DNA from: Casimicrobium huifangae
GTDB taxonomy: Bacteria; Pseudomonadota; Gammaproteobacteria; Burkholderiales; Casimicrobiaceae
Assembly: GCF_009746125.1 (NCBI RefSeq)
Contig: NZ_CP041352.1
Location: 1,515,847 to 1,579,846 of the forward strand
Reading direction: 5' to 3'
Length of the DNA stretch: 64,000 nucleotides
Under the pieces are notes generated by a model, which saw nothing but the letters and a program-made list of their open reading frames with translations, had not been told where the DNA came from and did not search any database. Both the position numbers and the translations under genes were made by a program. Of this stretch, positions 1-64,000 are shown in pieces. Every line of letters starts with the position of its first letter. The first letter of the stretch is position 1.

Positions 1-1578
1 GTAAGGCGCCGGCGGTTCAGCCGCTGCTCGCCGCGACCACTTGACGAAGCGCGCGGCTCGGTCCACCTCCAGCGCGGCGACGGCATCTCGCCGCAATGCG
101 TTGGCGGCAGAGGCGGGGACGAACCAGGGCTGCGACCACGCGATTTCCACTTCGGTGGCGCTGAAGATCGTGTTGCCCAGCTTGGCGAGGTTATCGCGCA
201 GACTTGCCTCGGCGCGGTCCGGGCTCTGTGCCGGGTCATGCGGCAAGGTGACGGTCGCCGTTCCACAGGCACCCGTTTCGTCGGTGACCTGCAACGCGAA
301 GCCGTCGGCGGTCTCGGTGAAGCGCAGGCTCACGTCGATGCGTCGCTCGGCGGACTTGCGCGTCAACGCCAGCTCCCAGGCGTGATCGCGATTGCGGCTC
401 AGCGCGACGCCGGGTTTCAGTCCCGCAGCCTCAAGCTCGCGAACTGGCTGATTGGGGGTGACTCGCCAGACTTCGCCCATCTGCCGCGCGACATTCACCT
501 GCGCGCCTTTCACCTCGCGCTTGTGCATCCAGGTGATGCCGTCGCCGTTGGCCAGCGTGTCATGTGCGTCCACCTCGAACCACTCCGCCGCCACCCGAGT
601 CACGGTGCCGAGCGGCAGCCCGACGTGAATGGGGGCATCGAAGGCGCCGATGTCCGTCTTGCGTCCGGTCGCAAAGTAGTCGGTGCTCTGGCGGTTGAAG
701 GTCTTGTCGGGATCAGGCGTGAAGGTGTAGCGGCAGCGACCATGTGAGGCCCGTGCAAGTTCGGGCCGTTCTTCCAGAATCTCGTCGAGCAGCTGGCGGT
801 AGTGGGCGGTGACGTTCTTCACGTAGCCCATGTCCTTGTAGCGGCCCTCGATCTTGAAGCTGCGGATGCCGGCGTCGATCAGCGCGCGCAGGTTGGCGCT
901 CTGGTTGTTGTCCTTCATCGACAGCAGATGCTTGTCGAAGGCGACGACACGGCCCTGTGCGTCTTCCAGCGTGTAGGGCCGGCGGCACTCCTGCGAGCAG
1001 CCACCACGATTGGCGCTGCGCCCGGTATGCGCCTCGCTGATGTAGCAATTGCCCGAGAACGCTACGCACAGCGCGCCGTGAATAAAGTATTCGAGCGGTA
1101 CATCCGGGTTGACAGCCGCGCGCATCTCGCGAATCTGCGGGATGGTGAGTTCACGCGCCAGCACCAGTTGCGAAAAGCCCACTTCACCGAGGAATTTCGC
1201 CTTTTCGACGGTGCGGATGTCACACTGCGTCGAGGCATGCAGCGCGATTGGCGGAATGTCGAGTTCGAGGATGCCCATGTCCTGCACGATCAGGGCATCG
1301 ACGCCGGCGTCGTAGAGCTGGTGAATGAGCTTGCGTGCGACCTCCAGCTCACTGTCGTGCAGGATGGTGTTGACGGTGGCGAAGATGCGTGCGCCGTAGC
1401 GATGCGCAAATTCAACCAGACCAGCAATGTCGGCTACCGTATTTTCCGCCTTGTTGCGGGCACCGAACGAAGGGCCACCGATGTACACCGCGTCGGCGCC
1501 GTGCAGCACCGCTTCGCGGCCGATATCGGCGTCACGGGCGGGGGAGAGCAGTTCGAGGTGGTGGGCAGGGAAACTCAT
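1..1578 (-). CDS. rlhA: U32-family 23S rRNA hydroxylase RlhA, 3' end outside window
   Basis: Peptidase-U32 (collagenase-like) family protein, closest in wording to RlhA/YdcP, which hydroxylates C2501 of 23S rRNA. Visible: N-terminal ELLSPARDADIGREAVLHGA and ADAVYIGGPSFGAR, then DALIVQDMGILELD, ALHASTQCDIRT, the FIHGALCVAFSGNCYIS segment and a cysteine pair in GGCSQECRRPY, followed by SFKIEGRYKDMGYV. The frame is open to base 1, giving 526 codons; E. coli RlhA has about 650, so roughly the C-terminal fifth is missing. The ATG at 1578 is chosen because the family begins within a few residues of the ELLSPA motif; no good Shine-Dalgarno precedes it. The tRNA hydroxylase TrhP is a paralogue, but the IGGPxFGAR and DIxPIALHASTQCD motifs favour RlhA. 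Confidence 0.85.
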   Translation of the reverse strand, partial: MSFPAHHLELLSPARDADIGREAVLHGADAVYIGGPSFGARNKAENTVADIAGLVEFAHRYGARIFATVNTILHDSELEVARKLIHQLYDAGVDALIVQDMGILELDIPPIALHASTQCDIRTVEKAKFLGEVGFSQLVLARELTIPQIREMRAAVNPDVPLEYFIHGALCVAFSGNCYISEAHTGRSANRGGCSQECRRPYTLEDAQGRVVAFDKHLLSMKDNNQSANLRALIDAGIRSFKIEGRYKDMGYVKNVTAHYRQLLDEILEERPELARASHGRCRYTFTPDPDKTFNRQSTDYFATGRKTDIGAFDAPIHVGLPLGTVTRVAAEWFEVDAHDTLANGDGITWMHKREVKGAQVNVARQMGEVWRVTPNQPVRELEAAGLKPGVALSRNRDHAWELALTRKSAERRIDVSLRFTETADGFALQVTDETGACGTATVTLPHDPAQSPDRAEASLRDNLAKLGNTIFSATEVEIAWSQPWFVPASAANALRRDAVAALEVDRAARFVKWSRRAAAEPPAPY

Positions 1579-1659
1579 GGCGGGCAGATACAGCGGTACA
1601 ACCGGGCTAAGCGCGTATTTTCTCGCAGATCGGGCACTGGCGCTGCCGGATGACCGGCT

Positions 1660-3528
1660 CTAGCCGGCTTTGCGCCGATTGGCGATGTAGTCGTCGACCA
1701 CGCGCTCCAGCACCGCGAGGGGCAGGGCACCGTTGAGCAGCACCTGATCGTGAAATTCACGGATGTCGAAGCGGCTGCCGAGCGCGCTGCGCGCCCGCTC
1801 GCGCAGTTCGAGGATCTTCAGCATGCCCACCTTGTAGGCCAGCGCCTGACCGGGGTCGACGATATAGCGCTCGATTTCGGTCACCGTCTCGGCTTCGCCC
1901 ATGCCGGTCTCGCGCATCATGTAGGCGATCGCCTGCTCGCGCGTCCAGCGTTCGCTGTGCAGGCCGGTATCGACGACCAGGCGCACGCAGCGCAGCATCT
2001 CGTCGCGCAGGCGACCGAGATTGTTGAGCGGATCCTTCTGGTAGCCCATCTCCCAGGCCAGATGCTCCGCGTAAAGCGCCCAGCCCTCGTCGTAGGCGGT
2101 GAATGGCAGAAGGGAGCGGAAGATCGGCAATCCAGTGAGCTCTTGCGCGATGGCCGTCTGCAGATGGTGGCCGGGCACCGCTTCGTGATACGCCAGCGTG
2201 CGCATCACGTAGCGCGGTGTTTCGGCGACGTCGCGCAGATTGGCGTAGAACGTGCCCGGTGCAGAACCATCCATCGGCGGCGAACTGTAGTACGCTCCCG
2301 GCGTGCCTGCCTCGGTGAATTCCGGCATGCGCTTGACTTCGACACGGGCGTGGGGTTTGGTCTTGAAGCTGCCATCGAGCCCCGCGGTGATTTCGTCGAT
2401 GATCGCCTGATAATCCTTGAGAATTTGTGCGCGACCTTCGGCACTGTCGGCATAGCGCTGCGACGGGGACTTCGCGAGCGCCGCGATGCGCTCGGCACGT
2501 GTGGCCTGGGCATAGCCCGCTTGTGCCAGTATCGCGTCCATCTCGGTGCCGACGCGTGCCACCTCCTTCAGACCCAGCGCATGAATCTGCTGCGCCGTCA
2601 TCGTGGTCGTCGTGTTGCTCTCGATTCGGTACTGGTAGTACGCCGCGCCGTCTGGCAGCACCCACGCGCCATCGTTGTGGAGCGGTTTGCCACGTAGCGT
2701 TTCAAAGTAGGCTGCAAGACTCGCGTATGCAGGCACCACATTGGCCGCCACGGCTGCCTCGGCGCGCGCGAGCAGGGCAGCGCGTTGCGTTGCATCGACG
2801 CGATCAGCCGGCATCTTGCCGAGCTTGTCGCGCAAACTGGAGACCAGCAGATTGTTGCTCGCGCCAGCGGCGGTGAAATCGCGGATCTGGTCCAATGCCT
2901 TGGCGACGGCGAACTTCGGCGGCAGGATGCCCTTGGACTCGCGAATTTTCAGGTCGGCGATGACCTCGGCAAAGCGGCGCGGGAATTCATTGAGCCGTGC
3001 AATGTAGTGCTCGGCGTCGGTGGCGTCGTTGATCTGCTGCTGCTGCGTCATCAGGTTGGGCAACGAAGTGTGTACCCCGACCATCTGGTTGACCGGCCAC
3101 CCGTGATGGCGCCAGCGCTCTGCGCGCACCCTGTCGTCAACGTAGTAGGCAAAGATGTCGTAGGAGAGCCGGTCCTGCCCGGTGAAGGCGCTGTGGTCAT
3201 AGCGGCGCAACGTCGCCTGGGTATCACGCAACCAGGCGAAAGTCTGGTCCTCGTGGGCTTGCGAGGCGTCAGCCAGCTTTGCGTTGTGACCACGGATTCC
3301 GAGCGGCTCGAAAATGCGCAGCGCGGTGAGGAACTCCGGGTTGTCCAGCGCGAACTGCACAAAAACCCGTGTGTAGAACCAGTTGACCGACAGCGGCCTG
3401 GCGAACCAGGTGTGAAGGCCGAGTGCGACCGCTCCAGTGGTCACGACCCCGACGACAATCGAAATCCGCTTCAGCCAGAGCCACGAGGTTGAACGGCCGC
3501 CTTGCTTTTGTACTTCGTCTTTCTGCAT
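1660..3528 (-). CDS. DUF885 family protein, predicted membrane-anchored metallopeptidase
   Basis: About 622 residues from the ATG at 3528. An upstream in-frame ATG at 3603 would add 25 residues that look non-coding, so the start is uncertain. A basic N-terminus is followed by one hydrophobic segment (SIVVGVVTTGAVALGLH), which suggests a membrane anchor or uncleaved signal. The rest is a DUF885 domain, with the family's HEAVPGHHLQ motif (HExxGHH-like, predicted metal site) and the downstream EGWALYAEHLAWEMG motif carrying the third ligand candidate. Some relatives are called dipeptidyl or oligopeptidases, but substrates are poorly known. It stands 81 bp from rlhA on the same strand. Confident on family, not on function. 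Confidence 0.85.
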   Translation of the reverse strand: MQKDEVQKQGGRSTSWLWLKRISIVVGVVTTGAVALGLHTWFARPLSVNWFYTRVFVQFALDNPEFLTALRIFEPLGIRGHNAKLADASQAHEDQTFAWLRDTQATLRRYDHSAFTGQDRLSYDIFAYYVDDRVRAERWRHHGWPVNQMVGVHTSLPNLMTQQQQINDATDAEHYIARLNEFPRRFAEVIADLKIRESKGILPPKFAVAKALDQIRDFTAAGASNNLLVSSLRDKLGKMPADRVDATQRAALLARAEAAVAANVVPAYASLAAYFETLRGKPLHNDGAWVLPDGAAYYQYRIESNTTTTMTAQQIHALGLKEVARVGTEMDAILAQAGYAQATRAERIAALAKSPSQRYADSAEGRAQILKDYQAIIDEITAGLDGSFKTKPHARVEVKRMPEFTEAGTPGAYYSSPPMDGSAPGTFYANLRDVAETPRYVMRTLAYHEAVPGHHLQTAIAQELTGLPIFRSLLPFTAYDEGWALYAEHLAWEMGYQKDPLNNLGRLRDEMLRCVRLVVDTGLHSERWTREQAIAYMMRETGMGEAETVTEIERYIVDPGQALAYKVGMLKILELRERARSALGSRFDIREFHDQVLLNGALPLAVLERVVDDYIANRRKAG

Positions 3529-3674
3529 GCCTGTCTGGAGCTTGTTGGTGATGGAGCCGGGCGGCCGACTCGCCAGTGGAGTCGTTGTTTCTACGCCACC
3601 CATCCCGTTTTACTTGTGGACGCGTTTTTCTTTTGGGGCAGTGTCGGCAAAGCGCACGGCAATCGTTGGCAATA

Positions 3675-3792
3675 CAGCTTTACGTGGAAAGTCTTATCCA
3701 ATAAGGGCGAATAGGGCTATTGAGCAAAAAGTCGACTTGCATCGATATATCCACTCACGCCGAATTGAAATGCGATTCTTGCTGAAAAGCTG
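3675..3792 (+). repeat. 118-bp palindromic intergenic element, copy 1
   Basis: Copy 1 of a family seen five times in this window. It starts CAGCTTT (3675-3681) and ends AAAGCTG (3786-3792). AAGTCGACTT sits exactly at its centre (element positions 55-64), and CTTATCCAATAAGGGC lies at element positions 19-34. It fills the gap between the DUF885 gene and the lipoprotein gene and overlaps no coding region. The other copies are at 28660, 37012, 44723 and 61887. Confidence 0.75.
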
Positions 3793-3819
3793 ATCCGCCA
3801 GCGCGGCTGCTGCTTCCAG

Positions 3820-4344
3820 TCAGCACGGCCGCATGATTCGCACACCCTTGTCTTCCTCCCGGCTGCCGGTGCTGCTGACGCGGCCGTCGTTGCCATAGCC
3901 AACGTAGAAGCAGGTTGGAAAGGTGCCGTCCATGAAGCGGTAAACGTGTACCAGTTCCTCGGGCCGGAACGGATAGCGCAGCGACCAGTACGATGGTCCG
4001 ATCAGTGCTTCCACTTCGTCCTGCGTCTGACCGATGACCACTTGGGCAACCCGCTGCGGTGTCAGCCCCTGAACGTTGCTGACCAGCTTGCCAGTCTCGT
4101 CAAAGCTCAGGATTTGCACCGTGCGGCCTTCCGGTGCACTGCTGTACGCCCAGCGCTCGCCGCCACCAGACCCGGCGGGCAGCCGCACTTGCGTCGTCGG
4201 CGCTCCCCATGCGGCGCGCACGTCCGCCGTGCTTGCACCGGGCTCCAGTGGTCGCAGCGACATGCAGCCGGCGACCAGCGCCATGGTGACCAGGGCGGCC
4301 AGGCTGCTGGATCGCAAGAATTGAGTCGCCGTCGAATGCGCCAT
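3820..4344 (-). CDS. small outer-membrane-type lipoprotein (BamE/SmpA-like)
   Basis: 174 residues. The N-terminus has a basic stretch, a hydrophobic core (SLAALVTMALVAGC) and a lipobox VAGC, so it should be lipidated and placed in the envelope. Two short repeats resemble the BamE/SmpA fold: one around STADVRAAWGAPTTQVRLPA, the other around VVIGQTQDEVEALIGPSYW. This pattern of a turn followed by a GxP loop is typical of small SmpA/OmlA-like lipoproteins. Start 4344 is preferred over the ATG at 4383 because AGGAG lies 7 bases upstream and the signal peptide then has normal length. It is too divergent to be called BamE itself. It is divergent from the diguanylate cyclase gene. Confidence 0.7.
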   Translation of the reverse strand: MAHSTATQFLRSSSLAALVTMALVAGCMSLRPLEPGASTADVRAAWGAPTTQVRLPAGSGGGERWAYSSAPEGRTVQILSFDETGKLVSNVQGLTPQRVAQVVIGQTQDEVEALIGPSYWSLRYPFRPEELVHVYRFMDGTFPTCFYVGYGNDGRVSSTGSREEDKGVRIMRPC

Positions 4345-4474
4345 GATGCTGCTCCTGAATCGATGCCGCGATGTTACGTGCACTGCGTTGCATTCCCGCT
4401 GCCAACGAGCTCGACGCGATGCCGGCCGCCGCTGTGCAGCCCCTCGGGACGCGGGCTTCGTCTACGCTTGCAAC

Positions 4475-6085
4475 ATGGTTGCTTCTCCTGTTTCCTCCGC
4501 CGCTGCGGCCTCGGAGCATACGTCGCGTGCCCTCGCCATTGGCGTAATGCTTGAGACTGGGCGGTTGCAGGACGCGTTGCGCGATGCGGAAGAGGCGCTG
4601 CGAGGCTGTGATGACGAGGAACGCCCGATCCTGCTGTGCATGAAGTGCAACGCGCTGGTGACCCTAGGGCAGCCACTCGATGCGCTGCGGGTAGCAACGG
4701 CAGCACGCGAATTGGCGCTGCCGATGGGCAGGCCGCTGCTCGTTGCCGAGGCCAATCTGGCGCTGTCATTTGCACTGCAGGCGCTGGAGGAGCACGACCG
4801 CGCCATCGATCTCGCGGCAGAGTGTGAAGACATCGCGACCACTCATCAGGATCAGGAATTGCTGGCACGGTCATCGCGGACGCTCGCGATTTCCTACTCC
4901 ATCCTCGGCCGCCATCAACAGGCAATCCCGATTCTTGAGCGGGTGGTGCAGCAACTCGAACAGCATGCGCGGACCCCGGAGCGCCTGTTCCACGCCCGCT
5001 ACTCGCTGATCAACGCCCGCTCCCGGCTGAGCAGCACCGATCGCCGGCCGGAGACCGAAAAGCTCGACACCTATCGCGGACTGCTCGCCGACTGGCTCGC
5101 CTTTGTCGAGGACGTTGAAGCGCGCAACCTGCTGCGACTGCGGGCGATGGCACTAGGCAACGCCGGCATTGCCGCCCGCCTTGCCGGAGATAACGAACTG
5201 GCCCTGCAAATCCTCGCGAGGGCGCGCGATGAGGAATACCGCCTCGGTCTGCGCGGCCACGGCGCGGTGTCGGAGAGCCATCTCGGCGCCGCTTATCAGG
5301 CGCTCGGTCGTCCGCAGGAGGCGATTGCGGCGTTTCGCAGTGCCATCGACAAGCTGAAGGAGGGCAATCCACGCGATCTCGCCGGTGCGTGCGAGGAGCT
5401 GGCTGCCGCCTACGAGTCAGTCGGCGACACCGCCGCCGCGCTCGATGCACTGAAGCAGACACGGGCTGCAGAACGTCGCCTGCGTGATGATGCGGCGCAT
5501 TCCGCTGCGGGGCGGCAGGAACGGCGCGACGAAGTGAACCGGCTGGCGGAACAGTGGACACGACTGGCCAGTGAAGACGGGCTCACGGCACTGGCCAACC
5601 GTCGGGCGTTTGACCGCAAGCTGGCAGCGCTTGCAGAGGCTGCGAAAACCGGCCATCCGTTTGCCGTGGTGCTGTTCGATCTCGATCACTTCAAGCAGAT
5701 CAACGACACGCATGGCCATGCCATCGGGGACGCCGTGCTGAAGCGCTTCGCCGCCATTCTTCGCAGCGAACGCCGCACCGACGATCTGGCGGCCCGTATT
5801 GGCGGTGAAGAGTTCGCGCTGTTGCTGGTAGCCGCATCGGTGGAACAGGCACGGGCGGTCGCCGTCAAAGTGCAGAAGGACCTCGATCGCGTGCCGTGGC
5901 CGCAGATTGCCGAGCGCCTGGTGGTGACCGTAAGCGCAGGAATCGCCTGCAGCGCCGAAGCGCTCGTCGGGGCTTCCAGTCAAACGAACGCAGGCGATTG
6001 CGCCGATGCCTTGTTAGCCGCCGCTGATCGCCGGCTGTATGCGGCCAAGGCAGCAGGGCGCAATCGGGTGGTGATGTCGGATTGA
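4475..6085 (+). CDS. diguanylate cyclase with N-terminal TPR-like repeats
   Basis: 536 residues, no membrane segment. Residues about 15-330 are alpha-helical repeats of TPR type (alanine/leucine-rich pairs such as EAIAAFRSAIDKLKEG), then a short coiled linker, then a GGDEF domain from about residue 365. The active-site loop is GGEEF at residues 443-447. The inhibitory site RxxD is present as RTDD at the standard spacing before it, and DLDHFKQINDTHGHAIGD is intact. The enzyme should therefore make cyclic di-GMP and be product-inhibited. The ATG at 4475 is chosen because the upstream ATG at 4343 would overlap the divergent lipoprotein start. The TPR part presumably senses a protein partner; which one cannot be seen. 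Confidence 0.88.
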   Translation: MVASPVSSAAAASEHTSRALAIGVMLETGRLQDALRDAEEALRGCDDEERPILLCMKCNALVTLGQPLDALRVATAARELALPMGRPLLVAEANLALSFALQALEEHDRAIDLAAECEDIATTHQDQELLARSSRTLAISYSILGRHQQAIPILERVVQQLEQHARTPERLFHARYSLINARSRLSSTDRRPETEKLDTYRGLLADWLAFVEDVEARNLLRLRAMALGNAGIAARLAGDNELALQILARARDEEYRLGLRGHGAVSESHLGAAYQALGRPQEAIAAFRSAIDKLKEGNPRDLAGACEELAAAYESVGDTAAALDALKQTRAAERRLRDDAAHSAAGRQERRDEVNRLAEQWTRLASEDGLTALANRRAFDRKLAALAEAAKTGHPFAVVLFDLDHFKQINDTHGHAIGDAVLKRFAAILRSERRTDDLAARIGGEEFALLLVAASVEQARAVAVKVQKDLDRVPWPQIAERLVVTVSAGIACSAEALVGASSQTNAGDCADALLAAADRRLYAAKAAGRNRVVMSD

Positions 6086-6185
6086 CACCGTGCGCGACGC
6101 CGACATTTCCGCATGCACGCGAATGCGCTACGCTTCGCGCCGGCCATGCGCGGTCGATCCGGGCGGCGCAACAACGGAGAACTGG

Positions 6186-6797
6186 ATGCAAAAATTTTTA
6201 TATCTGATTTGTGTCGCCCTCGTGGCGTTGCTGCAAATCGCCTTGCTGCCATCCGCCAGCGCCACTGAGCGCGCCATCGACAAGGAGATTGTGGTGCCCG
6301 CCAACGTCGATGCAGCGTGGATGGCGTGGACAACGCGCGAGGGGATCATCAGCTTCTTTGCTCCCGACGCGGTCGTTGACCCGCGCGTTGGCGGCGCCTT
6401 TCAGATCCACATCAACCCGCTCGCCGAACCAGGCATGAAGGGCGCCGACGATATGCGCTTTCTGGCGTTGCAACCGAGGAAGATGCTCTCGTTCGACTGG
6501 AACGCTCCGCCCAGCCTGCCGGAGGCACGTCAGCAGCGGACCTTTGTCGTCGTGCGGCTGACCCCGGTCGATGACAAGTCCACCCGGGTGTCGATTCATC
6601 ACACGGGCTGGGGCGATGGCGGCGAGTGGGACAAGGCCTATGCGTATTTCGACCGTGCGTGGGGCAACGTACTCATCAATCTGCGCAAGCGATTCGAGAC
6701 CGGACCGATGGACTGGACTGACTGGCTGGCGCAGTTGAAGAAAATGCGTGACGACGCAGCAAAGAACCGCGAAGACGCTGCCGCGACAAGAAAGTAG
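6186..6797 (+). CDS. exported SRPBCC (AHSA1-like) domain protein
   Basis: 203 residues. A signal peptide (KFLYLICVALVALLQIALLP ending near SASA) is followed by a START/SRPBCC fold: EIVVPANVDAAWMAWTTREG, VGGAFQIHI, MLSFDWNAPP, and VRLTPVDDKSTRVSIHHTGWG with GGEWDKAYAYFDRAWGNVL. This is the AHSA1 / polyketide-cyclase-like family, which binds hydrophobic ligands; most members are cytosolic, so export is a little unusual. The ATG at 6186 has GGAG about 8 bases upstream. It lies about 100 bp behind the cyclase gene. Ligand unknown. Confidence 0.8.
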   Translation: MQKFLYLICVALVALLQIALLPSASATERAIDKEIVVPANVDAAWMAWTTREGIISFFAPDAVVDPRVGGAFQIHINPLAEPGMKGADDMRFLALQPRKMLSFDWNAPPSLPEARQQRTFVVVRLTPVDDKSTRVSIHHTGWGDGGEWDKAYAYFDRAWGNVLINLRKRFETGPMDWTDWLAQLKKMRDDAAKNREDAAATRK

Positions 6798-6812
6798 ACG
6801 CCACCAGCGTCT

Positions 6813-7616
6813 TCATGGGAACGTGACGGCAATTGTGCCTAGCGCCCCGAAGTCCATCGTCAGTGCGTCACCGGGCGCGCAGGGCACCGGCACCACGCAG
6901 GTGCCGGTAGTGATGAAGTCACCGGCCTGCAAGCCATTGCCATAGGTGCAAAGCTCATTGGCCAGCCAGGTAAGGGCGATGCGCGGATCGCCGAACACGT
7001 TGGCGCCGATGCCTTCGGCAACGGTCCGTCCGGCGTTGCTGGCGGTCACGCGGTGCGCCGCGAGGTCGATGCTGCGCCAATCAATGGTCACGGCGCTGCC
7101 GACGACCCACCAGGATGCGCAGGCGAGGTCGGCAATCAGTGTTGGCGCACCGACTTTGACGAAGTCGTTGAACCGGGTGTCTGGCACCTCGATCGCGAGA
7201 TGCAGGCTGTCAACGGCCGCCATGACCTCGTCCACGACATACTGCTGCCCGTTTGCTTGCGGGGGCAACGTGCGAGCCATGCGAAACGCGAACTCGGCCT
7301 CGGCAACCCGCAGCAGATTGCCACGCAGGTCAATTGAATTGGCGGCTTCGCTGCCCGCCGCAAATATGCGATTGACCAGCAGGCGACCGGCCAGTGGACC
7401 GTCGACGTTGATGTGCTTCTGCCCGGCCATACTGGTCGCCGCGATCTTCCAGCCGACAGGCCGTTGCCCGAGCTGGCGCACGACTTCAGCCTGTACTGCA
7501 TAGCCCTCGGCGCGTGAGGCCGGACGGCATGCGGCCGGCAATTCGTCCCGGCGCGAGCCGCTGGCGAAATGTGCGGCGATCAGTTCGGCGGCTTCATTTA
7601 TGGCTTGAGGCTGCAT
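6813..7616 (-). CDS. 2-keto-4-pentenoate hydratase (FAH superfamily, MhpD-like)
   Basis: 267 residues, matching the usual length of MhpD/DmpE-type hydratases, which add water to 2-hydroxypenta-2,4-dienoate in aromatic meta-cleavage. Seen: VGWKIAATSMAGQKHINVDG near residue 55, AEAEFAFRMARTLPP (acidic metal-binding pair), EVMAAVDSLHLAIEVPDTRF, and the C-terminal LTWLANELCTYGNGLQAGDF, PGDALTMDFGALG. The ATG at 7616 is chosen because the coding signal upstream of it disappears. No other meta-cleavage genes are adjacent, so the physiological substrate is unclear. The gene converges with 6186-6797, with a 15-bp gap. Confidence 0.85.
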   Translation of the reverse strand: MQPQAINEAAELIAAHFASGSRRDELPAACRPASRAEGYAVQAEVVRQLGQRPVGWKIAATSMAGQKHINVDGPLAGRLLVNRIFAAGSEAANSIDLRGNLLRVAEAEFAFRMARTLPPQANGQQYVVDEVMAAVDSLHLAIEVPDTRFNDFVKVGAPTLIADLACASWWVVGSAVTIDWRSIDLAAHRVTASNAGRTVAEGIGANVFGDPRIALTWLANELCTYGNGLQAGDFITTGTCVVPVPCAPGDALTMDFGALGTIAVTFP

Positions 7617-7796
7617 ATTTCGCGTTCTGAATGGTGATGAAGCGATGCTAGCCGCTGTCCTACCCGCTACCGGCCTCCGCGTTTCTGCGACTGGTCGCGT
7701 CAGTGCCTGCAACCTGGTGGTGGTGCGACACAATCCGTCGCGGCGGTCGGCGACTCGTGACGACCATTGGTGCACAAGCATGCGAGGTCAGTCCGA

Positions 7797-8378
7797 ATGA
7801 ACGAACAGCAGGCGAAGCGAATTCGCATCTACCTTACCGTGGCAGTCCTTCTGGCCGAGATCGGCCACCTTGCGTGGGAGCACTTTCACGGCGGTATCGC
7901 CAGCCATCACTTCCTCAATCGCGCCGATATGCCCGCGGTCTCCAATGGATGGGGACTGCTGCTGTTGCCCGCAATCAGCTGGTTTCTGGGCGGCATCGCC
8001 TTGCGACGATCCATAGCGACTGCTGCTGCAGCAACGATCAACGCGCCGGGTGGCCAGGCTGAAGCCGCAGGACTGGCACGCGGCGTGTTCGTCGGATTTT
8101 TCGCGGAACTGCTGTTCGGTGCGTCGCTTGCTGCGACGTTCTCGCTGGGCTACCAGGATGTGACCTCCATTTTGTTCTTCGGCATGCTGCTGCTGGCACT
8201 GGTGTTTCGTGTCTATCGTGCCGAGTGCGTGCTGGGTTTCGTGCTTGGCATGACGTTCACTTTCGGCGCCATCCTTCCGGCGCTGGTCGCGTCTGTGACT
8301 GCGGTCATTTCGGCGGTCGCGCACCGGGTGCTCTATCCGCTGGCAAGGCGGGTCTGGATGGCACTCGGGCTAGGCTAG
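7797..8378 (+). CDS. multi-pass membrane protein of unknown function
   Basis: 193 residues, not recognised. Hydrophobic segments: RIYLTVAVLLAEIGHLAWEH, WGLLLLPAISWFLGGIAL, VFVGFFAELLFGASLAATFS, SILFFGMLLLALVFRV, and a long C-terminal pair through VLGFVLGMTFTFGAILP. That makes five to six membrane helices with short loops and a basic C-terminus. The ATG at 7797 precedes a normal N-terminus (MNEQQAKRIR). It is divergent from the hydratase gene and 96 bp ahead of the SGNH lipoprotein gene. No catalytic motif is visible. Confidence 0.7.
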   Translation: MNEQQAKRIRIYLTVAVLLAEIGHLAWEHFHGGIASHHFLNRADMPAVSNGWGLLLLPAISWFLGGIALRRSIATAAAATINAPGGQAEAAGLARGVFVGFFAELLFGASLAATFSLGYQDVTSILFFGMLLLALVFRVYRAECVLGFVLGMTFTFGAILPALVASVTAVISAVAHRVLYPLARRVWMALGLG

Positions 8379-8474
8379 TTGCGCAGATTCGACGCCGCTG
8401 CCGGAACAAAATCGGCCAAGTTGCGCTGCGATGCTCTAAAACCCTTGCATTGACATCTGGCAGGGGAGCAAACC

Positions 8475-9317
8475 ATGCAAGCCATCACGACCATCAGCTT
8501 CAGAACTTTCAGCGCGTTGCTGCTTGCCGGCGCCGCGCTTCTGCTCGGCGCCTGCGCTTCGACCCAGTCCGTTACGCCCACTGGCGCCACCGCGAGCGGG
8601 CCGGAGCAGACCAAGGCCGTACTCTGGGTCGGCAACAGCTTCTTCTACTACAACAACAGCATGCACGGCCATGTCGGGCAGTTGATTCAGGGCGCGACGA
8701 CCGGCGACAAGTCCGGCCATCGTGCGGTGTCCGCAACCATCAGCGGCTCCGGCATCAACTGGCACGATCTCGAATCGCACTTCAAGCCGGGCGGCGTGGG
8801 TTCCTATTCGTTCGACCGCAACAACAATGTCGTCTTCAACACCTTCACCAAGCCGTTCGACGTGGTGTTGATGATGGATTGCAGCCAGTGCCCGATCCAC
8901 CCGCAGTTGCAGAAGTTCTTTTATGACTATGCGCAGAAGAACAGCGAAATTGCCCGCAAGAATGGGGCACGCCCGGCGTTCTTCATGTCCTGGGCCTATC
9001 AGGACAAACCGGAGATGACGGAACAGCTCGCCGCGGAGTACACCAAGGCCGGGCGCCTGCACAACGCGCTCGTGGTGCCCGCAGGCCTCGCGTTTGCGGC
9101 GTCCGTCAAGGCGCGGCCCGATCTGAACCTCTACGTCGCAGACAAGCGGCACCCGAGTCTCGCGGGCACCTATCTCGCCGCCTGCACAGTGCTCGCTTCG
9201 CTTTACAAAACCAACCCGGAAGGCAACAGCTACACCGCCGGGCTCGATGTGGCGACGGCGAAATTCCTGCAGTCAGTCGCGTGGACGACGGTGCAGGAGT
9301 ACAACGCGAAGAAGTAG
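8475..9317 (+). CDS. SGNH-hydrolase-like lipoprotein
   Basis: 280 residues. Signal peptide with lipobox LGAC (TFSALLLAGAALLLGAC), so it is a predicted lipoprotein. The mature part starts with VLWVGNSFFYYNNSM, which matches the GNS block of SGNH (DUF4886-like) hydrolases carrying the nucleophile Ser. Near the C-terminus ADKRHPSLAGTYLAACT supplies the Asp-x-x-His pair. The middle has FDVVLMMDCSQCPIH. Family members are esterases or acetylhydrolases of carbohydrates, but the substrate here is open. A start at 8475 fits the signal peptide. It is followed by about 100 bp with nothing recognisable before ddl. Confidence 0.75.
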   Translation: MQAITTISFRTFSALLLAGAALLLGACASTQSVTPTGATASGPEQTKAVLWVGNSFFYYNNSMHGHVGQLIQGATTGDKSGHRAVSATISGSGINWHDLESHFKPGGVGSYSFDRNNNVVFNTFTKPFDVVLMMDCSQCPIHPQLQKFFYDYAQKNSEIARKNGARPAFFMSWAYQDKPEMTEQLAAEYTKAGRLHNALVVPAGLAFAASVKARPDLNLYVADKRHPSLAGTYLAACTVLASLYKTNPEGNSYTAGLDVATAKFLQSVAWTTVQEYNAKK

Positions 9318-9425
9318 GCGGCAGACTCGCTTTCACGCCAGGCGCGTGAACGCCAGTTTCAACTTCCTCAGGGCTTCGTGGGCCTGGTTCCCGACGTCGC
9401 TCGGACGCGGGATTCTTGCGCCGTC

Positions 9426-10448
9426 CTAGCGCCGCTCCAGCGCCAACTCAACCAGTCTTGAGACGAGGTCGCCGTATTTCACACCGCCGGCGCGCCAGAG
9501 CTCGGGGTACATCGAGGTCTTGGTAAAACCGGGCATGGTGTTCACCTCATTGAGGAACAACTCGCCCGTGCTGTCGAGATAGAAGAAGTCCACCCGCGCA
9601 AGGCCCGCGCAATCGAGCGCGCGGAAGGCCTCGATCGCCAGCGCGCGGGCGCGGTCCGAAATTGCCGCCGGAATCTTGGCCGGGATATGCATTTCAGCCT
9701 TGCCGGCCGTGTATTTGGTTTCGTAGTCGTAGAACTCGCTGTCGAAGGTCAGCTCGCCTACCGGGCTTGCCTTCGGATCGTCGTTGCCGAGGATACCCAC
9801 CTCGATTTCGCGCGGTTTCTCGGAGGTCGCGGCCTCAACAATCACACGACGATCCAGCTCGAATGCCAATCGCAGTGCGGTGCGCAGCTCGGTCTCGTTC
9901 TTCGCCTTCGAGATGCCAACGCTGGAGCCCAGATTCGCTGGCTTGACGAATACCGGGAAGCCAAGCGACACAATGCGCGCGACGGCATCCTCCGGCGTAC
10001 TGGCGAACTCGGCACGCGTGACGAGCTGATACGCCACCTGCGGGATGCCGTGTGAGGCGAGAACGGCCTTCGCCATCACCTTGTCCATGCAGACGGCGCT
10101 GCCCAGCACGCCAGAGCCCACGCACGGAATGCCAGCGAGCTTGAGCATGCCTTGCACCGTGCCGTCCTCTCCGTTGGGGCCGTGCAGGATCGGGAACACT
10201 ACGTCGTAACCCTCGGCCGCGCTGGCCTGATGCAGCACAAGCTCGCCACCGCTGGGCGCGCTGCCGCGCTCCAGCGCCCGCGCTGAGTCGGGCGCCGGCA
10301 GCCAGCGGCCCTCACGGGAGATCACCACGCTGGTCACATCAAAGCGATCCTTCGGGAGCGCGGACAGCACGCTGCGCGCACTGTTGATGGACACTTCATG
10401 TTCACCGGATTGGCCACCGGCAAGGACGAGGACGCGAGTTTTTTTCAT
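9426..10448 (-). CDS. ddl: D-alanine--D-alanine ligase
   Basis: 340 residues. An ATP-grasp enzyme that joins two D-Ala for the peptidoglycan stem peptide, in the cytosol. N-terminal [17 protein letters not shown], then [56 protein letters not shown], and the C-terminal metal-binding [19 protein letters not shown] are all intact. Length is close to DdlA types. It lies away from the usual mra/ftsQAZ cluster, beside cell-wall recycling genes, and the VanX-type dipeptidase at 27974 performs the reverse reaction. It is the last gene of a minus-strand run with 10520-11527 and the SpmAB fusion. Confidence 0.95.
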
Positions 10449-10519
10449 GCACCAATTTTAGGAGGCCCGGCCGCACGTACCGGATGCACTCTGGCGTTCA
10501 TGCGACTTCGGCATGGCGC

Positions 10520-11527
10520 TCAGCGCGATGCTGTGCCGGGGTAGACGACGCGCTCGTCTACGGCGTACAGCACGCATCGGGGGCCCGTGGTCTGCCCACC
10601 ACCCCGGGCCTTGCAGCGGGCCAGCGCGACATCAATCGAGTTTGGATCGTTGGCGCTCCAGGCCCAATGCGCACCGTTGGCCGAGACGGCGAAAGCGCGG
10701 GGCAGCGCCGCCAGGCGAAACTGCCCGAAATCGCGCTTGGCCAGCGGGTTGCGCACTGGCAGCTTGTCGATTTGTTCCAGCGTGGCGTACGCGGTGGTCG
10801 GGAACTTTTCGCGGCGCCAGCCATAGGGCAGGTTTCCACTGTCCGGACTCGACCAGATCACCTGCGACGTCACAACCCCTTGCGCCAGCGCGCTGGTGGC
10901 GATCTTCTCGCATTGCTGCGGCCGGGCCGACTCGGTGCCGAGGCAGAGCATGGTCGCCTGCCCGAAACGCGACGCAACTGCTGGCGGATAAAAGCGCACA
11001 TCGCCGGCGCGGCGCTCAATGCTGATCCAGCGCTTCACCAATGCCGGATCGGCCTTGCCGTCGGTGAATTTCAACGTCCATTGCAGCAGGTCGTTTTTCT
11101 CCACTGCCGCGTTGTTCAGCTTGCCAAAGTCATAGTGGCCGTGAAAACCCACATAGGTCAGGCTGGCTGGAAAATCGTCGGAAAACAGCCGCTGCCTGCC
11201 GCCCAGGAAAAGGCGCGAGCACGCTGATACGCAGTGGCCAGACACCACCGTGGTCACGCCCTTCTCGCGGAACAGCTCACCGAGCCGATAACCCGTCCAG
11301 CTGTTGCCCCCCATCGAATTGCGCAGCACGACATGGGTGATCATGGGCGTCCTGTTGAACTCGGCCTGCACGGCGTCGAGGTCACGCCGCACGATCTCGC
11401 CGGAGAGAACCAGTGTGTCGCCCAGGCGAATGACTTCCATCGAAACGGCCTGCGGTGCGGCGACACAGGCCGCGAGCAAAACCACAATGGCGGAAGCTTT
11501 GCGGTGGCGACCCGTGCTGCGCAGCAT
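10520..11527 (-). CDS. periplasmic ClpP/crotonase-fold protein (COG3904-like)
   Basis: 335 residues. The N-terminus has a signal peptide (SAIVVLLAACVAAPQAVS). The N-terminal half follows the ClpP/crotonase pattern: LVLSGEIVRRDLDAVQAEF, ITHVVLRNSMGGNSWTGYRL and VVSGHCVSACSRLFLGGRQR, the last resembling the GxCxSAC loop of predicted periplasmic ClpP-class proteins. The C-terminal 100 residues are not recognised and contain several cysteines. Whether it is a protease is unknown. The start lies 9 bp behind the SpmAB fusion, so the two are probably co-transcribed. Confidence 0.7.
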   Translation of the reverse strand: MLRSTGRHRKASAIVVLLAACVAAPQAVSMEVIRLGDTLVLSGEIVRRDLDAVQAEFNRTPMITHVVLRNSMGGNSWTGYRLGELFREKGVTTVVSGHCVSACSRLFLGGRQRLFSDDFPASLTYVGFHGHYDFGKLNNAAVEKNDLLQWTLKFTDGKADPALVKRWISIERRAGDVRFYPPAVASRFGQATMLCLGTESARPQQCEKIATSALAQGVVTSQVIWSSPDSGNLPYGWRREKFPTTAYATLEQIDKLPVRNPLAKRDFGQFRLAALPRAFAVSANGAHWAWSANDPNSIDVALARCKARGGGQTTGPRCVLYAVDERVVYPGTASR

Positions 11528-11536
11528 CTGAACGAA

Positions 11537-12775
11537 TCAGTGAAAGAACAGGTAGGCGATGGCAACTGCCGCCACCACACCGGAAAACTCGGCGAGCAGG
11601 CCGTAGCCGATGGCGTAGCGGATTTTCGCGATCTTTACGGAGCCGAAATACAGCGCCACGATGTAGAACGTGGTGTCCGCCGAGCCCTGGAAGATGCAGG
11701 CCAGGCGACCGACGAACGAGTCAACGCCGTAGGTTTTCATGGCGTCGATCATCATTGCGCGGGCGCCGCTGCCGCTGACCGGCTTCATCAGCGCTGTCGG
11801 TAGTGCCGGTGTGAAGTCGGTGTTGAGGCCCAGCGCCGTAAAGAACCACGTGAAGCCCCTGACGATGAACTCCAGCACGCCGGAATGGCGCAGCACGCTG
11901 ATCGCGACCAGCATGCCGACCAGATACGGGATGATGGTCAGCGAGGTCTGGATGCCACCTTTCGCACCCTCGATGAATGCCTCGTAGACGTTGATCTTGC
12001 GTCGCAGTCCGCCGATCAGGAAAGCCACAATGATCGACAGCAGCAGCAGGTTGCTGACCAGTTGCGACACTTGGGTAATCTGCTCTTTGCTCAGGTACTG
12101 GCTCAGATACCAGACCATCCCGGCGATCAGCGCCGTGAGGCCACCGAGCCACGCGACGATCACGCGGTCAAACAGGTTGATGCGTTGACGGATCGCGACG
12201 GCTACCAGACCGACAACAGTGGCGACAAAGGTGGCGATCATGCACGGGATGAAGATGTCCGCGGGGTCGCGTGCACCCAGCACGGCTCGCTGCGCCATGA
12301 TGGAGAGCGGAATCAGCGTGAGCCCGGATGCGTGCAGCACCATGAACATGATCTGGGCATCGCTCGCTTCATCCGGCTTAGGATTGATGCTTTGCAGCGA
12401 TTCCATCGCTTTCAGACCGAACGGCGTGGCCGCGTTGTCGAGGCCAAGAAAATTCGCCGAAAAGTTCATCACCATGTGCCCGGTAGCGGGATGATCCTTC
12501 GGCACTTGCGGAAAGATGCGGGAGAAGAACGGCGCAATCAGTTTCGAAACGAAGGCGATCGCGCCAGCTTTCTCACCCACGTTGAGGATGCCGAGCCAGA
12601 GTGTCATCACACCCGCCAGCGGCAGTGCAATGTCCATCACGCCTACCTTCGCGGACTCGAAGGTGCCATCGACCATCCGCTTGAATACGGTGGCGTCGCC
12701 AAATGCGAGCCACTGCACCAATGCGGCAGCGAAGCCAACGAGGAAGAATCCGGTCCAGAGATAGGTGAGCGTCAT
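11537..12775 (-). CDS. SpmA-SpmB fusion, nucleoside-recognition (Gate) membrane protein
   Basis: 412 residues containing two Gate domains in tandem. The first half matches spore maturation protein A (ADSAKV-like start FESAKVGVMDIALPLAGVMT, NFSANFLGLDNAATPFGLKA). The second half matches SpmB (FIEGAKGGIQTSLTIIPYLV, KPVSGSGARAMMIDAM, FQGSADTTFYIVALYFG). About ten hydrophobic segments place it in the inner membrane. The name does not imply sporulation; fused versions are common in Gram-negatives and their transported substrate is not established. The ATG at 12775 gives the usual N-terminus (MTLTYLWTGFF). It is divergent from nagA and upstream of the ClpP-fold and ddl genes. Confidence 0.85.
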   Translation of the reverse strand: MTLTYLWTGFFLVGFAAALVQWLAFGDATVFKRMVDGTFESAKVGVMDIALPLAGVMTLWLGILNVGEKAGAIAFVSKLIAPFFSRIFPQVPKDHPATGHMVMNFSANFLGLDNAATPFGLKAMESLQSINPKPDEASDAQIMFMVLHASGLTLIPLSIMAQRAVLGARDPADIFIPCMIATFVATVVGLVAVAIRQRINLFDRVIVAWLGGLTALIAGMVWYLSQYLSKEQITQVSQLVSNLLLLSIIVAFLIGGLRRKINVYEAFIEGAKGGIQTSLTIIPYLVGMLVAISVLRHSGVLEFIVRGFTWFFTALGLNTDFTPALPTALMKPVSGSGARAMMIDAMKTYGVDSFVGRLACIFQGSADTTFYIVALYFGSVKIAKIRYAIGYGLLAEFSGVVAAVAIAYLFFH

Positions 12776-12891
12776 ACGGTCAAGAGTGAGCTGGGAACGC
12801 GCACCCTCTGTGCGCAGGCGTTGCCTGCCGGGCGGCACTGTCACCGGATTGTGTCAGAGGGCGAACCGGCGTGTGTGCGGCAAAAGTCCGA

Positions 12892-12914
12892 AATGATGTG
12901 TAACCGGCATCATT
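12892..12914. promoter_or_regulatory. candidate operator between spmAB and nagA
   Basis: AATGATG (12892-12898) and CATCATT (12908-12914) form a 7-bp inverted repeat with a 9-bp spacer, about 30 bp upstream of the nagA start. Position and symmetry suit a repressor site. No cognate regulator is in the window and a chance match cannot be excluded. Confidence 0.3.
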
Positions 12915-12944
12915 GCGCATCGACAACGATGATAAAAACGGTTC

Positions 12945-14078
12945 ATGAAAGCGCTTGATGGTCATATCCTGACCCCGCGCGGATTCATTCGTGGGCGGAT
13001 CGGTATCGACGGGCGTCTGCTTGCTTCCGTCGTGGGCGAACCGGTTGCAGAGGTGGCGGTTCGCGACAGCTCGTTGCCAATCGTGTTGCCCGGCTTTGTG
13101 GACCTGCATGTTCATGGCGGCGGTGGGGCTGACGTGATGGATGGCGACGATGCGGCACTGAAGGTTGCACAAGTCCACGTACAGCATGGCACTACGACCA
13201 TGCTGGCAACGACAATGACAGCACCTGCCGATGACTTGCGCGTTGCCTTTGCTGGCGTTGCCGCCGCGCGTGTTGCCACGAGTTGTGAAGCCGCTGCCGC
13301 CCACATTCATGGCGTGCATCTTGAAGGCCCCTTCATTGGCGCCGGCAAGCTTGGCGCGCAGCCCGATTTCACACGACCGATATCGCTGGCAGAGGTCAAG
13401 GCGCTGCATGCGGTAGCGCCGATCACACTGATCTCGGTAGCGCCAGAGGCAGCGGCGGGTGGTGAGGATTCGAGCATTTCGGCGCTCGTTCAGGCCGGTT
13501 TCCGCGTCCAGCTTGGCCATTCCGGCGCCAGCTACGAGGCCGCTAAAGCCGCGCTGGATGCCGGTGCGACTGGCTTTACCCATCTCTACAACGCCATGAG
13601 CGGGCTGCATCACCGGCAACCCGGTATGGTGGGCGCGGCACTGGCGCACGCCAGCCACGCCGAAGTGATCCCCGATCTGCTGCACGTGCATCCCGGAGCC
13701 ATCCGCGTGGCGCTGCGTTCAATCGCGGGGCTGTATTGCGTCACCGATTCCACTGCGGCTGCCGGCATGCCTGATGGTGAATACCGGCTTGGCCGCCAGC
13801 TGGTCACCCGCTGTATGGGGGGCGTGCGTCTTGCCGATGGCACGCTGGCGGGCTCCACGCTGACGATGGACGATGCCTTGTGCAATCTGATCAACGCATT
13901 GGGTCTGTCACTGACCGAAGCATCACTGCGGACGTCCACGCTCGCGGCTGACTACATCGGCGCCACGCAACGAGGCAGGCTGGTCGCCGGTGCATTTGCC
14001 GATATGGTCGTGTTCGACCGCGATTTGCAGCTACGCGATGTCATTGCCGAAGGTTTGAGCGTGCATGGCCGGGATTGA
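12945..14078 (+). CDS. nagA: N-acetylglucosamine-6-phosphate deacetylase
   Basis: 377 residues. Cytosolic amidohydrolase that removes acetate from GlcNAc-6-P, giving glucosamine-6-P. Metal and substrate motifs are intact: GFVDLHVHGGGGADVMDG, HLEGPFIGAGKLGAQ, LGHSGASYEAAKAALDAGA, FTHLYNAMSGLHHRQPG (here M-S-G replaces the common M-S-P), and the catalytic Asp in CVTDSTAAAGMPDG. It is the first gene of an eight-gene run in which almost every stop overlaps the next start, and it overlaps nagB-II by 14 bases. This points to translational coupling and a shared job in amino-sugar catabolism. Confidence 0.93.
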   Translation: MKALDGHILTPRGFIRGRIGIDGRLLASVVGEPVAEVAVRDSSLPIVLPGFVDLHVHGGGGADVMDGDDAALKVAQVHVQHGTTTMLATTMTAPADDLRVAFAGVAAARVATSCEAAAAHIHGVHLEGPFIGAGKLGAQPDFTRPISLAEVKALHAVAPITLISVAPEAAAGGEDSSISALVQAGFRVQLGHSGASYEAAKAALDAGATGFTHLYNAMSGLHHRQPGMVGAALAHASHAEVIPDLLHVHPGAIRVALRSIAGLYCVTDSTAAAGMPDGEYRLGRQLVTRCMGGVRLADGTLAGSTLTMDDALCNLINALGLSLTEASLRTSTLAADYIGATQRGRLVAGAFADMVVFDRDLQLRDVIAEGLSVHGRD

Positions 14079-15129
14079 TCACAGGCAGCCAGCCTCGGCA
14101 ACATCGCTGATGCTGGCTGAAGCACAGTCAGCGCCGGACGTGGTTGCCCGCCTGCTGACGCAGTCGGGGCCGACCATCGATGCACTGGCGCAGCGCCTGG
14201 CGGGCGCGGGTGTTGCTGCTTGTGTGACGGTGGCGCGTGGCAGTTCGGATCACGCCGCGAGTCATTTTGCTTACCTGATGCTGGCGCGTGGTGGGTTGCT
14301 GACCAGTTCACTGCCGCCATCTATCGTGACTTTGCATCACGCGCCGTTGCGTGGTGATCGCCTCGCGGCCATCGCCTTTTCGCAGTCAGGCCAGAGCCCG
14401 GATCTGGTGCAGACCATGACTGCGCTCGGCGCCAGTGGTGCAGTAACGGCTGCGATGGTCAACGACCCGGCGTCACCGCTCGCGCTGGCGGTGTCGAATG
14501 TCGTTGATCTCTGTGCCGGTGCTGAGCGCAGCGTTGCCGCGACGAAAAGCTTCATCGCGCAACTGGTGGCCGGGCTGCGTCTTCACGCCGGGTGGATGGG
14601 CGACGACGTGCTGCAGCAAGCCATGCTGACGTTGCCGCAGACTCTGCGTGCGGGGTTGCAGGTCGACTGGTCGGCGGCAGTTGCATCGCTACGCAACGTT
14701 GACCGGCTCTACGTGATCGGGCGAGGCGCAGGCCTTTCCATCGCCGGCGAGATGGCGCTCAAATTCAAGGAGGTGTGCGGCATTCAGGCCGAGGCGTTCT
14801 CCTCGGCTGAAGTGCGGCACGGCCCGATGGCACTGGTCAACGCCGGCTATCCGGTGCTGGTGCTGGCGCCACGGGGAGTCGAGCAGCGCGGCTTGCATGA
14901 GCTTGCCAGCGAGCTGCACGATCGCGGTGCCAAGGTTCAATGCGTCGTCGCCGGCGATTTCGGTGTGCCTGCGGTGCCATCGTTGCCCACAGTTGCTGCT
15001 GCGCATGAGGCGCTCGACACGGTGTCGATGATCCAGAGCTTCTATCCGATGGTGGAGGCCCTGGCGCGCGCTCGCGGCCTCGATCCGGATCACCCGAAAC
15101 ATTTGAGCAAGGTGACGCGCACCCAATGA
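14065..15129 (+). CDS. glucosamine-6-phosphate deaminase, SIS type (NagB-II)
   Basis: 354 residues with two SIS domains, the architecture of the isomerase half of GlmS but without the glutaminase half. Motifs: VTVARGSSDHAASHFAYLM, AFSQSGQSPDLVQTM, RSVAATKSFIAQLVAG, then YVIGRGAGLSIAGEMALKFK, IQAEAFSSAEVRHGPMALV, and a C-terminal DHPKHLSKVT typical of this group. NagB-II proteins deaminate glucosamine-6-P to fructose-6-P. They replace the unrelated NagB in many proteobacteria, usually next to nagA as here. It overlaps murQ by ATGA. AgaS-like deaminase is the alternative name for the same fold. Confidence 0.88.
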   Translation: MAGIDHRQPASATSLMLAEAQSAPDVVARLLTQSGPTIDALAQRLAGAGVAACVTVARGSSDHAASHFAYLMLARGGLLTSSLPPSIVTLHHAPLRGDRLAAIAFSQSGQSPDLVQTMTALGASGAVTAAMVNDPASPLALAVSNVVDLCAGAERSVAATKSFIAQLVAGLRLHAGWMGDDVLQQAMLTLPQTLRAGLQVDWSAAVASLRNVDRLYVIGRGAGLSIAGEMALKFKEVCGIQAEAFSSAEVRHGPMALVNAGYPVLVLAPRGVEQRGLHELASELHDRGAKVQCVVAGDFGVPAVPSLPTVAAAHEALDTVSMIQSFYPMVEALARARGLDPDHPKHLSKVTRTQ

Positions 15130-16040
15130 AGTCTGTACCGGGCAAGGCCAGGAAGCTGCTGTCAACCGAGCGGCCCAGTCTGGATCACACCGACCTCGAT
15201 ACCTATCCGGTGGACGAGCTGGTTGCCGCGTTGATCGATGATCAGGCCCGCGCCGCAGTCGCTGTGAAGCAGGCTCAGGGCGCAATCGCCCGTGCGGTTG
15301 AGGCTGCCGTGCCGAGAATTCGCGCCGGCGGACGCCTGATTTATGTTGGCGCTGGTACATCTGGCCGACTGGGGCTGCTAGACAGTGTTGAGCTTTACCC
15401 CACTTTCTCGTGGCCGTCGGAGCGGTCCATCGCGTTGCTTGCAGGCGGACAGGGCGCCGTGTACCGCGCGGTGGAGGGCGCCGAAGACAACGACGGGCAA
15501 GGGGCGGCCGACATTGAACGACTGCTACCCAACCGCAATGACGTGGCGCTGTTGCTCGCGGCATCGGGCAGCACGCCGTATGTGCTGGGCGCGATGCGGG
15601 CGGCGCGTGCAGCGGGGACGCTGACGATCGGTATGGCCAACAACCCGGAGTCACCGGTGTGCGCGCAGGCGGATATCGGCGTCACGCTCGATACCGGCCC
15701 GGAGGCGATCTCCGGTAGCACCCGTCTCAAGGCCGGAACCTCGCAAAAGATTGCGCTGAACGCTTTTTCGACGGCCTTGATGGTGCGTCTGCACAAGGTG
15801 TATGGCAATCTGATGGTGGATCTGGTGCCGACCAACGCCAAGCTGCTGGCGCGGGCCATCCGCCTGACTGCACTGGCGACCGGGGCAGACGAGGCTGCCT
15901 GTGAGACGGCGCTGAAGGCCTGCCGCTACCGGGTGAAAGTGGCGATTGTCATGATCCTGCTGGGGGTTGATGCTGATACCGCATTGCAACGGATCAACAG
16001 CAGCGATGGCGACGTGCGCACGGCGTTGAGGCGCGAGTGA
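15126..16040 (+). CDS. murQ: N-acetylmuramic acid 6-phosphate etherase
   Basis: 304 residues, the normal length. It splits the lactyl ether of MurNAc-6-P, yielding GlcNAc-6-P for nagA and D-lactate. SIS-fold motifs LIYVGAGTSGRLGLLDSVEL and EGAEDNDGQGAADI are visible, and both catalytic glutamates of the family are retained. The loop usually written LDASECPPTF is changed here to LDSVELYPTF. The C-terminal helical part (EACETALKACRYRVKVAIVM) is also typical. It starts inside the nagB-II stop (ATGA) and its own stop overlaps the GTG of nagX, marking it as a core member of the operon. Confidence 0.93.
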   Translation: MKSVPGKARKLLSTERPSLDHTDLDTYPVDELVAALIDDQARAAVAVKQAQGAIARAVEAAVPRIRAGGRLIYVGAGTSGRLGLLDSVELYPTFSWPSERSIALLAGGQGAVYRAVEGAEDNDGQGAADIERLLPNRNDVALLLAASGSTPYVLGAMRAARAAGTLTIGMANNPESPVCAQADIGVTLDTGPEAISGSTRLKAGTSQKIALNAFSTALMVRLHKVYGNLMVDLVPTNAKLLARAIRLTALATGADEAACETALKACRYRVKVAIVMILLGVDADTALQRINSSDGDVRTALRRE

Positions 16041-17233
16041 CATCCACTTTCGAATCGCCCGCGTTAGCCAGCGCTATACCAGCCAGCGACGGCGGACGAC
16101 TGTACTCGCTTGACGCCCTGCGCGGGCTGACCGTCGCGGCGATGGTGCTGGTCAACAATCCCGGCGACTGGTCACACATTTATGCGCCACTGCGCCATGC
16201 TGCGTGGCACGGCTGGACCTTCACGGACACTATATTTCCTGCCTTTTTGTTCATCGCTGGCGTTTCAATGGTGATTTCTACCCACAGATCGCTGGCATCA
16301 CATCGGTCGCCCACTGCGGTGCTGCTTGCGCTCTGGCGGCGCGGACTGATCATCGTGGCGATTGGCCTTGCGATCAATCTCGTGCCGGCGTTCGATCTCG
16401 CTACGTTGCGCTGGCCAGGTGTGCTGCAGCGGATCGGGGTTTGCATAATCATTGCTGCGCCACTGGTGCTCTGGTCGCGCTGGCGTGGGCTGGTTGGCTG
16501 GACGCTGGCACTGATGGTGACCTACTCGGTATTGATGCTGTGGGTGCCGGTGGCTGGCCCCGACGGTGCGGTCAGCCAGGGCTCGCTCGAAGCCGGGCGC
16601 GATACGGGGGCCTTTGTTGATCGCAGGTTGATGTCCGGGCACCTGTGGGCGCAGGCGAAGACCTGGGATCCGGAAGGCCTGCTTAGTACTCTGCCGGCGG
16701 CGGCAACGCTGTTGCTCGGCGCGCTCGCCGGACGTTTTTTGCTGACCAGACGGATGGATGGCGGCCGCACGCTGTTGCTGGCTGCTGCCGGTTTGGCGGC
16801 GGTCGGGCTCGGTGCCCTGCTGGATAGTTTTTTCATGCCGATCAACAAGTCACTGTGGACGCCTTCTTACGCCGTGTTCATGAGCGGCTATTCGGCGACC
16901 GCTCTAGCCGCCTGCTACTGGTTCGCCGATGGCTCCGGCAATGAGCGTCTTCGTCATCACGTGCGTACTTTGCTGTTGCCTTTCGTGATGTTGGGCGTGA
17001 ATGCACTGGCGATCTTTGCCATGTCCGGGTTGATCGGGCGCTTGATCGGCACGCTCAAAGTCACGAGCGACGCTGGGCAATCAGTCACGATCAAGACGTG
17101 GATGTTCGGCGAGCTGAGCCGTTTGCTACTGTCTCCAGTCAACGCATCGCTGCTCTATGCCGGGTTGTTTGTCGCGTGCATGTTCGTGGCCGCATGGCTG
17201 CTCTGGCGCAAGCAAGTCATCCTCAAAGTCTGA
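16037..17233 (+). CDS. nagX: NagX-type membrane acyltransferase (HGSNAT/DUF5009 family)
   Basis: 398 residues with about ten to twelve hydrophobic segments. The diagnostic N-terminus is RLYSLDALRGLTVAAMVLVN, NPGDWSHIYAPLRHAAWHGW, FTDTIFPAFLFIAGVSMV, which is the pattern of heparan-alpha-glucosaminide N-acetyltransferase homologues. Homologues called NagX sit in GlcNAc utilisation operons of other proteobacteria. The conserved His in the HAAWHGWT segment is the expected acetyl-transfer site. The start is GTG at 16037, inside the murQ stop. It probably acetylates amino sugars across the inner membrane; the exact substrate is an inference from family and context. Confidence 0.82.
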   Translation: MTSTFESPALASAIPASDGGRLYSLDALRGLTVAAMVLVNNPGDWSHIYAPLRHAAWHGWTFTDTIFPAFLFIAGVSMVISTHRSLASHRSPTAVLLALWRRGLIIVAIGLAINLVPAFDLATLRWPGVLQRIGVCIIIAAPLVLWSRWRGLVGWTLALMVTYSVLMLWVPVAGPDGAVSQGSLEAGRDTGAFVDRRLMSGHLWAQAKTWDPEGLLSTLPAAATLLLGALAGRFLLTRRMDGGRTLLLAAAGLAAVGLGALLDSFFMPINKSLWTPSYAVFMSGYSATALAACYWFADGSGNERLRHHVRTLLLPFVMLGVNALAIFAMSGLIGRLIGTLKVTSDAGQSVTIKTWMFGELSRLLLSPVNASLLYAGLFVACMFVAAWLLWRKQVILKV

Positions 17234-17235
17234 CG

Positions 17236-18831
17236 ATGCTGCGTGTACTCCTCGCCGGGATCGCGCTGTTCGCACTGTCGGGTTGTGCGCTGATACCACC
17301 GGCTCCGGAGTACGTTGCTCCGCCTGCGCCGCGGGAATTCCGCGCCATCTGGGTCGCGACAGTCGCCAACATCGATTGGCCGAGCAAACCAGGCTTGCCA
17401 GTGGCGGTATTGCGTGAAGAAATGCAGCGCATCCTCACAACGGCGCGGCAATTGAAACTGAATGCCGTGATCCTGCAAGTCCGCCCGGCAGCGGATGCCA
17501 TCTATCCGTCGCAGTTTGAGCCGTGGTCCGAGTACCTTTCGGGTCGTCAGGGCGAGGCGCCCGGCGATGGTTATGACCCACTCGCAGAATGGGTGACGGC
17601 CGCTCATGCGAGCGGCATTGAACTGCACGCGTGGTTCAATCCCTACCGTGCGCGGCATGCCAGCGCGAAATCACCACTGGCAGCGCAACATGTTGCCAAT
17701 ACCCATCCGCAGATCGTGAAGACTTATGGCGACATGCTCTGGATGGACCCCGGCGAAGAACAGGCTGCTGCCCGCACGCTTGCGGTGATCGCTGACGTGG
17801 TGCGGCGCTATGACGTCGATGGTGTACACATCGACGACTACTTCTATCCTTACCCGATCAAGGCAACGGGTGATCGGGCCGGGGATGAACTGCCTTTCCC
17901 CGATGAACCATCGTGGACGCGCTACCGGCAGCATGCAGGCCTGTTCGCGTGGCGCGACCGTGCCGACTGGCGGCGCAACAACGTCGATCGTCTTGTCCGT
18001 GATATCTACAGCGCCGTTCACGCCACCAAGCCGTGGGTGAAGGTGGGCGTTAGCCCGTTCGGCATCGGGCGCCCGGACCGACGGCCGGCGGGCATCGCAG
18101 GCTTCAGCCAGTACGACAAGCTCTATGCCGACGTGGAGCATTGGCTGCGGGCTGGCTGGCTCGACTATCTGGCACCGCAGCTTTACTGGCCGATTGACCG
18201 CGAAGCGCAGGCTTTCGCGGTACTGCTCACGTACTGGAGCAGCGAGAACTGGCGCGGGCGCCATCTCTGGCCAGGGCTCTTCACCAGCCGGATTGACGAC
18301 AGCGAAAAGTCCTGGCAACCGGAAGAGATCCGCCAGCAAATCGCGTTGCAGCGCAGCTCAGGCGGGGCATCGGGCCACGTTCATTTCAGCGCGGCGGCAC
18401 TGGTACAGAACCGGAAGGGTATCGCTGACGTGCTGGCGACGACGAGCTATGTTGGCACTGCCGTGGTGCCACCCACCCCCTGGCTGCGACCTGCTGGCAG
18501 CCGGCGGCTACCGGCACCGAGGGTCGAACTCACTTGTCCGTCAGTGACGCTGGCGCGTGACGATTCAGCCGCTTGCCGCGTTATCGTAAACACACCCGAC
18601 GGCGATGCGGCGCCTGTGACCAATGTGGCTGCACTCTGGCTGCGCTATGGCAATGTCTGGCAGTTGCAGGCGACAGCGGTTGGCCGCGACGGCGCATCGA
18701 TTCCCATTTCCCGTGACGGCGAAAAGATCAACCTTGTTGTCGCTCGACTGGTTGATCGGTATGGTCTGGAGGGGGCGGAGGCCGTGCAATCGGTGCCAGT
18801 GGCTGACCTTGCTGGTCGAGGCACGCAATGA
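17236..18831 (+). CDS. GHL10 (DUF187) glycosidase lipoprotein, DigH-like
   Basis: 531 residues. Signal peptide with lipobox LSGC (LLAGIALFALSGC). The main domain is the GHL10/DUF187 TIM barrel: REFRAIWVATVANIDWPSKP, LKLNAVILQVRPAADAIYPS, LHAWFNPYRARHAS, GVHIDDYFYPYP (acidic catalytic region), KVGVSPFGIGRP, and LDYLAPQLYWPIDR. E. coli DigH (YddW), of this family, hydrolyses denuded peptidoglycan strands. That matches the neighbours murQ, kinase and amidase. The C-terminal 100 residues form a separate beta-type domain with two cysteines. The ATG lies 2 bp after the nagX stop, and its stop overlaps the kinase start. Confidence 0.85.
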   Translation: MLRVLLAGIALFALSGCALIPPAPEYVAPPAPREFRAIWVATVANIDWPSKPGLPVAVLREEMQRILTTARQLKLNAVILQVRPAADAIYPSQFEPWSEYLSGRQGEAPGDGYDPLAEWVTAAHASGIELHAWFNPYRARHASAKSPLAAQHVANTHPQIVKTYGDMLWMDPGEEQAAARTLAVIADVVRRYDVDGVHIDDYFYPYPIKATGDRAGDELPFPDEPSWTRYRQHAGLFAWRDRADWRRNNVDRLVRDIYSAVHATKPWVKVGVSPFGIGRPDRRPAGIAGFSQYDKLYADVEHWLRAGWLDYLAPQLYWPIDREAQAFAVLLTYWSSENWRGRHLWPGLFTSRIDDSEKSWQPEEIRQQIALQRSSGGASGHVHFSAAALVQNRKGIADVLATTSYVGTAVVPPTPWLRPAGSRRLPAPRVELTCPSVTLARDDSAACRVIVNTPDGDAAPVTNVAALWLRYGNVWQLQATAVGRDGASIPISRDGEKINLVVARLVDRYGLEGAEAVQSVPVADLAGRGTQ

Positions 18832-19805
18832 CTGCGCATCCAGCTGGACTCCCGTGCGCGCTTGGCCTCGACGTGGGAGGCACTGGCGCGCGCTGGATGT
18901 TGCTTGATGCCAAGGGCACCGTTGCCAGCGGCGTCGCGACCGGGTTTAGCGGAGCTCGCCTGCACACGGATGCAGGCCGTGCCGAGGTGCGCGCGCGCCT
19001 TTCCCGAATTTCGCAGATGGTCACCGAGCAGGCACCAGGACGGCGAATCCTCGGGCTGGTGGCGGGCGTGACCGGCGTCGGTAGCGGCAGTGCAGACATG
19101 GTGGCGATGCTGGCCACAATGTTCGCTGCGCCCGAAGCCGGCGTTCGGGTGGTCAGTGATGTTGAGATTGCCTATCGCGCCGCGTTCGCACCGGGCGAAG
19201 GCTATCTGGTTTACTCCGGTACTGGCTCCATCGCGGCGTTCATTGATGCTCAGGGCGTTCTGCATCGTGCTGGCGGGCGCGGTGTTGCGCTCGACGATGC
19301 TGGCGGTGGCTACTGGATCGCGCGTGAAGCACTGCGACGCCTCTGGCGGCGCGAGGACGAACGGCCCGGTGCATGGCGTGAGTCCCCGCTGGCACGCCGG
19401 CTGTTTCCGATCGTTGGCGGCGACTCTTCGATCAATGCCGCGCGCTTCCTGATGGAACGTGATCGCGGCGACATTGGCATGCTTGCCATCGATGTGGCTG
19501 CCTGTGCAGGTTCCGATACTGACCCGGATGCGGATGAAATTGCGTCGGCGATAATGGTTGACGCGGGTGCCGAGCTGGCGCGCCTGGCTAATGCCATGCT
19601 TGCGCGCTACGGTCTGCGACCCATTGTGGTTGCGGGTCGCGCCGCGCAACTGCATCGACTGATAGAGGTTGGTATGCGAAGCCATATCGCTGTGGAGGCT
19701 CAACTGACATTTCGCCACCTTGAATCACATCGTGCTGCCGCAGCTATGGCTCTGCAGATCGCAGCGTTGAACTCGCAGCCCCCATCAACGGAGAACAGGA
19801 CATGA
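18828..19805 (+). CDS. BadF/BadG-family amino-sugar kinase (MurK/NagK-like)
   Basis: 325 residues. ASKHA-fold kinase of the BadF/BadG/BcrA/BcrD ATPase family, with ALGLDVGGTGARWMLLDAKG (phosphate 1), VVSDVEIAYRAAFA, YLVYSGTGSIAAFIDAQG (phosphate 2), GGRGVALDDAGGGYWIAREA and a C-terminal VVAGRAAQL (adenosine motif). Members called MurK phosphorylate MurNAc and GlcNAc. In this operon such a kinase would make MurNAc-6-P for murQ and GlcNAc-6-P for nagA, filling the step otherwise missing. Both ends overlap neighbours by ATGA. Substrate choice between GlcNAc and MurNAc is inferred from context only. Confidence 0.85.
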   Translation: MTAHPAGLPCALGLDVGGTGARWMLLDAKGTVASGVATGFSGARLHTDAGRAEVRARLSRISQMVTEQAPGRRILGLVAGVTGVGSGSADMVAMLATMFAAPEAGVRVVSDVEIAYRAAFAPGEGYLVYSGTGSIAAFIDAQGVLHRAGGRGVALDDAGGGYWIAREALRRLWRREDERPGAWRESPLARRLFPIVGGDSSINAARFLMERDRGDIGMLAIDVAACAGSDTDPDADEIASAIMVDAGAELARLANAMLARYGLRPIVVAGRAAQLHRLIEVGMRSHIAVEAQLTFRHLESHRAAAAMALQIAALNSQPPSTENRT

Positions 19806-20668
19806 CACCTTGCCCACATCGTATGACCACGGCGTTGCTGGTGGTCGCTGCACTGCTTGGTGGTTGTGCGACGGGCCTCAAGATCGACACCAGTCATACA
19901 GCGGTCGGACAGGACAGTCGCGTGCAGCATCTGGTGCTGCATTTCACGGCCGAGGATTTTCCGCGTTCGCTCAAGATATTGACTCAAGGGGCCGTCAGCA
20001 GCCACTACCTGGTGAGTGATCGACAGGGCGACAATGCGCCAAAGATCTATCGTCTGGTGGACGAGAGCCGTCGCGCTTACCACGCCGGCGTCAGTTCGTG
20101 GAAGGGAGCATCGTCACTGAATGCTAGCTCCATCGGCATCGAAATCGTCAATCGCGGCCCGCGCAAGGGGCCGAATGGCGTTGAGTTTGAGGATTTCGAC
20201 GACGAACAGATCAATCTTGTCATCGAACTCTGTCGGCAAATCATCAAGGAGCATGCCATTCGTCCGGACCGCGTCGTGGGTCACAGTGACATCGCACCGA
20301 CGCGCAAGAATGACCCGGGTCCGAAATTCCCATGGAAGCGATTCGCCGATGCAGGTTTGATTCTCTGGCCTGACGCCGCACTGGTGGCCCAGAAGCGGCC
20401 GACGTATGAGCAAAAGCTGCCTGAGGTGAAGTGGTTTCAGGAACGCATGCAGACACACGGCTTCCTGGTGCCGCAGCACGGTGAGCTTGACCGTGCAACG
20501 CGCGACGTGATCGCCGCCTTCCAGATGAAGTACCGCCCCGCTCGCTACGACGGTGAACCGGACGCCGAGACTGCGGCACTGGTGGACGCGCTGATCGTAC
20601 AAGCGGCAAAGCTGGTGGCGCCGCCTGCGCGGCCGGCTACTTCCGGGGCTGAGGCAATGCGCAAGTAG
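19802..20668 (+). CDS. N-acetylmuramoyl-L-alanine amidase lipoprotein (AmiD-like)
   Basis: 288 residues. Lipobox LGGC after a short signal peptide, so it should be envelope-anchored like AmiD. The amidase_2 zinc domain follows: VQHLVLHFTAEDFPRSLKIL (first His ligand), SSHYLVSDRQGD, SIGIEIVNRGPRKG, RVVGHSDIAPTRKNDPGPKF with the second His and the Asp/Lys pair. The C-terminal about 70 residues (WFQERMQTHGFLVPQHGELD, ATRDVIAAFQMKYRP) are a PG_binding_1 domain. It cuts the MurNAc to L-Ala bond, separating sugars (toward murK/murQ) from peptides (toward the LD-carboxypeptidase and PBP4). It starts at ATGA within the kinase stop. Confidence 0.93.
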   Translation: MTPCPHRMTTALLVVAALLGGCATGLKIDTSHTAVGQDSRVQHLVLHFTAEDFPRSLKILTQGAVSSHYLVSDRQGDNAPKIYRLVDESRRAYHAGVSSWKGASSLNASSIGIEIVNRGPRKGPNGVEFEDFDDEQINLVIELCRQIIKEHAIRPDRVVGHSDIAPTRKNDPGPKFPWKRFADAGLILWPDAALVAQKRPTYEQKLPEVKWFQERMQTHGFLVPQHGELDRATRDVIAAFQMKYRPARYDGEPDAETAALVDALIVQAAKLVAPPARPATSGAEAMRK

Positions 20669-20678
20669 TGGCTGGCTC

Positions 20679-22073
20679 ATGTTGGCTGATGGCCCGCAAA
20701 CAGTGACGACCAGACTCCTGCCCATCTTTGCTGCGCTGATGTTTGGGTTCACACCTGCCGGCTTGCCGGCAGCCTCACCCGCAAGCGAGCCGTGGCAGCC
20801 GAAACTCGACGCCGAGTTACAGGCGATCGCCGCGTCACCGACACATCCACTGGCCAGTCTGTCCGTGCTGGCAATTCGCAACGGTGAAGTCGTCTATCAA
20901 AGGCAATTTGGCCATCGCTACATCGATCCCGTTGATCCGTCGAAAAGCCGCCTTGCCAATGACGAGACGCTTTATCGAGTTGCCTCAATCTCGAAGCTGA
21001 TCACCACCCTCGGTGTGATGCGCCTGGTGGAGGCAGGCAAGCTGCGGCTCGATGACGATGTCAGTCCTGCTTTGGGGTTTTCACTGCGTAACCCGGCATT
21101 TCCTGACGTACCGATCACGCTGCGGACACTGCTCAACCACACGTCCTCGCTACGCGATGATGCCGGGTATTACTGGGACGCCGGACAGAACGTTCATCTT
21201 CGTGATGTGCTGGCGCCCGGTGGGCGCCTGCATGGTGATGGCGCAATGTGGGACAAGCAGCATGCGCCCGGCACTTACTTTCAGTACTGCAATCTCGCAT
21301 GGGGCGTGATAGGCAGCATCATGGAGCGCGCGACTGGCGAACGATTCGACCGCCTGATGAAACGTCTGGTACTGGATCCACTCGGGTTGCGCGGTGGCTT
21401 TCATCCGTTCGATCTCAGCGAAGCTGATCTGCAGAACGTGGCGACGCTGTATCGCAAGCGCTCAACGGTTGCTGGGCGGGAGATCTGGAACCCTTCCGGC
21501 CCCTGGATTGCTCAGGTAGATGACTATGTCAACGAGCGACCGGTTGCCCGTGCTGCCGCAGACTATGTCCCTGGCAGCAACGGCACCCTGTTTGGTCCGC
21601 AAGGCAATTGCCGGTTGTCGGCAGCGGGTCTCGGCCGCGTGATGCACATGCTGCTGGCACGGGGCCGCCTTGACGGCGCAGTTTTCCTGCGCGAGGACAG
21701 CGTCGCGCAGATGCTGAGGCAATCCTGGCGAGCTGAGGCGACAGGCAGTAATGGCCGATCAGATTTCGGCTCGCAGCGTGCACTGTTTCATGCCTGGGGG
21801 TTGGGCAACCAGCACTTCCTCGACGTTTCGGGGGACAACCGCGGTGACCGTCTGGTCGCTGACGGTGGATTTCGCGCTGTGGGGCATCTGGGGGATGCCT
21901 GGGGGTTGACGGCGGCGTTTGTGTTTGATGCCGGGTCCGGCAATGGTCTTGTCTATCTGATTGGTGGTCCCGGCTTTGATCCGACCACTTATCGCGGCAA
22001 GTATTCCGCCTTTGCGCGACACGAAGAACTAATACTGGACGCACTGCACCGTCGGGCGATATTGCGCCAGTAG
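20679..22073 (+). CDS. periplasmic serine hydrolase, beta-lactamase/class C family
   Basis: 464 residues. Signal peptide around RLLPIFAALMFGFTPAGLPA; an in-frame GTG at 20703 would give a tidier one, so the start is uncertain. Class C-type motifs: YRVASISKLITTLGVMRLVE (SxxK = SISK), LLNHTSSLRDDAGYY, FQYCNLAWGVIGSIME (YxN = YCN), and a late GHLGDAWGLTAAFVFD in place of KTG (HxG-like). This family includes beta-lactamases, D-amino-acid amidases and AmpH-type peptidases. Ten bases behind the amidase gene, a role in trimming muropeptides is more likely than antibiotic resistance. It is the last gene of the nagA operon. Confidence 0.85.
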   Translation: MLADGPQTVTTRLLPIFAALMFGFTPAGLPAASPASEPWQPKLDAELQAIAASPTHPLASLSVLAIRNGEVVYQRQFGHRYIDPVDPSKSRLANDETLYRVASISKLITTLGVMRLVEAGKLRLDDDVSPALGFSLRNPAFPDVPITLRTLLNHTSSLRDDAGYYWDAGQNVHLRDVLAPGGRLHGDGAMWDKQHAPGTYFQYCNLAWGVIGSIMERATGERFDRLMKRLVLDPLGLRGGFHPFDLSEADLQNVATLYRKRSTVAGREIWNPSGPWIAQVDDYVNERPVARAAADYVPGSNGTLFGPQGNCRLSAAGLGRVMHMLLARGRLDGAVFLREDSVAQMLRQSWRAEATGSNGRSDFGSQRALFHAWGLGNQHFLDVSGDNRGDRLVADGGFRAVGHLGDAWGLTAAFVFDAGSGNGLVYLIGGPGFDPTTYRGKYSAFARHEELILDALHRRAILRQ

Positions 22074-22086
22074 TGGGGCCTCTTGA

Positions 22087-23181
22087 TCAGTCGCGAGACG
22101 TGGCTGCTTCCAGGACGGTGACAGTAGCTGCCTGCGGATTGACTGTTGCGAGCGCACCGACAGGCAGCGTGTATTGGTGTGCAATGTGACCGAACGAGTA
22201 GCCGTACACCGACGCTATGTCCACCATGCCGATATGTTCGTCAATGGTTTCCGCCAGCGACAGCGATGTCTCGCCGTCGCGTGGTGAGCAATTGCGGAAC
22301 ACGCCGAGCATGATTCCGCCAGCATGCTCCAGCGCACCACCTTGGCGCAATTGCGTCAACATGCGGTCGATGCGGTAGGGGGCTTCGCCGATCTCCTCGA
22401 GAAACAGTAGCGCCCCGTTGAGCACTGGCGCGTAGGGCGTGCCGGCAAGAGCAGCGACGACCGACAGGTTACCCCCAGCCAGTCGCCCGTGCAGGGTGCC
22501 GCCTCGCAGCACACGGGCACGAAACTCCGCGTTGCGTTCACCTTGTGCCACATTCTCCGGCGCGAGTGACATCACGTGTTGCGGAGCGGCATCAAACAGC
22601 AGCGCCCGCAGGTGCGCGACCGAGAACTCCGAAAATGTGGACGATGCGACCGGGCCATGAAAGCAGACCAGACCGGCGTGCCGCACGACGGCTGCCGTCA
22701 ACGCAGTGATGTCTGAATAACCGATGATGATCTTGCGTTGTCGGCGAATCAGGTCGTAGCGAAGATGTGGCAGCAACGATGCGCAGCCGGAACCGCCACG
22801 CAGCGCCCAGAGTGCGGTCACCTCGCGATGCTCCAGCAATGCGTGCAGGTCGGCCAGTCTTTCCCGCACCGTGCCGGCAAAATTGCCGTGGCGGGCGCGC
22901 AAGTGCGGCGCCAGCAACACGCGCAGTCCGATGGACTCGAGGTTGCGCACGCCTTTCTCGATCAGGGCGTCATCGACCACACCTCCGGGCGCCACTAGCG
23001 CGACCAGATCGCCAGTGCGTAGCGCGCGAGGCTTGACCAGCGACCGCAACGTATTTGCGGCGACCCGTGCAGTTGCAGCGCGTGCGGCGGAACTCACGGC
23101 GGTTGCCGCGCCCAGACCAACGCCCAGTCCGATGCCGAAGCGTCGGCGCTGGCGGTTGATCGAAGGCGATTCTGCGGTCAT
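22087..23181 (-). CDS. LD-carboxypeptidase (S66) with a Tat signal
   Basis: 364 residues. S66 family: removes the terminal D-Ala from tetrapeptide stems. Catalytic triad region: nucleophile in IIIGYSDITALTAAVV, Glu in LLFLEEIGEAPYRIDRML, His in SFGHIAHQYTLPVGALATV; the GGSGCASLLPHLRYD loop is also present. The N-terminus NRQRRRFGIGLGVGLGAATA fits a twin-arginine signal ending near SSAARA, which would place it in the periplasm, unlike the cytosolic E. coli LdcA. It converges on the serine hydrolase, with a 13-bp gap. The palindrome at 23192-23213 lies just upstream. Confidence 0.9.
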   Translation of the reverse strand: MTAESPSINRQRRRFGIGLGVGLGAATAVSSAARAATARVAANTLRSLVKPRALRTGDLVALVAPGGVVDDALIEKGVRNLESIGLRVLLAPHLRARHGNFAGTVRERLADLHALLEHREVTALWALRGGSGCASLLPHLRYDLIRRQRKIIIGYSDITALTAAVVRHAGLVCFHGPVASSTFSEFSVAHLRALLFDAAPQHVMSLAPENVAQGERNAEFRARVLRGGTLHGRLAGGNLSVVAALAGTPYAPVLNGALLFLEEIGEAPYRIDRMLTQLRQGGALEHAGGIMLGVFRNCSPRDGETSLSLAETIDEHIGMVDIASVYGYSFGHIAHQYTLPVGALATVNPQAATVTVLEAATSRD

Positions 23182-23191
23182 CAGGAAGGGT

Positions 23192-23213
23192 CAGGGCGTG
23201 TTAACACGCCCTG
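23192..23213. promoter_or_regulatory. perfect 22-bp palindrome upstream of the LD-carboxypeptidase gene
   Basis: CAGGGCGTGTT and AACACGCCCTG form an uninterrupted palindrome starting 11 bp upstream of the ATG. It could be an operator, or a terminator without a T-run for readthrough from the receptor gene. It is GC-rich at the arms with a TTAA centre. Confidence 0.4.
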
Positions 23214-23223
23214 GTGCAAAAGA

Positions 23224-23250
23224 AAACGGGCGCGATGGCCGCGCCCGTTT
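23224..23250 (-). terminator. Rho-independent terminator of the TonB receptor gene
   Basis: AAACGGGCGCG, loop ATGGC, CGCGCCCGTTT: an 11-bp perfect stem. On the minus strand it is followed by a TCTTTTG run. It begins 17 bp past the receptor stop codon. Confidence 0.85.
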
Positions 23251-23267
23251 CGGTTGAAGGCAAAGAC

Positions 23268-26126
23268 TTACTTGAACGAGTAGGTAGCGCCCAGCACGTA
23301 AGAACGACCGCGGGGGTCGGCGATACGTGGCTCCCACGAACTACCAGCACCCGTGTTCGAATCGTATGCAGCGCTGAACGGCGGATCGGTGTTGAGCAGG
23401 TTTTTGATGCCGCCAGTGATCGCCAGATTCTTGATGCCGGTGTAGGTAAGCATCAGGTTGTAGGTGATCCATGCCTTGACATTCGGGCTCCAGTTCGGAG
23501 GCACCACCGTGCCATTGGCGACGCCCGGCAGCACGGCATCCTTATAGCCGCCCGAGTAGATCTGCGTCAGTGTGCCACTCCACGGGCCCTGCACATAGTT
23601 GAACGAAGCGGCGTGCTTCCAGCGCACCGGTACGTCAGCCAGGCGGCTGAAGGTACCGACTTCGTTGGGGCCGAAACCGGTGGACGCCAGGATGCGCGAC
23701 TTGCGCTCGATCAGGTAGGTGCCGTCGATGGACGCTGTGAACTTGCCTTTCCAGAGATTTCCGGAGGCACGTGCGCCAACTTCGATGCCCTTGGTGATCG
23801 TTTCACCAGCGTTGATCCAGCGGGTGTCGATCGATACGAGATTGCCCGACGCGTCGCGGATGAAGCGGTCCGGGAACAGCCCCGCATTGGCGACGATCGT
23901 GGTCAGACTCAGTGACTGGATGGTGCCGTCACGGCGGATGTCCCAGTAGTCGACGTTACCGCTCAGCCAGTTGGTCGGCGCGAACACGATACCCAGCGAG
24001 CTCTGCTTCGACTTTTCCGGGCCAAGATCGGGCTTGCCGCCGGAGAGAATGGTCGGCGTAATTGACGCGCAGCCAGTGGCGGTGCTGACAATCAGGGTGG
24101 GGCACTTGGCCGGGTCGACCAGATCCTTGCCGGAGTAGGGAGACTCGGTGATGCCAAAGAAAAGCTGACTGAAGGTCGGCACCCGGAAGCCGGTGCTGTA
24201 CGAGCCACGGAAGAGAACTTCCTGAACCGGTGCGAAACGGAAGGTCACTTTCGGGTTGGTGGTACCGCCGAAGCCGGAGTAGTTGTCGTGCCGTACCGAG
24301 CCTGTCACTTCGAGCGACTTGGTGACCGGGACCAGCACCTCTGCGTAGGCCGCGCGGACGTCACGCTTGACGCCATTGAGATTATTCACCGCATCGAACG
24401 GAGCGTTGAAAATATTGTTGCGTACGGCTAGATCAGTTTCGGTACCGTTGAAGCGGTATTTCTCCTGCCGGATGTCAACACCCACGGCAGCCATCACGTC
24501 GCCGGCTGGCAGTTTGAATACCGGCCCGGATGCCGAGAAGTCGCCCTGATTGGTCGTGTACTTGCCACCGTACAGCACCGTGCCGGTCGCGGAGGCAGCG
24601 GCCAGCGCGGCCATCGCTTCGGCGGACTGGCTTTGGCCGGCCAGCAGGAACGGGTTCAGCAGACCTGAACGGAGCAGCGGGACGAACTTGTCGTTGAAGT
24701 AATAGCCGCCGGCGAGTGTCGAACGGGTATCGCTGTTGGCCTGGGAGAAGCCGAACTTGTAGTCCCACGACTTGAAGGTGCCCTCGCCGCCGATCAGGTA
24801 GCGATCAGTCTTGGCCGAGGTCTCGATTTCACGCGGGCCACAGGGCATGCAGCGCCAGCGGTAGGCGATGCCCTGACCGCGGTTTTCCTCGATGGTGGGG
24901 AACAGTGCCACCAGTGCATTGAACACCTGGTTGTAGGCCGATCCCGTGCTGGGATAGAGCAGATTGAACAGCGGACTGGTGCTTGAGGTGCTGCTGCTGA
25001 TCTGGTTGGCCGAGAAAGTCTTGCGGGACTTCACATCCGCAGCAATCGCCTCGCCGAACAGCGTCAGCGAATCGTTGATCTTGAACGTCACGCGACCCAC
25101 GGCGTTGGTGTTTTCCACCGGTTGTTGCAGCACCGCCGCACGGCCGGTATCCCAAGCGCACCCCCATTTGGCAGCGGGCGTCGCCCACAACAGTTCGTCG
25201 TAAGCAGCCATACCATCAATGGAGGAGCAACCGGCCTGGCCAGGCAGATCAAGCGGGTTGATACCGTTCATCGCCACCGTGGTGCCCGGTTGCGTAGGCC
25301 CGGTACCGTTGACCAGCGCTCCGGCGGCGTTGCGCGAACTGAGTACGGTGCGGACGCTACTGATGGCGAAGACAGTGGCGTACGGCGTGCCACGGGTGTC
25401 AACCGACAGGCCGCGATCCGGCTGGAAGGTATTGACGAAATCGCGCTGGTCGCCGCGCAGCGCCTGGCTGCGGCTGTGCGCGACCGAAGCCATCACGTTG
25501 TAGCCGTCTTTGGCAAGGTCACCGAAGCCCGCCACCACCGAGGCGCGGATGACGTTGCCACCACCTTGTTCGGTAGTGTCGGTAACGCCTTGCACCGAGA
25601 CGCCGGTGAAGTCACGACGCAGGATGAAGTTGATCACGCCGCCGATGGCGTCGGTGCCGTACAGCGATGATGCGCCGTCTTTCAGCACTTCAATGCGATC
25701 GACTGCAGCCAGCGGAATCGAGTTGAGATCGACCACGCCGCCGTTAAGACCGTGCGACGCCACGCGGCGGCCGTTAAGCAGCACCAGTGTTGCGTTCGAG
25801 CCCTGGCTGCGCAGGTTGGCGGCCGAGATGCCGTTGTTGCCGCGGTTCGAGCCGGCGGCGACGTCGGCGTTGCTGGCCAGGTTGTCCATGCCGTTGCCGT
25901 TAACCGACAGCGTCTGCATCAATTGCTCGACGGTGGAAATGCCGGAACGATCCAGCTCGGCGCGGGTGATGACCTGCACTGGCAGTGCTCCTTCGGCCTG
26001 CACGCGCTTGATGCTGCTCCCGGTGATTTCCACGCGCTCGACCTTCGCGGGCTGCGCGTCCTGGGCGAATGCCGGTCCGGCAATGAGGGCCAACGACACA
26101 CACTGTGCAATTTTCTTGAGTTTCAC
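23268..26126 (-). CDS. TonB-dependent outer-membrane receptor
   Basis: 952 residues from a GTG at 26126, chosen because it opens directly into a signal peptide (KLKKIAQCVSLALIAGPAFA) and follows CAGGGG; the frame stays open to 26297 with non-coding-looking residues. Plug domain: VERVEITGSSIKRVQAEG, PVQVITRAELDRSGISTVEQ, LRSQGSNATLVLLNGRRVAS, VDRIEVLKDGASSLYGTDAI, GVINFILRRDFTGV. The C-terminal beta-barrel ends RSYVLGATYSFK, with repeated aromatic strands. Three loop regions carry close cysteine pairs. This subfamily (GSSIKR plug) is common in Xanthomonadales and Caulobacter for carbohydrate or peptide uptake. The neighbours suggest muropeptides, as inference only. Confidence 0.92.
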   Translation of the reverse strand: MKLKKIAQCVSLALIAGPAFAQDAQPAKVERVEITGSSIKRVQAEGALPVQVITRAELDRSGISTVEQLMQTLSVNGNGMDNLASNADVAAGSNRGNNGISAANLRSQGSNATLVLLNGRRVASHGLNGGVVDLNSIPLAAVDRIEVLKDGASSLYGTDAIGGVINFILRRDFTGVSVQGVTDTTEQGGGNVIRASVVAGFGDLAKDGYNVMASVAHSRSQALRGDQRDFVNTFQPDRGLSVDTRGTPYATVFAISSVRTVLSSRNAAGALVNGTGPTQPGTTVAMNGINPLDLPGQAGCSSIDGMAAYDELLWATPAAKWGCAWDTGRAAVLQQPVENTNAVGRVTFKINDSLTLFGEAIAADVKSRKTFSANQISSSTSSTSPLFNLLYPSTGSAYNQVFNALVALFPTIEENRGQGIAYRWRCMPCGPREIETSAKTDRYLIGGEGTFKSWDYKFGFSQANSDTRSTLAGGYYFNDKFVPLLRSGLLNPFLLAGQSQSAEAMAALAAASATGTVLYGGKYTTNQGDFSASGPVFKLPAGDVMAAVGVDIRQEKYRFNGTETDLAVRNNIFNAPFDAVNNLNGVKRDVRAAYAEVLVPVTKSLEVTGSVRHDNYSGFGGTTNPKVTFRFAPVQEVLFRGSYSTGFRVPTFSQLFFGITESPYSGKDLVDPAKCPTLIVSTATGCASITPTILSGGKPDLGPEKSKQSSLGIVFAPTNWLSGNVDYWDIRRDGTIQSLSLTTIVANAGLFPDRFIRDASGNLVSIDTRWINAGETITKGIEVGARASGNLWKGKFTASIDGTYLIERKSRILASTGFGPNEVGTFSRLADVPVRWKHAASFNYVQGPWSGTLTQIYSGGYKDAVLPGVANGTVVPPNWSPNVKAWITYNLMLTYTGIKNLAITGGIKNLLNTDPPFSAAYDSNTGAGSSWEPRIADPRGRSYVLGATYSFK

Positions 26127-26426
26127 GATTACCCCTGTTCCCTGTTCTCTACTACTGGCGCGCTGCTCATGTGAGCGTAGCTGCGCCCCCTGGCTATTTC
26201 CTTGATTGCAGTCCGCTGCGGCGAAATTGCTGGCGTGCGAGGGCTTCGTTGGCCGCAAAATCGCGCTGCGCTGATCGCAGATCGCTATGCGATTCATTAT
26301 CGCCCGTCAAATCGGGCTGGTGTCAATCCGTAAGTTCCGATTTGCAGTTGATGTGCCGGGCTTTGACACAATTGGTACGGTTGTGATCGGGCCAGTGGAC
26401 TGGTCCGCACCGTATTGCTGATTTCG
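26127..26426. other. 300-bp divergent intergenic region, tonB receptor / dacB
   Basis: Must hold the promoters of the receptor gene (leftward) and dacB (rightward). A TTGACA hexamer occurs at about 26363 on the plus strand, about 60 bp before the dacB start, but no convincing -10 box lies at standard spacing. No repeat element, RNA gene or operator with clear symmetry is seen. Confidence 0.4.
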
Positions 26427-27941
26427 ATGCCCGACTTTTTCACTCTTTTCTGGCCGCGACCCCGCTTGCAGCTAGTCGCTTCCGTGCTGGCGACACTGCT
26501 GCTGTCGTCCGTCAGCGCACAGACGCCCGCCGAGGTGAGCCGGCTGATGGCCGCTGCCGGGCTGCCGGCCGATGCACTCGCTTTTGTTGCACTGCGTGTC
26601 GACAACGGCGAAGTGGTTGCCTCCCGCACACCGGCGCGCCCGATGCAACCGGCGTCGACCATGAAGCTGTTGACCGCGGCCGTAGCGCTGGACCGCCTCG
26701 GGCCGGCCTGGCGCAGTCGCAGCGACCTGGTCGCCGATGGCATGGTGACCGGCGACGTACTGCATGGCAATCTGCTGCTGCGCGGGTACGGCGACAGCGA
26801 TCTTGACGCTGATGCGTTGCGCCGCATGCTGCAGCGCGTCCGTGATCGCGGCATCCGCGAGATTCGCGGCGACCTTCTGCTGGTACGCGACTGGTTCTCG
26901 CCGCCGCGGCCCGACCTCGGCGTGCCGCCGTTCGACGAGACGCCGGAGTTTCGCTACAACGCTATTCCCGACGCGATCTTCCTGAACAGTAATCTGCTTC
27001 AGATTGATCTGGTCGCCGACGCCACTGGCGTTCGCCTGCGCAGTACACCGGCGCTTCCCGGGGTGTCGCTCAGGGGTGAGTTCACGCTCGTCGAGCGGCG
27101 CTGCGAGGATTGGGAGGATGGCTGGCAACTGCCGCGAGTCGTTCGTGCCGCCAATGGCGACATTGAAGTTCGGCTGGGCGGTGAATTTCCGAAGGACTGC
27201 ATTGCCAGCACCCAGATCAATGTGCTGGACCGTACCGACTTCGCCGACCGGTTGTTCCGGGCGCAATGGCGTGAACTCGGCGGCAGCTTCAGTGGCGTCG
27301 TGCGGGAAGCTTCGGCGCCGACTGCGGCAACCAAATTACAGATGTTGGCCGACCACCGGTCGCGCCCGCTGTCTGAAGTGCTGCGCGATATCAACAAGCG
27401 CTCCGACAATCCCATTACGCGGCTGACCTTTCTGGCGCTGGCGGATCGCGTGGCGCCGGAGCGCGCAGCAATGGCAACTGCTGCCAATGCCGAGGTGACC
27501 GTGCGGCACTGGTTGCGCGGGGAACGCATCGACGATGCCGGGCTGGTTCTCGACAACGGCTCGGGTCTGTCCCGCAGCGAAAAGATCAGCCCGATGCAGC
27601 TGGCGCAGGTGGTGCGGGCTGCCGCGCGCAAGCCGTGGGCGCCGGAGTTCATGGCCAGCCTCCCAGTAGCCGGTATCGACGGCGGCATGCAGCGGCGACT
27701 TGCCAGCCCCGCGTTGACCGGACGTGCCCGGCTGAAGACCGGCACGCTGCGCGACGTCACCGCGCTCGCCGGCTATCTGCCCGATCAGGACGGCAATGTG
27801 CTGGTTGTCGCCGCCATGCTCAATCACGACAACGCGAAATCAAAGATCTCGCGGCCAATTCTCGATGCGCTGATGCTGGCGCTGGCCAGTGGATACGGTG
27901 GCCAGCAGATTGCCGACGGGCCGCGCGGCGTTGGGCCTTAA
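26427..27941 (+). CDS. dacB: D-alanyl-D-alanine carboxypeptidase/endopeptidase PBP4
   Basis: 504 residues. Signal peptide ending near SVSA. S13 peptidase signatures are complete: PASTMKLLTAAVALDRLGP (SxxK, nucleophile Ser77), NKRSDNPITRLTFLALADRV (SxN = SDN), and RARLKTGTLRDVTALAGYL (KTG). Also LHGNLLLRGYGDSDLDADAL and DNGSGLSRSEKISPMQLAQV. It trims terminal D-Ala and cleaves DD-crosslinks in the periplasm. The ATG at 26427 is used; a TTG at 26415 is the alternative. Together with ddl and the dipeptidase at 27974 it handles D-Ala-D-Ala turnover. Confidence 0.93.
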   Translation: MPDFFTLFWPRPRLQLVASVLATLLLSSVSAQTPAEVSRLMAAAGLPADALAFVALRVDNGEVVASRTPARPMQPASTMKLLTAAVALDRLGPAWRSRSDLVADGMVTGDVLHGNLLLRGYGDSDLDADALRRMLQRVRDRGIREIRGDLLLVRDWFSPPRPDLGVPPFDETPEFRYNAIPDAIFLNSNLLQIDLVADATGVRLRSTPALPGVSLRGEFTLVERRCEDWEDGWQLPRVVRAANGDIEVRLGGEFPKDCIASTQINVLDRTDFADRLFRAQWRELGGSFSGVVREASAPTAATKLQMLADHRSRPLSEVLRDINKRSDNPITRLTFLALADRVAPERAAMATAANAEVTVRHWLRGERIDDAGLVLDNGSGLSRSEKISPMQLAQVVRAAARKPWAPEFMASLPVAGIDGGMQRRLASPALTGRARLKTGTLRDVTALAGYLPDQDGNVLVVAAMLNHDNAKSKISRPILDALMLALASGYGGQQIADGPRGVGP

Positions 27942-27973
27942 GCGCCGGTTCGCGTCAGTCGGCGCCTGCCGTT

Positions 27974-28615
27974 TCATAGCACTCGCGCGTATTCGCGCCG
28001 TACGTGCACGCGGTCGCCACAGTCGAAGTGCCACCACTCATGGCTGATGCCGCGAAAGCCAGCGTGCGTCATTGCTGCGCGGAGCAGGGCGCGATTGGCG
28101 ATCTGCTGCTCGTCGAGTTGGCCGGCAGCCAGAAACCTCTCCTCGAGCGCCGGGTGTGACAGTTCACTCAGGTCGTCGAATCCGGTGCCCATGTCGAACT
28201 CTGCACCATCGTCATCGATCAGCGTGACGTCGACCGCCATGCCAAACGAATGGATCGATCCGCGTTCCGGCGGCGCCAGATAGCCAAGCAGCGGCGTGCC
28301 CTGCAATGCTGCCCAGAGCGCCTCCTGCACGCGTTGCGGGCGCAGGGCGTCGAGCACGAGCAGGCGTGAGCCGGTGCGTTGCGCGGCCAGCCAGCTGGAC
28401 GCGCTGGCGAGCGCTTCGGCGGCGTCACGGTGCAGCCACGCGCAGTCGAGCGGCGTGTAGAGATCGCGGCCAGCGAAGTTATTCGCGGTGGCGTAGCGAA
28501 GGTCAATCGCGATGCCGGAGATCGTCGTCAGGTGGCGGAAATCGTCGTGGCCGGCGATTTGTTCACACGGGATGGCCGGTACGGCCTCGGCAAGCAGGAC
28601 TTCAGAAGAGCTCAT
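27974..28615 (-). CDS. ddpX: D-Ala-D-Ala dipeptidase (VanX/DdpX family)
   Basis: 213 residues. M15D zinc dipeptidase that hydrolyses D-Ala-D-Ala to free D-Ala in the cytosol. Motifs: GIAIDLRYATANNFAGRDLY, LLVLDALRPQRVQEALW with the catalytic Arg, the zinc site SIHSFGMAVDVTLID (SxHxxGxAxD), and the catalytic Glu plus third ligand in ISHEWWHFDCG (ExxH). There is no signal peptide. No vanA/vanH/vanR genes are adjacent, so a nutritional DdpX-like role suits the surrounding cell-wall recycling genes better than glycopeptide resistance. It converges with dacB. Confidence 0.93.
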   Translation of the reverse strand: MSSSEVLLAEAVPAIPCEQIAGHDDFRHLTTISGIAIDLRYATANNFAGRDLYTPLDCAWLHRDAAEALASASSWLAAQRTGSRLLVLDALRPQRVQEALWAALQGTPLLGYLAPPERGSIHSFGMAVDVTLIDDDGAEFDMGTGFDDLSELSHPALEERFLAAGQLDEQQIANRALLRAAMTHAGFRGISHEWWHFDCGDRVHVRREYARVL

Positions 28616-28659
28616 GGCGATGATTATCGATAGCCGAGCCGGATCGTACGCCAGCTATT

Positions 28660-28777
28660 CAGCTTTTTTGTAAAAGCCTCGCTGGAAAAGGGACCAAACA
28701 GGAAAAAGACTGCAAGTCGACTTTGCAGCTTTTCACTCCTGGAGCCCATATTGAATAACGCTTTGGACGAAAAGATG
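28660..28777 (-). repeat. 118-bp palindromic intergenic element, copy 2 (inverted)
   Basis: Inverted relative to copy 1. CAGCTTTTTT at 28660; AAGTCGACTT at element positions 55-64, exactly as in copy 1; GCCCATATTGAATAAC at positions 85-100, aligned with GCCCTTATTGGATAAG of copy 1; end AAAAGATG. It lies in the 351-bp gap between the dipeptidase and the protease-nuclease gene. The remainder of that gap (28778-28966) shows no gene or clear site. Confidence 0.75.
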
Positions 28778-28966
28778 AGCCACCGTGTCGGTCGTCAACG
28801 GACGTTCCTGGCGATGCCGAGCGGTTGTGCCGTGCGGTGAAATCAGCGAACTGCTACCCACTGGCGCAGTGTTTCGGTCATCAACGTCTGTTACTTTGCG
28901 GCATCAGGCGCAGCATAAGCGCTCGGCACGTGACCGGAGGACACCACATCAGGTTTGGAGTCCACC

Positions 28967-31156
28967 ATGATGAAAGTTGCCACCGAGCAGCACATCGACA
29001 AACTAATCACCGAGTCCGCCGACGAGCGCAAACGTGTGCGCCGGCTGGTGGCGTCGGGGCGCTGGCGTGACGCCGAGCCCGACGCCGATCGCAGCCGCGC
29101 CTTTGCCGCGCGCGGCGTCAAGCGCAGCGTGGTACCGGCAGCCGGCGCCGAGGCGATTGTCGGCAGCACCATCGACTACCAGCCGGTGAGCTTTTTGAGT
29201 GAGGGCGCCACGGTGCGCCGCGCAGTGGCCTACGTCGAGATCAACACACCGGTGTCGCATGCCTCCGGGTCCGGTTTCCTGATGGGCGAGGACCTGTTCA
29301 TCACCAATCAGCACGTCATTGCCGATGCCGCTGCCGCGCATTCGGCGGTGCTGATCTTCGACCGCGAGATGGACGAACGCGGCCAGCCGCGCGCCACCAC
29401 GACGTTCCGACTCGATCCCGACGCCTTTGCACTGTTCTCGCCGGAGGATGACCTCGACTATGCGGTGATCGCCGTGGGTAGCCGGATCGCTGGCAGTGCG
29501 ACGCTGGACGAAATGGGCTGGTGCGCGCTGTCCGACACGCCAGACCGTCACGTTATCGGCATGCCCGTCAATATCATCCAGCACCCGAATGGCTGGCCCA
29601 AGACCGTTGCCCTGCGCAACAACACGCTCACCTATCGTACCGACCGCGCGCTGCTCTATGAAACCGACACCGAGCCCGGGTCCTCCGGCTCGCCGGTGTT
29701 CAGTGATGGCTGGGACGTGGTGGCTTTGCATCACTATGGTTCGCCGTTCCTGAGCGCTGCCGACACGCCGGATGCGGCTCGCACGGTGGTCAACGAAGGC
29801 GTTCGCATCAGCGCCATCGTGCGTGATCTGAAAGCGCGGTCCAGCGCTCTGCCGGCTGCACAAGCGCAGCGACTGATGGCCGCGCTCGCGCTTGCTGACA
29901 GTCAGGCTGCAGCGGCGGGCGGCCACCAGCTCGGGCCACCACGACCGGGCCGTGGGGAGTCGCCCCCGACCGAGAACTTGCCGTTGCCAACGGCGCCGCA
30001 TGCCGCGAATTCCGCGTCTGTTCGCGCTTCCACGCCATCCGCCAACCCTCAAGGAGCATCCGCCATGAATGCCACCAATCCAGACGGCAGTGTGACCGTC
30101 ACCGTTCCGCTGGAAATCACCGTGCGTCTGGCGTCCGGCGCCGTACCGTCGGCAGCCGCATCTGTCGGTGCTGCGCTTGCTGCCGCAGGTGCCGGGCCGG
30201 TGCGGACGCTTACCCGCGCCAGCGAGGCGGTCAAGGTGGATGCCGACTACGACAATCGTCGCGGCTATGACGAAGCCTTCATCCCCGGCAACGTCGTTGC
30301 CTTGCCGGTAATGGCAGCCAGCCTGCGCCGCGAAATTGCACCGTTGCGCGGCAACGAGGCCGGCGCTTCCAGCGGGCTGCTGCGCTACGAGCACTTCTCG
30401 CTGGTGCTGCACAAGACGCGACGGATGGCCATCTTCACCGCGACGAATATCGATGGCGCCACCTATCTGAGCGTTGATCGGCAGAGCGGGCAGGTGGGCG
30501 ATTCCGAGGGTGAAAAGTGGTTCAAGGACACCCGTGTCAGCGATGCCTACACCCTGAATCAGGACTTCTATTCGGGATGGTCGGACTACTTCGACCGCGG
30601 TCACTTGACGCGACGGACCGACCCGACGTGGGGCACTGCCGCTGAAGCGGAGCGCGCCAACGCCGACACCTTCCACTTCGCCAATTGCTCGCCGCAGCAC
30701 TTCCGCTTCAACCAGACGGCCAAGTTCTGGCAGGGCGCCGAGCGCTTCGTGCTGGAGAACGGCTTGCTCGCCAGCGAATCCGGCAAGCGCATTTGCGTGA
30801 TCCAGGGGCCGATCTTCAACGACACCATCGACCTCTGGGCGGACGATGTGCAGATTCCATCGTCGTTCTTCAAGGTCGTTGTCTGGCGCGGCGCGGCCGG
30901 CCTGAAAGCAGTAGGAATGATCGTCGACCAGCTGGCCTTGATGTCGGAGACGCGCAAGGCGCTCAAGCCGCCAGCGCAGCTTGCCGGCGTAGACGTATCG
31001 CAATGGCGGGTGGCCATTCCGGTGATCGAACAGCGCACCGGGCTCGACTTTGGCGACGCCGTACGCGGCGCTGACACCATCGCCAGCAGCACGCAGCCAA
31101 ACGTCGGCGCGGAGCGTGCCGTGCTGATGCGGGATATGGCGGATTTGTTGCGTTGA
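28967..31156 (+). CDS. trypsin-like protease fused to DNA/RNA non-specific endonuclease (NUC1)
   Basis: 729 residues, no signal peptide or membrane segment. Residues about 60-290 are a trypsin-like serine protease: SGSGFLMGEDLFITNQHVIA (His116), DDLDYAVIAV (Asp about 164), TEPGSSGSPVFSDGWDVVAL (Ser about 240). A Pro/Ala/Ser-rich linker follows (about 320-365). Residues about 420-725 are a beta-beta-alpha-metal nuclease: YFDRGHLTRRTDPTWG with catalytic His546, then FANCSPQHFRFNQTAKFWQG with the metal-binding Asn582 and Glu592 of the Serratia nuclease pattern. Both active sites look intact. GGAG 6 bases before the ATG at 28967 fixes the start. An internal site at 30051 could make the nuclease half alone. 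It is solitary. A defence or self-killing effector is one reading; the function is unproven. Confidence 0.9.
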   Translation: MMKVATEQHIDKLITESADERKRVRRLVASGRWRDAEPDADRSRAFAARGVKRSVVPAAGAEAIVGSTIDYQPVSFLSEGATVRRAVAYVEINTPVSHASGSGFLMGEDLFITNQHVIADAAAAHSAVLIFDREMDERGQPRATTTFRLDPDAFALFSPEDDLDYAVIAVGSRIAGSATLDEMGWCALSDTPDRHVIGMPVNIIQHPNGWPKTVALRNNTLTYRTDRALLYETDTEPGSSGSPVFSDGWDVVALHHYGSPFLSAADTPDAARTVVNEGVRISAIVRDLKARSSALPAAQAQRLMAALALADSQAAAAGGHQLGPPRPGRGESPPTENLPLPTAPHAANSASVRASTPSANPQGASAMNATNPDGSVTVTVPLEITVRLASGAVPSAAASVGAALAAAGAGPVRTLTRASEAVKVDADYDNRRGYDEAFIPGNVVALPVMAASLRREIAPLRGNEAGASSGLLRYEHFSLVLHKTRRMAIFTATNIDGATYLSVDRQSGQVGDSEGEKWFKDTRVSDAYTLNQDFYSGWSDYFDRGHLTRRTDPTWGTAAEAERANADTFHFANCSPQHFRFNQTAKFWQGAERFVLENGLLASESGKRICVIQGPIFNDTIDLWADDVQIPSSFFKVVVWRGAAGLKAVGMIVDQLALMSETRKALKPPAQLAGVDVSQWRVAIPVIEQRTGLDFGDAVRGADTIASSTQPNVGAERAVLMRDMADLLR
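30051..30067 (+). promoter_or_regulatory. internal ribosome-binding site and in-frame ATG
   Basis: AAGGAG at 30051-30056, an 8-base spacer, then ATG at 30065, in frame with the protease-nuclease gene. Initiation here gives a 363-residue product (MNATNPDGSVTVTVPLEITV onward) holding the whole nuclease domain without the protease. It sits at the end of the flexible linker. It may be a functional second start or a remnant of two formerly separate genes. Confidence 0.6.
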
Positions 31157-31196
31157 ACCTGGGTACCCAGTGCCTCACCATGCATCCCGGCGATGC

Positions 31197-31715
31197 TCAG
31201 GGCGTTGATGGTGGCAACGCGGCCACCATCAGGTGGTAGCCGCTGCGAAGTTCCACCTTGCGGAACCCGCAGGATTCGTACATGTACTGCGCCGGGTTCT
31301 GCAGATGCACGGTGAGTGACACCTGCCGGTATCCAGCTGCGCGTGCCGCAGCCAACGCCGCCAGCATCAGCGGACGACCGTAACCGCGGTGCTGCCATTC
31401 AGGCTCGAGTGCGATGCCCAATTGTGGCGTCGCTTCATCTACAAACGCGAATCCGATGCTGGGTGGACAACAGCGCATCCAGCAGGCACCCGCGTCTGCG
31501 CTGTCCACCTGCGCCACGACGCCGACGTCACCGGCACGCCCCCAATCCTCGGCATAGATGCGCACGCCAGGCGCCTGCAACAGTTCAATCGGGCGCAGCC
31601 CCGCTGGTGGCGGATCCCAGAGCGCGATGTGCAGCCAGTGCCAGAGTTTGGCCTGATCGGCGGGCACCAGCGGACGGAAAATGGGCGGAGTGCTGGCCAT
31701 TGTTTGCTCAGTCAT
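31197..31715 (-). CDS. GNAT-family N-acetyltransferase
   Basis: 172 residues. Acetyl-CoA-binding motif A is clear: GIALEPEWQHRGYGRPLMLA (Q/R-x-x-G-x-G/A, here QHRGYG), followed by AARAAGYRQVSLTVHLQNPA and the motif-B tyrosine segment QYMYESCGFRKVELRSGYHL. The acceptor is unknown; N-terminal helices (KLWHWLHIALWDPP) are not diagnostic. Its start overlaps the soxR stop by ATGA on the minus strand, so it is translated from the soxR transcript and may belong to the same oxidative-stress response. Confidence 0.85.
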   Translation of the reverse strand: MTEQTMASTPPIFRPLVPADQAKLWHWLHIALWDPPPAGLRPIELLQAPGVRIYAEDWGRAGDVGVVAQVDSADAGACWMRCCPPSIGFAFVDEATPQLGIALEPEWQHRGYGRPLMLAALAAARAAGYRQVSLTVHLQNPAQYMYESCGFRKVELRSGYHLMVAALPPSTP

Positions 31716-32218
31716 TTGCGTTGCGCTGGTGTAGCGGCTTGACCAGCTTGCTGGCTGTCAGTGACAACAGACGACCATGAATCGCCGAGAAGATACCGCG
31801 CTCCCGCCCCCCGCGCCGCTGCCGCGTCCTTCGGGTTGTATAGCGCACAGGCTTTCATCGACAGGCAACCGCAGCCGATGCAACTGTCCAGTTTGAGACG
31901 CAACCGTTGCAGTGCGGCGATCTGGGCATCAAGCCGTGGCCCCCAATCCCTGGCGAGGCGCGACCAGTCGGCTTTGGTTGGCGTGCGGCCATCGGGCAGC
32001 GTTGCCAGCGCTGCCCTGATGTCCGGCAATGCCAACCCCACCGCTTGCGCGGCCCGGATGAAGGCGATCCTGCGCAGCGTGTCCCGCGCGTACTGGCGAT
32101 GCCCGCCAGCGCTGCGGCGCCCGCTGATGAGGCCCTCGGTTTCGTAAAAGCGCAACGTACTGGCCGCGACGCCGGCCCGTGTGGCAACGTCACCTATGGT
32201 GATCCAGGGCTTTTCCAT
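31712..32218 (-). CDS. soxR: redox-sensitive transcriptional activator SoxR
   Basis: 168 residues. MerR family: N-terminal winged helix (TIGDVATRAGVAASTLRFYE, GLISGRRSAGGHRQY), then the dimerisation helix and the [2Fe-2S] ligands CIGCGCLSMKAC (C-x2-C-x-C-x5-C), the signature of SoxR. In E. coli oxidised SoxR switches on soxS; in most other bacteria it directly drives genes that remove or modify redox-cycling compounds. Here the obvious target is the divergent questin-oxidase-like gene, behind a SoxR-type box at 32238-32255. The long tail (about 20 residues after the cluster region) is unremarkable. Confidence 0.95.
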   Translation of the reverse strand: MEKPWITIGDVATRAGVAASTLRFYETEGLISGRRSAGGHRQYARDTLRRIAFIRAAQAVGLALPDIRAALATLPDGRTPTKADWSRLARDWGPRLDAQIAALQRLRLKLDSCIGCGCLSMKACALYNPKDAAAARGAGARYLLGDSWSSVVTDSQQAGQAATPAQRK

Positions 32219-32230
32219 GGCATTTTCTTC

Positions 32231-32261
32231 TTGACTTGAAGTTAACTTTAACTTCTACGAT
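32231..32261 (+). promoter_or_regulatory. MerR/SoxR-type promoter with 19-bp spacer
   Basis: TTGACT (32231-32236) and TACGAT (32256-32261) are separated by 19 bp, the over-long spacing that MerR-family activators correct. The spacer holds the dyad GAAGTTAA-CT-TTAACTTC (32238-32255), close to the GTTAACTT core of known SoxR boxes. It lies 20 bp from the soxR start and about 33 bp before the ATG of the rightward gene, so it should control both. Confidence 0.8.
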
Positions 32262-32293
32262 TCATTTCATCAAGTCGGACGGAACAATGAATC

Positions 32294-33358
32294 ATGGACT
32301 ACCTCCTCGCAACCAGCCAGGGCCTCGCGCGGCAACTCGATGGCTGCATGGCGCACGACGCCGAATACAACCACGGGCTCAGCGATCACTTGCCCATGCT
32401 GCTGCATTCAATGCATGCGCTGGGTGCCACTGAAAGTCGGCTGCAGGAATACGCAAGCAGCTACGCCACCCGGCTCGAACCCCGACGCGTCATTCCGATG
32501 GATACGGGTGATTGGCTGGCACTTCGCGGTCAGCTTGATGCATACCATGCGCTGTCAGCGATGTTCGTGCAGCGAATCGCAGTCGCCGGGCGCGACAGTG
32601 TATTGCGGGACGCTCTGCCACGCCTGATGCCTGGCGTTGGCGCCGGTGCCTTTCATGGCCTGATTCGTTGCGGACATGCGCTGGCGGCGCGGCACGACGG
32701 CGAACTTGCCAACGGCCTGGCCTACTGGGCCGCAGCCTGGTTGCCGCTGATGCCCAGCGCTGACGCAGACGAGGTACGGCGGCCTTTGCCATCGCCTTCA
32801 CTCGACCTTGCCAGCTGGACAAGGTGTGCACATGATCTGCGTACCGCGCTGGACACCGAGCAACCGCGAATCACCTTGCGCATGAAGGCGTGGTCAGCGG
32901 CGCCGCAGTTCCCGGTACTGGCATTCGCACTACGCACCAACGACGATACTCTCCGGGACATTGCCCGCTTGGCGGCAACGGTGTACGCCCAAACCGGCAA
33001 CTTCACGGTGATGCACATGGTGACATCGGCACACGCATTGTTGGCGCTAGGGCCGTGGTTCGACGACGTGAAGCTCGCCACGCGCTGGTTTGGTGTCGCG
33101 TTACTGGCAGCGCTGCGTGCCGCCCGGCTTACGCGGCAGCAAATTGATACCAGCCTCGTCACCATGAATGACGCTGACGCCATCAGCGCCCTGCCGGTGC
33201 TGCCATGGAACGAGCTCGCCGCGGCAGCAATCGCCAGCGGTGACGATCACGCAGCGAAGATCGTCTACTCGAGTCGGGCGCTGTTCGAGATGTTCGGTGA
33301 TGCCGCTTTCCACGCCGCAGCAACGCAGGGGATGCTGACGCAGACGCGCCCGGATTGA
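32294..33358 (+). CDS. questin oxidase-like (DUF4243) protein, predicted SoxR target
   Basis: 354 residues, almost wholly alpha-helical. It matches the questin oxidase-like family (DUF4243; fungal AflY/GedF relatives carry out Baeyer-Villiger-type ring opening of anthraquinones). Seen: N-terminal DAEYNHGLSDHLPMLLHSMH, FHGLIRCGHALAARHDGELA, GLAYWAAAWLPL, and VMHMVTSAHALLALGPW, with conserved histidines spread along the protein. There is no signal peptide. The promoter carries a SoxR-type box, so the enzyme probably detoxifies redox-active quinones or similar compounds that oxidise SoxR. Family assignment is fairly firm; substrate is inferred. Confidence 0.8.
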   Translation: MDYLLATSQGLARQLDGCMAHDAEYNHGLSDHLPMLLHSMHALGATESRLQEYASSYATRLEPRRVIPMDTGDWLALRGQLDAYHALSAMFVQRIAVAGRDSVLRDALPRLMPGVGAGAFHGLIRCGHALAARHDGELANGLAYWAAAWLPLMPSADADEVRRPLPSPSLDLASWTRCAHDLRTALDTEQPRITLRMKAWSAAPQFPVLAFALRTNDDTLRDIARLAATVYAQTGNFTVMHMVTSAHALLALGPWFDDVKLATRWFGVALLAALRAARLTRQQIDTSLVTMNDADAISALPVLPWNELAAAAIASGDDHAAKIVYSSRALFEMFGDAAFHAAATQGMLTQTRPD

Positions 33359-33391
33359 ACGACAGCATCGCCGTATCGCATTCACAAAAGA

Positions 33392-33413
33392 AACGGCTCC
33401 CGAAGGAGCCGTT
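33392..33413 (-). terminator. Rho-independent terminator of acnB
   Basis: AACGGCTCC, loop CGAA (TTCG on the minus strand), GGAGCCGTT: 9-bp perfect stem with a UUCG tetraloop. On the minus strand a TCTTTTGT run follows. It is 55 bp past the acnB stop. Confidence 0.9.
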
Positions 33414-33467
33414 GTATGTCGGAACCAGCGATTCCGGGTGGATCGCCAGCCCCGTAAGCCGCCAGCG

Positions 33468-36065
33468 TTACGCGGCGACCGATTCCGCCCGCTCAACGAA
33501 ATCCGGCATTTCGTTGAAGTTCATGTAGCGGTAGATCTTGCTGCCGTCAGCGTTGATCGCGGCGGCGTCGGCGAGGTATTCCGCCTTGGTCGGGATGCGA
33601 CCTAGCTTGGAACATACTGCCGCCAGTTCGGCGCTGCCGAGGTAGACGTTGGTGTTTTTGCCGAGGCGGTTCGGGAAGTTGCGCGTGCTGGTGGACATCG
33701 CGGTGGCGCCTTCCTTGATCTGTGCCTGGTTACCCATGCACAGTGAGCAGCCGGGCATTTCCATGCGGGCGCCGGCGGTGCCGAAGGTGTTGTAGTGACC
33801 TTCTTCCGTCAACTGGTTGGCGTCCATCTTGGTCGGCGGTGCCACCCACAGTTTGGTCGGCAGATCGCGCTTGCCTTCGAGCAGTTTGGCAGCGGCGCGG
33901 AAGTGGCCAATGTTGGTCATGCAGGAGCCAATGAACACTTCATCGATCTTGGCGCCAGCCACGTCGGAGAGCGTCTTGGCGTCATCCGGATCGTTCGGGC
34001 AGCAGACGATCGGTTCGGTGATCTCGTCGAGGTTGATCTCAATAACCGCCGCGTACTCGGCGTCGGCGTCGCCCTTGAGCAATTTCGGGTTGGCAAGCCA
34101 GTCTTCCATCGCCTTGACGCGACGGGCGATTGAGCGTGCGTCCTGGTAGCCGTCGGCGATCATCGCCTTGAGCAGCACGATGTTCGACTTCAGGTACTCA
34201 ACGATAGGTGCCTCATTGAGGGCAACCGTGCAGCCCGCAGCGGAACGTTCTGCAGAGGCATCAGCCAGCTCGAATGCCTGCTCGATCTTGAGATCGGGCA
34301 GCCCTTCGATTTCGAGGATGCGGCCGGAGAAGATGTTCTTCTTGCCCTGCTTGGCAACGGTCAAATGGCCTGCCTTGATGGCGTACAACGGGATGGCGTG
34401 CACGAGGTCACGCAGCGTGACGCCGGGCTGCATCTTGCCCTTGAAGCGAACCAGCACCGATTCCGGCATGTCGAGCGGCATCACGCCGGTCGCCGCCGCG
34501 AAGGCGACAAGGCCGGAGCCCGCCGGGAACGAAATGCCGATCGGGAAGCGGGTATGGCTATCGCCGCCGGTGCCGACCGTATCGGGCAGCAGCATGCGGT
34601 TCAGCCACGAGTGGATGATGCCGTCGCCCGGGCGCAGCGCGATGCCGCCGCGCGTCGAGATGAATTGCGGCAGCTCGTGATGCATTTTCACGTCCACCGG
34701 CTTCGGGTAAGCCGCCGTGTGGCAGAACGACTGCATCACCAGATCCGAGGAGAAGCCGAGGCAGGCGAGGTCTTTCAGCTCGTCGCGTGTCATCGGGCCG
34801 GTGGTGTCCTGCGAGCCGACCGAGGTCATCTTCGGTTCGCAGTAGGTGCCCGGACGCACGCCCTTGCCTTCCGGCAGGCCGCAGGCGCGACCAACCATCT
34901 TCTGTGCCAGCGAGAAGCCCTTGCCGCTGTCGACGGGTGCCTGCGGCAGGCGGAACAGGGTGGATGCGGGCAGACCAAGCGCTTCGCGCGCCTTGCTGGT
35001 GAGACCGCGACCAACGATCAGAGGAATGCGGCCGCCAGCGCGGACTTCATCGAGCAGCACCAGGCTCTTCAGCTCGCTTTCGGCGATGGTTTTGCCGTCC
35101 TTGCTGGCGGTGACTTTGCCGGTAGCGTGATCAATGGCGAGCTCCACCGTGTCGCCCATGTTCATCTGCGAGACATCGATCTCGACCGGCAACGCGCCGG
35201 CATCTTCCATCGTGTTGTAGAAGATTGGTGCGATCTTGCCGCCGAGGCACACGCCGCCGAAGCGCTTGTTCGGGATGAACGGAATATCTTCGCCGGTGAA
35301 CCAGAGCACGCTGTTGGTCGCCGACTTGCGTGAGGAGCCGGTGCCCACGACGTCACCGACGTAGGCAACGAGGTTGCCCTTGGCGCGCAGGTCCTGGATG
35401 AACTTGATTGGGCCGCGCTTGCCGTCTTCTTCGGGGGTGATGCCGGGGCGGGCATTCTTGAGCATCGCCATTGCGTGCAGCGGGATGTCCGGGCGGCTCC
35501 ATGCGTCCGGCGCCGGCGACAGGTCGTCGGTGTTGGTTTCGCCGGTGACTTTGAGCACGGTGATCTTGATCGACTTCGGCACTTCCGGGCGGCTGGTGAA
35601 CCACTCGGCGTCGGCCCAGCTTTGCAGGACTGCCTTGGCGTTGGCATTGCCCTTGTCGGCCTTTTCCTTGACGTCATGGAACTGGTCGAACATCAGCAGC
35701 GTTTTCTTCAGGCCATTGGCAGCAATCGCGCCCACCGCGGCGTCGTCGAGCAGGTCTACCAGCGGCGAAATGTTGTAGCCGCCGAGCATGGTGCCGAGCA
35801 GTTCAGTCGCTTTTTCGCGCGAGAGCAGCGGCGTTTTCTCGGTGCCGTGGGCAACGGCAGCGAGGTAGCTGGCCTTGACCTTGGCGGCGTTGTCTACACC
35901 CGCCGGCACGCGATTGCTGATCAGGTCAACGAGGAAGTCACCTTCGCCAGCCGGCGGGTTCTTGATCAGCTCGATCAGCTCGGCGACCTGCTTGGCGGTC
36001 AGCGGCAGCGGCGGCACGCCGACGGCAGCGCGTTCGGCAACGTGTTTGCGGTAGTCAACTAGCAT
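33468..36065 (-). CDS. acnB: aconitate hydratase B
   Basis: 865 residues, the same length as E. coli AcnB. Interconverts citrate and isocitrate, and 2-methylaconitate species in propionate metabolism. The N-terminal HEAT-like domain ([20 protein letters not shown]) comes first, then a swivel domain ([20 protein letters not shown]), then the catalytic part with cluster cysteines in [15 protein letters not shown] and [14 protein letters not shown] plus the upstream [12 protein letters not shown]. The ATG at 36065 has GGAG 9 bases upstream. Only 34 bp separate it from the vapC stop, so it may share the vapBC transcript. Confidence 0.97.
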
Positions 36066-36099
36066 GGTGGTCTCCTGCAATGGGTAAGTAACTCGGACA

Positions 36100-36522
36100 T
36101 CAATGAACAGCGGGCAGCGCGTCGGGGTCACCGGGGATGATGACGCGCAACCCCTTGAAGTAATCACGGTGGAAGCCACCGTCGTAAGTGATCAGCCCTT
36201 CGCACTGCATCAGCGCGTGGGCGCCAATCAGGAAGTCGGCGATGATGCGGGAACGGGTGCCGCCGTTCTTGCGGTAGCGCTTCGACATTTCGCCAGCGCG
36301 GATGGCGGCAGTTTCGTTGGTGGGGACGAACAGGAACCCGAGGCTCGCCAGCGTCTTGCGTGTCTGCTCGCTGTCACCACGAGAACAGATCTCCGCCATC
36401 GCCACATCGGACAGCGCGAGGCGACCAATCTGGGCGGCATCGCTGAGCGTCTGCGTGCTTTGTTCGGCATCGGGGCCGTCGAAAAGCATGTCGATCAGCA
36501 CGCTGGAATCCACCGCGATCAT
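36100..36522 (-). CDS. vapC: VapC-type PIN-domain ribonuclease toxin
   Basis: 140 residues. PIN-domain acidic residues are in place: [13 protein letters not shown] (first Asp), [12 protein letters not shown] (Glu), [20 protein letters not shown] (Asp) and [12 protein letters not shown] (last Asp). PIN toxins cleave RNA, often initiator tRNA or 23S rRNA. The start overlaps the upstream antitoxin stop by ATGA, the usual coupling of such pairs. Lying right before acnB is unusual. Confidence 0.88.
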
Positions 36523-36941
36523 GCACGCTTCCTGCGCGTTGCGGTGGCGGCCACGCCCGCGCGCGGCGCGGCGGTAGTGGATGCTTCGGTGTTATCGGTC
36601 ACCGGCAAGCTCTGCTCGGCAAGCCAGGCGGCACGGCGGCGGGCGTGGTCCTCGCGCACGGCGGCAGGGATCTCGATGTCGTCGCGCAGTTCCTCCCACG
36701 GCTCGATGGGATCGTTGGGCGCGCGCCCGCGAAGCTCGCGCATGATGCCTTCGACCGTTTCGCCTGGCTCCAGCTTGAGGATGCCACGCGCCCGGCTGAA
36801 GGCGTCGTCCAGCTTCTTGCGGATGATGAGCTTGCCACCTTCGACGGTGAAGGTGAGCAGCGTACCCGGCGTCAGACCAAGCTGATCGCGAATGGCTTTC
36901 GGAATGACAACCTGACCGCGTTCTGCAAGGGTGGCTTCCAT
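36519..36941 (-). CDS. vapB: AbrB/MazE-type antitoxin (VapB)
   Basis: 140 residues. The N-terminal SpoVT-AbrB DNA-binding domain is clear: ATLAERGQVVIPKAIRDQLG, LTPGTLLTFTVEGGKLIIRK. The rest is longer than most VapB proteins (usually 70-90 residues): a helical toxin-binding region (WEELRDDIEIPAAVREDHAR) and a low-complexity Ala/Thr/Arg tail. It should neutralise the PIN toxin and repress its own promoter; repeated TACC/GGTA half-sites lie directly upstream at 36944-36988. Confidence 0.85.
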   Translation of the reverse strand: MEATLAERGQVVIPKAIRDQLGLTPGTLLTFTVEGGKLIIRKKLDDAFSRARGILKLEPGETVEGIMRELRGRAPNDPIEPWEELRDDIEIPAAVREDHARRRAAWLAEQSLPVTDNTEASTTAAPRAGVAATATRRKRA

Positions 36942-36943
36942 GT

Positions 36944-36988
36944 CATACCTTGAAAGTAGGAATCAATTGGTATGAATTATAAGGTATG
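36944..36988. promoter_or_regulatory. candidate VapB operator, repeated GGTATG half-sites
   Basis: CATACCTT (36944-36951) is inverted at AAGGTATG (36981-36988), with a further GGTATG at 36969-36974, all within an AT-rich stretch that begins 3 bp upstream of the vapB ATG. This is where AbrB-type antitoxins bind their own promoter. Confidence 0.55.
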
Positions 36989-37011
36989 AAAACTATTTTC
37001 ATATAGGCTGG

Positions 37012-37134
37012 GAGCTATCATCTTGGCGAATAAATGGCGTCCAAGCGCGGCTGACAGGGCAATTCGGCAAAAAGTCGGAATTTAGCTATTTCGACAGTTA
37101 AGCCCATATCCAGCGCGGTTCTTCGCAAAAAGCT
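37012..37134 (+). repeat. palindromic intergenic element, copy 3 (left half diverged)
   Basis: The right 69 bp align base for base in spacing with copy 1: GCAAAAAGTCG starting at 37067, then TTCTTCGCAAAAAGCTG ending at 37134, followed by the shared AT. The left end (GAGCTATCATCTTGG) is degenerate. It lies between vapB and the end of prpF. Confidence 0.55.
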
Positions 37135-37149
37135 GATGGCATCTGATGC

Positions 37150-38349
37150 CTACAAACCCGAGACTGGAGGAATCCGTACATTGCCTTCCATCAGCACTCG
37201 TGCGCTGCGGCTCATCACCGCCTTTTTCACCACCCATTCGCCGTTCTCCTGAGTCGCTTCCGCACCCACACGAAGCGTGCCAGAAGGGTGTCCGAAGCGT
37301 ACCGCCGGGCGCGTACCGCCGCCGGCCGCCAGATTGACCAGGGTGCCGGGGATGGCCGCTGCGGTGCCGATGGCAACTGCTGCGGTGCCCATCATGGCGT
37401 GGTGCAGCTTGCCCATCGAGAGTGCGCGCACGCAGAGGTCAATATCGGTCGCCTGCACCGATTTGCCGCTGGACGCGGTGTAGCTGGTGGGCGGTGCGAC
37501 GAAGGCGACCTTCGGCGTGTGCTGGCGGGTAGCTGCTTCGTCGAGCGACTTGATCAGACCCATGCGCATCGCGCCGTGCGCGCGTATCGTCTCGAACATT
37601 GCGAGCGCTTTCGCGTCGCCGTTGATGGCGTCCTGCAGCTCGGTGCCGGTGTAGCCGATGTCTTTGGCGTTGACGAACACGGTGGGGATGCCGGCGTTGA
37701 TCATCGTCGCCTTGAACGTGCCGACGCCGGGCACCACGAGGTCATCGACCAGATTACCGGTGGGGAACATCGCGCCACCGCCGTCGCCTTCACCCTCGTC
37801 AGCCGGGTCGAGGAATTCGAGTTGCACTTCGGCAGCGGGGAAGGTCACGCCGTCGAGTTCAAAGTCACCGGTCTCCTGCACCGCGCCGTTGGTGATCGGC
37901 ACATGGGCGATGATGGTTTTCTGGATGTTGACCTGCCAGATGCGGATGGTGGCGATCCCGTTCTGCGGCACGCGTGCGGTGCCCACAAGACCATTGCTGA
38001 TCGCAAACGGCCCGACCGCCGCCGACAGATTGCCGCAGTTGCCCGACCAGTCGACGAACGGCTTGTCGATGGAAACCTGTCCGAACAGGTAATCGACGTC
38101 GTGATCCGGCTTGCTGCTCTTGGCGAGGATCACGCTCTTCGACGTGCTCGAGGTGGCGCCGCCCATGCCGTCGATCTGCTTGCCGTACGGGTCAGGCGAG
38201 CCGATCACACGCAGCAGAATGGCGTCACGCACGGCACCCGGCTGCTGCGCAGCGGCAGGCAGATCGGTCAGCTTGAAGAACACGCCTTTCGACGTGCCAC
38301 CACGCATGTAGGTGGCAGGGATTTTGATTTGGGCGGGGTGGGTAGACAT
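37150..38349 (-). CDS. prpF: 2-methylaconitate cis-trans isomerase PrpF
   Basis: 399 residues. Needed with AcnD to convert 2-methylcitrate onward in propionate breakdown. PrpF/DUF453 signatures: KIPATYMRGGTSKGVFFKL, RDAILLRVIGSPDPYGKQID, GMGGATSSTSKSVILAKSS, DWSGNCGNLSAAVGPFAI, with the paired-cysteine diaminopimelate-epimerase-like fold, and the C-terminal GRMHHAMMGTAA-like stretch (here GKLHHAMMGTAAVAIGTAAA). It lies downstream of acnD on the same strand, separated by a REP pair. Confidence 0.95.
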   Translation of the reverse strand: MSTHPAQIKIPATYMRGGTSKGVFFKLTDLPAAAQQPGAVRDAILLRVIGSPDPYGKQIDGMGGATSSTSKSVILAKSSKPDHDVDYLFGQVSIDKPFVDWSGNCGNLSAAVGPFAISNGLVGTARVPQNGIATIRIWQVNIQKTIIAHVPITNGAVQETGDFELDGVTFPAAEVQLEFLDPADEGEGDGGGAMFPTGNLVDDLVVPGVGTFKATMINAGIPTVFVNAKDIGYTGTELQDAINGDAKALAMFETIRAHGAMRMGLIKSLDEAATRQHTPKVAFVAPPTSYTASSGKSVQATDIDLCVRALSMGKLHHAMMGTAAVAIGTAAAIPGTLVNLAAGGGTRPAVRFGHPSGTLRVGAEATQENGEWVVKKAVMSRSARVLMEGNVRIPPVSGL

Positions 38350-38365
38350 CGCTAATCGCTCTCAT

Positions 38366-38444
38366 GTAGCCCGGCTGCTTGCAGCCGGGATTTGTGCGGT
38401 GGAAGGGGGCGTGACGTTTCCCCGGCTGCGAGCAGCCGGGCTAC
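38366..38444. repeat. inverted pair of GTAG-type REP palindromes
   Basis: GTAGCCCGGCTGC-TT-GCAGCCGGG at 38366-38389 and its inverted partner ending GGGCTAC at 38421-38444. GTAG followed by a GC-rich hairpin is the hallmark of REP elements mobilised by RAYT transposases. It fills the acnD-prpF gap and touches the acnD stop codon. Confidence 0.8.
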
Positions 38445-41044
38445 TACGCCGTTTGCCCTTCCAGAAAGTCCTTCGCAAACCGCTGCAACACACCACCGGC
38501 GTCGTACACCGAAATTTCTTCTGCAGTGTCGAGACGGCAGGTCACTGGCACTTCAACCGTTTCGCCATTCTTGCGGCGGATGACCAGCGTCAGCGTGGTG
38601 CGCGGCGTGCGTTCGCCGATCACGTCGAAGGTTTCGGTGCCGTCGATGCCGAGTGTCAGGCGGGTGGTGCCCGGCTTGAACTCGAGAGGCAGTACGCCCA
38701 TGCCGATCAGGTTGGTGCGGTGGATTCGCTCAAAGCCTTCCGCCACGATCACTTCCACGCCGGCGAGGCGCACGCCCTTGGCCGCCCAGTCGCGCGAGCT
38801 GCCCTGGCCGTAGTCGGCACCAGCGATGATGATCAGCGGCTGCTTGCGATCCATGTAGGTCTCTATCGCTTCCCACATGCGCATCACCTTGCCATCGGGC
38901 TCGACGCGGGCGAGGGAACCTTTCTTCACGGCGCCGTCGACCACTGCCATTTCGTTCACCAGTTGTGGGTTGGCGAAGGTAGCGCGCTGCGCGGTGAGGT
39001 GGTCGCCGCGATGTGTCGCATACGAGTTGAAGTCTTCTTCCGGCAAACCCATCTTGGCCAGATACTCACCTGCGGCGCTGTCGAGCAGGATCGCGTTCGA
39101 CGGCGACAGGTGATCGGTGGTGATGTTGTCGGGCAGTACGGCGAGCGGGCGCAGCCCACGCAGCGTGCGCTCACCGGCCAGTGCGCCTTCCCAGTACGGC
39201 GGGCGGCGGATGTAGGTGCTGGGCGCGCGCCAGTCGTAAAGCGGGCTGATCTTTTCGCCGGTACTCGCCGCGAAGGTGAACATCGGCTCGTACACCTTGC
39301 GGAACTGCTCCGGCTTCACGCTCTTTGCGATGACCGCGTCGATCTCCTCGTCGCTGGGCCAGATGTCCTTGAGCGTGACGGGCTTACCGTTCTGGTCGAT
39401 GCCGAGTACGTCTTTCTCAATGTCAAAGCGCACTGTGCCGGCAATGGCGTAGGCGATCACCAGTGGCGGCGAGGCGAGGAAGGCCTGCTTGGCGTAGGGG
39501 TGAATGCGGCCATCGAAATTGCGGTTGCCGGAAAGCACGGCCGTGGCGTAAAGATCGCGGTCAATGATTTCCTGCTGGATCTTCGGGTCGAGCGCACCGC
39601 TCATGCCGTTGCAGGTGGTGCAGGCGAAGGCGACGATGCCAAAGCCCAGCGCTTCGAGATCGGGCAGCAGCTTCGCTTCTTCGAGGTAGAGCTGCACCGC
39701 CTTCGATCCCGGTGCCAGCGAGGTCTTCACCCAGGGCTTGCGGGTGAGGCCGCGCGCGTTGGCGTTGCGCGCGAGCAGCCCCGCCGCGATCACGTTGCGC
39801 GGGTTTGAGGTGTTAGTGCAACTGGTGATCGCAGCGATGACCACTGCGCCATCCGGCATGGTGCCTTCGCTGGCAGCAGGCATCTGCCACGGCGCTGCGA
39901 TACCGCGTTCGGCAAGCGCGCTGGTCGGCAGCCGTTTGTGCGGGTTCGACGGGCCGGCCATGTTGCGCACGACGGTGGAAAGATCGAAGCGCAACGTGCG
40001 TTCATATTCAGCCGCGACCAGCGCATCAGCCCAGAGACCAGCGGCCTTGGCGTAGGTCTCGACCAGTGCCACCTGCTTGTCGTCGCGACCGGTGAGCTTG
40101 AGATAGTCGATGGTCTTCTGGTCGATGAAGAACATCGCGGCAGTGGCGCCGTACTCGGGTGCCATGTTCGAAATCGTTGCGCGGTCACCGAGTGTGAGTG
40201 CAGCGGCACCTTCGCCCCGGAATTCGAGATAGGCGCCGACCACCTTCTCCTTGCGCAGGAATTCGGTCAGCGCCAGCACCACGTCGGTCGCGGTGATGCC
40301 AGGTTGCGGCTTGCCCGAAAGCTCGACGCCGACGATGTCCGGCAGCCGCATCCACGAGGCACGGCCGAGCATTACGTTCTCGGCCTCGAGGCCACCGACA
40401 CCGATGGCGATGACGCCCAGCGCATCCACATGCGGGGTGTGGCTGTCGGTGCCGACGCAGGTGTCGGGATAGGCCACACCGTCCAGCGTGCCAATCACCG
40501 GGCTCATGCGCTCCAGGTTGATCTGATGCATGATGCCGTTGCCGGCAGGGATCACGTCAACGTTCTTGAACGCCTTCTTGGTCCACTCGATGAAGTGGAA
40601 TCGGTCCTCATTGCGGCGATCTTCCACCGCGCGATTCTTGGCGAAGGCGTCCTTGTCAAATCCGCCATATTCAACGGCGAGCGAATGGTCCACGATCAAC
40701 TGCACGGGTACGACCGGATTCACCTTGGCCGGATCACCACCCTGATCGGCGATGGCGTCTCGCAGTCCGGCGAGATCAACCAGCGCGGTCTGGCCTAGGA
40801 TGTCGTGGCACACCACACGCGCCGGGAACCACGGAAAATCGAGCTCGCGTTTGCGCTCAATGAGCTGCTTGAGGTAGTCATTGATCTTAGCCGGCTCGGC
40901 CTTGCGCACGATGTTTTCGGCGTGCACGCGGGCGGTGTAGGGCAGCTTCGCCCAAGCCCCGGCCTGCAGGCGGTTGACGGCGGCGGCTGCGTCGAAGTAG
41001 TCGAGGCTGGTGCCGGGGAGCGCTTTGCGATCAGTGCTGTTCAT
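38444..41044 (-). CDS. acnD: Fe/S-dependent 2-methylisocitrate dehydratase AcnD
   Basis: 866 residues. Aconitase A-like enzyme that dehydrates 2-methylcitrate; PrpF then isomerises the product. Cluster cysteines: FACTTCNGMSGALDP with the CxxC, and ITSCTNTSNPRNVIAAGLLA. Other landmarks: DFPWFPARVVCHDILGQTAL, VGTDSHTPHVDALGVIAIGV, and the swivel-domain GADYGQGSSRDWAAKGVRLA. The protein begins DRKALPGTSLDYFD at the ATG 41044; the frame is open farther upstream but without family-like sequence. The presence of prpF, prpC and prpB supports AcnD over AcnA. Confidence 0.94.
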   Translation of the reverse strand: MNSTDRKALPGTSLDYFDAAAAVNRLQAGAWAKLPYTARVHAENIVRKAEPAKINDYLKQLIERKRELDFPWFPARVVCHDILGQTALVDLAGLRDAIADQGGDPAKVNPVVPVQLIVDHSLAVEYGGFDKDAFAKNRAVEDRRNEDRFHFIEWTKKAFKNVDVIPAGNGIMHQINLERMSPVIGTLDGVAYPDTCVGTDSHTPHVDALGVIAIGVGGLEAENVMLGRASWMRLPDIVGVELSGKPQPGITATDVVLALTEFLRKEKVVGAYLEFRGEGAAALTLGDRATISNMAPEYGATAAMFFIDQKTIDYLKLTGRDDKQVALVETYAKAAGLWADALVAAEYERTLRFDLSTVVRNMAGPSNPHKRLPTSALAERGIAAPWQMPAASEGTMPDGAVVIAAITSCTNTSNPRNVIAAGLLARNANARGLTRKPWVKTSLAPGSKAVQLYLEEAKLLPDLEALGFGIVAFACTTCNGMSGALDPKIQQEIIDRDLYATAVLSGNRNFDGRIHPYAKQAFLASPPLVIAYAIAGTVRFDIEKDVLGIDQNGKPVTLKDIWPSDEEIDAVIAKSVKPEQFRKVYEPMFTFAASTGEKISPLYDWRAPSTYIRRPPYWEGALAGERTLRGLRPLAVLPDNITTDHLSPSNAILLDSAAGEYLAKMGLPEEDFNSYATHRGDHLTAQRATFANPQLVNEMAVVDGAVKKGSLARVEPDGKVMRMWEAIETYMDRKQPLIIIAGADYGQGSSRDWAAKGVRLAGVEVIVAEGFERIHRTNLIGMGVLPLEFKPGTTRLTLGIDGTETFDVIGERTPRTTLTLVIRRKNGETVEVPVTCRLDTAEEISVYDAGGVLQRFAKDFLEGQTA

Positions 41045-41192
41045 GGCGTTTGCAATTGGATTGACGGTGGGCTGCCGGTGCGGGTGCATGGCAGCAAAGA
41101 CAAAACGGCAACGCCGCTGCAATTGCCAGCGGCAAGCAGCGGTTTGCGGTTTGAATGGAAAGTGGCGACGACGGCGCGTCGCGCAGCAAGAG

Positions 41193-41741
41193 CTACTGCG
41201 AGAGCAGGAAGTCCACGCGCTTCGAAAATTCGATACGCACTGCGTCGCCCTTTGACTTGCCAAGCGCCGCCTCGACAGCGTCGCGCAATGCGAGCAGCTC
41301 CTTCGCTGACATCGCGCGCTCGACTTTCATCTGCAGCATCACGCCACGCAGGCCGAGATCGGCGACAGCACGTACAAATTCCGGATAAAGCAATCGCTGC
41401 TGCGCTGCCTCGTCCACTGTGTGCGTAGCAGTGACCGGGGCCACGTCTGCCATCGGCTCGTGCAGCACTTCCTCCGGCGCGGGTGCTGGCGTCGCTGATG
41501 GCGCGCGGCCACCAATGCCAGCCAGTGTGGGCACTACTTCGACCAGGCCGAGCGTGATCAACTGCTGAAAGCCATCGCGGCCCGCAGGCAGGCGCGACGC
41601 AATCTCGCTGTATTCCGCAGCGGTCTTGTCGCCGTAGACCATCAGCAATAGCGTGCGCAGCGGGCCAGGCAATTCCTGGCTCCGTCCCGCCAGCGCGGCA
41701 CGACCGCTGGCGCTCTTCTGTATCCGGTCTCCGGGTTGCAT
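41193..41741 (-). CDS. hypothetical protein between acnD and prpC
   Basis: 182 residues, not recognised. The N-terminal half (GPLRTLLLMVYGDKTAAEYS, FQQLITLGLVEVVPTLAGIG) looks like a helical, possibly winged-helix fold. A Pro/Ala-rich linker follows, then a C-terminal helical part (RAVADLGLRGVMLQMKVERA, AKELLALRDAVEAALG). Codon use matches the neighbours. It has the same orientation as acnD and prpC, with 80 and 148 bp gaps, so it is likely in the same transcript. A regulatory or structural role is possible; nothing decides. Confidence 0.65.
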   Translation of the reverse strand: MQPGDRIQKSASGRAALAGRSQELPGPLRTLLLMVYGDKTAAEYSEIASRLPAGRDGFQQLITLGLVEVVPTLAGIGGRAPSATPAPAPEEVLHEPMADVAPVTATHTVDEAAQQRLLYPEFVRAVADLGLRGVMLQMKVERAMSAKELLALRDAVEAALGKSKGDAVRIEFSKRVDFLLSQ

Positions 41742-41820
41742 AGTTGTGTTCAGCGTGATTCAGAAGCTTTCGAAAGTCTACGCCGAATGACAACTGGATG
41801 CGAGCGGACATGGCGGAGGG

Positions 41821-42978
41821 CTAGGTACGCTGTTGCAAATTTACAAAAGTCAAATCATCCGGCCCGGTGTAGTTGGCGCTTGGCCGGATGATCTTTCCGT
41901 CGATGCGTTGCTCAATCACGTGCGCGCTCCAGCCGCTGGTGCGTGCGATCACGAAGAGTGGGGTAAACATAGCGGTCGGCACGCCCATCATGTGATAACT
42001 GACCGCGCTGAACCAGTCGAGGTTCGGGAACATCTTCTTGATGTCCCACATCACCGTTTCCAGACGCTCAGCGATGTTGAACATCTTCATGTCGTTGCGC
42101 TCCTTTGACAGGCTGCGCGCCACTTCCTTGATGACCTTGTTGCGCGGATCGCTCACGGTGTAGACCGGGTGACCGAACCCGATCACCACCTGCTTCGCCT
42201 CGACGCGCGCCTTGATGTCGGCCTCGGCCTCATCCGGCGTGTCGTAGCGCTTCTGCACTTCAAACGCCACTTCGTTGGCGCCGCCGTGCTTCGGCCCGCG
42301 CAGTGCACCGATGCCACCAGCGATGGCGCTGTACATGTCGGAGCCGGTGCCAGCGATCACGCGGCAGGTGAAGGTGGAGGCGTTGAACTCATGCTCCGCG
42401 TAAAGGATCAGCGAGGTGTGCATTGCCTTCACCCAGCTCTGCGGCGGGCGAGTGCCATGCAACAGATGCAGGAAGTGGCCACCGATGGAATCTTCGTCGG
42501 AATCGATCTCGATGCGTTTGCCGTTGTGGCTGAAGTGATACCAGTACAGCATGGCCGGGCCCAGCGAGGCCATCAGCTTGTCGGCAATGTCCTTGGCGCC
42601 CGGATGATTGTGGTCATCCTTTTCGGGCGACACGCAGCCGAGCACCGAAACAGCCGTACGCATCACGTCCATTGGGTGCGACGACGGTGGCAGCTGTTCC
42701 AGCGCCGCGCGCACTGCCGCAGGCACGCCACGCAGCGATTTCAGCTTGGTCTTGTAACCCGCGAGTTCCGCCACCGTGGGCAGCTTGCCGTGCACCAGCA
42801 GGTACGCGATTTCCTCAAACTCGCAGGCACCGGCGACATCAAGAATGTCATAGCCGCGGTAGTGCAGATCGTTGCCCGTACGACCCACCGTGCACAGCGC
42901 GGTGTTGCCGGCAGCGGTGCCGCTGAGGGCGACGGACTTTTTGACTTTGGGGCCGGGGGTTGCGGGGGCGTCGGACAT
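41821..42978 (-). CDS. prpC: 2-methylcitrate synthase
   Basis: 385 residues, shorter than GltA and typical of PrpC. It condenses propionyl-CoA with oxaloacetate. Motifs: [40 protein letters not shown] (His), [18 protein letters not shown], and the PrpC-type [20 protein letters not shown] (GHPVY where citrate synthase has GHRVY). The C-terminal Asp/Arg region [13 protein letters not shown] is present. A separate gltA at 50986 covers citrate synthesis. Confidence 0.95.
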
Positions 42979-42992
42979 TGTTTCTTCCTTCC

Positions 42993-43074
42993 GTAGGGTG
43001 CAATCTCATTGCACCCAAGTTGATACCAACCAAGTATGTTCTTTGCGACGATGGTGCGATGCATCGCACCCTAC
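42993..43074. repeat. inverted pair of GTAG-type REP palindromes
   Basis: GTAGGGTGCAAT-CT-ATTGCACCC-type hairpin at 42993-43016 and, inverted, GGTGCGAT-GC-ATCGCACC ending in CTAC at 43053-43074. The same architecture as the pairs at 38366 and 55437 but different stem bases. It lies directly upstream of prpC and at the 3' end of 43078-43689. Confidence 0.8.
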
Positions 43075-43077
43075 GTG

Positions 43078-43689
43078 CTATCCAGTTAAGTGATTTCTTA
43101 TTCCGTCTTCAAACGACTTGTCCCATCCGGTGCGCTTGTCATACTGAATGCCAGCCAAAACATCGAGGCAGACTGTCGGAGTCATGCAATCAAAAAGCCA
43201 CACTCCATCAGACAGCACTATGTCAATGACCTTGGGCATACAAGTCTCATACGGACCATCGAATCCACCGGGAAAGTCATGTTCGCAGGAATGTCTGGTG
43301 GGGTAACACTCGCGAGCAGTCCAGTTGAGGTGATACATAAACTGCGATGGCGAATGGTGCCGTTGCCGTTGGGCGTTCAGTTCAACAGCGAGAATCGATA
43401 TAGGAAAGTGCTCGGGGGATTTTGGAATGCCGTCCCGATCATGAAACGGATACTGCGCGGTGAGAGGCAGCAACCAATCAAAGGTTATTGCGAGCACGAC
43501 GCCGCGACCCCGACCGCTGCACTGTGGTCCGCCACATCGCCAGATGACCAGGATGCGGTCGTTCTTCCGCAACACATAGCGACGACTGTCACATCGAAAT
43601 CCTGCCTCAACTAAGCGCTCGTGCTCTCGCGACGCACGCATCCACTTGAGCCAGTCCGAAGTGTCTCCTCGGTTCGCCATTGCGCTCAT
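43078..43689 (-). CDS. hypothetical protein of unusual base composition inside the prp cluster
   Basis: 203 residues, not recognised. Clearly more AT-rich and without the strong third-position GC of its neighbours. It is rich in Trp, Cys, His and Arg: DWLKWMRASREHERLVEAGF, ILVIWRCGGPQCSGRGRGVV, FMYHLNWTARECYPT, and a C-terminal VIDIVLSDGVWLFDCMTPTV. There is no signal peptide. An overlapping plus-strand frame (43090-43614) is less protein-like. It sits between prpB and prpC, bounded by REP-like repeats on both sides, which suggests a late insertion into the cluster. Confidence 0.55.
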   Translation of the reverse strand: MSAMANRGDTSDWLKWMRASREHERLVEAGFRCDSRRYVLRKNDRILVIWRCGGPQCSGRGRGVVLAITFDWLLPLTAQYPFHDRDGIPKSPEHFPISILAVELNAQRQRHHSPSQFMYHLNWTARECYPTRHSCEHDFPGGFDGPYETCMPKVIDIVLSDGVWLFDCMTPTVCLDVLAGIQYDKRTGWDKSFEDGIRNHLTG

Positions 43690-43708
43690 TTCGTGGATGA
43701 CCTGATCG

Positions 43709-43787
43709 CCCGGAGAAGCGAAGCGCGTCCGGGGTTCCCCGTGGCATGCAGGTTTGTATCAATTTGCCTTGACGCGCTGCGCTTCTC
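43709..43787. repeat. REP-like hairpin and 17-bp inverted repeat
   Basis: CCCGGA...TCCGGG hairpin at 43709-43733 around GAAGCGAAGCG, and an inverted copy of GAGAAGCGAAGCGCGTC (43713-43729) at 43771-43787 with one mismatch. It resembles the widespread CCCGGA-type REP family but lacks GTAG. It occupies the gap between prpB and the AT-rich gene. Confidence 0.6.
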
Positions 43788-43834
43788 AAGGTTACGTTTG
43801 ACACGAATGAACGTGGCGGCGAGCACGGCCGTTG

Positions 43835-44722
43835 TTACGCCTTCTTCGCCGCAAACAACGCATCAAGATGGTTCTCGAATGCGTGGTAATTGATGCGGTC
43901 GTAGAGCTCCATGCGGGTTTGCATGGTGTCGAGCACGTTCTTCTGGTGGCCGTCGCGGCGGATGGCCTGGTAGACGTTTTCGGCGGCCTTGTTGGCGGCG
44001 CGGAAGGCGGAGAGCGGGTAGAGCACCATGCCGCAACCGGCGCTCTTGAGCTCTTCCACCGAGAACAGCGGCGTCTGGCCGAATTCGGTGATGTTGGCAA
44101 GCACCGGCACCTTCACCGCGTCAACAAACTTGCGATAGGTCGGCAGGTCGTACGCGGCCTCGGCGAAGATGGCATCGGCCCCGGCCTCGACACACTTGAT
44201 GGCGCGCTCGATCGCGGCATCCACGCCGAACGCCTGAATGGCGTCGGTGCGGGCGATCAGGAAGAACTCGGGGTCGATCTTGGCGTCGGCGGCGGCCTTG
44301 ACGCGGTCCACCATTTCCTCGGTGGTGACAATTTCCTTGCCCGGACGATGGCCGCAGCGCTTGGCGCCGACCTGGTCTTCAATGTGGCAGGCCGCGGCGC
44401 CGAACTTGATCAGCGATTTCACCGTGCGGGCGATGTTGAATGCGCTGGGTCCGAATCCGGTATCGATGTCCACCATCAGCGGCAGGTCGCACACATCGGT
44501 GATGCGGCGCACGTCAGTCAACACGTCGTCGAGGTTGTTGATGCCTAGGTCGGGGAGGCCGAGCGAACCGGCGGCCACGCCACCGCCTGAGAGATAGATT
44601 GCCTTGAAGCCAGCGCGCTTGGCGAGCAAGGCGTGATTGGCGTTGATGGCGCCGATGACTTGCAGGGGGGATTCGGCTTTGAGGGCCGCGCGGAAGGCGG
44701 CGCCGGGGGAGGGGAGGGACAT
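43835..44722 (-). CDS. prpB: methylisocitrate lyase
   Basis: 295 residues. Splits 2-methylisocitrate to pyruvate and succinate. ICL/PEPM-family signatures: [40 protein letters not shown], and the catalytic loop [15 protein letters not shown] (KRCGH, specific to PrpB). The ATG at 44722 is chosen because AAGGA lies 8 bases upstream; a TTG at 44737 is the alternative. That ribosome-binding site is formed by the terminal repeat of the 117-bp element at 44723-44839. The gene is 447 bp downstream of mdh. Confidence 0.95.
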
Positions 44723-44839
44723 CAGCTTTTCCTTCAACGCCCCGCTACATCAGGGCACAGCGCGGAATTACCCGCTTATCGACTTCAACAGATTTTGCAT
44801 GCCAAGCCCTTGTCAAATAAGGCTTGCAGGAAAAAGCTG
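44723..44839 (-). repeat. 117-bp palindromic intergenic element, copy 4 (inverted)
   Basis: CAGCTTTTCC at 44723 to AAAAAGCTG at 44839. GCCCTTGTCAAATAAGG is at element positions 84-100, aligned with GCCCTTATTGGATAAG of copy 1, and TCGACTT is at the centre. It abuts the prpB start codon: read on the minus strand its end GAAGGAAAAGCTG is immediately followed by ATG. Confidence 0.75.
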
Positions 44840-44865
44840 TCATCCCGAAACCGCGTCGTCAGTGT

Positions 44866-44945
44866 TGACTTCCGTACCTGCAGGCGCGGCTCCACCGCTG
44901 CCTTCTGCGCTCATCAACGGTGGGTCGCGGCAGAGCCGCGCCTAC
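44866..44945. repeat. GTAG-type REP hairpin and degenerate partner
   Basis: On the minus strand GTAG (44945-44942) precedes a GCGCGGC-TCT-GCCGCG hairpin (44926-44940). A degenerate inverted partner with GGCGCGGCTC lies at 44883-44892. It is part of the mdh-prpB gap. Confidence 0.6.
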
Positions 44946-44968
44946 AGTCAATAAGTGCTCAATCACTT

Positions 44969-45032
44969 TCCGTTTTGCAAGCCCACGAAACCGTCGGGCG
45001 CGCCGCGCGCGACCGTGGGCTTGCAAAACGGA
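44969..45032. repeat. 19-bp perfect inverted repeat, long hairpin
   Basis: TCCGTTTTGCAAGCCCACG (44969-44987) is repeated exactly inverted at 45014-45032, enclosing 26 GC-rich bases that can themselves partly pair. A T-run on either side is short. It could end transcription from mdh, process the mRNA, or be a recombination remnant. Confidence 0.8.
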
Positions 45033-45092
45033 GCTGCGCACAAGTGGCACGCAGCTCGGCGACGACGGGTGAAAAACGGTGGCATACCTTTG

Positions 45093-45163
45093 CGTCCTAG
45101 CGACCAACGGAAGCGTCGTCTTCTCGTCCTAGTAGGCGGCGCAAAGCGCCGCCACGTCGTCCT
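45093..45163 (+). repeat. two CGTCCTAG-hairpin units
   Basis: Unit 1 (45093-45120): CGTCCTAG, a short CG...GCG stem, TCGTC. Unit 2 (45125-45163): CGTCCTAG, the hairpin GGCGGCGC-AAA-GCGCCGCC (45135-45153), GTCGTCCT. The same flanks recur with other stems at 52322-52372 and 52457-52499. The units lie just past the mdh stop, which itself sits in the 16-bp palindrome GCTCGGCTAGCCGAGC (45164-45179). Confidence 0.7.
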
Positions 45164-45169
45164 GCTCGG

Positions 45170-46153
45170 CTAGCCGAGCAAATGCGCAATCGCGTCGCGC
45201 TCGTCGGTCAGCTCCTTCAGCGTCTTGTCCATGCGGGCGCGGCTGGCGGCGTCAATCTCGAGGCCGGTCACGCGGGTGTATTCGCCGTTGGCGCAGGTCA
45301 CGGCGACGCCGTACTGAATGCCTTCCGGGATGCCGTAGCTGCCGTCCGACGGGATGCCCATCGTCACCCATTCGCCGTTGGTGCCGAGCGCCCAGTCACG
45401 CATGTGATCGATCGCCGCGTTGGCCGCCGAAGCCGCCGACGACACGCCACGCGCTTCGATGATGGCTGCGCCGCGCTTGCCGACAGTCGGGATGAACACG
45501 TCGTTGTTCCAGGCGTCATCAATCTTGTCCTTGAGCGCAGCGCCGTTGGCGGTGGCGAAGCGCACATCCGGGTACATCGTCGGCGAGTGGTTGCCCCAGA
45601 CGACGAGCTTCTTGATGTCGGCGACCTTGGTGCCGGTCTTTGCCGCGAGCTGCGACAGGGCGCGGTTGTGGTCGAGGCGGAGCATCGACGTGAAGTTCTT
45701 CGCCGGCAGATCCGGGGCCGACTTCTGTGCGATGTAGGCATTGGTGTTGGCCGGATTGCCCACCACCAGGACTTTCACGTTGCGGCTGGCGACGGCGTTG
45801 AGTGCCTTGCCCTGTGCCGTGAAGATGGCCGCGTTGGCCTGCAGCAGATCAGCGCGCTCCATGCCGGGGCCGCGCGGACGGGCGCCCACGAGCAGGGCGT
45901 AATCGGTGTCCTTGAACGCGGTCATCGGATCCGAGTGCGCTTCCATGCCGGCGAGCAGCGGGAACGCGCAGTCGTCCAGCTCCATCATGACGCCCTTGAG
46001 CGCCTTTTGCGGGCCTTCGACCGGCACTTCCAGCAGTTGCAGGATGACGGGCTGGTCCTTGCCCAGCATTTCGCCGGAGGCGATGCGGAACAGGAGGGCG
46101 TAACCAATCTGGCCAGCGGCTCCGGTGACGGCTACACGAACAGGGGCTTTCAT
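45170..46153 (-). CDS. mdh: malate dehydrogenase
   Basis: 327 residues, the betaproteobacterial (cytosolic-eukaryote-like) type. NAD-binding [20 protein letters not shown]; substrate Arg/Asp region [40 protein letters not shown]; catalytic pair in [15 protein letters not shown] and [16 protein letters not shown] (His). Oxidises malate to oxaloacetate for gltA and prpC. It is divergent from gntR; an imperfect copy of the GntR-type palindrome lies 56 bp upstream (46209-46220), suggesting shared control. Confidence 0.96.
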
Positions 46154-46208
46154 GTTTGATCCTTTTCTAGGGGTGGCACTGCGCCCCGAAACCCGCTGTT
46201 ACCGTCGC

Positions 46209-46220
46209 TCTTGTATAAGA
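46209..46220. promoter_or_regulatory. candidate GntR site in front of mdh
   Basis: TCTTGTATAAGA followed by CC, differing by one base from TCTTATATAAGA at the heart of the palindrome at 46366-46391. It lies about 56 bp upstream of the mdh start. Confidence 0.5.
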
Positions 46221-46365
46221 CCACGACAAAAACCGAGAGCCAGCCGGAGCACTGAACTGTCAATTCTCGCGCAACTCGCCTGACTTGTCGTTGACGGATG
46301 CTGCGCTGCGAAATCAGTTCAACCCGGAACGGATTATTCAACAAGTTTCCGCGCACGTCAACCAC

Positions 46366-46391
46366 TCTTATGTCTTATATAAGACATAAGA
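46366..46391. promoter_or_regulatory. 26-bp perfect palindrome, candidate GntR operator
   Basis: The half-site TCTTATGTCTTAT is followed at once by its exact reverse complement. It contains nested TCTTAT repeats and ends 43 bp before the gntR ATG. UTRA-type GntR proteins bind such AT-rich dyads, so autoregulation is likely. It lies in the divergent mdh/gntR region (46154-46434). Confidence 0.7.
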
Positions 46392-46434
46392 CCACAGATT
46401 GCCAAGCGGGCGATTTTGAGCAACAATTCGCTAC

Positions 46435-47232
46435 ATGAGCGACGTCGCCCTGGCCTCCCACACTGCGTCCGCAGGCGCCTCCGGCACTGCGGCCGGGGCT
46501 ACGGCCCCGGAGACGCCGTCGTTCCAGCCGCTTTACCAGCAGATCAAGGGCTTGCTGACGCAGCGCCTTGAATCAGGCGAGTGGCGGCCTGGTGAAGCGA
46601 TTCCCAGTGAGCAGGACCTTGCCGCCCAATTCAGCGTAAGTCAGGGTACGGTGCGCAAAGCCATCGATGAGCTGGCTGGCGAGAACATCGTCGTGCGCCG
46701 TCAGGGCAAGGGCACCTTTGTTGCAACGCACACCGAGACCAAGAGCTCGATGTTCCGCTTTCTGCGCATGCGCCGCAACGACGGTCAGGATGAGTATCCC
46801 GCCAGCGACCTGCTTGACGTCCGGCGCGGCCGGGCCACCGCCGAAATTGCCCGCGCCATCGACATCAAGCCCGGCGACGGCGTGCTGGTGCTGCGCCGCC
46901 TGCTGCGTTACGGCGGCGAACCGACGGTGCTCGACGAGATCACGTTGCCTGCCGCCCTGTTCAAGGGCCTCACCAAAGAACGCTTCGATGCCTATGAGGG
47001 CTCGATGTATGGCTTTTTCGAGACCGAGTTCGGCGTCCGCATGTTGCGCGCCGAGGAACAGGTGAAGGCGGTCGCGGCAGACCCGGTGACCGCCGAAGCG
47101 CTGCGCGTGGGCATTGGCGCACCGCTGCTTTGCGTGGAGCGCATTGCCTACACCTACGGCGACAAGCCGGTGGAATTCCGTCGTGGGCTCTGCACCACCC
47201 GAAGTCACCACTATGCCAATACCCTGAGCTGA
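46435..47232 (+). CDS. GntR/UTRA (HutC-type) transcription regulator
   Basis: 265 residues. N-terminal winged helix (PLYQQIKGLLTQRLESGEWR, IPSEQDLAAQFSVSQGTVRK, GENIVVRRQGKGTFVATH) after a 30-residue Ala/Gly-rich leader, then a UTRA ligand-binding domain (VLVLRRLLRYGGEPTVLDEI, GVRMLRAEEQVKAVAADPVT, PLLCVERIAYTYGDKPVEFR). Located between mdh and sdhCDAB, it probably controls TCA-cycle genes in response to a small metabolite. It carries its own palindromic operator upstream. Ligand unknown. Confidence 0.88.
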   Translation: MSDVALASHTASAGASGTAAGATAPETPSFQPLYQQIKGLLTQRLESGEWRPGEAIPSEQDLAAQFSVSQGTVRKAIDELAGENIVVRRQGKGTFVATHTETKSSMFRFLRMRRNDGQDEYPASDLLDVRRGRATAEIARAIDIKPGDGVLVLRRLLRYGGEPTVLDEITLPAALFKGLTKERFDAYEGSMYGFFETEFGVRMLRAEEQVKAVAADPVTAEALRVGIGAPLLCVERIAYTYGDKPVEFRRGLCTTRSHHYANTLS

Positions 47233-47337
47233 CGCTGCAAGCTCGCGGTCAGCCACGAACAGCAAAATGAAAACAAGCAGTAACCGTTCAAACCAACAAT
47301 AGCAAACACAACCAATCAGTCCTACGGAGCACTCTGC

Positions 47338-47760
47338 ATGGCCAACACAGATTCAGTCACTCTGCCGAAAGCGAGGCCGCGACCGGTCTTCCGCAATATC
47401 GGTTTTGGTGAACTCTCCAACTACCGGCTGCCGATTCCGGGCGTCGCCTCGATCGTGCACCGGGTCACCGGCATTGCCCTGTTCGTCGCGCTGCTGTTTC
47501 TGCTCGCCATGCTGCAGATGAGCCTCAAGTCCGAGGCCGGCTTTGAGGCGTTCCGCAGAATCATCTGGGGCAACATCGTTGGCAAGCTGGTGCTGATCGG
47601 CCTGCTGTTCGCGCTGATCTATCACATGGTCGCCGGCTTCCGGCATCTGATTCAGGATGCCAACCAGTGGCTGGATCTGGCCACGGCACGCTCGACGGCG
47701 TTTGCATCGTTTGCCATCAGCATCGTGCTGACGGCGCTGGTGGTCTGGAGGCTCTGCTGA
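47338..47760 (+). CDS. sdhC: succinate dehydrogenase cytochrome b556 subunit
   Basis: 140 residues. Inner-membrane anchor of complex II. Signature RPVFRNIGFGELSNYRLPIP, VASIVHRVTGIALFVALLFL (SxxHRxTG), and the haem-ligand region IYHMVAGFRHLIQDANQWLD. Three membrane helices. GGAG lies 10 bases before the ATG. Its stop overlaps the sdhD start (TGATG). Confidence 0.95.
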   Translation: MANTDSVTLPKARPRPVFRNIGFGELSNYRLPIPGVASIVHRVTGIALFVALLFLLAMLQMSLKSEAGFEAFRRIIWGNIVGKLVLIGLLFALIYHMVAGFRHLIQDANQWLDLATARSTAFASFAISIVLTALVVWRLC

Positions 47761-48107
47761 TGGCTGCTTCATCGAAATTCATCACCGAATGGTGGCTGCA
47801 GCGCATCAGCGCCGTGGTCGTCGCCGCTTACGCGCTGCTGGTCATTGCCCTGCTGCTCATCAATGGCACGCCGAATGCGGCGCAGTGGCAGAGTCTATTT
47901 GCTAACACCGGCTTCAAGCTGGCCACGCTGCTGGCGCTGGTCGCCACGGCCTATCACGGTCTGGTGGGTGCATTGCACGTGTGGCCGGACTACGTGAAGA
48001 ACCGCGCCGTTCTCGCCGTACTCAATGCCTACACCTGGGTCGTTGCTGGCGCGGTGGTGTTGTGGTCGGTCTACATCCTGTTCGGCCTCAGCGCCATTGC
48101 TAAATAA
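47760..48107 (+). CDS. sdhD: succinate dehydrogenase membrane anchor subunit
   Basis: 115 residues, starting MAASSKFITEWWLQRISAVV; the ATG at 47760 shares its A with the sdhC stop. Three membrane helices. The conserved ATAYHGLVGALHVWPDYVKN carries the haem-b/quinone-site His and Asp. It pairs with SdhC to hold SdhAB and to reduce ubiquinone. 11 bp before sdhA. Confidence 0.95.
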   Translation: MAASSKFITEWWLQRISAVVVAAYALLVIALLLINGTPNAAQWQSLFANTGFKLATLLALVATAYHGLVGALHVWPDYVKNRAVLAVLNAYTWVVAGAVVLWSVYILFGLSAIAK

Positions 48108-48118
48108 GGGCACGCAGA

Positions 48119-49903
48119 ATGGCTCTCTCAGTTCACAAATACGATGCAGTGGTGGTAGGCGCCGGTGGCGCCGGGATGCGCTGCTCCCTGCAACTCGCGC
48201 GCGCAGGCCTGCGCGTCGCCGTGCTCTCCAAGGTGTTCCCGACGCGCTCGCACACAGTCGCGGCGCAGGGCGGTATCGGTGCCTCGCTCGGCAATATGGA
48301 CGAGGACAACTGGCACTACCACTTCTACGACACCGTCAAGGGCTCCGACTGGCTCGGCGACCAGGATGCCATCGAGTTCATGTGCCGCGAGGCACCGAAG
48401 GTCGTCTACGAGCTCGAACACATGGGCATGCCGTTCGACCGTAACCCTGACGGTACGATCTATCAGCGCCCGTTCGGCGGCCACAGCGCCAAGTACGGCG
48501 AGAAGCCGGTCCCCCGCGCCTGTGCCGCCGCTGACCGCACGGGTCACGCGATGCTGCACACGCTCTATCAGCAGAACGTCAAGAGCAACACCACGTTCTT
48601 TGTCGAATGGATGGCGCTCGACGTCATTCGCGACGCCGAGGGTGATGTGGTCGGCGTCACGGCGCTCGAGATGGAGACGGGCGAAGTTTCGATCTTTCAC
48701 GCCAAATGCGTGCTGTTTGCCACGGGTGGCGCCGGCCGCATCTTCGCAGCCTCGACCAACGCCTTCATCAACACGGGCGACGGTCTCGGCATGGCAGCAC
48801 GCGCCGGCATCCCGCTCGAAGACATGGAGTTCTGGCAGTTCCACCCAACTGGCGTACACAACGCGGGCGTGCTGCTGACCGAAGGCTGCCGTGGCGAAGG
48901 CGCGATCCTGCGCAACAAGGACGGCGAGCGCTTCATGGAGCGTTACGCGCCCAAGCTCAAGGACCTGGCGCCGCGTGACTTCGTGTCGCGCTGCATGGAC
49001 CAGGAGATCAAGGAAGGCCGCGGCTGCGGTCCGAACGGCGACTACATCGCGCTCGACCTCACCCACCTCGGCGGCGACACGATCATGAAGCGCCTGCCCT
49101 CGGTGCACGAGATCGGCAAGAACTTCGCCAACGTTGACGTCATCAAGGAGCCGATCCCGGTGGTGCCGACCATCCACTATCAGATGGGTGGCATCCCGAC
49201 CAATATCCACGGCCAGGTTGTCGTTCCCAAGAACGGTAACCCGAACACCGTGGTCAATGGCTTCTACGCCATCGGCGAATGCTCCTGCGTGTCGGTGCAC
49301 GGCGCCAACCGTCTGGGCACCAACTCGCTGCTCGACCTGCTGGTGTTCGGCCGCGCGGCCGGCAATCATCTGATCGAGACGGCGCTGGCGAGCAAGGCGC
49401 ACAAGCCGCTGCCGGCCAACGCGGCCGACTACTCGCTCGCACGCATCGCCAAGCTTGATCAGTCGAACAGCGGCGAGTATCCGCAGGACGTAGCCAACGA
49501 TCTGCGCAAGGCGATGCAGACGCACGCCGGCGTGTTCCGCACGCAGAAGAGCATGGACGAGGGCGTGGTCAAGGTGCTCGCCGTTGCCGAACGCGCGGCC
49601 AACCTGTCGCTCAAGGACAAGTCCAAGGTGTTCAACACCGCGCGCATCGAAGCGCTGGAAGTGGCCAACCTGATGGAAGCCGCGAAAGCGACGATGGTCT
49701 CGGCTGCCGCACGCAAGGAAAGCCGCGGCGCACACACGGTGGATGACTATGGCGATACGCCCGAGCACCCGCTCGGCCGTAACGACGACGTCTGGATGAA
49801 GCACACGCTCTGGTACAGCGAGGGCAACCGCCTCGACTACAAGCCGGTGCAGACCAAACCGCTGACCGTCGACACCATTCCGCTTGCGAAGCGCACGTTC
49901 TAA
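48119..49903 (+). CDS. sdhA: succinate dehydrogenase flavoprotein subunit
   Basis: 594 residues. FAD-binding VVVGAGGAGMRCSLQLARAG; FAD-attaching His in TRSHTVAAQGGIGASLGNMD; substrate site region HPTGVHNAGVLLTEGCRGEG and PTIHYQMGGIPTNIHGQVV; C-terminal HTLWYSEGNRLDYKPV. Oxidises succinate to fumarate. It is the third gene of sdhCDAB-sdhE. Confidence 0.97.
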   Translation: MALSVHKYDAVVVGAGGAGMRCSLQLARAGLRVAVLSKVFPTRSHTVAAQGGIGASLGNMDEDNWHYHFYDTVKGSDWLGDQDAIEFMCREAPKVVYELEHMGMPFDRNPDGTIYQRPFGGHSAKYGEKPVPRACAAADRTGHAMLHTLYQQNVKSNTTFFVEWMALDVIRDAEGDVVGVTALEMETGEVSIFHAKCVLFATGGAGRIFAASTNAFINTGDGLGMAARAGIPLEDMEFWQFHPTGVHNAGVLLTEGCRGEGAILRNKDGERFMERYAPKLKDLAPRDFVSRCMDQEIKEGRGCGPNGDYIALDLTHLGGDTIMKRLPSVHEIGKNFANVDVIKEPIPVVPTIHYQMGGIPTNIHGQVVVPKNGNPNTVVNGFYAIGECSCVSVHGANRLGTNSLLDLLVFGRAAGNHLIETALASKAHKPLPANAADYSLARIAKLDQSNSGEYPQDVANDLRKAMQTHAGVFRTQKSMDEGVVKVLAVAERAANLSLKDKSKVFNTARIEALEVANLMEAAKATMVSAAARKESRGAHTVDDYGDTPEHPLGRNDDVWMKHTLWYSEGNRLDYKPVQTKPLTVDTIPLAKRTF

Positions 49904-49927
49904 CTCAGGATAACGCTGGACCCGATC

Positions 49928-50635
49928 ATGGCTGACAAACGCACATTCGAAATCTATCGCTACGATCCTGACAAGGACGCGAAGCCCTACATGCAGACTT
50001 TCGAGATAGAGCTCGAAGGCACTGAGCGCATGCTGCTTGATGCGCTGATGAAGCTGAAGAAGGTGGATGACTCCATCAGCTACCGCCGTTCATGCCGCGA
50101 AGGTGTCTGCGGGTCGGATGCGATGAACATCAACGGCAAGAACGGCCTGGCCTGCCTGACCAACATGCAGACGCTGCCGCAAAAGATCACGCTGCGCCCG
50201 CTGCCGGGTCTGCCGGTCGTGCGCGACCTGATCGTCGACATGAGCCAGTTCTTCAAGCAGTACCACTCGATCAAGCCCTACATCGTCAATGACACGGTGG
50301 CGCCCGAGAAGGAACGCCTGCAGTCACAGGAAGACCGCGAAGAGCTGAACGGCCTCTACGAGTGCATCCTGTGCGCCTGCTGCTCGACAAGTTGTCCGAG
50401 TTTCTGGTGGAACCCCGACAAGTTCGTTGGTCCGGCCGGATTGCTCGCCGCCTACCGCTTCATCGCCGACACGCGCGATCAGGTGCGTGAGGAGCGTCTC
50501 GACAACCTCGAAGACCCGTACCGCCTGTTCCGCTGCCACACCATCATGAACTGCGTCGATGTCTGTCCGAAGGGGCTCAACCCGACCAAGGCCATCGGCA
50601 AGATCAAGGACATGCTGGTCAAGCGCGCTGCCTGA
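49928..50635 (+). CDS. sdhB: succinate dehydrogenase iron-sulfur subunit
   Basis: 235 residues. Three clusters: [2Fe-2S] by SCREGVCGSDAMNINGKNG ending LAC; [4Fe-4S] by CILCACCSTSCPSFWW; [3Fe-4S] with CHTIMNCVDVCPKGLNP. Passes electrons from SdhA to SdhCD. 24 bp after sdhA and 23 bp before sdhE. Confidence 0.97.
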   Translation: MADKRTFEIYRYDPDKDAKPYMQTFEIELEGTERMLLDALMKLKKVDDSISYRRSCREGVCGSDAMNINGKNGLACLTNMQTLPQKITLRPLPGLPVVRDLIVDMSQFFKQYHSIKPYIVNDTVAPEKERLQSQEDREELNGLYECILCACCSTSCPSFWWNPDKFVGPAGLLAAYRFIADTRDQVREERLDNLEDPYRLFRCHTIMNCVDVCPKGLNPTKAIGKIKDMLVKRAA

Positions 50636-50658
50636 TCCAGTCATCATCGCCGGCGATC

Positions 50659-50913
50659 ATGCTCACCGATCTCGAACTCTCAAAACTGCGCTGGCGCTGC
50701 CGGCGCGGCTTTCTTGAGAACGACATCATCCTGACCCGTCTGCTCGATCGCCGGGGCGCGAACTTCGCCCCGGACGAGCATGAGCAACTGCTGGCATTGA
50801 TTTCGCTCGACGACAACGACTTGTGGGAGATCATCGCCGGACGCTCCGACGACTTTCCTGCGGGCTGCAACGGCATGGTCGAAACGCTGCGTCAGACACG
50901 CGTCAATCATTAG
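50659..50913 (+). CDS. sdhE: FAD assembly factor SdhE
   Basis: 84 residues, the typical size. Promotes covalent flavinylation of SdhA. Contains LSKLRWRCRRGFLENDIILT, where the usual RGxxE motif appears as RGFLEND, and the helical FAPDEHEQLLALISLDDNDL and WEIIAGR. Placed between sdhB and gltA, as in many betaproteobacteria. Confidence 0.92.
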   Translation: MLTDLELSKLRWRCRRGFLENDIILTRLLDRRGANFAPDEHEQLLALISLDDNDLWEIIAGRSDDFPAGCNGMVETLRQTRVNH

Positions 50914-50985
50914 CCGTATTTTTCGTCCGTACCGCTTTCGCTTTCATCCATACCCAACACTTTCAACACAATAACGGAGCTTGCA

Positions 50986-52293
50986 ATGACCGCCTCCTCG
51001 ACCGCCACCCTGTCGTTCAGCGACGGCTCGCCCAGCATTGAATTTCCGGTGCTCAAGGGCACCGTGGGCCCTGATGTCGTTGACATCAAGACGCTTTACG
51101 GCAAGACCGGCAAGTTCACCTACGACCCGGGTTTCATGTCGACTGCGGCCTGTCGCTCAGCGATTACCTACATCGATGGCGACAAGGGCGAGCTCCTGTA
51201 TCGCGGCTACCCGATCGAGCAGATCGCAACCAATTGCGACTACCTCGAAACCTGCTACCTGCTGCTGAACGGCGAAATGCCCAACGCTGCGCAAAAGGAC
51301 GCCTTCGTCAGCAACGTGTCGCACCACACCATGGTGCACGAGCAGATGCAGTTCTTCCTGCGTGGTTTCCGCCGTGACGCGCACCCGATGGCTATCCTGA
51401 CCGGCATGGTCGGCGCGCTGTCGGCCTTCTACCACGACACGCTCGACATCAATAACGCCGAGCATCGCCACATTGCTGCGATCCGCCTGATCGCCAAGAT
51501 GCCGACCCTGGTGTCGATGGCGTACAAGTATTCGGCCGGCCAGCCGATGATCTACCCGAAGAACGATCTGTCGTACACCGCGAACTTCATGCGCATGATG
51601 TTTGCCACGCCATGCGAGGAATATCAGGTCAACGACGTGCTGGTGCGCGCGCTCGACCGCATCTTCATCCTGCATGCAGATCACGAACAGAACGCATCGA
51701 CCTCGACGGTTCGCCTTTGTGGATCGTCAGGCACCAACCCGTACGCGGCGATCGCTGCTGGCGTTGCCTGTCTGTGGGGCCCGGCGCATGGTGGCGCGAA
51801 CGAGGCGGCCCTCTCCATGCTGCTCGACATCCAGAAGAATGGCGGCGTCGAGAAGATCGGCGAGTTCATCACCGCAGTGAAGGACAAGAACTCCAACGTG
51901 CGTCTGATGGGCTTCGGCCATCGTGTCTACAAAAACTACGACCCGCGCGCCAAACTGATGCGCGAGACCTGTTATGAGGTGCTCGGCGAACTCGGTCTGC
52001 AGAACGACCCGCTGTTCAAGCTCGCGATGGAGCTGGAGAAGATCGCGCTGTCGGACGAATACTTCGTCTCCCGCAAGCTCTATCCGAACGTCGACTTCTA
52101 TTCCGGCATCGTGCAACGTGCCTTGGGTATCCCGACTTCACTGTTCACGGCAATTTTCGCGCTGGCCCGCACCGTCGGCTGGATCGCGCAACTGAACGAA
52201 ATGCTGGCCGATCCCGATCAGAAGATCGGCCGCCCACGCCAGCTCTTCACCGGCGCTACGGCTCGCGACGTGATGCCGTTGCATCAGCGGTAG
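50986..52293 (+). CDS. gltA: citrate synthase (type II)
   Basis: 435 residues. Condenses acetyl-CoA and oxaloacetate. Catalytic His in [38 protein letters not shown], second His in [19 protein letters not shown], Asp in [21 protein letters not shown]-terminal [20 protein letters not shown] and [10 protein letters not shown] belong to the hexameric Gram-negative type. GGAG lies 9 bases upstream of the ATG. Followed by a 240-bp repeat-rich gap. Confidence 0.97.
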
Positions 52294-52321
52294 CGCTTGC
52301 GCGCTGCGCGCGCAGGACGAG

Positions 52322-52372
52322 AGGACGACGCTGCGCTAGGACGACGGTGCGCCACTGGGCGCACCTAGGACG
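52322..52372 (-). repeat. two inverted CGTCCTAG-hairpin units downstream of gltA
   Basis: Read on the minus strand: CGTCCTAG, stem GGTGCGCC-loop-GGCGCACC (52346-52365), GTCGTCCT; then a second unit with a CGCAGCG core, 52322-52343. Same constant flanks as at 45093-45163 but different stem bases. Confidence 0.7.
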
Positions 52373-52456
52373 CAAGGCATCGTTGGCATCAAACTTCAAA
52401 CGACAGTAAACAGCAAAGCAACCAGCGAGTGACGGAAACACGTTGACACCTCCTTG

Positions 52457-52499
52457 CGTCCTAGGCGCGCCAGCGCCGACGTCCTAGCGAAGCGTCGTC
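52457..52499 (+). repeat. two CGTCCTAG-hairpin units upstream of sucA
   Basis: CGTCCTAG with stem GGCGC-GCCA-GCGCC and GACGTCCT (52457-52485), running into a second CGTCCTAG...TCGTC unit (52480-52499). The tail GAAGCGTCGTCTTCTCGTCC is shared base for base with 45110-45129. Confidence 0.7.
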
Positions 52500-52509
52500 T
52501 TCTCGTCCT

Positions 52510-52530
52510 CGCTTCTCCAAAGGAGAAGCG
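52510..52530 (+). promoter_or_regulatory. hairpin containing the sucA Shine-Dalgarno
   Basis: CGCTTCTCC (52510-52518), loop AAA, GGAGAAGCG (52522-52530): 9 bp perfect stem. The GGAG in the right arm is the sucA ribosome-binding site, 8 bases before the ATG at 52534, so in the folded state it is fully paired. Confidence 0.75.
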
Positions 52531-52533
52531 GAA

Positions 52534-55371
52534 ATGATGAACGAACTCCAGCAGACTTCCACTATTTTCGGCGGCAACATGCCGTACATCGAGGAGCAGT
52601 ACGAAAACTATCTGGCCGATCCGGCATCGGTCGAGCCGAAGTGGCGAGCGTACTTTGACGCCATGCGCGCCGGTGCACAGGATGTTGCCCACCAGCCGGT
52701 GATTGACGCCTTCGCCGCGATGGCCAAGTCGCGCAAGGCGGCGACGGCGAGCATCGACGCTACGCTGATGGACAAGCAGCTCGGCGTGATGAAGCTGATC
52801 CACGCCTATCGCTTTGTCGGTGGCCGTATTGCCGACATCGATCCGCTCAAGCGCCAGGAAGTCCCGTTCATCAAGGAGCTTGACCACAAGCACTATGGCC
52901 TCGCCGACAGCGACCTGGAGACTGAGTTCTCCACTGGCCTGCTGCCGGTGAACGGCCAAAGCCGCGCCAAGCTCAAGGACATCATCGCTACCCTCAAGGC
53001 AACGTACTGCCGCTCGGTCGCCGTTGAGTACATGTACATGGCCAATGAGGACGAGCGCGAGTGGCTGCGCAGCCGCATCGAATCGACCTGTCTGAAGCCG
53101 AACTACAGTGCCGAGCAGAAGCGGCACATCCTCGAGCGCCTGACGGCGGCCGAAGGCCTTGAGCGCTATCTGCACACCAAGTACATGGGGCAGAAGCGCT
53201 TCTCCGGTGAGGGTGGCGACACCATCATTCCGGTGCTCGATCACATGCTGCAGCACGCCGGTGCGGCGGGTGTGCAGGAGACGGTGATCGGCATGGCGCA
53301 CCGCGGTCGTCTCGGCGTTCTTGTCAACACCTTCGGCAAGCTGCCGAAAGACCTGTTCGCCGAATTCGAAGGCAAGTACGACACCACGCTGTCCGCTGGC
53401 GACGTCAAGTATCACAAGGGTTTCTCGAGCGATATCACGACGCCGGGCGGCCCGATGCACATCACGCTGGCGTTCAATCCATCACACCTTGAGATCGTGA
53501 ACCCGGTGGTGACCGGATCGGTGCGCGCCCGCCAGAATCGTCGTGGCGACAAGAATGGCCGCGAAGTGCTCGGCATCCTGTTGCATGGCGACGCAGCCGT
53601 GGCCGGTCAGGGTGTGGTACAGGAGACGCTGGCGCTGTCGCAGACCCGTCACTATGGCACCGGCGGCACCATGCATCTGGTGATCAATAACCAGATCGGT
53701 TTCACCACCAGCGACCCGCGCGACTACCGTTCGACCCTTTACTGCACTGACATTGCGAAGATGGCCGAAGTGCCGATCTTCCACGTCAACGCCGACGATC
53801 CGGAAGCCTGCCTGCTGGTCACGGAGATCGCGATGGACTACCGCACCATCTTCCACAAGGATGTATTCATCGACCTCGTCTGCTTCCGTCGTCTCGGCCA
53901 CAACGAGCAGGACGAACCGATGGTGACGCAGCCGCTGATGTACAAAAAAATTCATCAGCATCCGGGCACTCGCAAACTTTACGCCGACAAGCTTGAAGCC
54001 GAAGGCGTGATCAAGGCAGGTGAAGGCGATCAGTACGTCACCGCGTTCCGCGATGCGATGGACAAGGGTACGCACACCAACAAGACCATTCTGGCCAACT
54101 ATGTTGCGCCGTATCAGCAGGACTGGGCTAAGTTCGTCGGTCGCGTCTGGACTGACACTGCGGATACGACCGTTCCGCTGAAGACGCTCAAGGACCTCGC
54201 CAAGAAACTCACCACGATGCCGGACGGCTTCACGCTGCATCCGCGGGTGGAAAAGATGATCGGCGACCGCAAGGCAATGGGCGAAGGCAAGCAGCCGCTC
54301 GATTGGGGCATGGCCGAAAACCTCGCCTACGCGACGCTGGTGAACGAAGGTACGGGCGTACGCCTCTCTGGCGAGGACTGTGGCCGCGGCACGTTTTCGC
54401 ATCGTCACGCCGTGTTCCACGACCAGAACCGTGAAAAGTGGGACAGCGGCAGCTACATCCCGCTGCAGCATGTCAATCCGAAGCAGGGCGAATTCACCGT
54501 CATTGATTCGATCCTGTCGGAAGAGGCCGTGCTCGGCTTCGAGTATGGCTACTCGACGTCGGAGCCAAACCAGCTCGTGATCTGGGAAGCGCAGTTTGGC
54601 GATTTCGCCAATGGCGCGCAGGTTGTGATCGACCAGTTCATCAGCTCCGGTGAAGTGAAGTGGGGCCGCGTCTGCGGCCTGACGCTGCTGCTGCCGCATG
54701 GCTACGAAGGCCAGGGCCCTGAGCACTCGTCGGCGCGTCCGGAGCGCTTCCTGCAACTGTGCGCCGAGCACAACATGCAGGTTGTCGTGCCGTCAACACC
54801 TGCGCAGTGCTATCACATGCTGCGCCGACAGATGCATCGCGACTGGCGTCGCCCGCTGATCGTGATGACGCCGAAGTCGCTGCTGCGCCACAAGGAAGCC
54901 GTCAGCACGCTGGAAGAGCTGGCCGAAGGCAGCTTCCAGACGGTCATTGGCGAGACCGACAAGATCGTCGCCAAGAACGTCAAGCGCGTGGTGGTCTGCT
55001 CCGGCAAGGTCTACTACGAACTGCTCGCGCACCGCCGCGAACAGGACATCAAGGATGTCGCGATCATCCGTCTCGAACAGCAGTACCCGTTCCCGCACGA
55101 CGACTTCAAGGCGCAGCTCAAGAAGTTCCCGAACGCACACGAAATCGTCTGGTGCCAAGAAGAGCCGCAGAATCAGGGCGCGTGGTATCGCCTGATGGCC
55201 TACTTCCGCGCGGACATCAAGCCCGAGCAAGTGCTGCTCTATGCCGGCCGTGCGGTCAGCGCCTCCCCCGCAGTGGGCTACCTGTCGAAGCACAACGCGC
55301 AGCAGAAGGAGCTCGTCGAGAGTGCCTTCAGCTCCAAGCTTGGCACGGGGCAGATGTTGACGAATCTTTGA
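52534..55371 (+). CDS. sucA: 2-oxoglutarate dehydrogenase E1
   Basis: 945 residues. Thiamine-diphosphate enzyme that decarboxylates 2-oxoglutarate and loads the E2 lipoyl group. N-terminal E2-binding YIEEQYENYLADPASVEPKW; VIGMAHRGRLGVLVNTFGKL; FNPSHLEIVNPVVTGSVRAR; ThDP motif GDAAVAGQGVVQETLALS...NNQIGFTTSDPRD; pyrimidine part FEYGYSTSEPNQLVIWEAQF, LPHGYEGQGPEHSSARPERF. Complete. sucB and lpd follow, giving the whole complex. Confidence 0.97.
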   Translation: MMNELQQTSTIFGGNMPYIEEQYENYLADPASVEPKWRAYFDAMRAGAQDVAHQPVIDAFAAMAKSRKAATASIDATLMDKQLGVMKLIHAYRFVGGRIADIDPLKRQEVPFIKELDHKHYGLADSDLETEFSTGLLPVNGQSRAKLKDIIATLKATYCRSVAVEYMYMANEDEREWLRSRIESTCLKPNYSAEQKRHILERLTAAEGLERYLHTKYMGQKRFSGEGGDTIIPVLDHMLQHAGAAGVQETVIGMAHRGRLGVLVNTFGKLPKDLFAEFEGKYDTTLSAGDVKYHKGFSSDITTPGGPMHITLAFNPSHLEIVNPVVTGSVRARQNRRGDKNGREVLGILLHGDAAVAGQGVVQETLALSQTRHYGTGGTMHLVINNQIGFTTSDPRDYRSTLYCTDIAKMAEVPIFHVNADDPEACLLVTEIAMDYRTIFHKDVFIDLVCFRRLGHNEQDEPMVTQPLMYKKIHQHPGTRKLYADKLEAEGVIKAGEGDQYVTAFRDAMDKGTHTNKTILANYVAPYQQDWAKFVGRVWTDTADTTVPLKTLKDLAKKLTTMPDGFTLHPRVEKMIGDRKAMGEGKQPLDWGMAENLAYATLVNEGTGVRLSGEDCGRGTFSHRHAVFHDQNREKWDSGSYIPLQHVNPKQGEFTVIDSILSEEAVLGFEYGYSTSEPNQLVIWEAQFGDFANGAQVVIDQFISSGEVKWGRVCGLTLLLPHGYEGQGPEHSSARPERFLQLCAEHNMQVVVPSTPAQCYHMLRRQMHRDWRRPLIVMTPKSLLRHKEAVSTLEELAEGSFQTVIGETDKIVAKNVKRVVVCSGKVYYELLAHRREQDIKDVAIIRLEQQYPFPHDDFKAQLKKFPNAHEIVWCQEEPQNQGAWYRLMAYFRADIKPEQVLLYAGRAVSASPAVGYLSKHNAQQKELVESAFSSKLGTGQMLTNL

Positions 55372-55436
55372 TTTGTCAGGACGAATGACGAAGGACAAAC
55401 GCGCTTTGCGTTAGACGAAATCCAAAGAAATGATCC

Positions 55437-55500
55437 GTAGGGTGGGCACCTTTGCCCACCACCACAAAGTAACCGCGTGGGCAGCGACTGCCCACCCTAC
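55437..55500. repeat. inverted pair of GTAG-type REP palindromes
   Basis: GTAGGGTGGGCA with its hairpin arm TGCCCACC (55437-55460), and the inverted copy ending GCCCACCCTAC (55477-55500). Located between sucA and sucB, 21 bp ahead of the sucB ATG. The sequence is of a type found in many proteobacteria. Confidence 0.8.
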
Positions 55501-55521
55501 GAGAAGAACCTGGAAGAGACT

Positions 55522-56754
<1,233 letters not shown>

Positions 56755-56795
56755 TGCTCGTCACGCAGGTGGTGGTGCGCTGCTGACTTGTTTGC

Positions 56796-56954
56796 ATGCA
56801 AGTCAAGACGCGACTCATCACCCTCGCAATTGCACTGGCTGCATTAGCCATCGGCTGCCTTATCTACTTCGGTTGGGTGCAGCTTGAGATCGACAAGTGC
56901 CTGGACGCAGGCGGACGATGGAATGATCGCGTTCACGCGTGTGAGCGTTGGTGA
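56796..56954 (+). CDS. 52-residue membrane-anchored small protein
   Basis: Reads [20 protein letters not shown], then a hydrophobic run through LIYFGW, and ends with [18 protein letters not shown]. One N-terminal membrane helix and a C-terminal C-x-x-GGRW-x6-C motif seen in many small hypothetical proteins of proteobacteria. The stop is 11 bp before the lpd ATG, within the sucB-lpd gap. No strong Shine-Dalgarno. Function unknown; it may be an envelope protein with a disulfide. Confidence 0.6.
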
Positions 56955-56965
56955 AGGAAAACACA

Positions 56966-58393
56966 ATGGATCAATTTGACGTAGTGGTGATTGGTGGCGG
57001 CCCCGGTGGCTATGTGGCGGCGATTCGCGCTGCACAACTCGGCTTCAAGACCGCCTGCATCGACGAGTGGAAGAACGCCAAGGGCGGCCCGGCGCCGGGC
57101 GGCACCTGCACCAATGTGGGCTGCATCCCGTCGAAGGCGCTGTTGCAGTCCTCCGAGCACTACGAACATGCGCTGCATCACTTCGGCGATCACGGCATCA
57201 CCATCAAGGGTGCGTCGATGGACGTGGCGAAGATGGTGGCCCGCAAGGACGCCGTGGTGAAGCAGAACAACGACGGTATCCTCTACCTGTTCAAAAAGAA
57301 CAAGGTGACCTTCTTCCACGGTCGCGGTGCGTTTGCCGGTGCGGCGAAGGATGGCGTCTATCAGATCGATGTCAGCGATCCTTCCAGCACCTCGATCGCC
57401 GCGAAGCAGGTGATCATCGCCACCGGCTCCAATGCCCGCGCGCTGCCGGGTGTGGCGTTTGACGAGAAGCTGGTGCTGTCGAATGACGGCGCGCTCTCCA
57501 TCGGCGAAGCGCCGAAGAAGCTTGGTGTGATTGGTGCCGGCGTGATTGGCCTGGAGATGGGCTCGGTCTGGCGTCGCCTTGGCGCGGAAGTGACGGTGCT
57601 CGAAGGCTTGCCAAACTTCCTCGGTGCGGTGGACGAACAGATCGCAAAAGAAGCGGCCAAACTGTTCAAGAAGCAGGGCTTCGCGATTCACCTCGGCGTC
57701 AAGGTCGGTGCGGTCAAGACGGGCAAGAACGATGTCACCGTCGAGTACACCACGGCGGACGGCAAGGCGGAAACGGCGACCTTCGACAAGCTGATCGTGT
57801 CGATCGGCCGCGTGCCGAACACGACAGGCCTCAATGCTGATGCGGCGGGCGTGAAGCTCGACGAGCGCGGCTTCATCGTTGTTGACGGCGACTGCAAGAC
57901 CAGCGCGCCGAATGTGTGGGCGGTGGGCGACGTGGTGCGTGGCCCGATGCTCGCGCACAAGGCCGAGGAAGAGGGCGTCGCGGTCGCCGAGCGTATGGCA
58001 GGCCAGCATCCGCACATCGATTTCAACTGCATCCCGTGGGTGATTTACACCTCGCCGGAGATCGCCTGGGTCGGCCAGACCGAGCAGCAATTGAAGGCAG
58101 CGGGCGTCGCCTACAAGGCTGGCAGCTTCCCCTTCCTCGCCAATGGTCGGGCACGGGCGCTCGGCAGCACCGACGGGCTGGTCAAGATTCTGGCCGACGC
58201 GAAAACCGACAAAGTGCTCGGCATGCACGTGATCGGCCCGGTCGCCTCGGAGCTGATCGCCGAAGGCGTGATGGCGATGGAGTTTGGTGCGTCCAGCGAA
58301 GACATCGCCCGCATCTGCCACGCCCACCCGACGCTGTCGGAAGCGACCAAGGAAGCCGCACTGGCGGTGGACAAGCGGACGCTGAATTTCTAG
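56966..58393 (+). CDS. lpd: dihydrolipoyl dehydrogenase (E3)
   Basis: 475 residues. FAD motif [20 protein letters not shown]; redox disulfide [23 protein letters not shown] motif [40 protein letters not shown]; catalytic His-Glu in [16 protein letters not shown]. Re-oxidises the lipoamide of the 2-oxoglutarate complex. The ATG at 56966 follows GAAGGAAAA. Confidence 0.96.
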
Positions 58394-58403
58394 CGTTGCG
58401 TTT

Positions 58404-58469
58404 ACTTCCGTTCGTAGTGAGCTTGTCGAATCACGAACGCAGATCAACTGAGCCCTTCGAAGGGCTCAG
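58404..58469. repeat. REP-like hairpins downstream of lpd
   Basis: GTAGTGAGCTTGTCGAATCAC (GTAG at 58414) in a CGTTCGT/ACGAACG hairpin, then the perfect palindrome CTGAGCCCTTC-GAAGGGCTCAG (58448-58469). This resembles the common CCCTTCGA/TGAGC intergenic repeats; the second hairpin could also end lpd transcription. Confidence 0.65.
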
Positions 58470-58486
58470 GGCGCGCGGGTAGTTGT

Positions 58487-59608
58487 TTGCTGCAAAACCT
58501 GGAAAAAATCTGTCAGGAACGCGGGATCACACTGGATCCTGCGCAACAGCGCGCCGCGCAACGCCTCGCGCAGTTGAACGACGAGCTGCACGCGTTCAAG
58601 GACAAACGCGCATCGCTGATGGGCTTGGGGCGAATGTTCACGCGACCACAGCTGCCGCGCGGTGTCTATTTTTTCGGCGGCGTCGGTCGCGGCAAGAGCT
58701 TCCTGATGGATGCCTTCTACGCCAGCACGCGCGTTCGTCGCAAGGTGCGCGTGCACTTCCACGCCTTCATGCGCAGCGTGCATGCCGAGCTGCGTGGATT
58801 GAAGCATGAGGCCGATCCGCTGGTGGTGGTGGCCGAGCATCTGGCCGAGCGCTACCGGCTGATCTGCTTCGACGAATTTCACGTCAGCGACATCGCCGAC
58901 GCGATGATCCTCGGGCGTCTGCTGTCGAACTGCCTGGACAACGGCATTGTGTTCGTGATGACGTCCAACTACACGCCCGACCGCCTGTATCCCGATGGAT
59001 TGCAGCGGCAAAATTTCCTGCCGACCATTGCGCTGATCAAGGACCGGATGGACGTGATCGAGGTGGACAGCGGCGTTGACTACCGCCGCCGCACGCTGGA
59101 GCAGGATCACGTGTATCACAGCCCGCTCGGCGCCGCGACCGACGACAAGCTCGCAGCGACATTTGCGCGGCTGGCGACCTCGAAGCCCTCCGCCGAGAAG
59201 CACATCACCATTCTCGGCCGCGATGTTGCGGTGCGGCGGCAGGCCGATGGCGTGATCTGGTTTGATTTCGCGGCGCTGTGCGAGACACCACGGTCGCAAA
59301 ACGACTATCTCGAACTGGCGCAGTCGTATCACACGCTGATCCTGTCCAACGTACCGCTGCTGGCAACGAAGGACAGCAACGTGATCCGCCGCCTGACGTT
59401 GCTGGTGGACGTTCTCTACGACCATCGGGTGAAGCTCATCATCAGCGCGGCGGCGTCGCTGGTCGAGATCGCCGCCGTTGATGACGACGTGAAAGACAGC
59501 GATACCCGCCGCGTGCTCAGTGAGTTCTCGCGCACTGCGTCGCGCCTGACCGAGATGCAGAGTGCGGAGTACATGAGCGAGCCGCATTTGCCGTCGCTGA
59601 TCAGGTAA
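58487..59608 (+). CDS. zapE: AFG1-family ATPase ZapE
   Basis: 373 residues. Walker A GVYFFGGVGRGKSFLMDAFY, Walker B LICFDEFHVSDIADAMILGR, sensor VMTSNYTPDRLYPDGL, and the C-terminal SNVPLLATKDSNVIRRLTLL typical of AFG1/LACE1. In E. coli ZapE binds FtsZ and assists division under stress. The start is TTG at 58487 (MLQNLEKICQERGI); no better ATG is available. Following lpd is a recurring arrangement in this order. Confidence 0.9.
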   Translation: MLQNLEKICQERGITLDPAQQRAAQRLAQLNDELHAFKDKRASLMGLGRMFTRPQLPRGVYFFGGVGRGKSFLMDAFYASTRVRRKVRVHFHAFMRSVHAELRGLKHEADPLVVVAEHLAERYRLICFDEFHVSDIADAMILGRLLSNCLDNGIVFVMTSNYTPDRLYPDGLQRQNFLPTIALIKDRMDVIEVDSGVDYRRRTLEQDHVYHSPLGAATDDKLAATFARLATSKPSAEKHITILGRDVAVRRQADGVIWFDFAALCETPRSQNDYLELAQSYHTLILSNVPLLATKDSNVIRRLTLLVDVLYDHRVKLIISAAASLVEIAAVDDDVKDSDTRRVLSEFSRTASRLTEMQSAEYMSEPHLPSLIR

Positions 59609-59659
59609 CGGCATGTTGCCTTCGGCCTTTGCTACGCGGATTGGGCAGGAGCAGCTGCT

Positions 59660-60637
59660 TTGAGATTGGTCGCGGTCTCGATGGTCCGGAACGAGGGCGA
59701 CATCATCGAAGCCTTCGTGCGCCATCATGCCGGTCTGCTCGACCACCTGGTGGTGCTTGACCACAATTCGTCCGACAACACGCCTGACGTTCTCAAAGCC
59801 CTGCAGGCGGAGGGCCTGCCGCTCACGGTGTTGCATGACGAGTCGCTGTCGTTCCAGCAAGGGCCGCGACTGACCGACCTCGCGCGACGCTGCTTTGCCC
59901 AGGTTGGTGCCGATTTCGTGTTTCCGCTCGACGGTGATGAATTCCTGCGCGTCGAGTCGCGCGCTGCGCTAGAGCAGGCGTTGCTAAGGGTGCCGGCTGG
60001 CGCCTGCGGCAAGGTGCCTTGGCAAACCTATGTTGCGAGCGATGTGGACGACGCGACTGAAGCCAATCCGGTGCGCCGCATGCGTCATCGGGTGGCCGAG
60101 GAGCCGAAAGCCGACGTCAAGGTGGTGCTTACCCGGCTACTGCTGTCTGATGCGCGCTGGCAACTGGTGCCGGGAAGTCACATGCTGCTTCGCGAGATGG
60201 CCGACGGCGCTACACAGGCAGCGGATATGGTGTTCGTTGAGGGAGTGCGGCTGGCGCATTTTCCGTTGCGTTCTCAGCAGCAGTATCAGCAGAAAATCCT
60301 GCTGGGTTGGCTATCGACGCGTTTGCAAAACCCGACCGAGATGGTGGCGGCCGAGTCAGGCCAGCAGATGACGGCGATGTTCTGGCATTGGCGCGAGCTG
60401 TTCGCCCGCTTGCTGACCGATCCGTCGCTGACGCCTGCGGACCTGCGCGAGCATGCCCTGCGCATGTATGTTGACCGCGTGCCGCTGAATCATCCGTTCA
60501 CTGCTCACGCGTTGCTGGAGGACCCGGTCGCGGTTGACTACGCCCTGAGTCTGACGACTGCGCACGACAGCATCGCGCTGGTAAGCCTTGCGCTTTGGGC
60601 GGATCGCCTGTTGACCCGAGTTGGCGAGAAACTCTGA
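59660..60637 (+). CDS. family-2 glycosyltransferase (Glyco_tranf_2_4 type)
   Basis: 325 residues. GT-A fold: VAVSMVRNEGDIIEAFVRHH, HLVVLDHNSSDNTPDVLKAL, and the metal-binding FVFPLDGDEFLRVESRAALE (DxD-like DGDE). Then RHRVAEEPKADVKVVLTRLL and SHMLLREMADGATQAADM; the C-terminal half is helical. No membrane helix. The sugar and acceptor are unknown; relatives act on surface polysaccharide or glycoproteins. A TTG at 59660 gives the full N-terminal strand; the ATG at 59681 would cut into it. Confidence 0.82.
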   Translation: MRLVAVSMVRNEGDIIEAFVRHHAGLLDHLVVLDHNSSDNTPDVLKALQAEGLPLTVLHDESLSFQQGPRLTDLARRCFAQVGADFVFPLDGDEFLRVESRAALEQALLRVPAGACGKVPWQTYVASDVDDATEANPVRRMRHRVAEEPKADVKVVLTRLLLSDARWQLVPGSHMLLREMADGATQAADMVFVEGVRLAHFPLRSQQQYQQKILLGWLSTRLQNPTEMVAAESGQQMTAMFWHWRELFARLLTDPSLTPADLREHALRMYVDRVPLNHPFTAHALLEDPVAVDYALSLTTAHDSIALVSLALWADRLLTRVGEKL

Positions 60638-60740
60638 CGGCCGGCTTTCATGGCGCTTGCTGCGCTATGCTGGACGAGGTTAATGACCGCGGCGGTGTCC
60701 GCCATCACCTGTTTCCAGCAACCCTGATCGAGGCCGACCC

Positions 60741-61841
60741 ATGAATGCATCGGTGCAGCACTTCACCGTTCAACGCAACAATCCAGCGCAGGGACGCTGG
60801 CATCGGGCCCCCTTGCCGGCTGTCGGTGCTGGCGAGGTCCTGCTTCATGTGGATCTGGTGTCCTTCACTGCCAACAACGTCACCTATGCGATGTTTGGTG
60901 AGCGGATGAAGTATTGGGCGTTTTTCCCGACCAACGATGCTGCGAGCGGCAGCATTCCAGTGTGGGGATTCGCAGACGTGGTCGCATCGGCGGCCGACGG
61001 CGTTGCGGTTGGCGAACGTTTTTATGGCTACTACCCGATGTCCAGCCATCTGCTGGTGAAGCCGGCGCGCGTCGGTCCGGGTGGCTTTCTCGATGCCAGT
61101 GAGCATCGGCGCGAACTGCCCGCGATTTACAACCAGTACGTCCGCTGCAGCACTGACAGCATGTACCGCCAGGACCGCGAAGCCGAGCTGGCGATATTGC
61201 GGCCGCTGTTTGCGACCAGCTTTCTGCTGGATGACTTTCTTGCCGACAACCAGGACTTTGGCGCGACCAGGGTTTTGTTGTCGAGCGCGTCGAGCAAGAC
61301 GGCTTACGGAACGGCGGCCTGCCTCGCGGCGCGCGGCGGCGTGGAAGTGGTCGGATTGACTTCATCGAGCAACGCTGACTTCGTCAATGCGCTCGGTTGC
61401 TATTCACGGGTGGTGACCTACGACGCGCTGGCATCGCTGGATCCGTCGGTGCCGACTGTTTATTGCGATTTCGCCGGCAACGCTGCGCTACGGGCTGACA
61501 TCCATCGTCACTGCGGCGATGCATTGACCTACAGTTGCAGTATTGGCGGCACCCATTGGGACCATCTCGGCGGCGGCGGCGCATTGCCCGGTCCACGTCC
61601 GGTACTGTTCTTTGCGCCAAGCCAGGCCAAGAAGCGGGCCGGTGAGTGGGGGCCGGACGGCTTGCAGAGGCGTCTGGGCGAGGCGTGGGAGCGCTTCATC
61701 ACGCAGGTGACATCGGGCCCGACAAAGTGGCTGACGGTGGCAACCTCATCCGGGCAGGAGGCGATCAGCAAGGCTGTTGCCGACGTCATGCAGGGGCGGG
61801 TGCCACCGAACGAAGGCCATGTTTTGCGTTTCGGCAGTTAG
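60741..61841 (+). CDS. DUF2855 family protein (MDR-like)
   Basis: 366 residues. Matches DUF2855: GEVLLHVDLVSFTANNVTYA, MKYWAFFPTNDAASGSIPVW, GFADVVASAADGVAVGERFY, GYYPMSSHLLVKPARV. A Rossmann-like middle follows (RVLLSSASSKTAYGTAACLA, VVGLTSSSNADFVNALGCYS), and VYCDFAGNAALRADIHRHC. It resembles a medium-chain dehydrogenase/reductase without the zinc ligands. No function is established for the family. Confidence 0.8.
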   Translation: MNASVQHFTVQRNNPAQGRWHRAPLPAVGAGEVLLHVDLVSFTANNVTYAMFGERMKYWAFFPTNDAASGSIPVWGFADVVASAADGVAVGERFYGYYPMSSHLLVKPARVGPGGFLDASEHRRELPAIYNQYVRCSTDSMYRQDREAELAILRPLFATSFLLDDFLADNQDFGATRVLLSSASSKTAYGTAACLAARGGVEVVGLTSSSNADFVNALGCYSRVVTYDALASLDPSVPTVYCDFAGNAALRADIHRHCGDALTYSCSIGGTHWDHLGGGGALPGPRPVLFFAPSQAKKRAGEWGPDGLQRRLGEAWERFITQVTSGPTKWLTVATSSGQEAISKAVADVMQGRVPPNEGHVLRFGS

Positions 61842-61886
61842 GCACGGGTCGATTGCCGACTGCTTCATGGGGCTTGTGCGTGGCAG

Positions 61887-62003
61887 CAGCTTTTCGCTGA
61901 AAGTACCATTGGATAAGGGCTACAGCGGCAATCAGTCCGTTGTCGACTTTCAGCCTTTTGGTGGTCATCGCCCTGAGCGTTTGGCCTTTTCAGCGAAAAG
62001 CTG
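61887..62003 (+). repeat. 117-bp palindromic intergenic element, copy 5 (best ends)
   Basis: Ends CAGCTTTTCGCTGAAA (61887-61902) and TTTCAGCGAAAAGCTG (61988-62003) are perfect 16-bp inverted repeats. ATAAGGGC at element positions 27-34 and GCCCTGA at 84-90 are symmetric. GTCGACTT lies at the centre. It sits between converging genes. Confidence 0.8.
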
Positions 62004-62047
62004 ATTTCTCTGGCTGACAGGCTCGGACAGGAGCGTGCGCGTGCGGG

Positions 62048-62239
62048 TCACCCCAACAGGGCAACTGTGATCCAGTAGGACACCAGCCCGGCAGCGATGG
62101 ACAGCAGGCCGATCATGCGCAACTGCCCGTCGCTAAAGCGCGCCAGTCGCAGCATCGTCTCCCGCCAGGCTCTGGGCGCCAGAAACGGCAGCAGGCCCTC
62201 GATCACGAGCACCAGACAAAGCGCGGCGAAGAAGTCCAC
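62048..62239 (-). CDS. DUF2065 small membrane protein
   Basis: 63 residues with two membrane helices: FAALCLVLVIEGLLPFLAP, the basic loop RAWRETMLRLARFSDGQLRM, then IGLLSIAAGLVSYWITVALL. This is the YjeT/DUF2065 family, regularly found directly after hflC in betaproteobacteria, as here (17 bp gap). Function unknown; possibly accessory to HflKC. Confidence 0.9.
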   Translation of the reverse strand: MDFFAALCLVLVIEGLLPFLAPRAWRETMLRLARFSDGQLRMIGLLSIAAGLVSYWITVALLG

Positions 62240-62256
62240 AACGGCAGCCGGTCTGG

Positions 62257-63129
62257 CTATTTGCCCTTGCTGCCCTGCTTCAGGAAGCGGAAGAAGTCGG
62301 CGCTCGGATCGAGCACCATCACGTCGCTCTTGTTTTTGAACGATGCCTTGTAGGCTTCGAGGCTGCGATAAAAGGCATAGAACTCTGCGTTCTGGCCATA
62401 AGCCGCGCTGTAGATGGCAGCCGCCTTGGCGTCACCGGAGCCCTGCATCTCCTGTGCCTTTTTGTAGGCCTCGGCGAGGATCACTTGTGCCTGCTTGTCG
62501 GCATCAGCCTTGATGCGTTCGCTCTCGGCAGCACCGGTGGAGCGCAATTCGGCAGCAACACGCTGACGCTCCGAGCGCATGCGGTCGAACACACGGGTGG
62601 ACACCGATTCATCGAAATCCACGCGCTTGAGACGGACGTCAACGATGCGAACGCCAATTTTCTTGGCATCAATCTCGGCGGCATCACGAACGATCGCCAT
62701 GATTTTTTCGCGATCGCCGGACACCACTTCCTGCAGCGTACGCCGCCCGAATTCTTCGCGCAGCAGCGAAGTTACAGTCTGGCCGATCCGGCGTTCGGCC
62801 TGCTTCTCGTCGCCGCCGACGGCACGGTAGAACTCGCGGGCGTCGGAGATTTGCCACTTGACGAAGGAGTCCACCTGTACGGGCTGGTTTTCCTTGGTGT
62901 TGAAGCGCTCCGATTCCGGGCTGTCCATCGTCAGGATCTGCTTGCTGTACTTGCTGACCGTCTGAATGAACGGAATCTTGAAGTTGAGGCCCGGCTTGTC
63001 CTTGATGGCGACAACTTCGCCGAGCTGGCGGACCATGGCGAATTCGCGTTCATCAACGGTGAACAGCGTCTGCGAGAACGCAAACACCACGACCAGGAAT
63101 GCGGTGAGCAGGGGAGCGATCTTGTTCAT
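62257..63129 (-). CDS. hflC: FtsH modulator HflC
   Basis: 290 residues. One N-terminal membrane helix (LLTAFLVVVFAFSQTLFTVD) and an SPFH/prohibitin domain in the periplasm: EREFAMVRQLGEVVAIKDKP, LNFKIPFIQTVSKYSKQIL, EFGRRTLQEVVSGDREKIM, KIGVRIVDVRLKRVDFDESV, and a long charged helix (MRSERQRVAAELRSTGAAES). Forms the HflKC ring around the FtsH protease. Starts 15 bp behind hflK. Confidence 0.95.
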   Translation of the reverse strand: MNKIAPLLTAFLVVVFAFSQTLFTVDEREFAMVRQLGEVVAIKDKPGLNFKIPFIQTVSKYSKQILTMDSPESERFNTKENQPVQVDSFVKWQISDAREFYRAVGGDEKQAERRIGQTVTSLLREEFGRRTLQEVVSGDREKIMAIVRDAAEIDAKKIGVRIVDVRLKRVDFDESVSTRVFDRMRSERQRVAAELRSTGAAESERIKADADKQAQVILAEAYKKAQEMQGSGDAKAAAIYSAAYGQNAEFYAFYRSLEAYKASFKNKSDVMVLDPSADFFRFLKQGSKGK

Positions 63130-63144
63130 GTTGTCAGCTCCTTT

Positions 63145-64000
63145 CTAGTTGCGCGAGTCGCGGCCACCGCGAGTGGTGTCGCGCGTGTTGCTGCTGCGGG
63201 TGTTGCCGGGTGCCTCCACCGCCGCAGCCGGATCGGGCAGCGGCGCACTCGGACGCGCCGCCTCAGTTGCGCTGCTGGCGCCAAGGCCGGTGCTGGCAGC
63301 GGCGCGGGTGCCATCCATCAGCTTGTCGAGCGGCAGATAGAGCAGGCTCTGACCCTGTCGCTGGTCAACCAGCACCTTGCTGGTGTTGCCGAGCACCGAC
63401 TGCATCATGTCGATGTAGAGGCGCTCGCGAGTGACCACCGGGGCCTTGTTGTATTCGCCGACGACCGAAGTGAAGCGCGCGGCATCACCCTGGGCGCGGG
63501 TAACAACGCTCTGCTCGTAGCCGGACGCTTCTTCCAGCAGACGTGACGCACGGCCGCGTGCTTCGGGGATGACGCGGTTGGCGTAGGCCTGGCCTTCATT
63601 GACCTGCTGCTCGCGGTACTGCTGCGCTTTGACCACGTCCTGGAAAGCCTCGTTGACCGCCTCGGGTGCGGCAACAGCCTGCAGATTGAGCTTGCTGATG
63701 GTGATGCCGGTGCCGTAGCGATCCAGCAATTGCTGCATCAGCTTCTGGGTGGCACCGGCGAACTCCTCACGACCCTGATTGAGCAGGAAGTCCATTTTGC
63801 GTTTGCCGACCACCTCGCGCATGGCGGTTTCTGCCGCCTGCACGACCGCTTCCTCCGGCTTGCGGTGGTTGAACAGGAAGGCTCTCGCGTCCGACAGCGT
63901 GTATTGCACTGCGAAGGCGATATCGATGATGTTGAGATCTTCCGTCAACATCTGCGCCTGTTTGGCGTCACGGTTGCGACTGGCCCCACGGAAGCCGACC
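63145..64000 (-). CDS. hflK: FtsH modulator HflK, 5' end outside window
   Basis: About 285 codons from the right edge; the N-terminal membrane helix and Gly-rich leader are missing. Visible: LTEDLNIIDIAFAVQYTLSD, AREFLFN-like RAFLFNHRKPEEAVVQAAET, MREVVGKRKMDFLLNQGREE, YGTGITISKLNLQAVAAPEA, and the coiled helix PEARGRASRLLEEASGYEQS. Ends in a low-complexity Ala/Pro/Asn/Thr/Arg tail. Partner of hflC. Confidence 0.94.
   Translation of the reverse strand, partial: VGFRGASRNRDAKQAQMLTEDLNIIDIAFAVQYTLSDARAFLFNHRKPEEAVVQAAETAMREVVGKRKMDFLLNQGREEFAGATQKLMQQLLDRYGTGITISKLNLQAVAAPEAVNEAFQDVVKAQQYREQQVNEGQAYANRVIPEARGRASRLLEEASGYEQSVVTRAQGDAARFTSVVGEYNKAPVVTRERLYIDMMQSVLGNTSKVLVDQRQGQSLLYLPLDKLMDGTRAAASTGLGASSATEAARPSAPLPDPAAAVEAPGNTRSSNTRDTTRGGRDSRN

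Follow-up and report, generated by a model that had tools for sequence, protein, structure and literature searches.

An evenly spaced, dyad-symmetric intergenic element in Casimicrobium huifangae, a candidate site of chromosome architecture

What is an imperfect palindrome of about 118 bp doing between the genes of the Casimicrobium huifangae chromosome, over and over again? The question arises from a 64,000-nt stretch of this chromosome, analyzed at its full length and here called the window, in which a preliminary description had located five copies. All five are present and all are intergenic, as it had stated; the intact ones are 117-118 bp long, and copy 3, described as decayed in its left half, is a real but left-truncated member. 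A left-arm pattern allowing up to three mismatches finds copies 1, 2, 4, and 5 and no other place in the window, and has no match in 100 shuffles. The copies, with the parts of copy 5, are as follows.

3675..3792, + strand: copy 1, 118 bp, between called genes 1660-3603 (-) and 3820-4284 (-)
28660..28777, - strand: copy 2, 118 bp, in a divergent intergenic region
37012..37135, + strand: copy 3, with a decayed left arm (match by nhmmer at 37032-37135, E 4e-14), with a MazE/AbrB-like ORF (36519-36941) on one side and prpF on the other
44723..44839, - strand: copy 4, 117 bp, immediately upstream of prpB
61887..62003, + strand: copy 5, 117 bp, in a convergent intergenic region
61887..61894, + strand: left end box CAGCTTTT of copy 5, columns 1-8, with conservation of 92% or more in columns 4-7
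61917..61920, + strand: left GGGC of box L of copy 5, columns 31-34, 90-98% conserved
61942..61947, no strand: central GTCGAC at the dyad of copy 5, columns 57-62
61970..61973, + strand: right GCCC of box R of copy 5, symmetric to columns 31-34
61996..62003, + strand: right end box AAAAGCTG of copy 5, columns 111-118

Copy 4 adjoins the ATG read as the start of prpB; a longer, TTG-start reading of the same ORF would overlap it by 15 nt.

The preliminary description had staked the family on further copies elsewhere in the genome, and these are plentiful: a sample of 864 kb from the 4.47-Mb genome (G000; the other G-numbers below denote genomes of the same genus) contains 67, which corresponds to ~346 per genome or one per ~13 kb of chromosome. 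A strict box-centre-box pattern has 240 matches in the whole genome and the reversed pattern seven; the genome-wide pattern list recovers about two thirds of the copies. Related species of the genus carry kin sites, and the element model found no copies in 23 genomes outside it. Within the genus, the models used found no copies in a 122-kb sample of G008, where a genome-wide search reaches E 0.01 or better at 12 distinct places, and none in a 50-kb sample of G016, where no place reached E 0.01 genome-wide among the 150 of 239 candidates scored. The model built on box type A (see below) misses the box types native to G012 and G006, and a model-free scan for dyad symmetry did not separate element-bearing from element-free genomes. 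In IMG/VR, the box-centre-box pattern matches seven stretches, none of which scores at E 0.01 with model R1, and a pattern made of the ends alone matches at least 120. No description of the family was found in the literature covered, which lay mostly outside subscription journals.

The anatomy is strongly symmetric. The consensus reads CAGCTTTT..GAAA..GGGCT..AAAGTCGACTTT..AGCCC..TTTC..AAAAGCTG, so that in the C. huifangae genome outer ends CAGCTTTT/AAAAGCTG enclose two palindrome-like boxes, L and R, centered ~34 bp on each side of the dyad, with GTCGAC in the middle. The center had been remarked on at the dyad of copies 1 and 2; the GTCGAC is there, but it is a feature of the whole family rather than peculiar to those two. 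Among 60 copies, the CG on the dyad reaches 97% conservation, and GTCGAC as a whole is more weakly conserved in more distant species. Likewise, the "extra AT" noted beyond one end exists but is not isolated, belonging to a broader flank whose symmetry extends to either side of the element: among 120 ends, flank position +1 is A or T at 94 and +2 is T at 61, and C is the most frequent base from +5 to +7. The element carries ~84 bits of information, and its conservation is strongly uneven from column to column. What the copies have in common is motif columns, with no genealogy: pairwise identity is 0.533 where independent columns give 0.537, its maximum is 0.678 (0.653-0.684 for independent columns), no subfamilies appear, and no 21-mer is common to two copies among the 60 of ~346 compared.

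The copies are also constrained in where they lie. All 65 scorable copies are intergenic, the largest overlap with a called gene being 15 nt. Between tandem genes, 30 of 39 are closer to the stop codon upstream (median 29 vs 98 bp, p 0.001); 11 of the 65 occupy divergent regions, where there is no gene end. Along the chromosome they are spaced more evenly than chance. Counts in 20-kb blocks of the sample have a variance/mean of 0.263, with one of 40 blocks empty, whereas intergenic gaps picked at random yield 0.87 and 7.4 empty blocks, and none of 5000 simulations reached 0.263. Among the 67 copies only three pairs are less than 4 kb apart, with 14.4 expected under random intergenic gaps, and the closest neighbors are separated by ~1.1 kb. 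The genome-wide pattern list, which is only partly independent of the sample, has five of 99 gaps below 4 kb (18.6 expected under a Poisson null); its 20-kb variance/mean, computed on about two thirds of the copies, is 0.79 (p 0.07).

Comparison across the genus indicates that positions are kept while recognition sequences change. In G011, 9 of the 13 copies with synteny have an element in the same interval, two of these nine intervals holding partial or split matches only, and four intervals have none; in G012 and G013 the element is found for three of three and two of two syntenic copies. Four-fold sites across the compared genomes are only 62-66% identical. Because elements persist at orthologous places despite such heavy neutral divergence, the comparison supports selection on the element. 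Motif columns of ortholog pairs agree at 0.83 in G011, a modest excess over 0.775 for unrelated pairs, and at 0.56 in G012, the columns having been defined on type A. For copy 2, G011 has an element (L165:4851-4965) at the corresponding end of the left flank, the right flank not being alignable. At the place of copy 3, elements occur in G012 (L168:4647), G015 (L179:3510), and G010 (L178:4715), with none found in G011; at that of copy 4, HMM elements occur in G011, G012, G013, G015, G004, G006, G002, and G010; and at that of copy 5, in G012 (L167:2050) and G013 (L169:2703), with none in G011 at E 1e-3. Where copies 3-5 lie, the box sequences of other species are different ones. Four box types can be distinguished, A, B, C, and D, and their distribution disagrees with the species tree: type A is found in G000 and G011 and type B in G012, G003, and G007, although G012 is close kin of G000 and G011.

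The nearest known kind of sequence is the REP/BIME elements. BIME-1 of E. coli places an IHF site between two inverted REPs and BIME-2 consists of REP clusters bound by gyrase (PMC2817692, PMC6379681). Our element likewise has two inverted palindromic boxes round a central site, high copy number, and an intergenic position chiefly downstream of coding regions (65/65 intergenic; 30/39 tandem copies). It differs from BIMEs in having no GTAG tag, in its strongly conserved ends and GTCGAC center, and in box sequences that vary by species at the same places; unlike BIME-2, its units are single, without tandem arrays (the three pairs under 4 kb among 67). The closest mobile counterpart would be a REPIN-like population, two inverted REP halves and a spacer copied by RAYT (Y1) transposases, in which single-stranded hairpins would be mobile and slow copying would uphold the population. 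The two inverted halves, the less conserved spacer, and the long persistence are shared with REPIN/RAYT systems, and PF01797 proteins occur in 15 of 17 genus genomes; the two that lack them, G008 and G016, are those with 12 places (E up to 0.01) and none. The missing target duplication described below fits too, as Y1 transposases are not known to produce any. The intergenic 3' location also agrees with PMC3733652.

Several observations nevertheless make this origin unlikely. No tag is fixed: of 120 half-sites, no single column has GTAG in more than 2 or GTGG in more than 4, and CGTC reaches 14 at one column. Exact shared repeats are absent (the 21-mer result above), whereas Stenotrophomonas REPs have 37-427 perfect copies (PMC2817692), and the center of our element is conserved. 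G000 has four RAYT-like genes, one of them below the Pfam cut-off; the nearest copy seen lies 2.5-4.2 kb from each, and none of the four is flanked by inverted copies (at 2013791 just 0.9 kb was covered on one side). RAYT paralogs are unlinked to box type, since G012b (type B) and G000d (type A) are 86% identical. We rejected a RAYT as the specificity factor. In a tree built from 33 of the 44 Y1 matches (G012 2/2, G003 4/4, G007 4/5), no group of paralogs unites the type-B species to the exclusion of type A; the G012 genome is only 91% complete, and G015a, with an internal stop, enters as a 24-residue piece. Nor would copying predict even spacing or differing box types at the same places.

An old MITE family, two inverted halves mobilized long ago and now decaying, accounts for the terminal inverted repeats, set length, high copy number, and intergenic position, and the preliminary description had offered such a miniature transposon along with target duplications as a check on it. 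Among 60 copies, no combination of k (2, 3, 4, 5, 6, 8, 9) and end offset (-2 to +2) gave at least three matches with z above 3. With no target duplication, no genealogy or subfamilies, strongly uneven conservation, even spacing, retention at orthologous places while neutral sites diverged heavily, and boxes that differ between species at a given place, we reject the decayed MITE as very improbable. ERIC, the ~127-bp imperfect palindrome of enterobacteria, inserts at TA, and its copies align over their whole length. By description rather than by sequence, our element resembles it in length, palindromic form, and intergenic position, and differs in that its copies have only motif columns in common, with no duplication seen. 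A structured RNA in mRNA 3' regions, whether terminator, stabilizer, or RNA-protein site, is improbable, if somewhat less so than the MITE: the mean fold z-score is -2.5 with 59 of 60 copies below zero, copies are biased toward stop codons, and its palindromic form would let an RNA element function whichever strand is transcribed. Pairing across the dyad exceeds column composition slightly in 60 G000 copies (z 3.5; Watson-Crick pairing in the center 0.451, 0.413 expected); a second dyad test gives z 4.5, inflated because it tallies each copy twice. The ends and boxes, however, keep their sequence and do not covary appreciably (best L/R z 3.0, 0.232 vs 0.209). There was no consistent covariation signal in 35 G006, 14 G002, and 13 G012 copies, the G002 set showing an excess at two registers beside the dyad (z 4.1 and 3.5). 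Neither the window nor 140 kb of the sample, covered as seven 20-kb blocks, has an Rfam 15 match that attains its gathering score, matches around copy 5 being sub-threshold only; 11 of the 65 copies have divergent genes on their two sides, and an RNA gives no rationale for even spacing. We rejected a folded RNA or hairpin on the covariation, weak at the G000 dyad and little in the boxes. Of the earlier proposal of selection on a folded structure, to be checked by covarying pairs, the selection stands through persistence at orthologous places, and the folding is not well supported, compensatory pairing being small. Operators of one global transcription factor with a large regulon would explain a selected double-stranded motif with dyad symmetry, and species-specific motifs fit a changing DNA-binding domain; we consider this quite improbable, as copies tend toward gene ends and not promoters, even spacing is not required, and 118 bp with ~84 bits far exceeds the needs of one factor.

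The reading that we favor, and to which we give an even chance, is a double-stranded docking site under purifying selection. The element would be a cis-acting site in chromosomal DNA, bound symmetrically by a putative protein machine, with ~120-130 bp wrapped on a protein core; the sites would serve at gene boundaries as docks with a topological or nucleoid-organizing role. We infer the protein, its wrapping, and its role from the properties described above. Gyrase-like wrapping is the best-known precedent, with a species-specific factor that would read the L and R boxes and the ends. The E. coli gyrase motif extends over 130 bp, its two sides mirroring each other around the point of cleavage and its arms showing a phased G/C content (PMC6379681); gyrase sites are reported to be enriched downstream of highly transcribed operons. 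Our element resembles a strong gyrase site in its length of about 130 bp and its dyad symmetry, and may also do so in phased G/C content. On both sides of the dyad that content fluctuates with a period of roughly one helical turn, a rhythm to be expected if ~120-130 bp were wrapped on a protein core. The pattern is common to the box types, which is partly expected because they have their ends in common. Phasing of ~10 bp over the whole half-element has block-permutation p values of 0.006 (A), 0.004 (B), 0.025 (C), and 0.128 (D), with an equal peak at 7.75 bp in A and the peak of D at 8 bp; in the arms alone it is significant for B only, and A, C, and D peak near 7.5 bp. The gyrase motif combines degeneracy with 10.75-bp arms, whereas the boxes of our element hardly vary and its arms are weakly phased, and its ~84 bits and box switching exceed what such a degenerate motif has.

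More tentatively, and at less than even confidence, the docking sites may constitute a new class of chromosome-architecture site: a 118-132 bp dyad dock, one per ~13 kb and rarely within 4 kb of another, whose boxes switch among A, B, C, and D during speciation. REP-type repeats are usually treated as selfish or incidental. Here, ~350 single sites are evenly spaced, many at kept places, and from one species to another their recognition sequence differs in concert, which makes an anchor role in supercoil or nucleoid domains directly testable. The box switch offers a natural experiment for finding the protein, which would be expected to take one form in G012 (type B) and another in its close kin G000 and G011 (type A). 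If the proposal is true, these species would have an undiscovered nucleoid or topology factor of fast-changing specificity, and regular domain anchors along the chromosome.

All five copies of the element that the preliminary description had placed in the window are present where it put them, and copy 3 is, as it had described, decayed in its left half, being truncated on the left. Searching the window for the left arm, with at most three mismatches allowed, recovers the four intact copies only, and 0 of 100 shuffles yielded a match. The copies and the neighbouring features, by window position, are:

3675-3792, copy 1
28660-28777, inverted, copy 2
36100-36941, a PIN-domain ORF and an adjacent AbrB/MazE-like ORF, adjoining copy 3; likely a toxin-antitoxin pair
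37012-37135, copy 3
44723-44839, inverted, copy 4, directly upstream of prpB
44960-45045, minus strand, a long near-perfect hairpin between prpB and mdh, downstream of mdh
61887-62003, copy 5

The mdh-prpB hairpin (44955-45050: MFE -52 kcal/mol, z -4.0) is separate from the repeat element and probably serves either as a strong terminator or in 3' processing; it is 82-93% identical in G013, G011, G007, G003 and G012, members of the same genus (6 of 17 genomes, including the organism's own, G000).

A genome-wide count of further copies had been proposed, and these proved numerous. A sequence-only model built on six copies found the element throughout G000 (among the 150 matches scored, both strands counted), and an iterated, symmetrised profile located 67 places, 66 with E < 1e-5, in an 864-kb sample consisting of the window and forty 20-kb stretches, two of them adjoining it. 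This extrapolates to ~346 copies per genome (95% interval 268-440), or 341 without the window and its two neighbouring stretches. The strict GGGC-TCGA-GCCC spacing pattern has 240 matches genome-wide, compared with 7 when the pattern is reversed. Gene calls from a simple hexamer method, which make 87.4% of the sequence coding, put all 65 scorable copies between genes, in agreement with the claim that the element avoids genes; the other two of the 67 lie at block edges. Tandem, convergent and divergent gaps hold 39, 15 and 11 copies, where 203, 35 and 77 gaps of at least 100 bp were available (p 0.006), and for 30 of the 39 tandem copies the upstream stop codon is the nearer side (median 29 vs 98 bp).

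The copies are also evenly spaced along the chromosome. Counts per 20 kb over 40 blocks have a variance/mean of 0.263 with one block empty, whereas 67 copies scattered at random over those blocks' intergenic gaps give 0.87 and 7.4 empty blocks; the observed ratio was reached in 0 of 5000 simulations, and pairs less than 4 kb apart number 3 rather than 14.4. The 17 gaps in a contiguous 204 kb, taken alone, do not differ from exponential (coefficient of variation 0.61, p 0.13). A second set, partly overlapping the first, comprised the first 100 genome-wide pattern places (0-1.92 Mb; the pattern catches about two thirds of copies). Here 5 of 99 gaps are below 4 kb vs 18.6 expected under a Poisson null, and a Kolmogorov-Smirnov test of the gaps against that null gives p 0.0015. 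Bin-level regularity is weaker, the variance/mean being 0.75 (p 0.004) for bins of 10 kb and 0.79 (p 0.07) for bins of 20 kb. Omitting four places judged by eye to have no AT-rich spacer gives 3 of 95 vs 17.2, and a variance/mean of 0.76 for the 20-kb bins.

An alignment of sixty full-length copies spans 118 columns and needs few gaps; its consensus is symmetric, with the dyad at the central GTCGAC. Conservation is highest (90-98%) in the CTTT within the ends, the final A of GAAA, GGGC and TCGA; many other columns are near random, the information totals ~84 bits, and weak symmetry continues beyond the ends (A/T and T first, with C enriched at +5 to +7). No subfamilies are visible, since the copies are no more alike than independent column draws (mean pairwise identity 0.533 vs 0.537; highest 0.678 vs 0.653-0.684). 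In G000, a minority of boxes at columns 17-24 have TGGCGTC or a close variant, lacking one base in many cases, and of 120 half-sites 14 have CGTC beginning at column 21, which hints that a single genome may contain more than one box sequence.

The preliminary description had suggested selection on a folded structure; selection is supported; a fold as its main target is not well supported. When covarying pairs were checked, the within-copy Watson-Crick excess was small (z 3.5 over the full dyad), with pairing of 0.451 vs 0.413 expected in the centre and at most 0.232 vs 0.209 in the best box register. The halves of one copy match slightly better than halves from different copies (0.539 vs 0.511). 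The mean fold z-score is -2.5; palindromy of the consensus would by itself tend to produce such a value.

The model R1, at E up to 1e-5, matched 10 of the 16 genus members other than G000, in three of these only once, and 0 of 23 genomes of other genera. For the end pattern AGCTTTT-95..107-AAAAGCT, nine members of the genus, G000 (30) among them, each have 23-126 matches and the remaining eight 0-7; none of 47 genomes from the family's other genera has more than one, and the reversed control reaches up to three there. Within the contiguous 204 kb of G000, 13 of 18 copies have synteny in G011, which carries the element in the same interval for nine (eight distinct; two matches partial or split); the few copies that could be mapped in G012 and G013 have an element there in 3 of 3 and 2 of 2 cases. 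The prpB copy has an HMM-supported counterpart in 8 of 11 genomes whose stretch covers the place (G011, G012, G013, G015, G004, G006, G002 and G010). For the last three the E-values are self-inclusive because the models were iterated from each genome's own copies; their reversed controls gave no match. A likely counterpart in G014 was recognized by eye only, and none was seen in G008 or G016. Four-fold synonymous identity to G000 is 0.66 for G011, 0.63 for G012, 0.62 for G013 and 0.47 for G010. Motif and low-information columns are 83% and 49% identical in six G011 ortholog pairs (three of nine, being partial, split or shared, were left out), 90% and 47% in two G013 pairs, and 56% and 39% in three G012 pairs. 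For comparison, half of the full-length G000-G011 pairs, drawn at random and including a few orthologs, stand at 77.5% and 37%; selection is therefore argued more from the element's persistence at orthologous places than from these percentages. Two nearly identical copies on different contigs (G004:C66:858-973 and G004:C205:300-415) stem from a recent duplication or from redundancy in the assembly.

The boxes themselves switch between species. In G012, close kin of G000, the ends and the GTCGAC centre are unchanged and the boxes take the form ACGACCG..CGGTCGT (type B; 13 copies in 160 kb), also where G000 has copies 3, 4 and 5. The model from G012 detects type B copies in G007 (13 in 100 kb) and G003 (4 in 35 kb). 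Boxes resembling GCCCAATT..AATTGGGC (type C) occur in G006 (35 in 220 kb) and G002 (14 in 100 kb), and type D in G010 (6 in 60 kb). On a tree of five linked genes (G003 placed by prpC only, G005 absent), type B falls in G012 and G003/G007, and type A, that of G000, in G000, G011 and G013 plus G001, G015 and G004. Box type is discordant with this tree because G012 groups with the type A genomes G000 and G011 (support 1.00 from DNA, 0.99 from protein).

REP, BIME and REPIN elements (PMC2817692, PMC3116915, PMC8049555, PMC12306157 and PMC3733652) are the nearest known kinds. They share the genomic location of the element but differ in their tag, identical copies and flanking genes for RAYT (Y1 transposase-like) proteins, each of which was sought in G000 (tag and identical copies among 60 copies, flanking genes at four RAYT-like loci) and not found. 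RAYT-like paralogs form about six distinct groups, patchy over the genus and several per genome in many members; the two small genomes G008 and G016 have no PF01797 matches.

No protein acting on the element was found. All box types show related profiles of G/C content about the dyad (correlations 0.35-0.94, partly expected from the ends they have in common), with A/T minima at about 4, 13, 24, 32-37, 44 and 54 bp from the dyad, a sequence pattern suggestive of wrapping. The E. coli gyrase motif is likewise symmetric, about 130 bp long, with phased arms (PMC6379681), and gyrase sites are described as enriched downstream of highly transcribed operons. In the present element, phasing is significant over the half-element in types A, B and C, and in the arms alone only in type B, so that gyrase is a candidate and not a conclusion. 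The element is best read as a selected double-stranded site, at which the DNA around the dyad may be wrapped on a protein.
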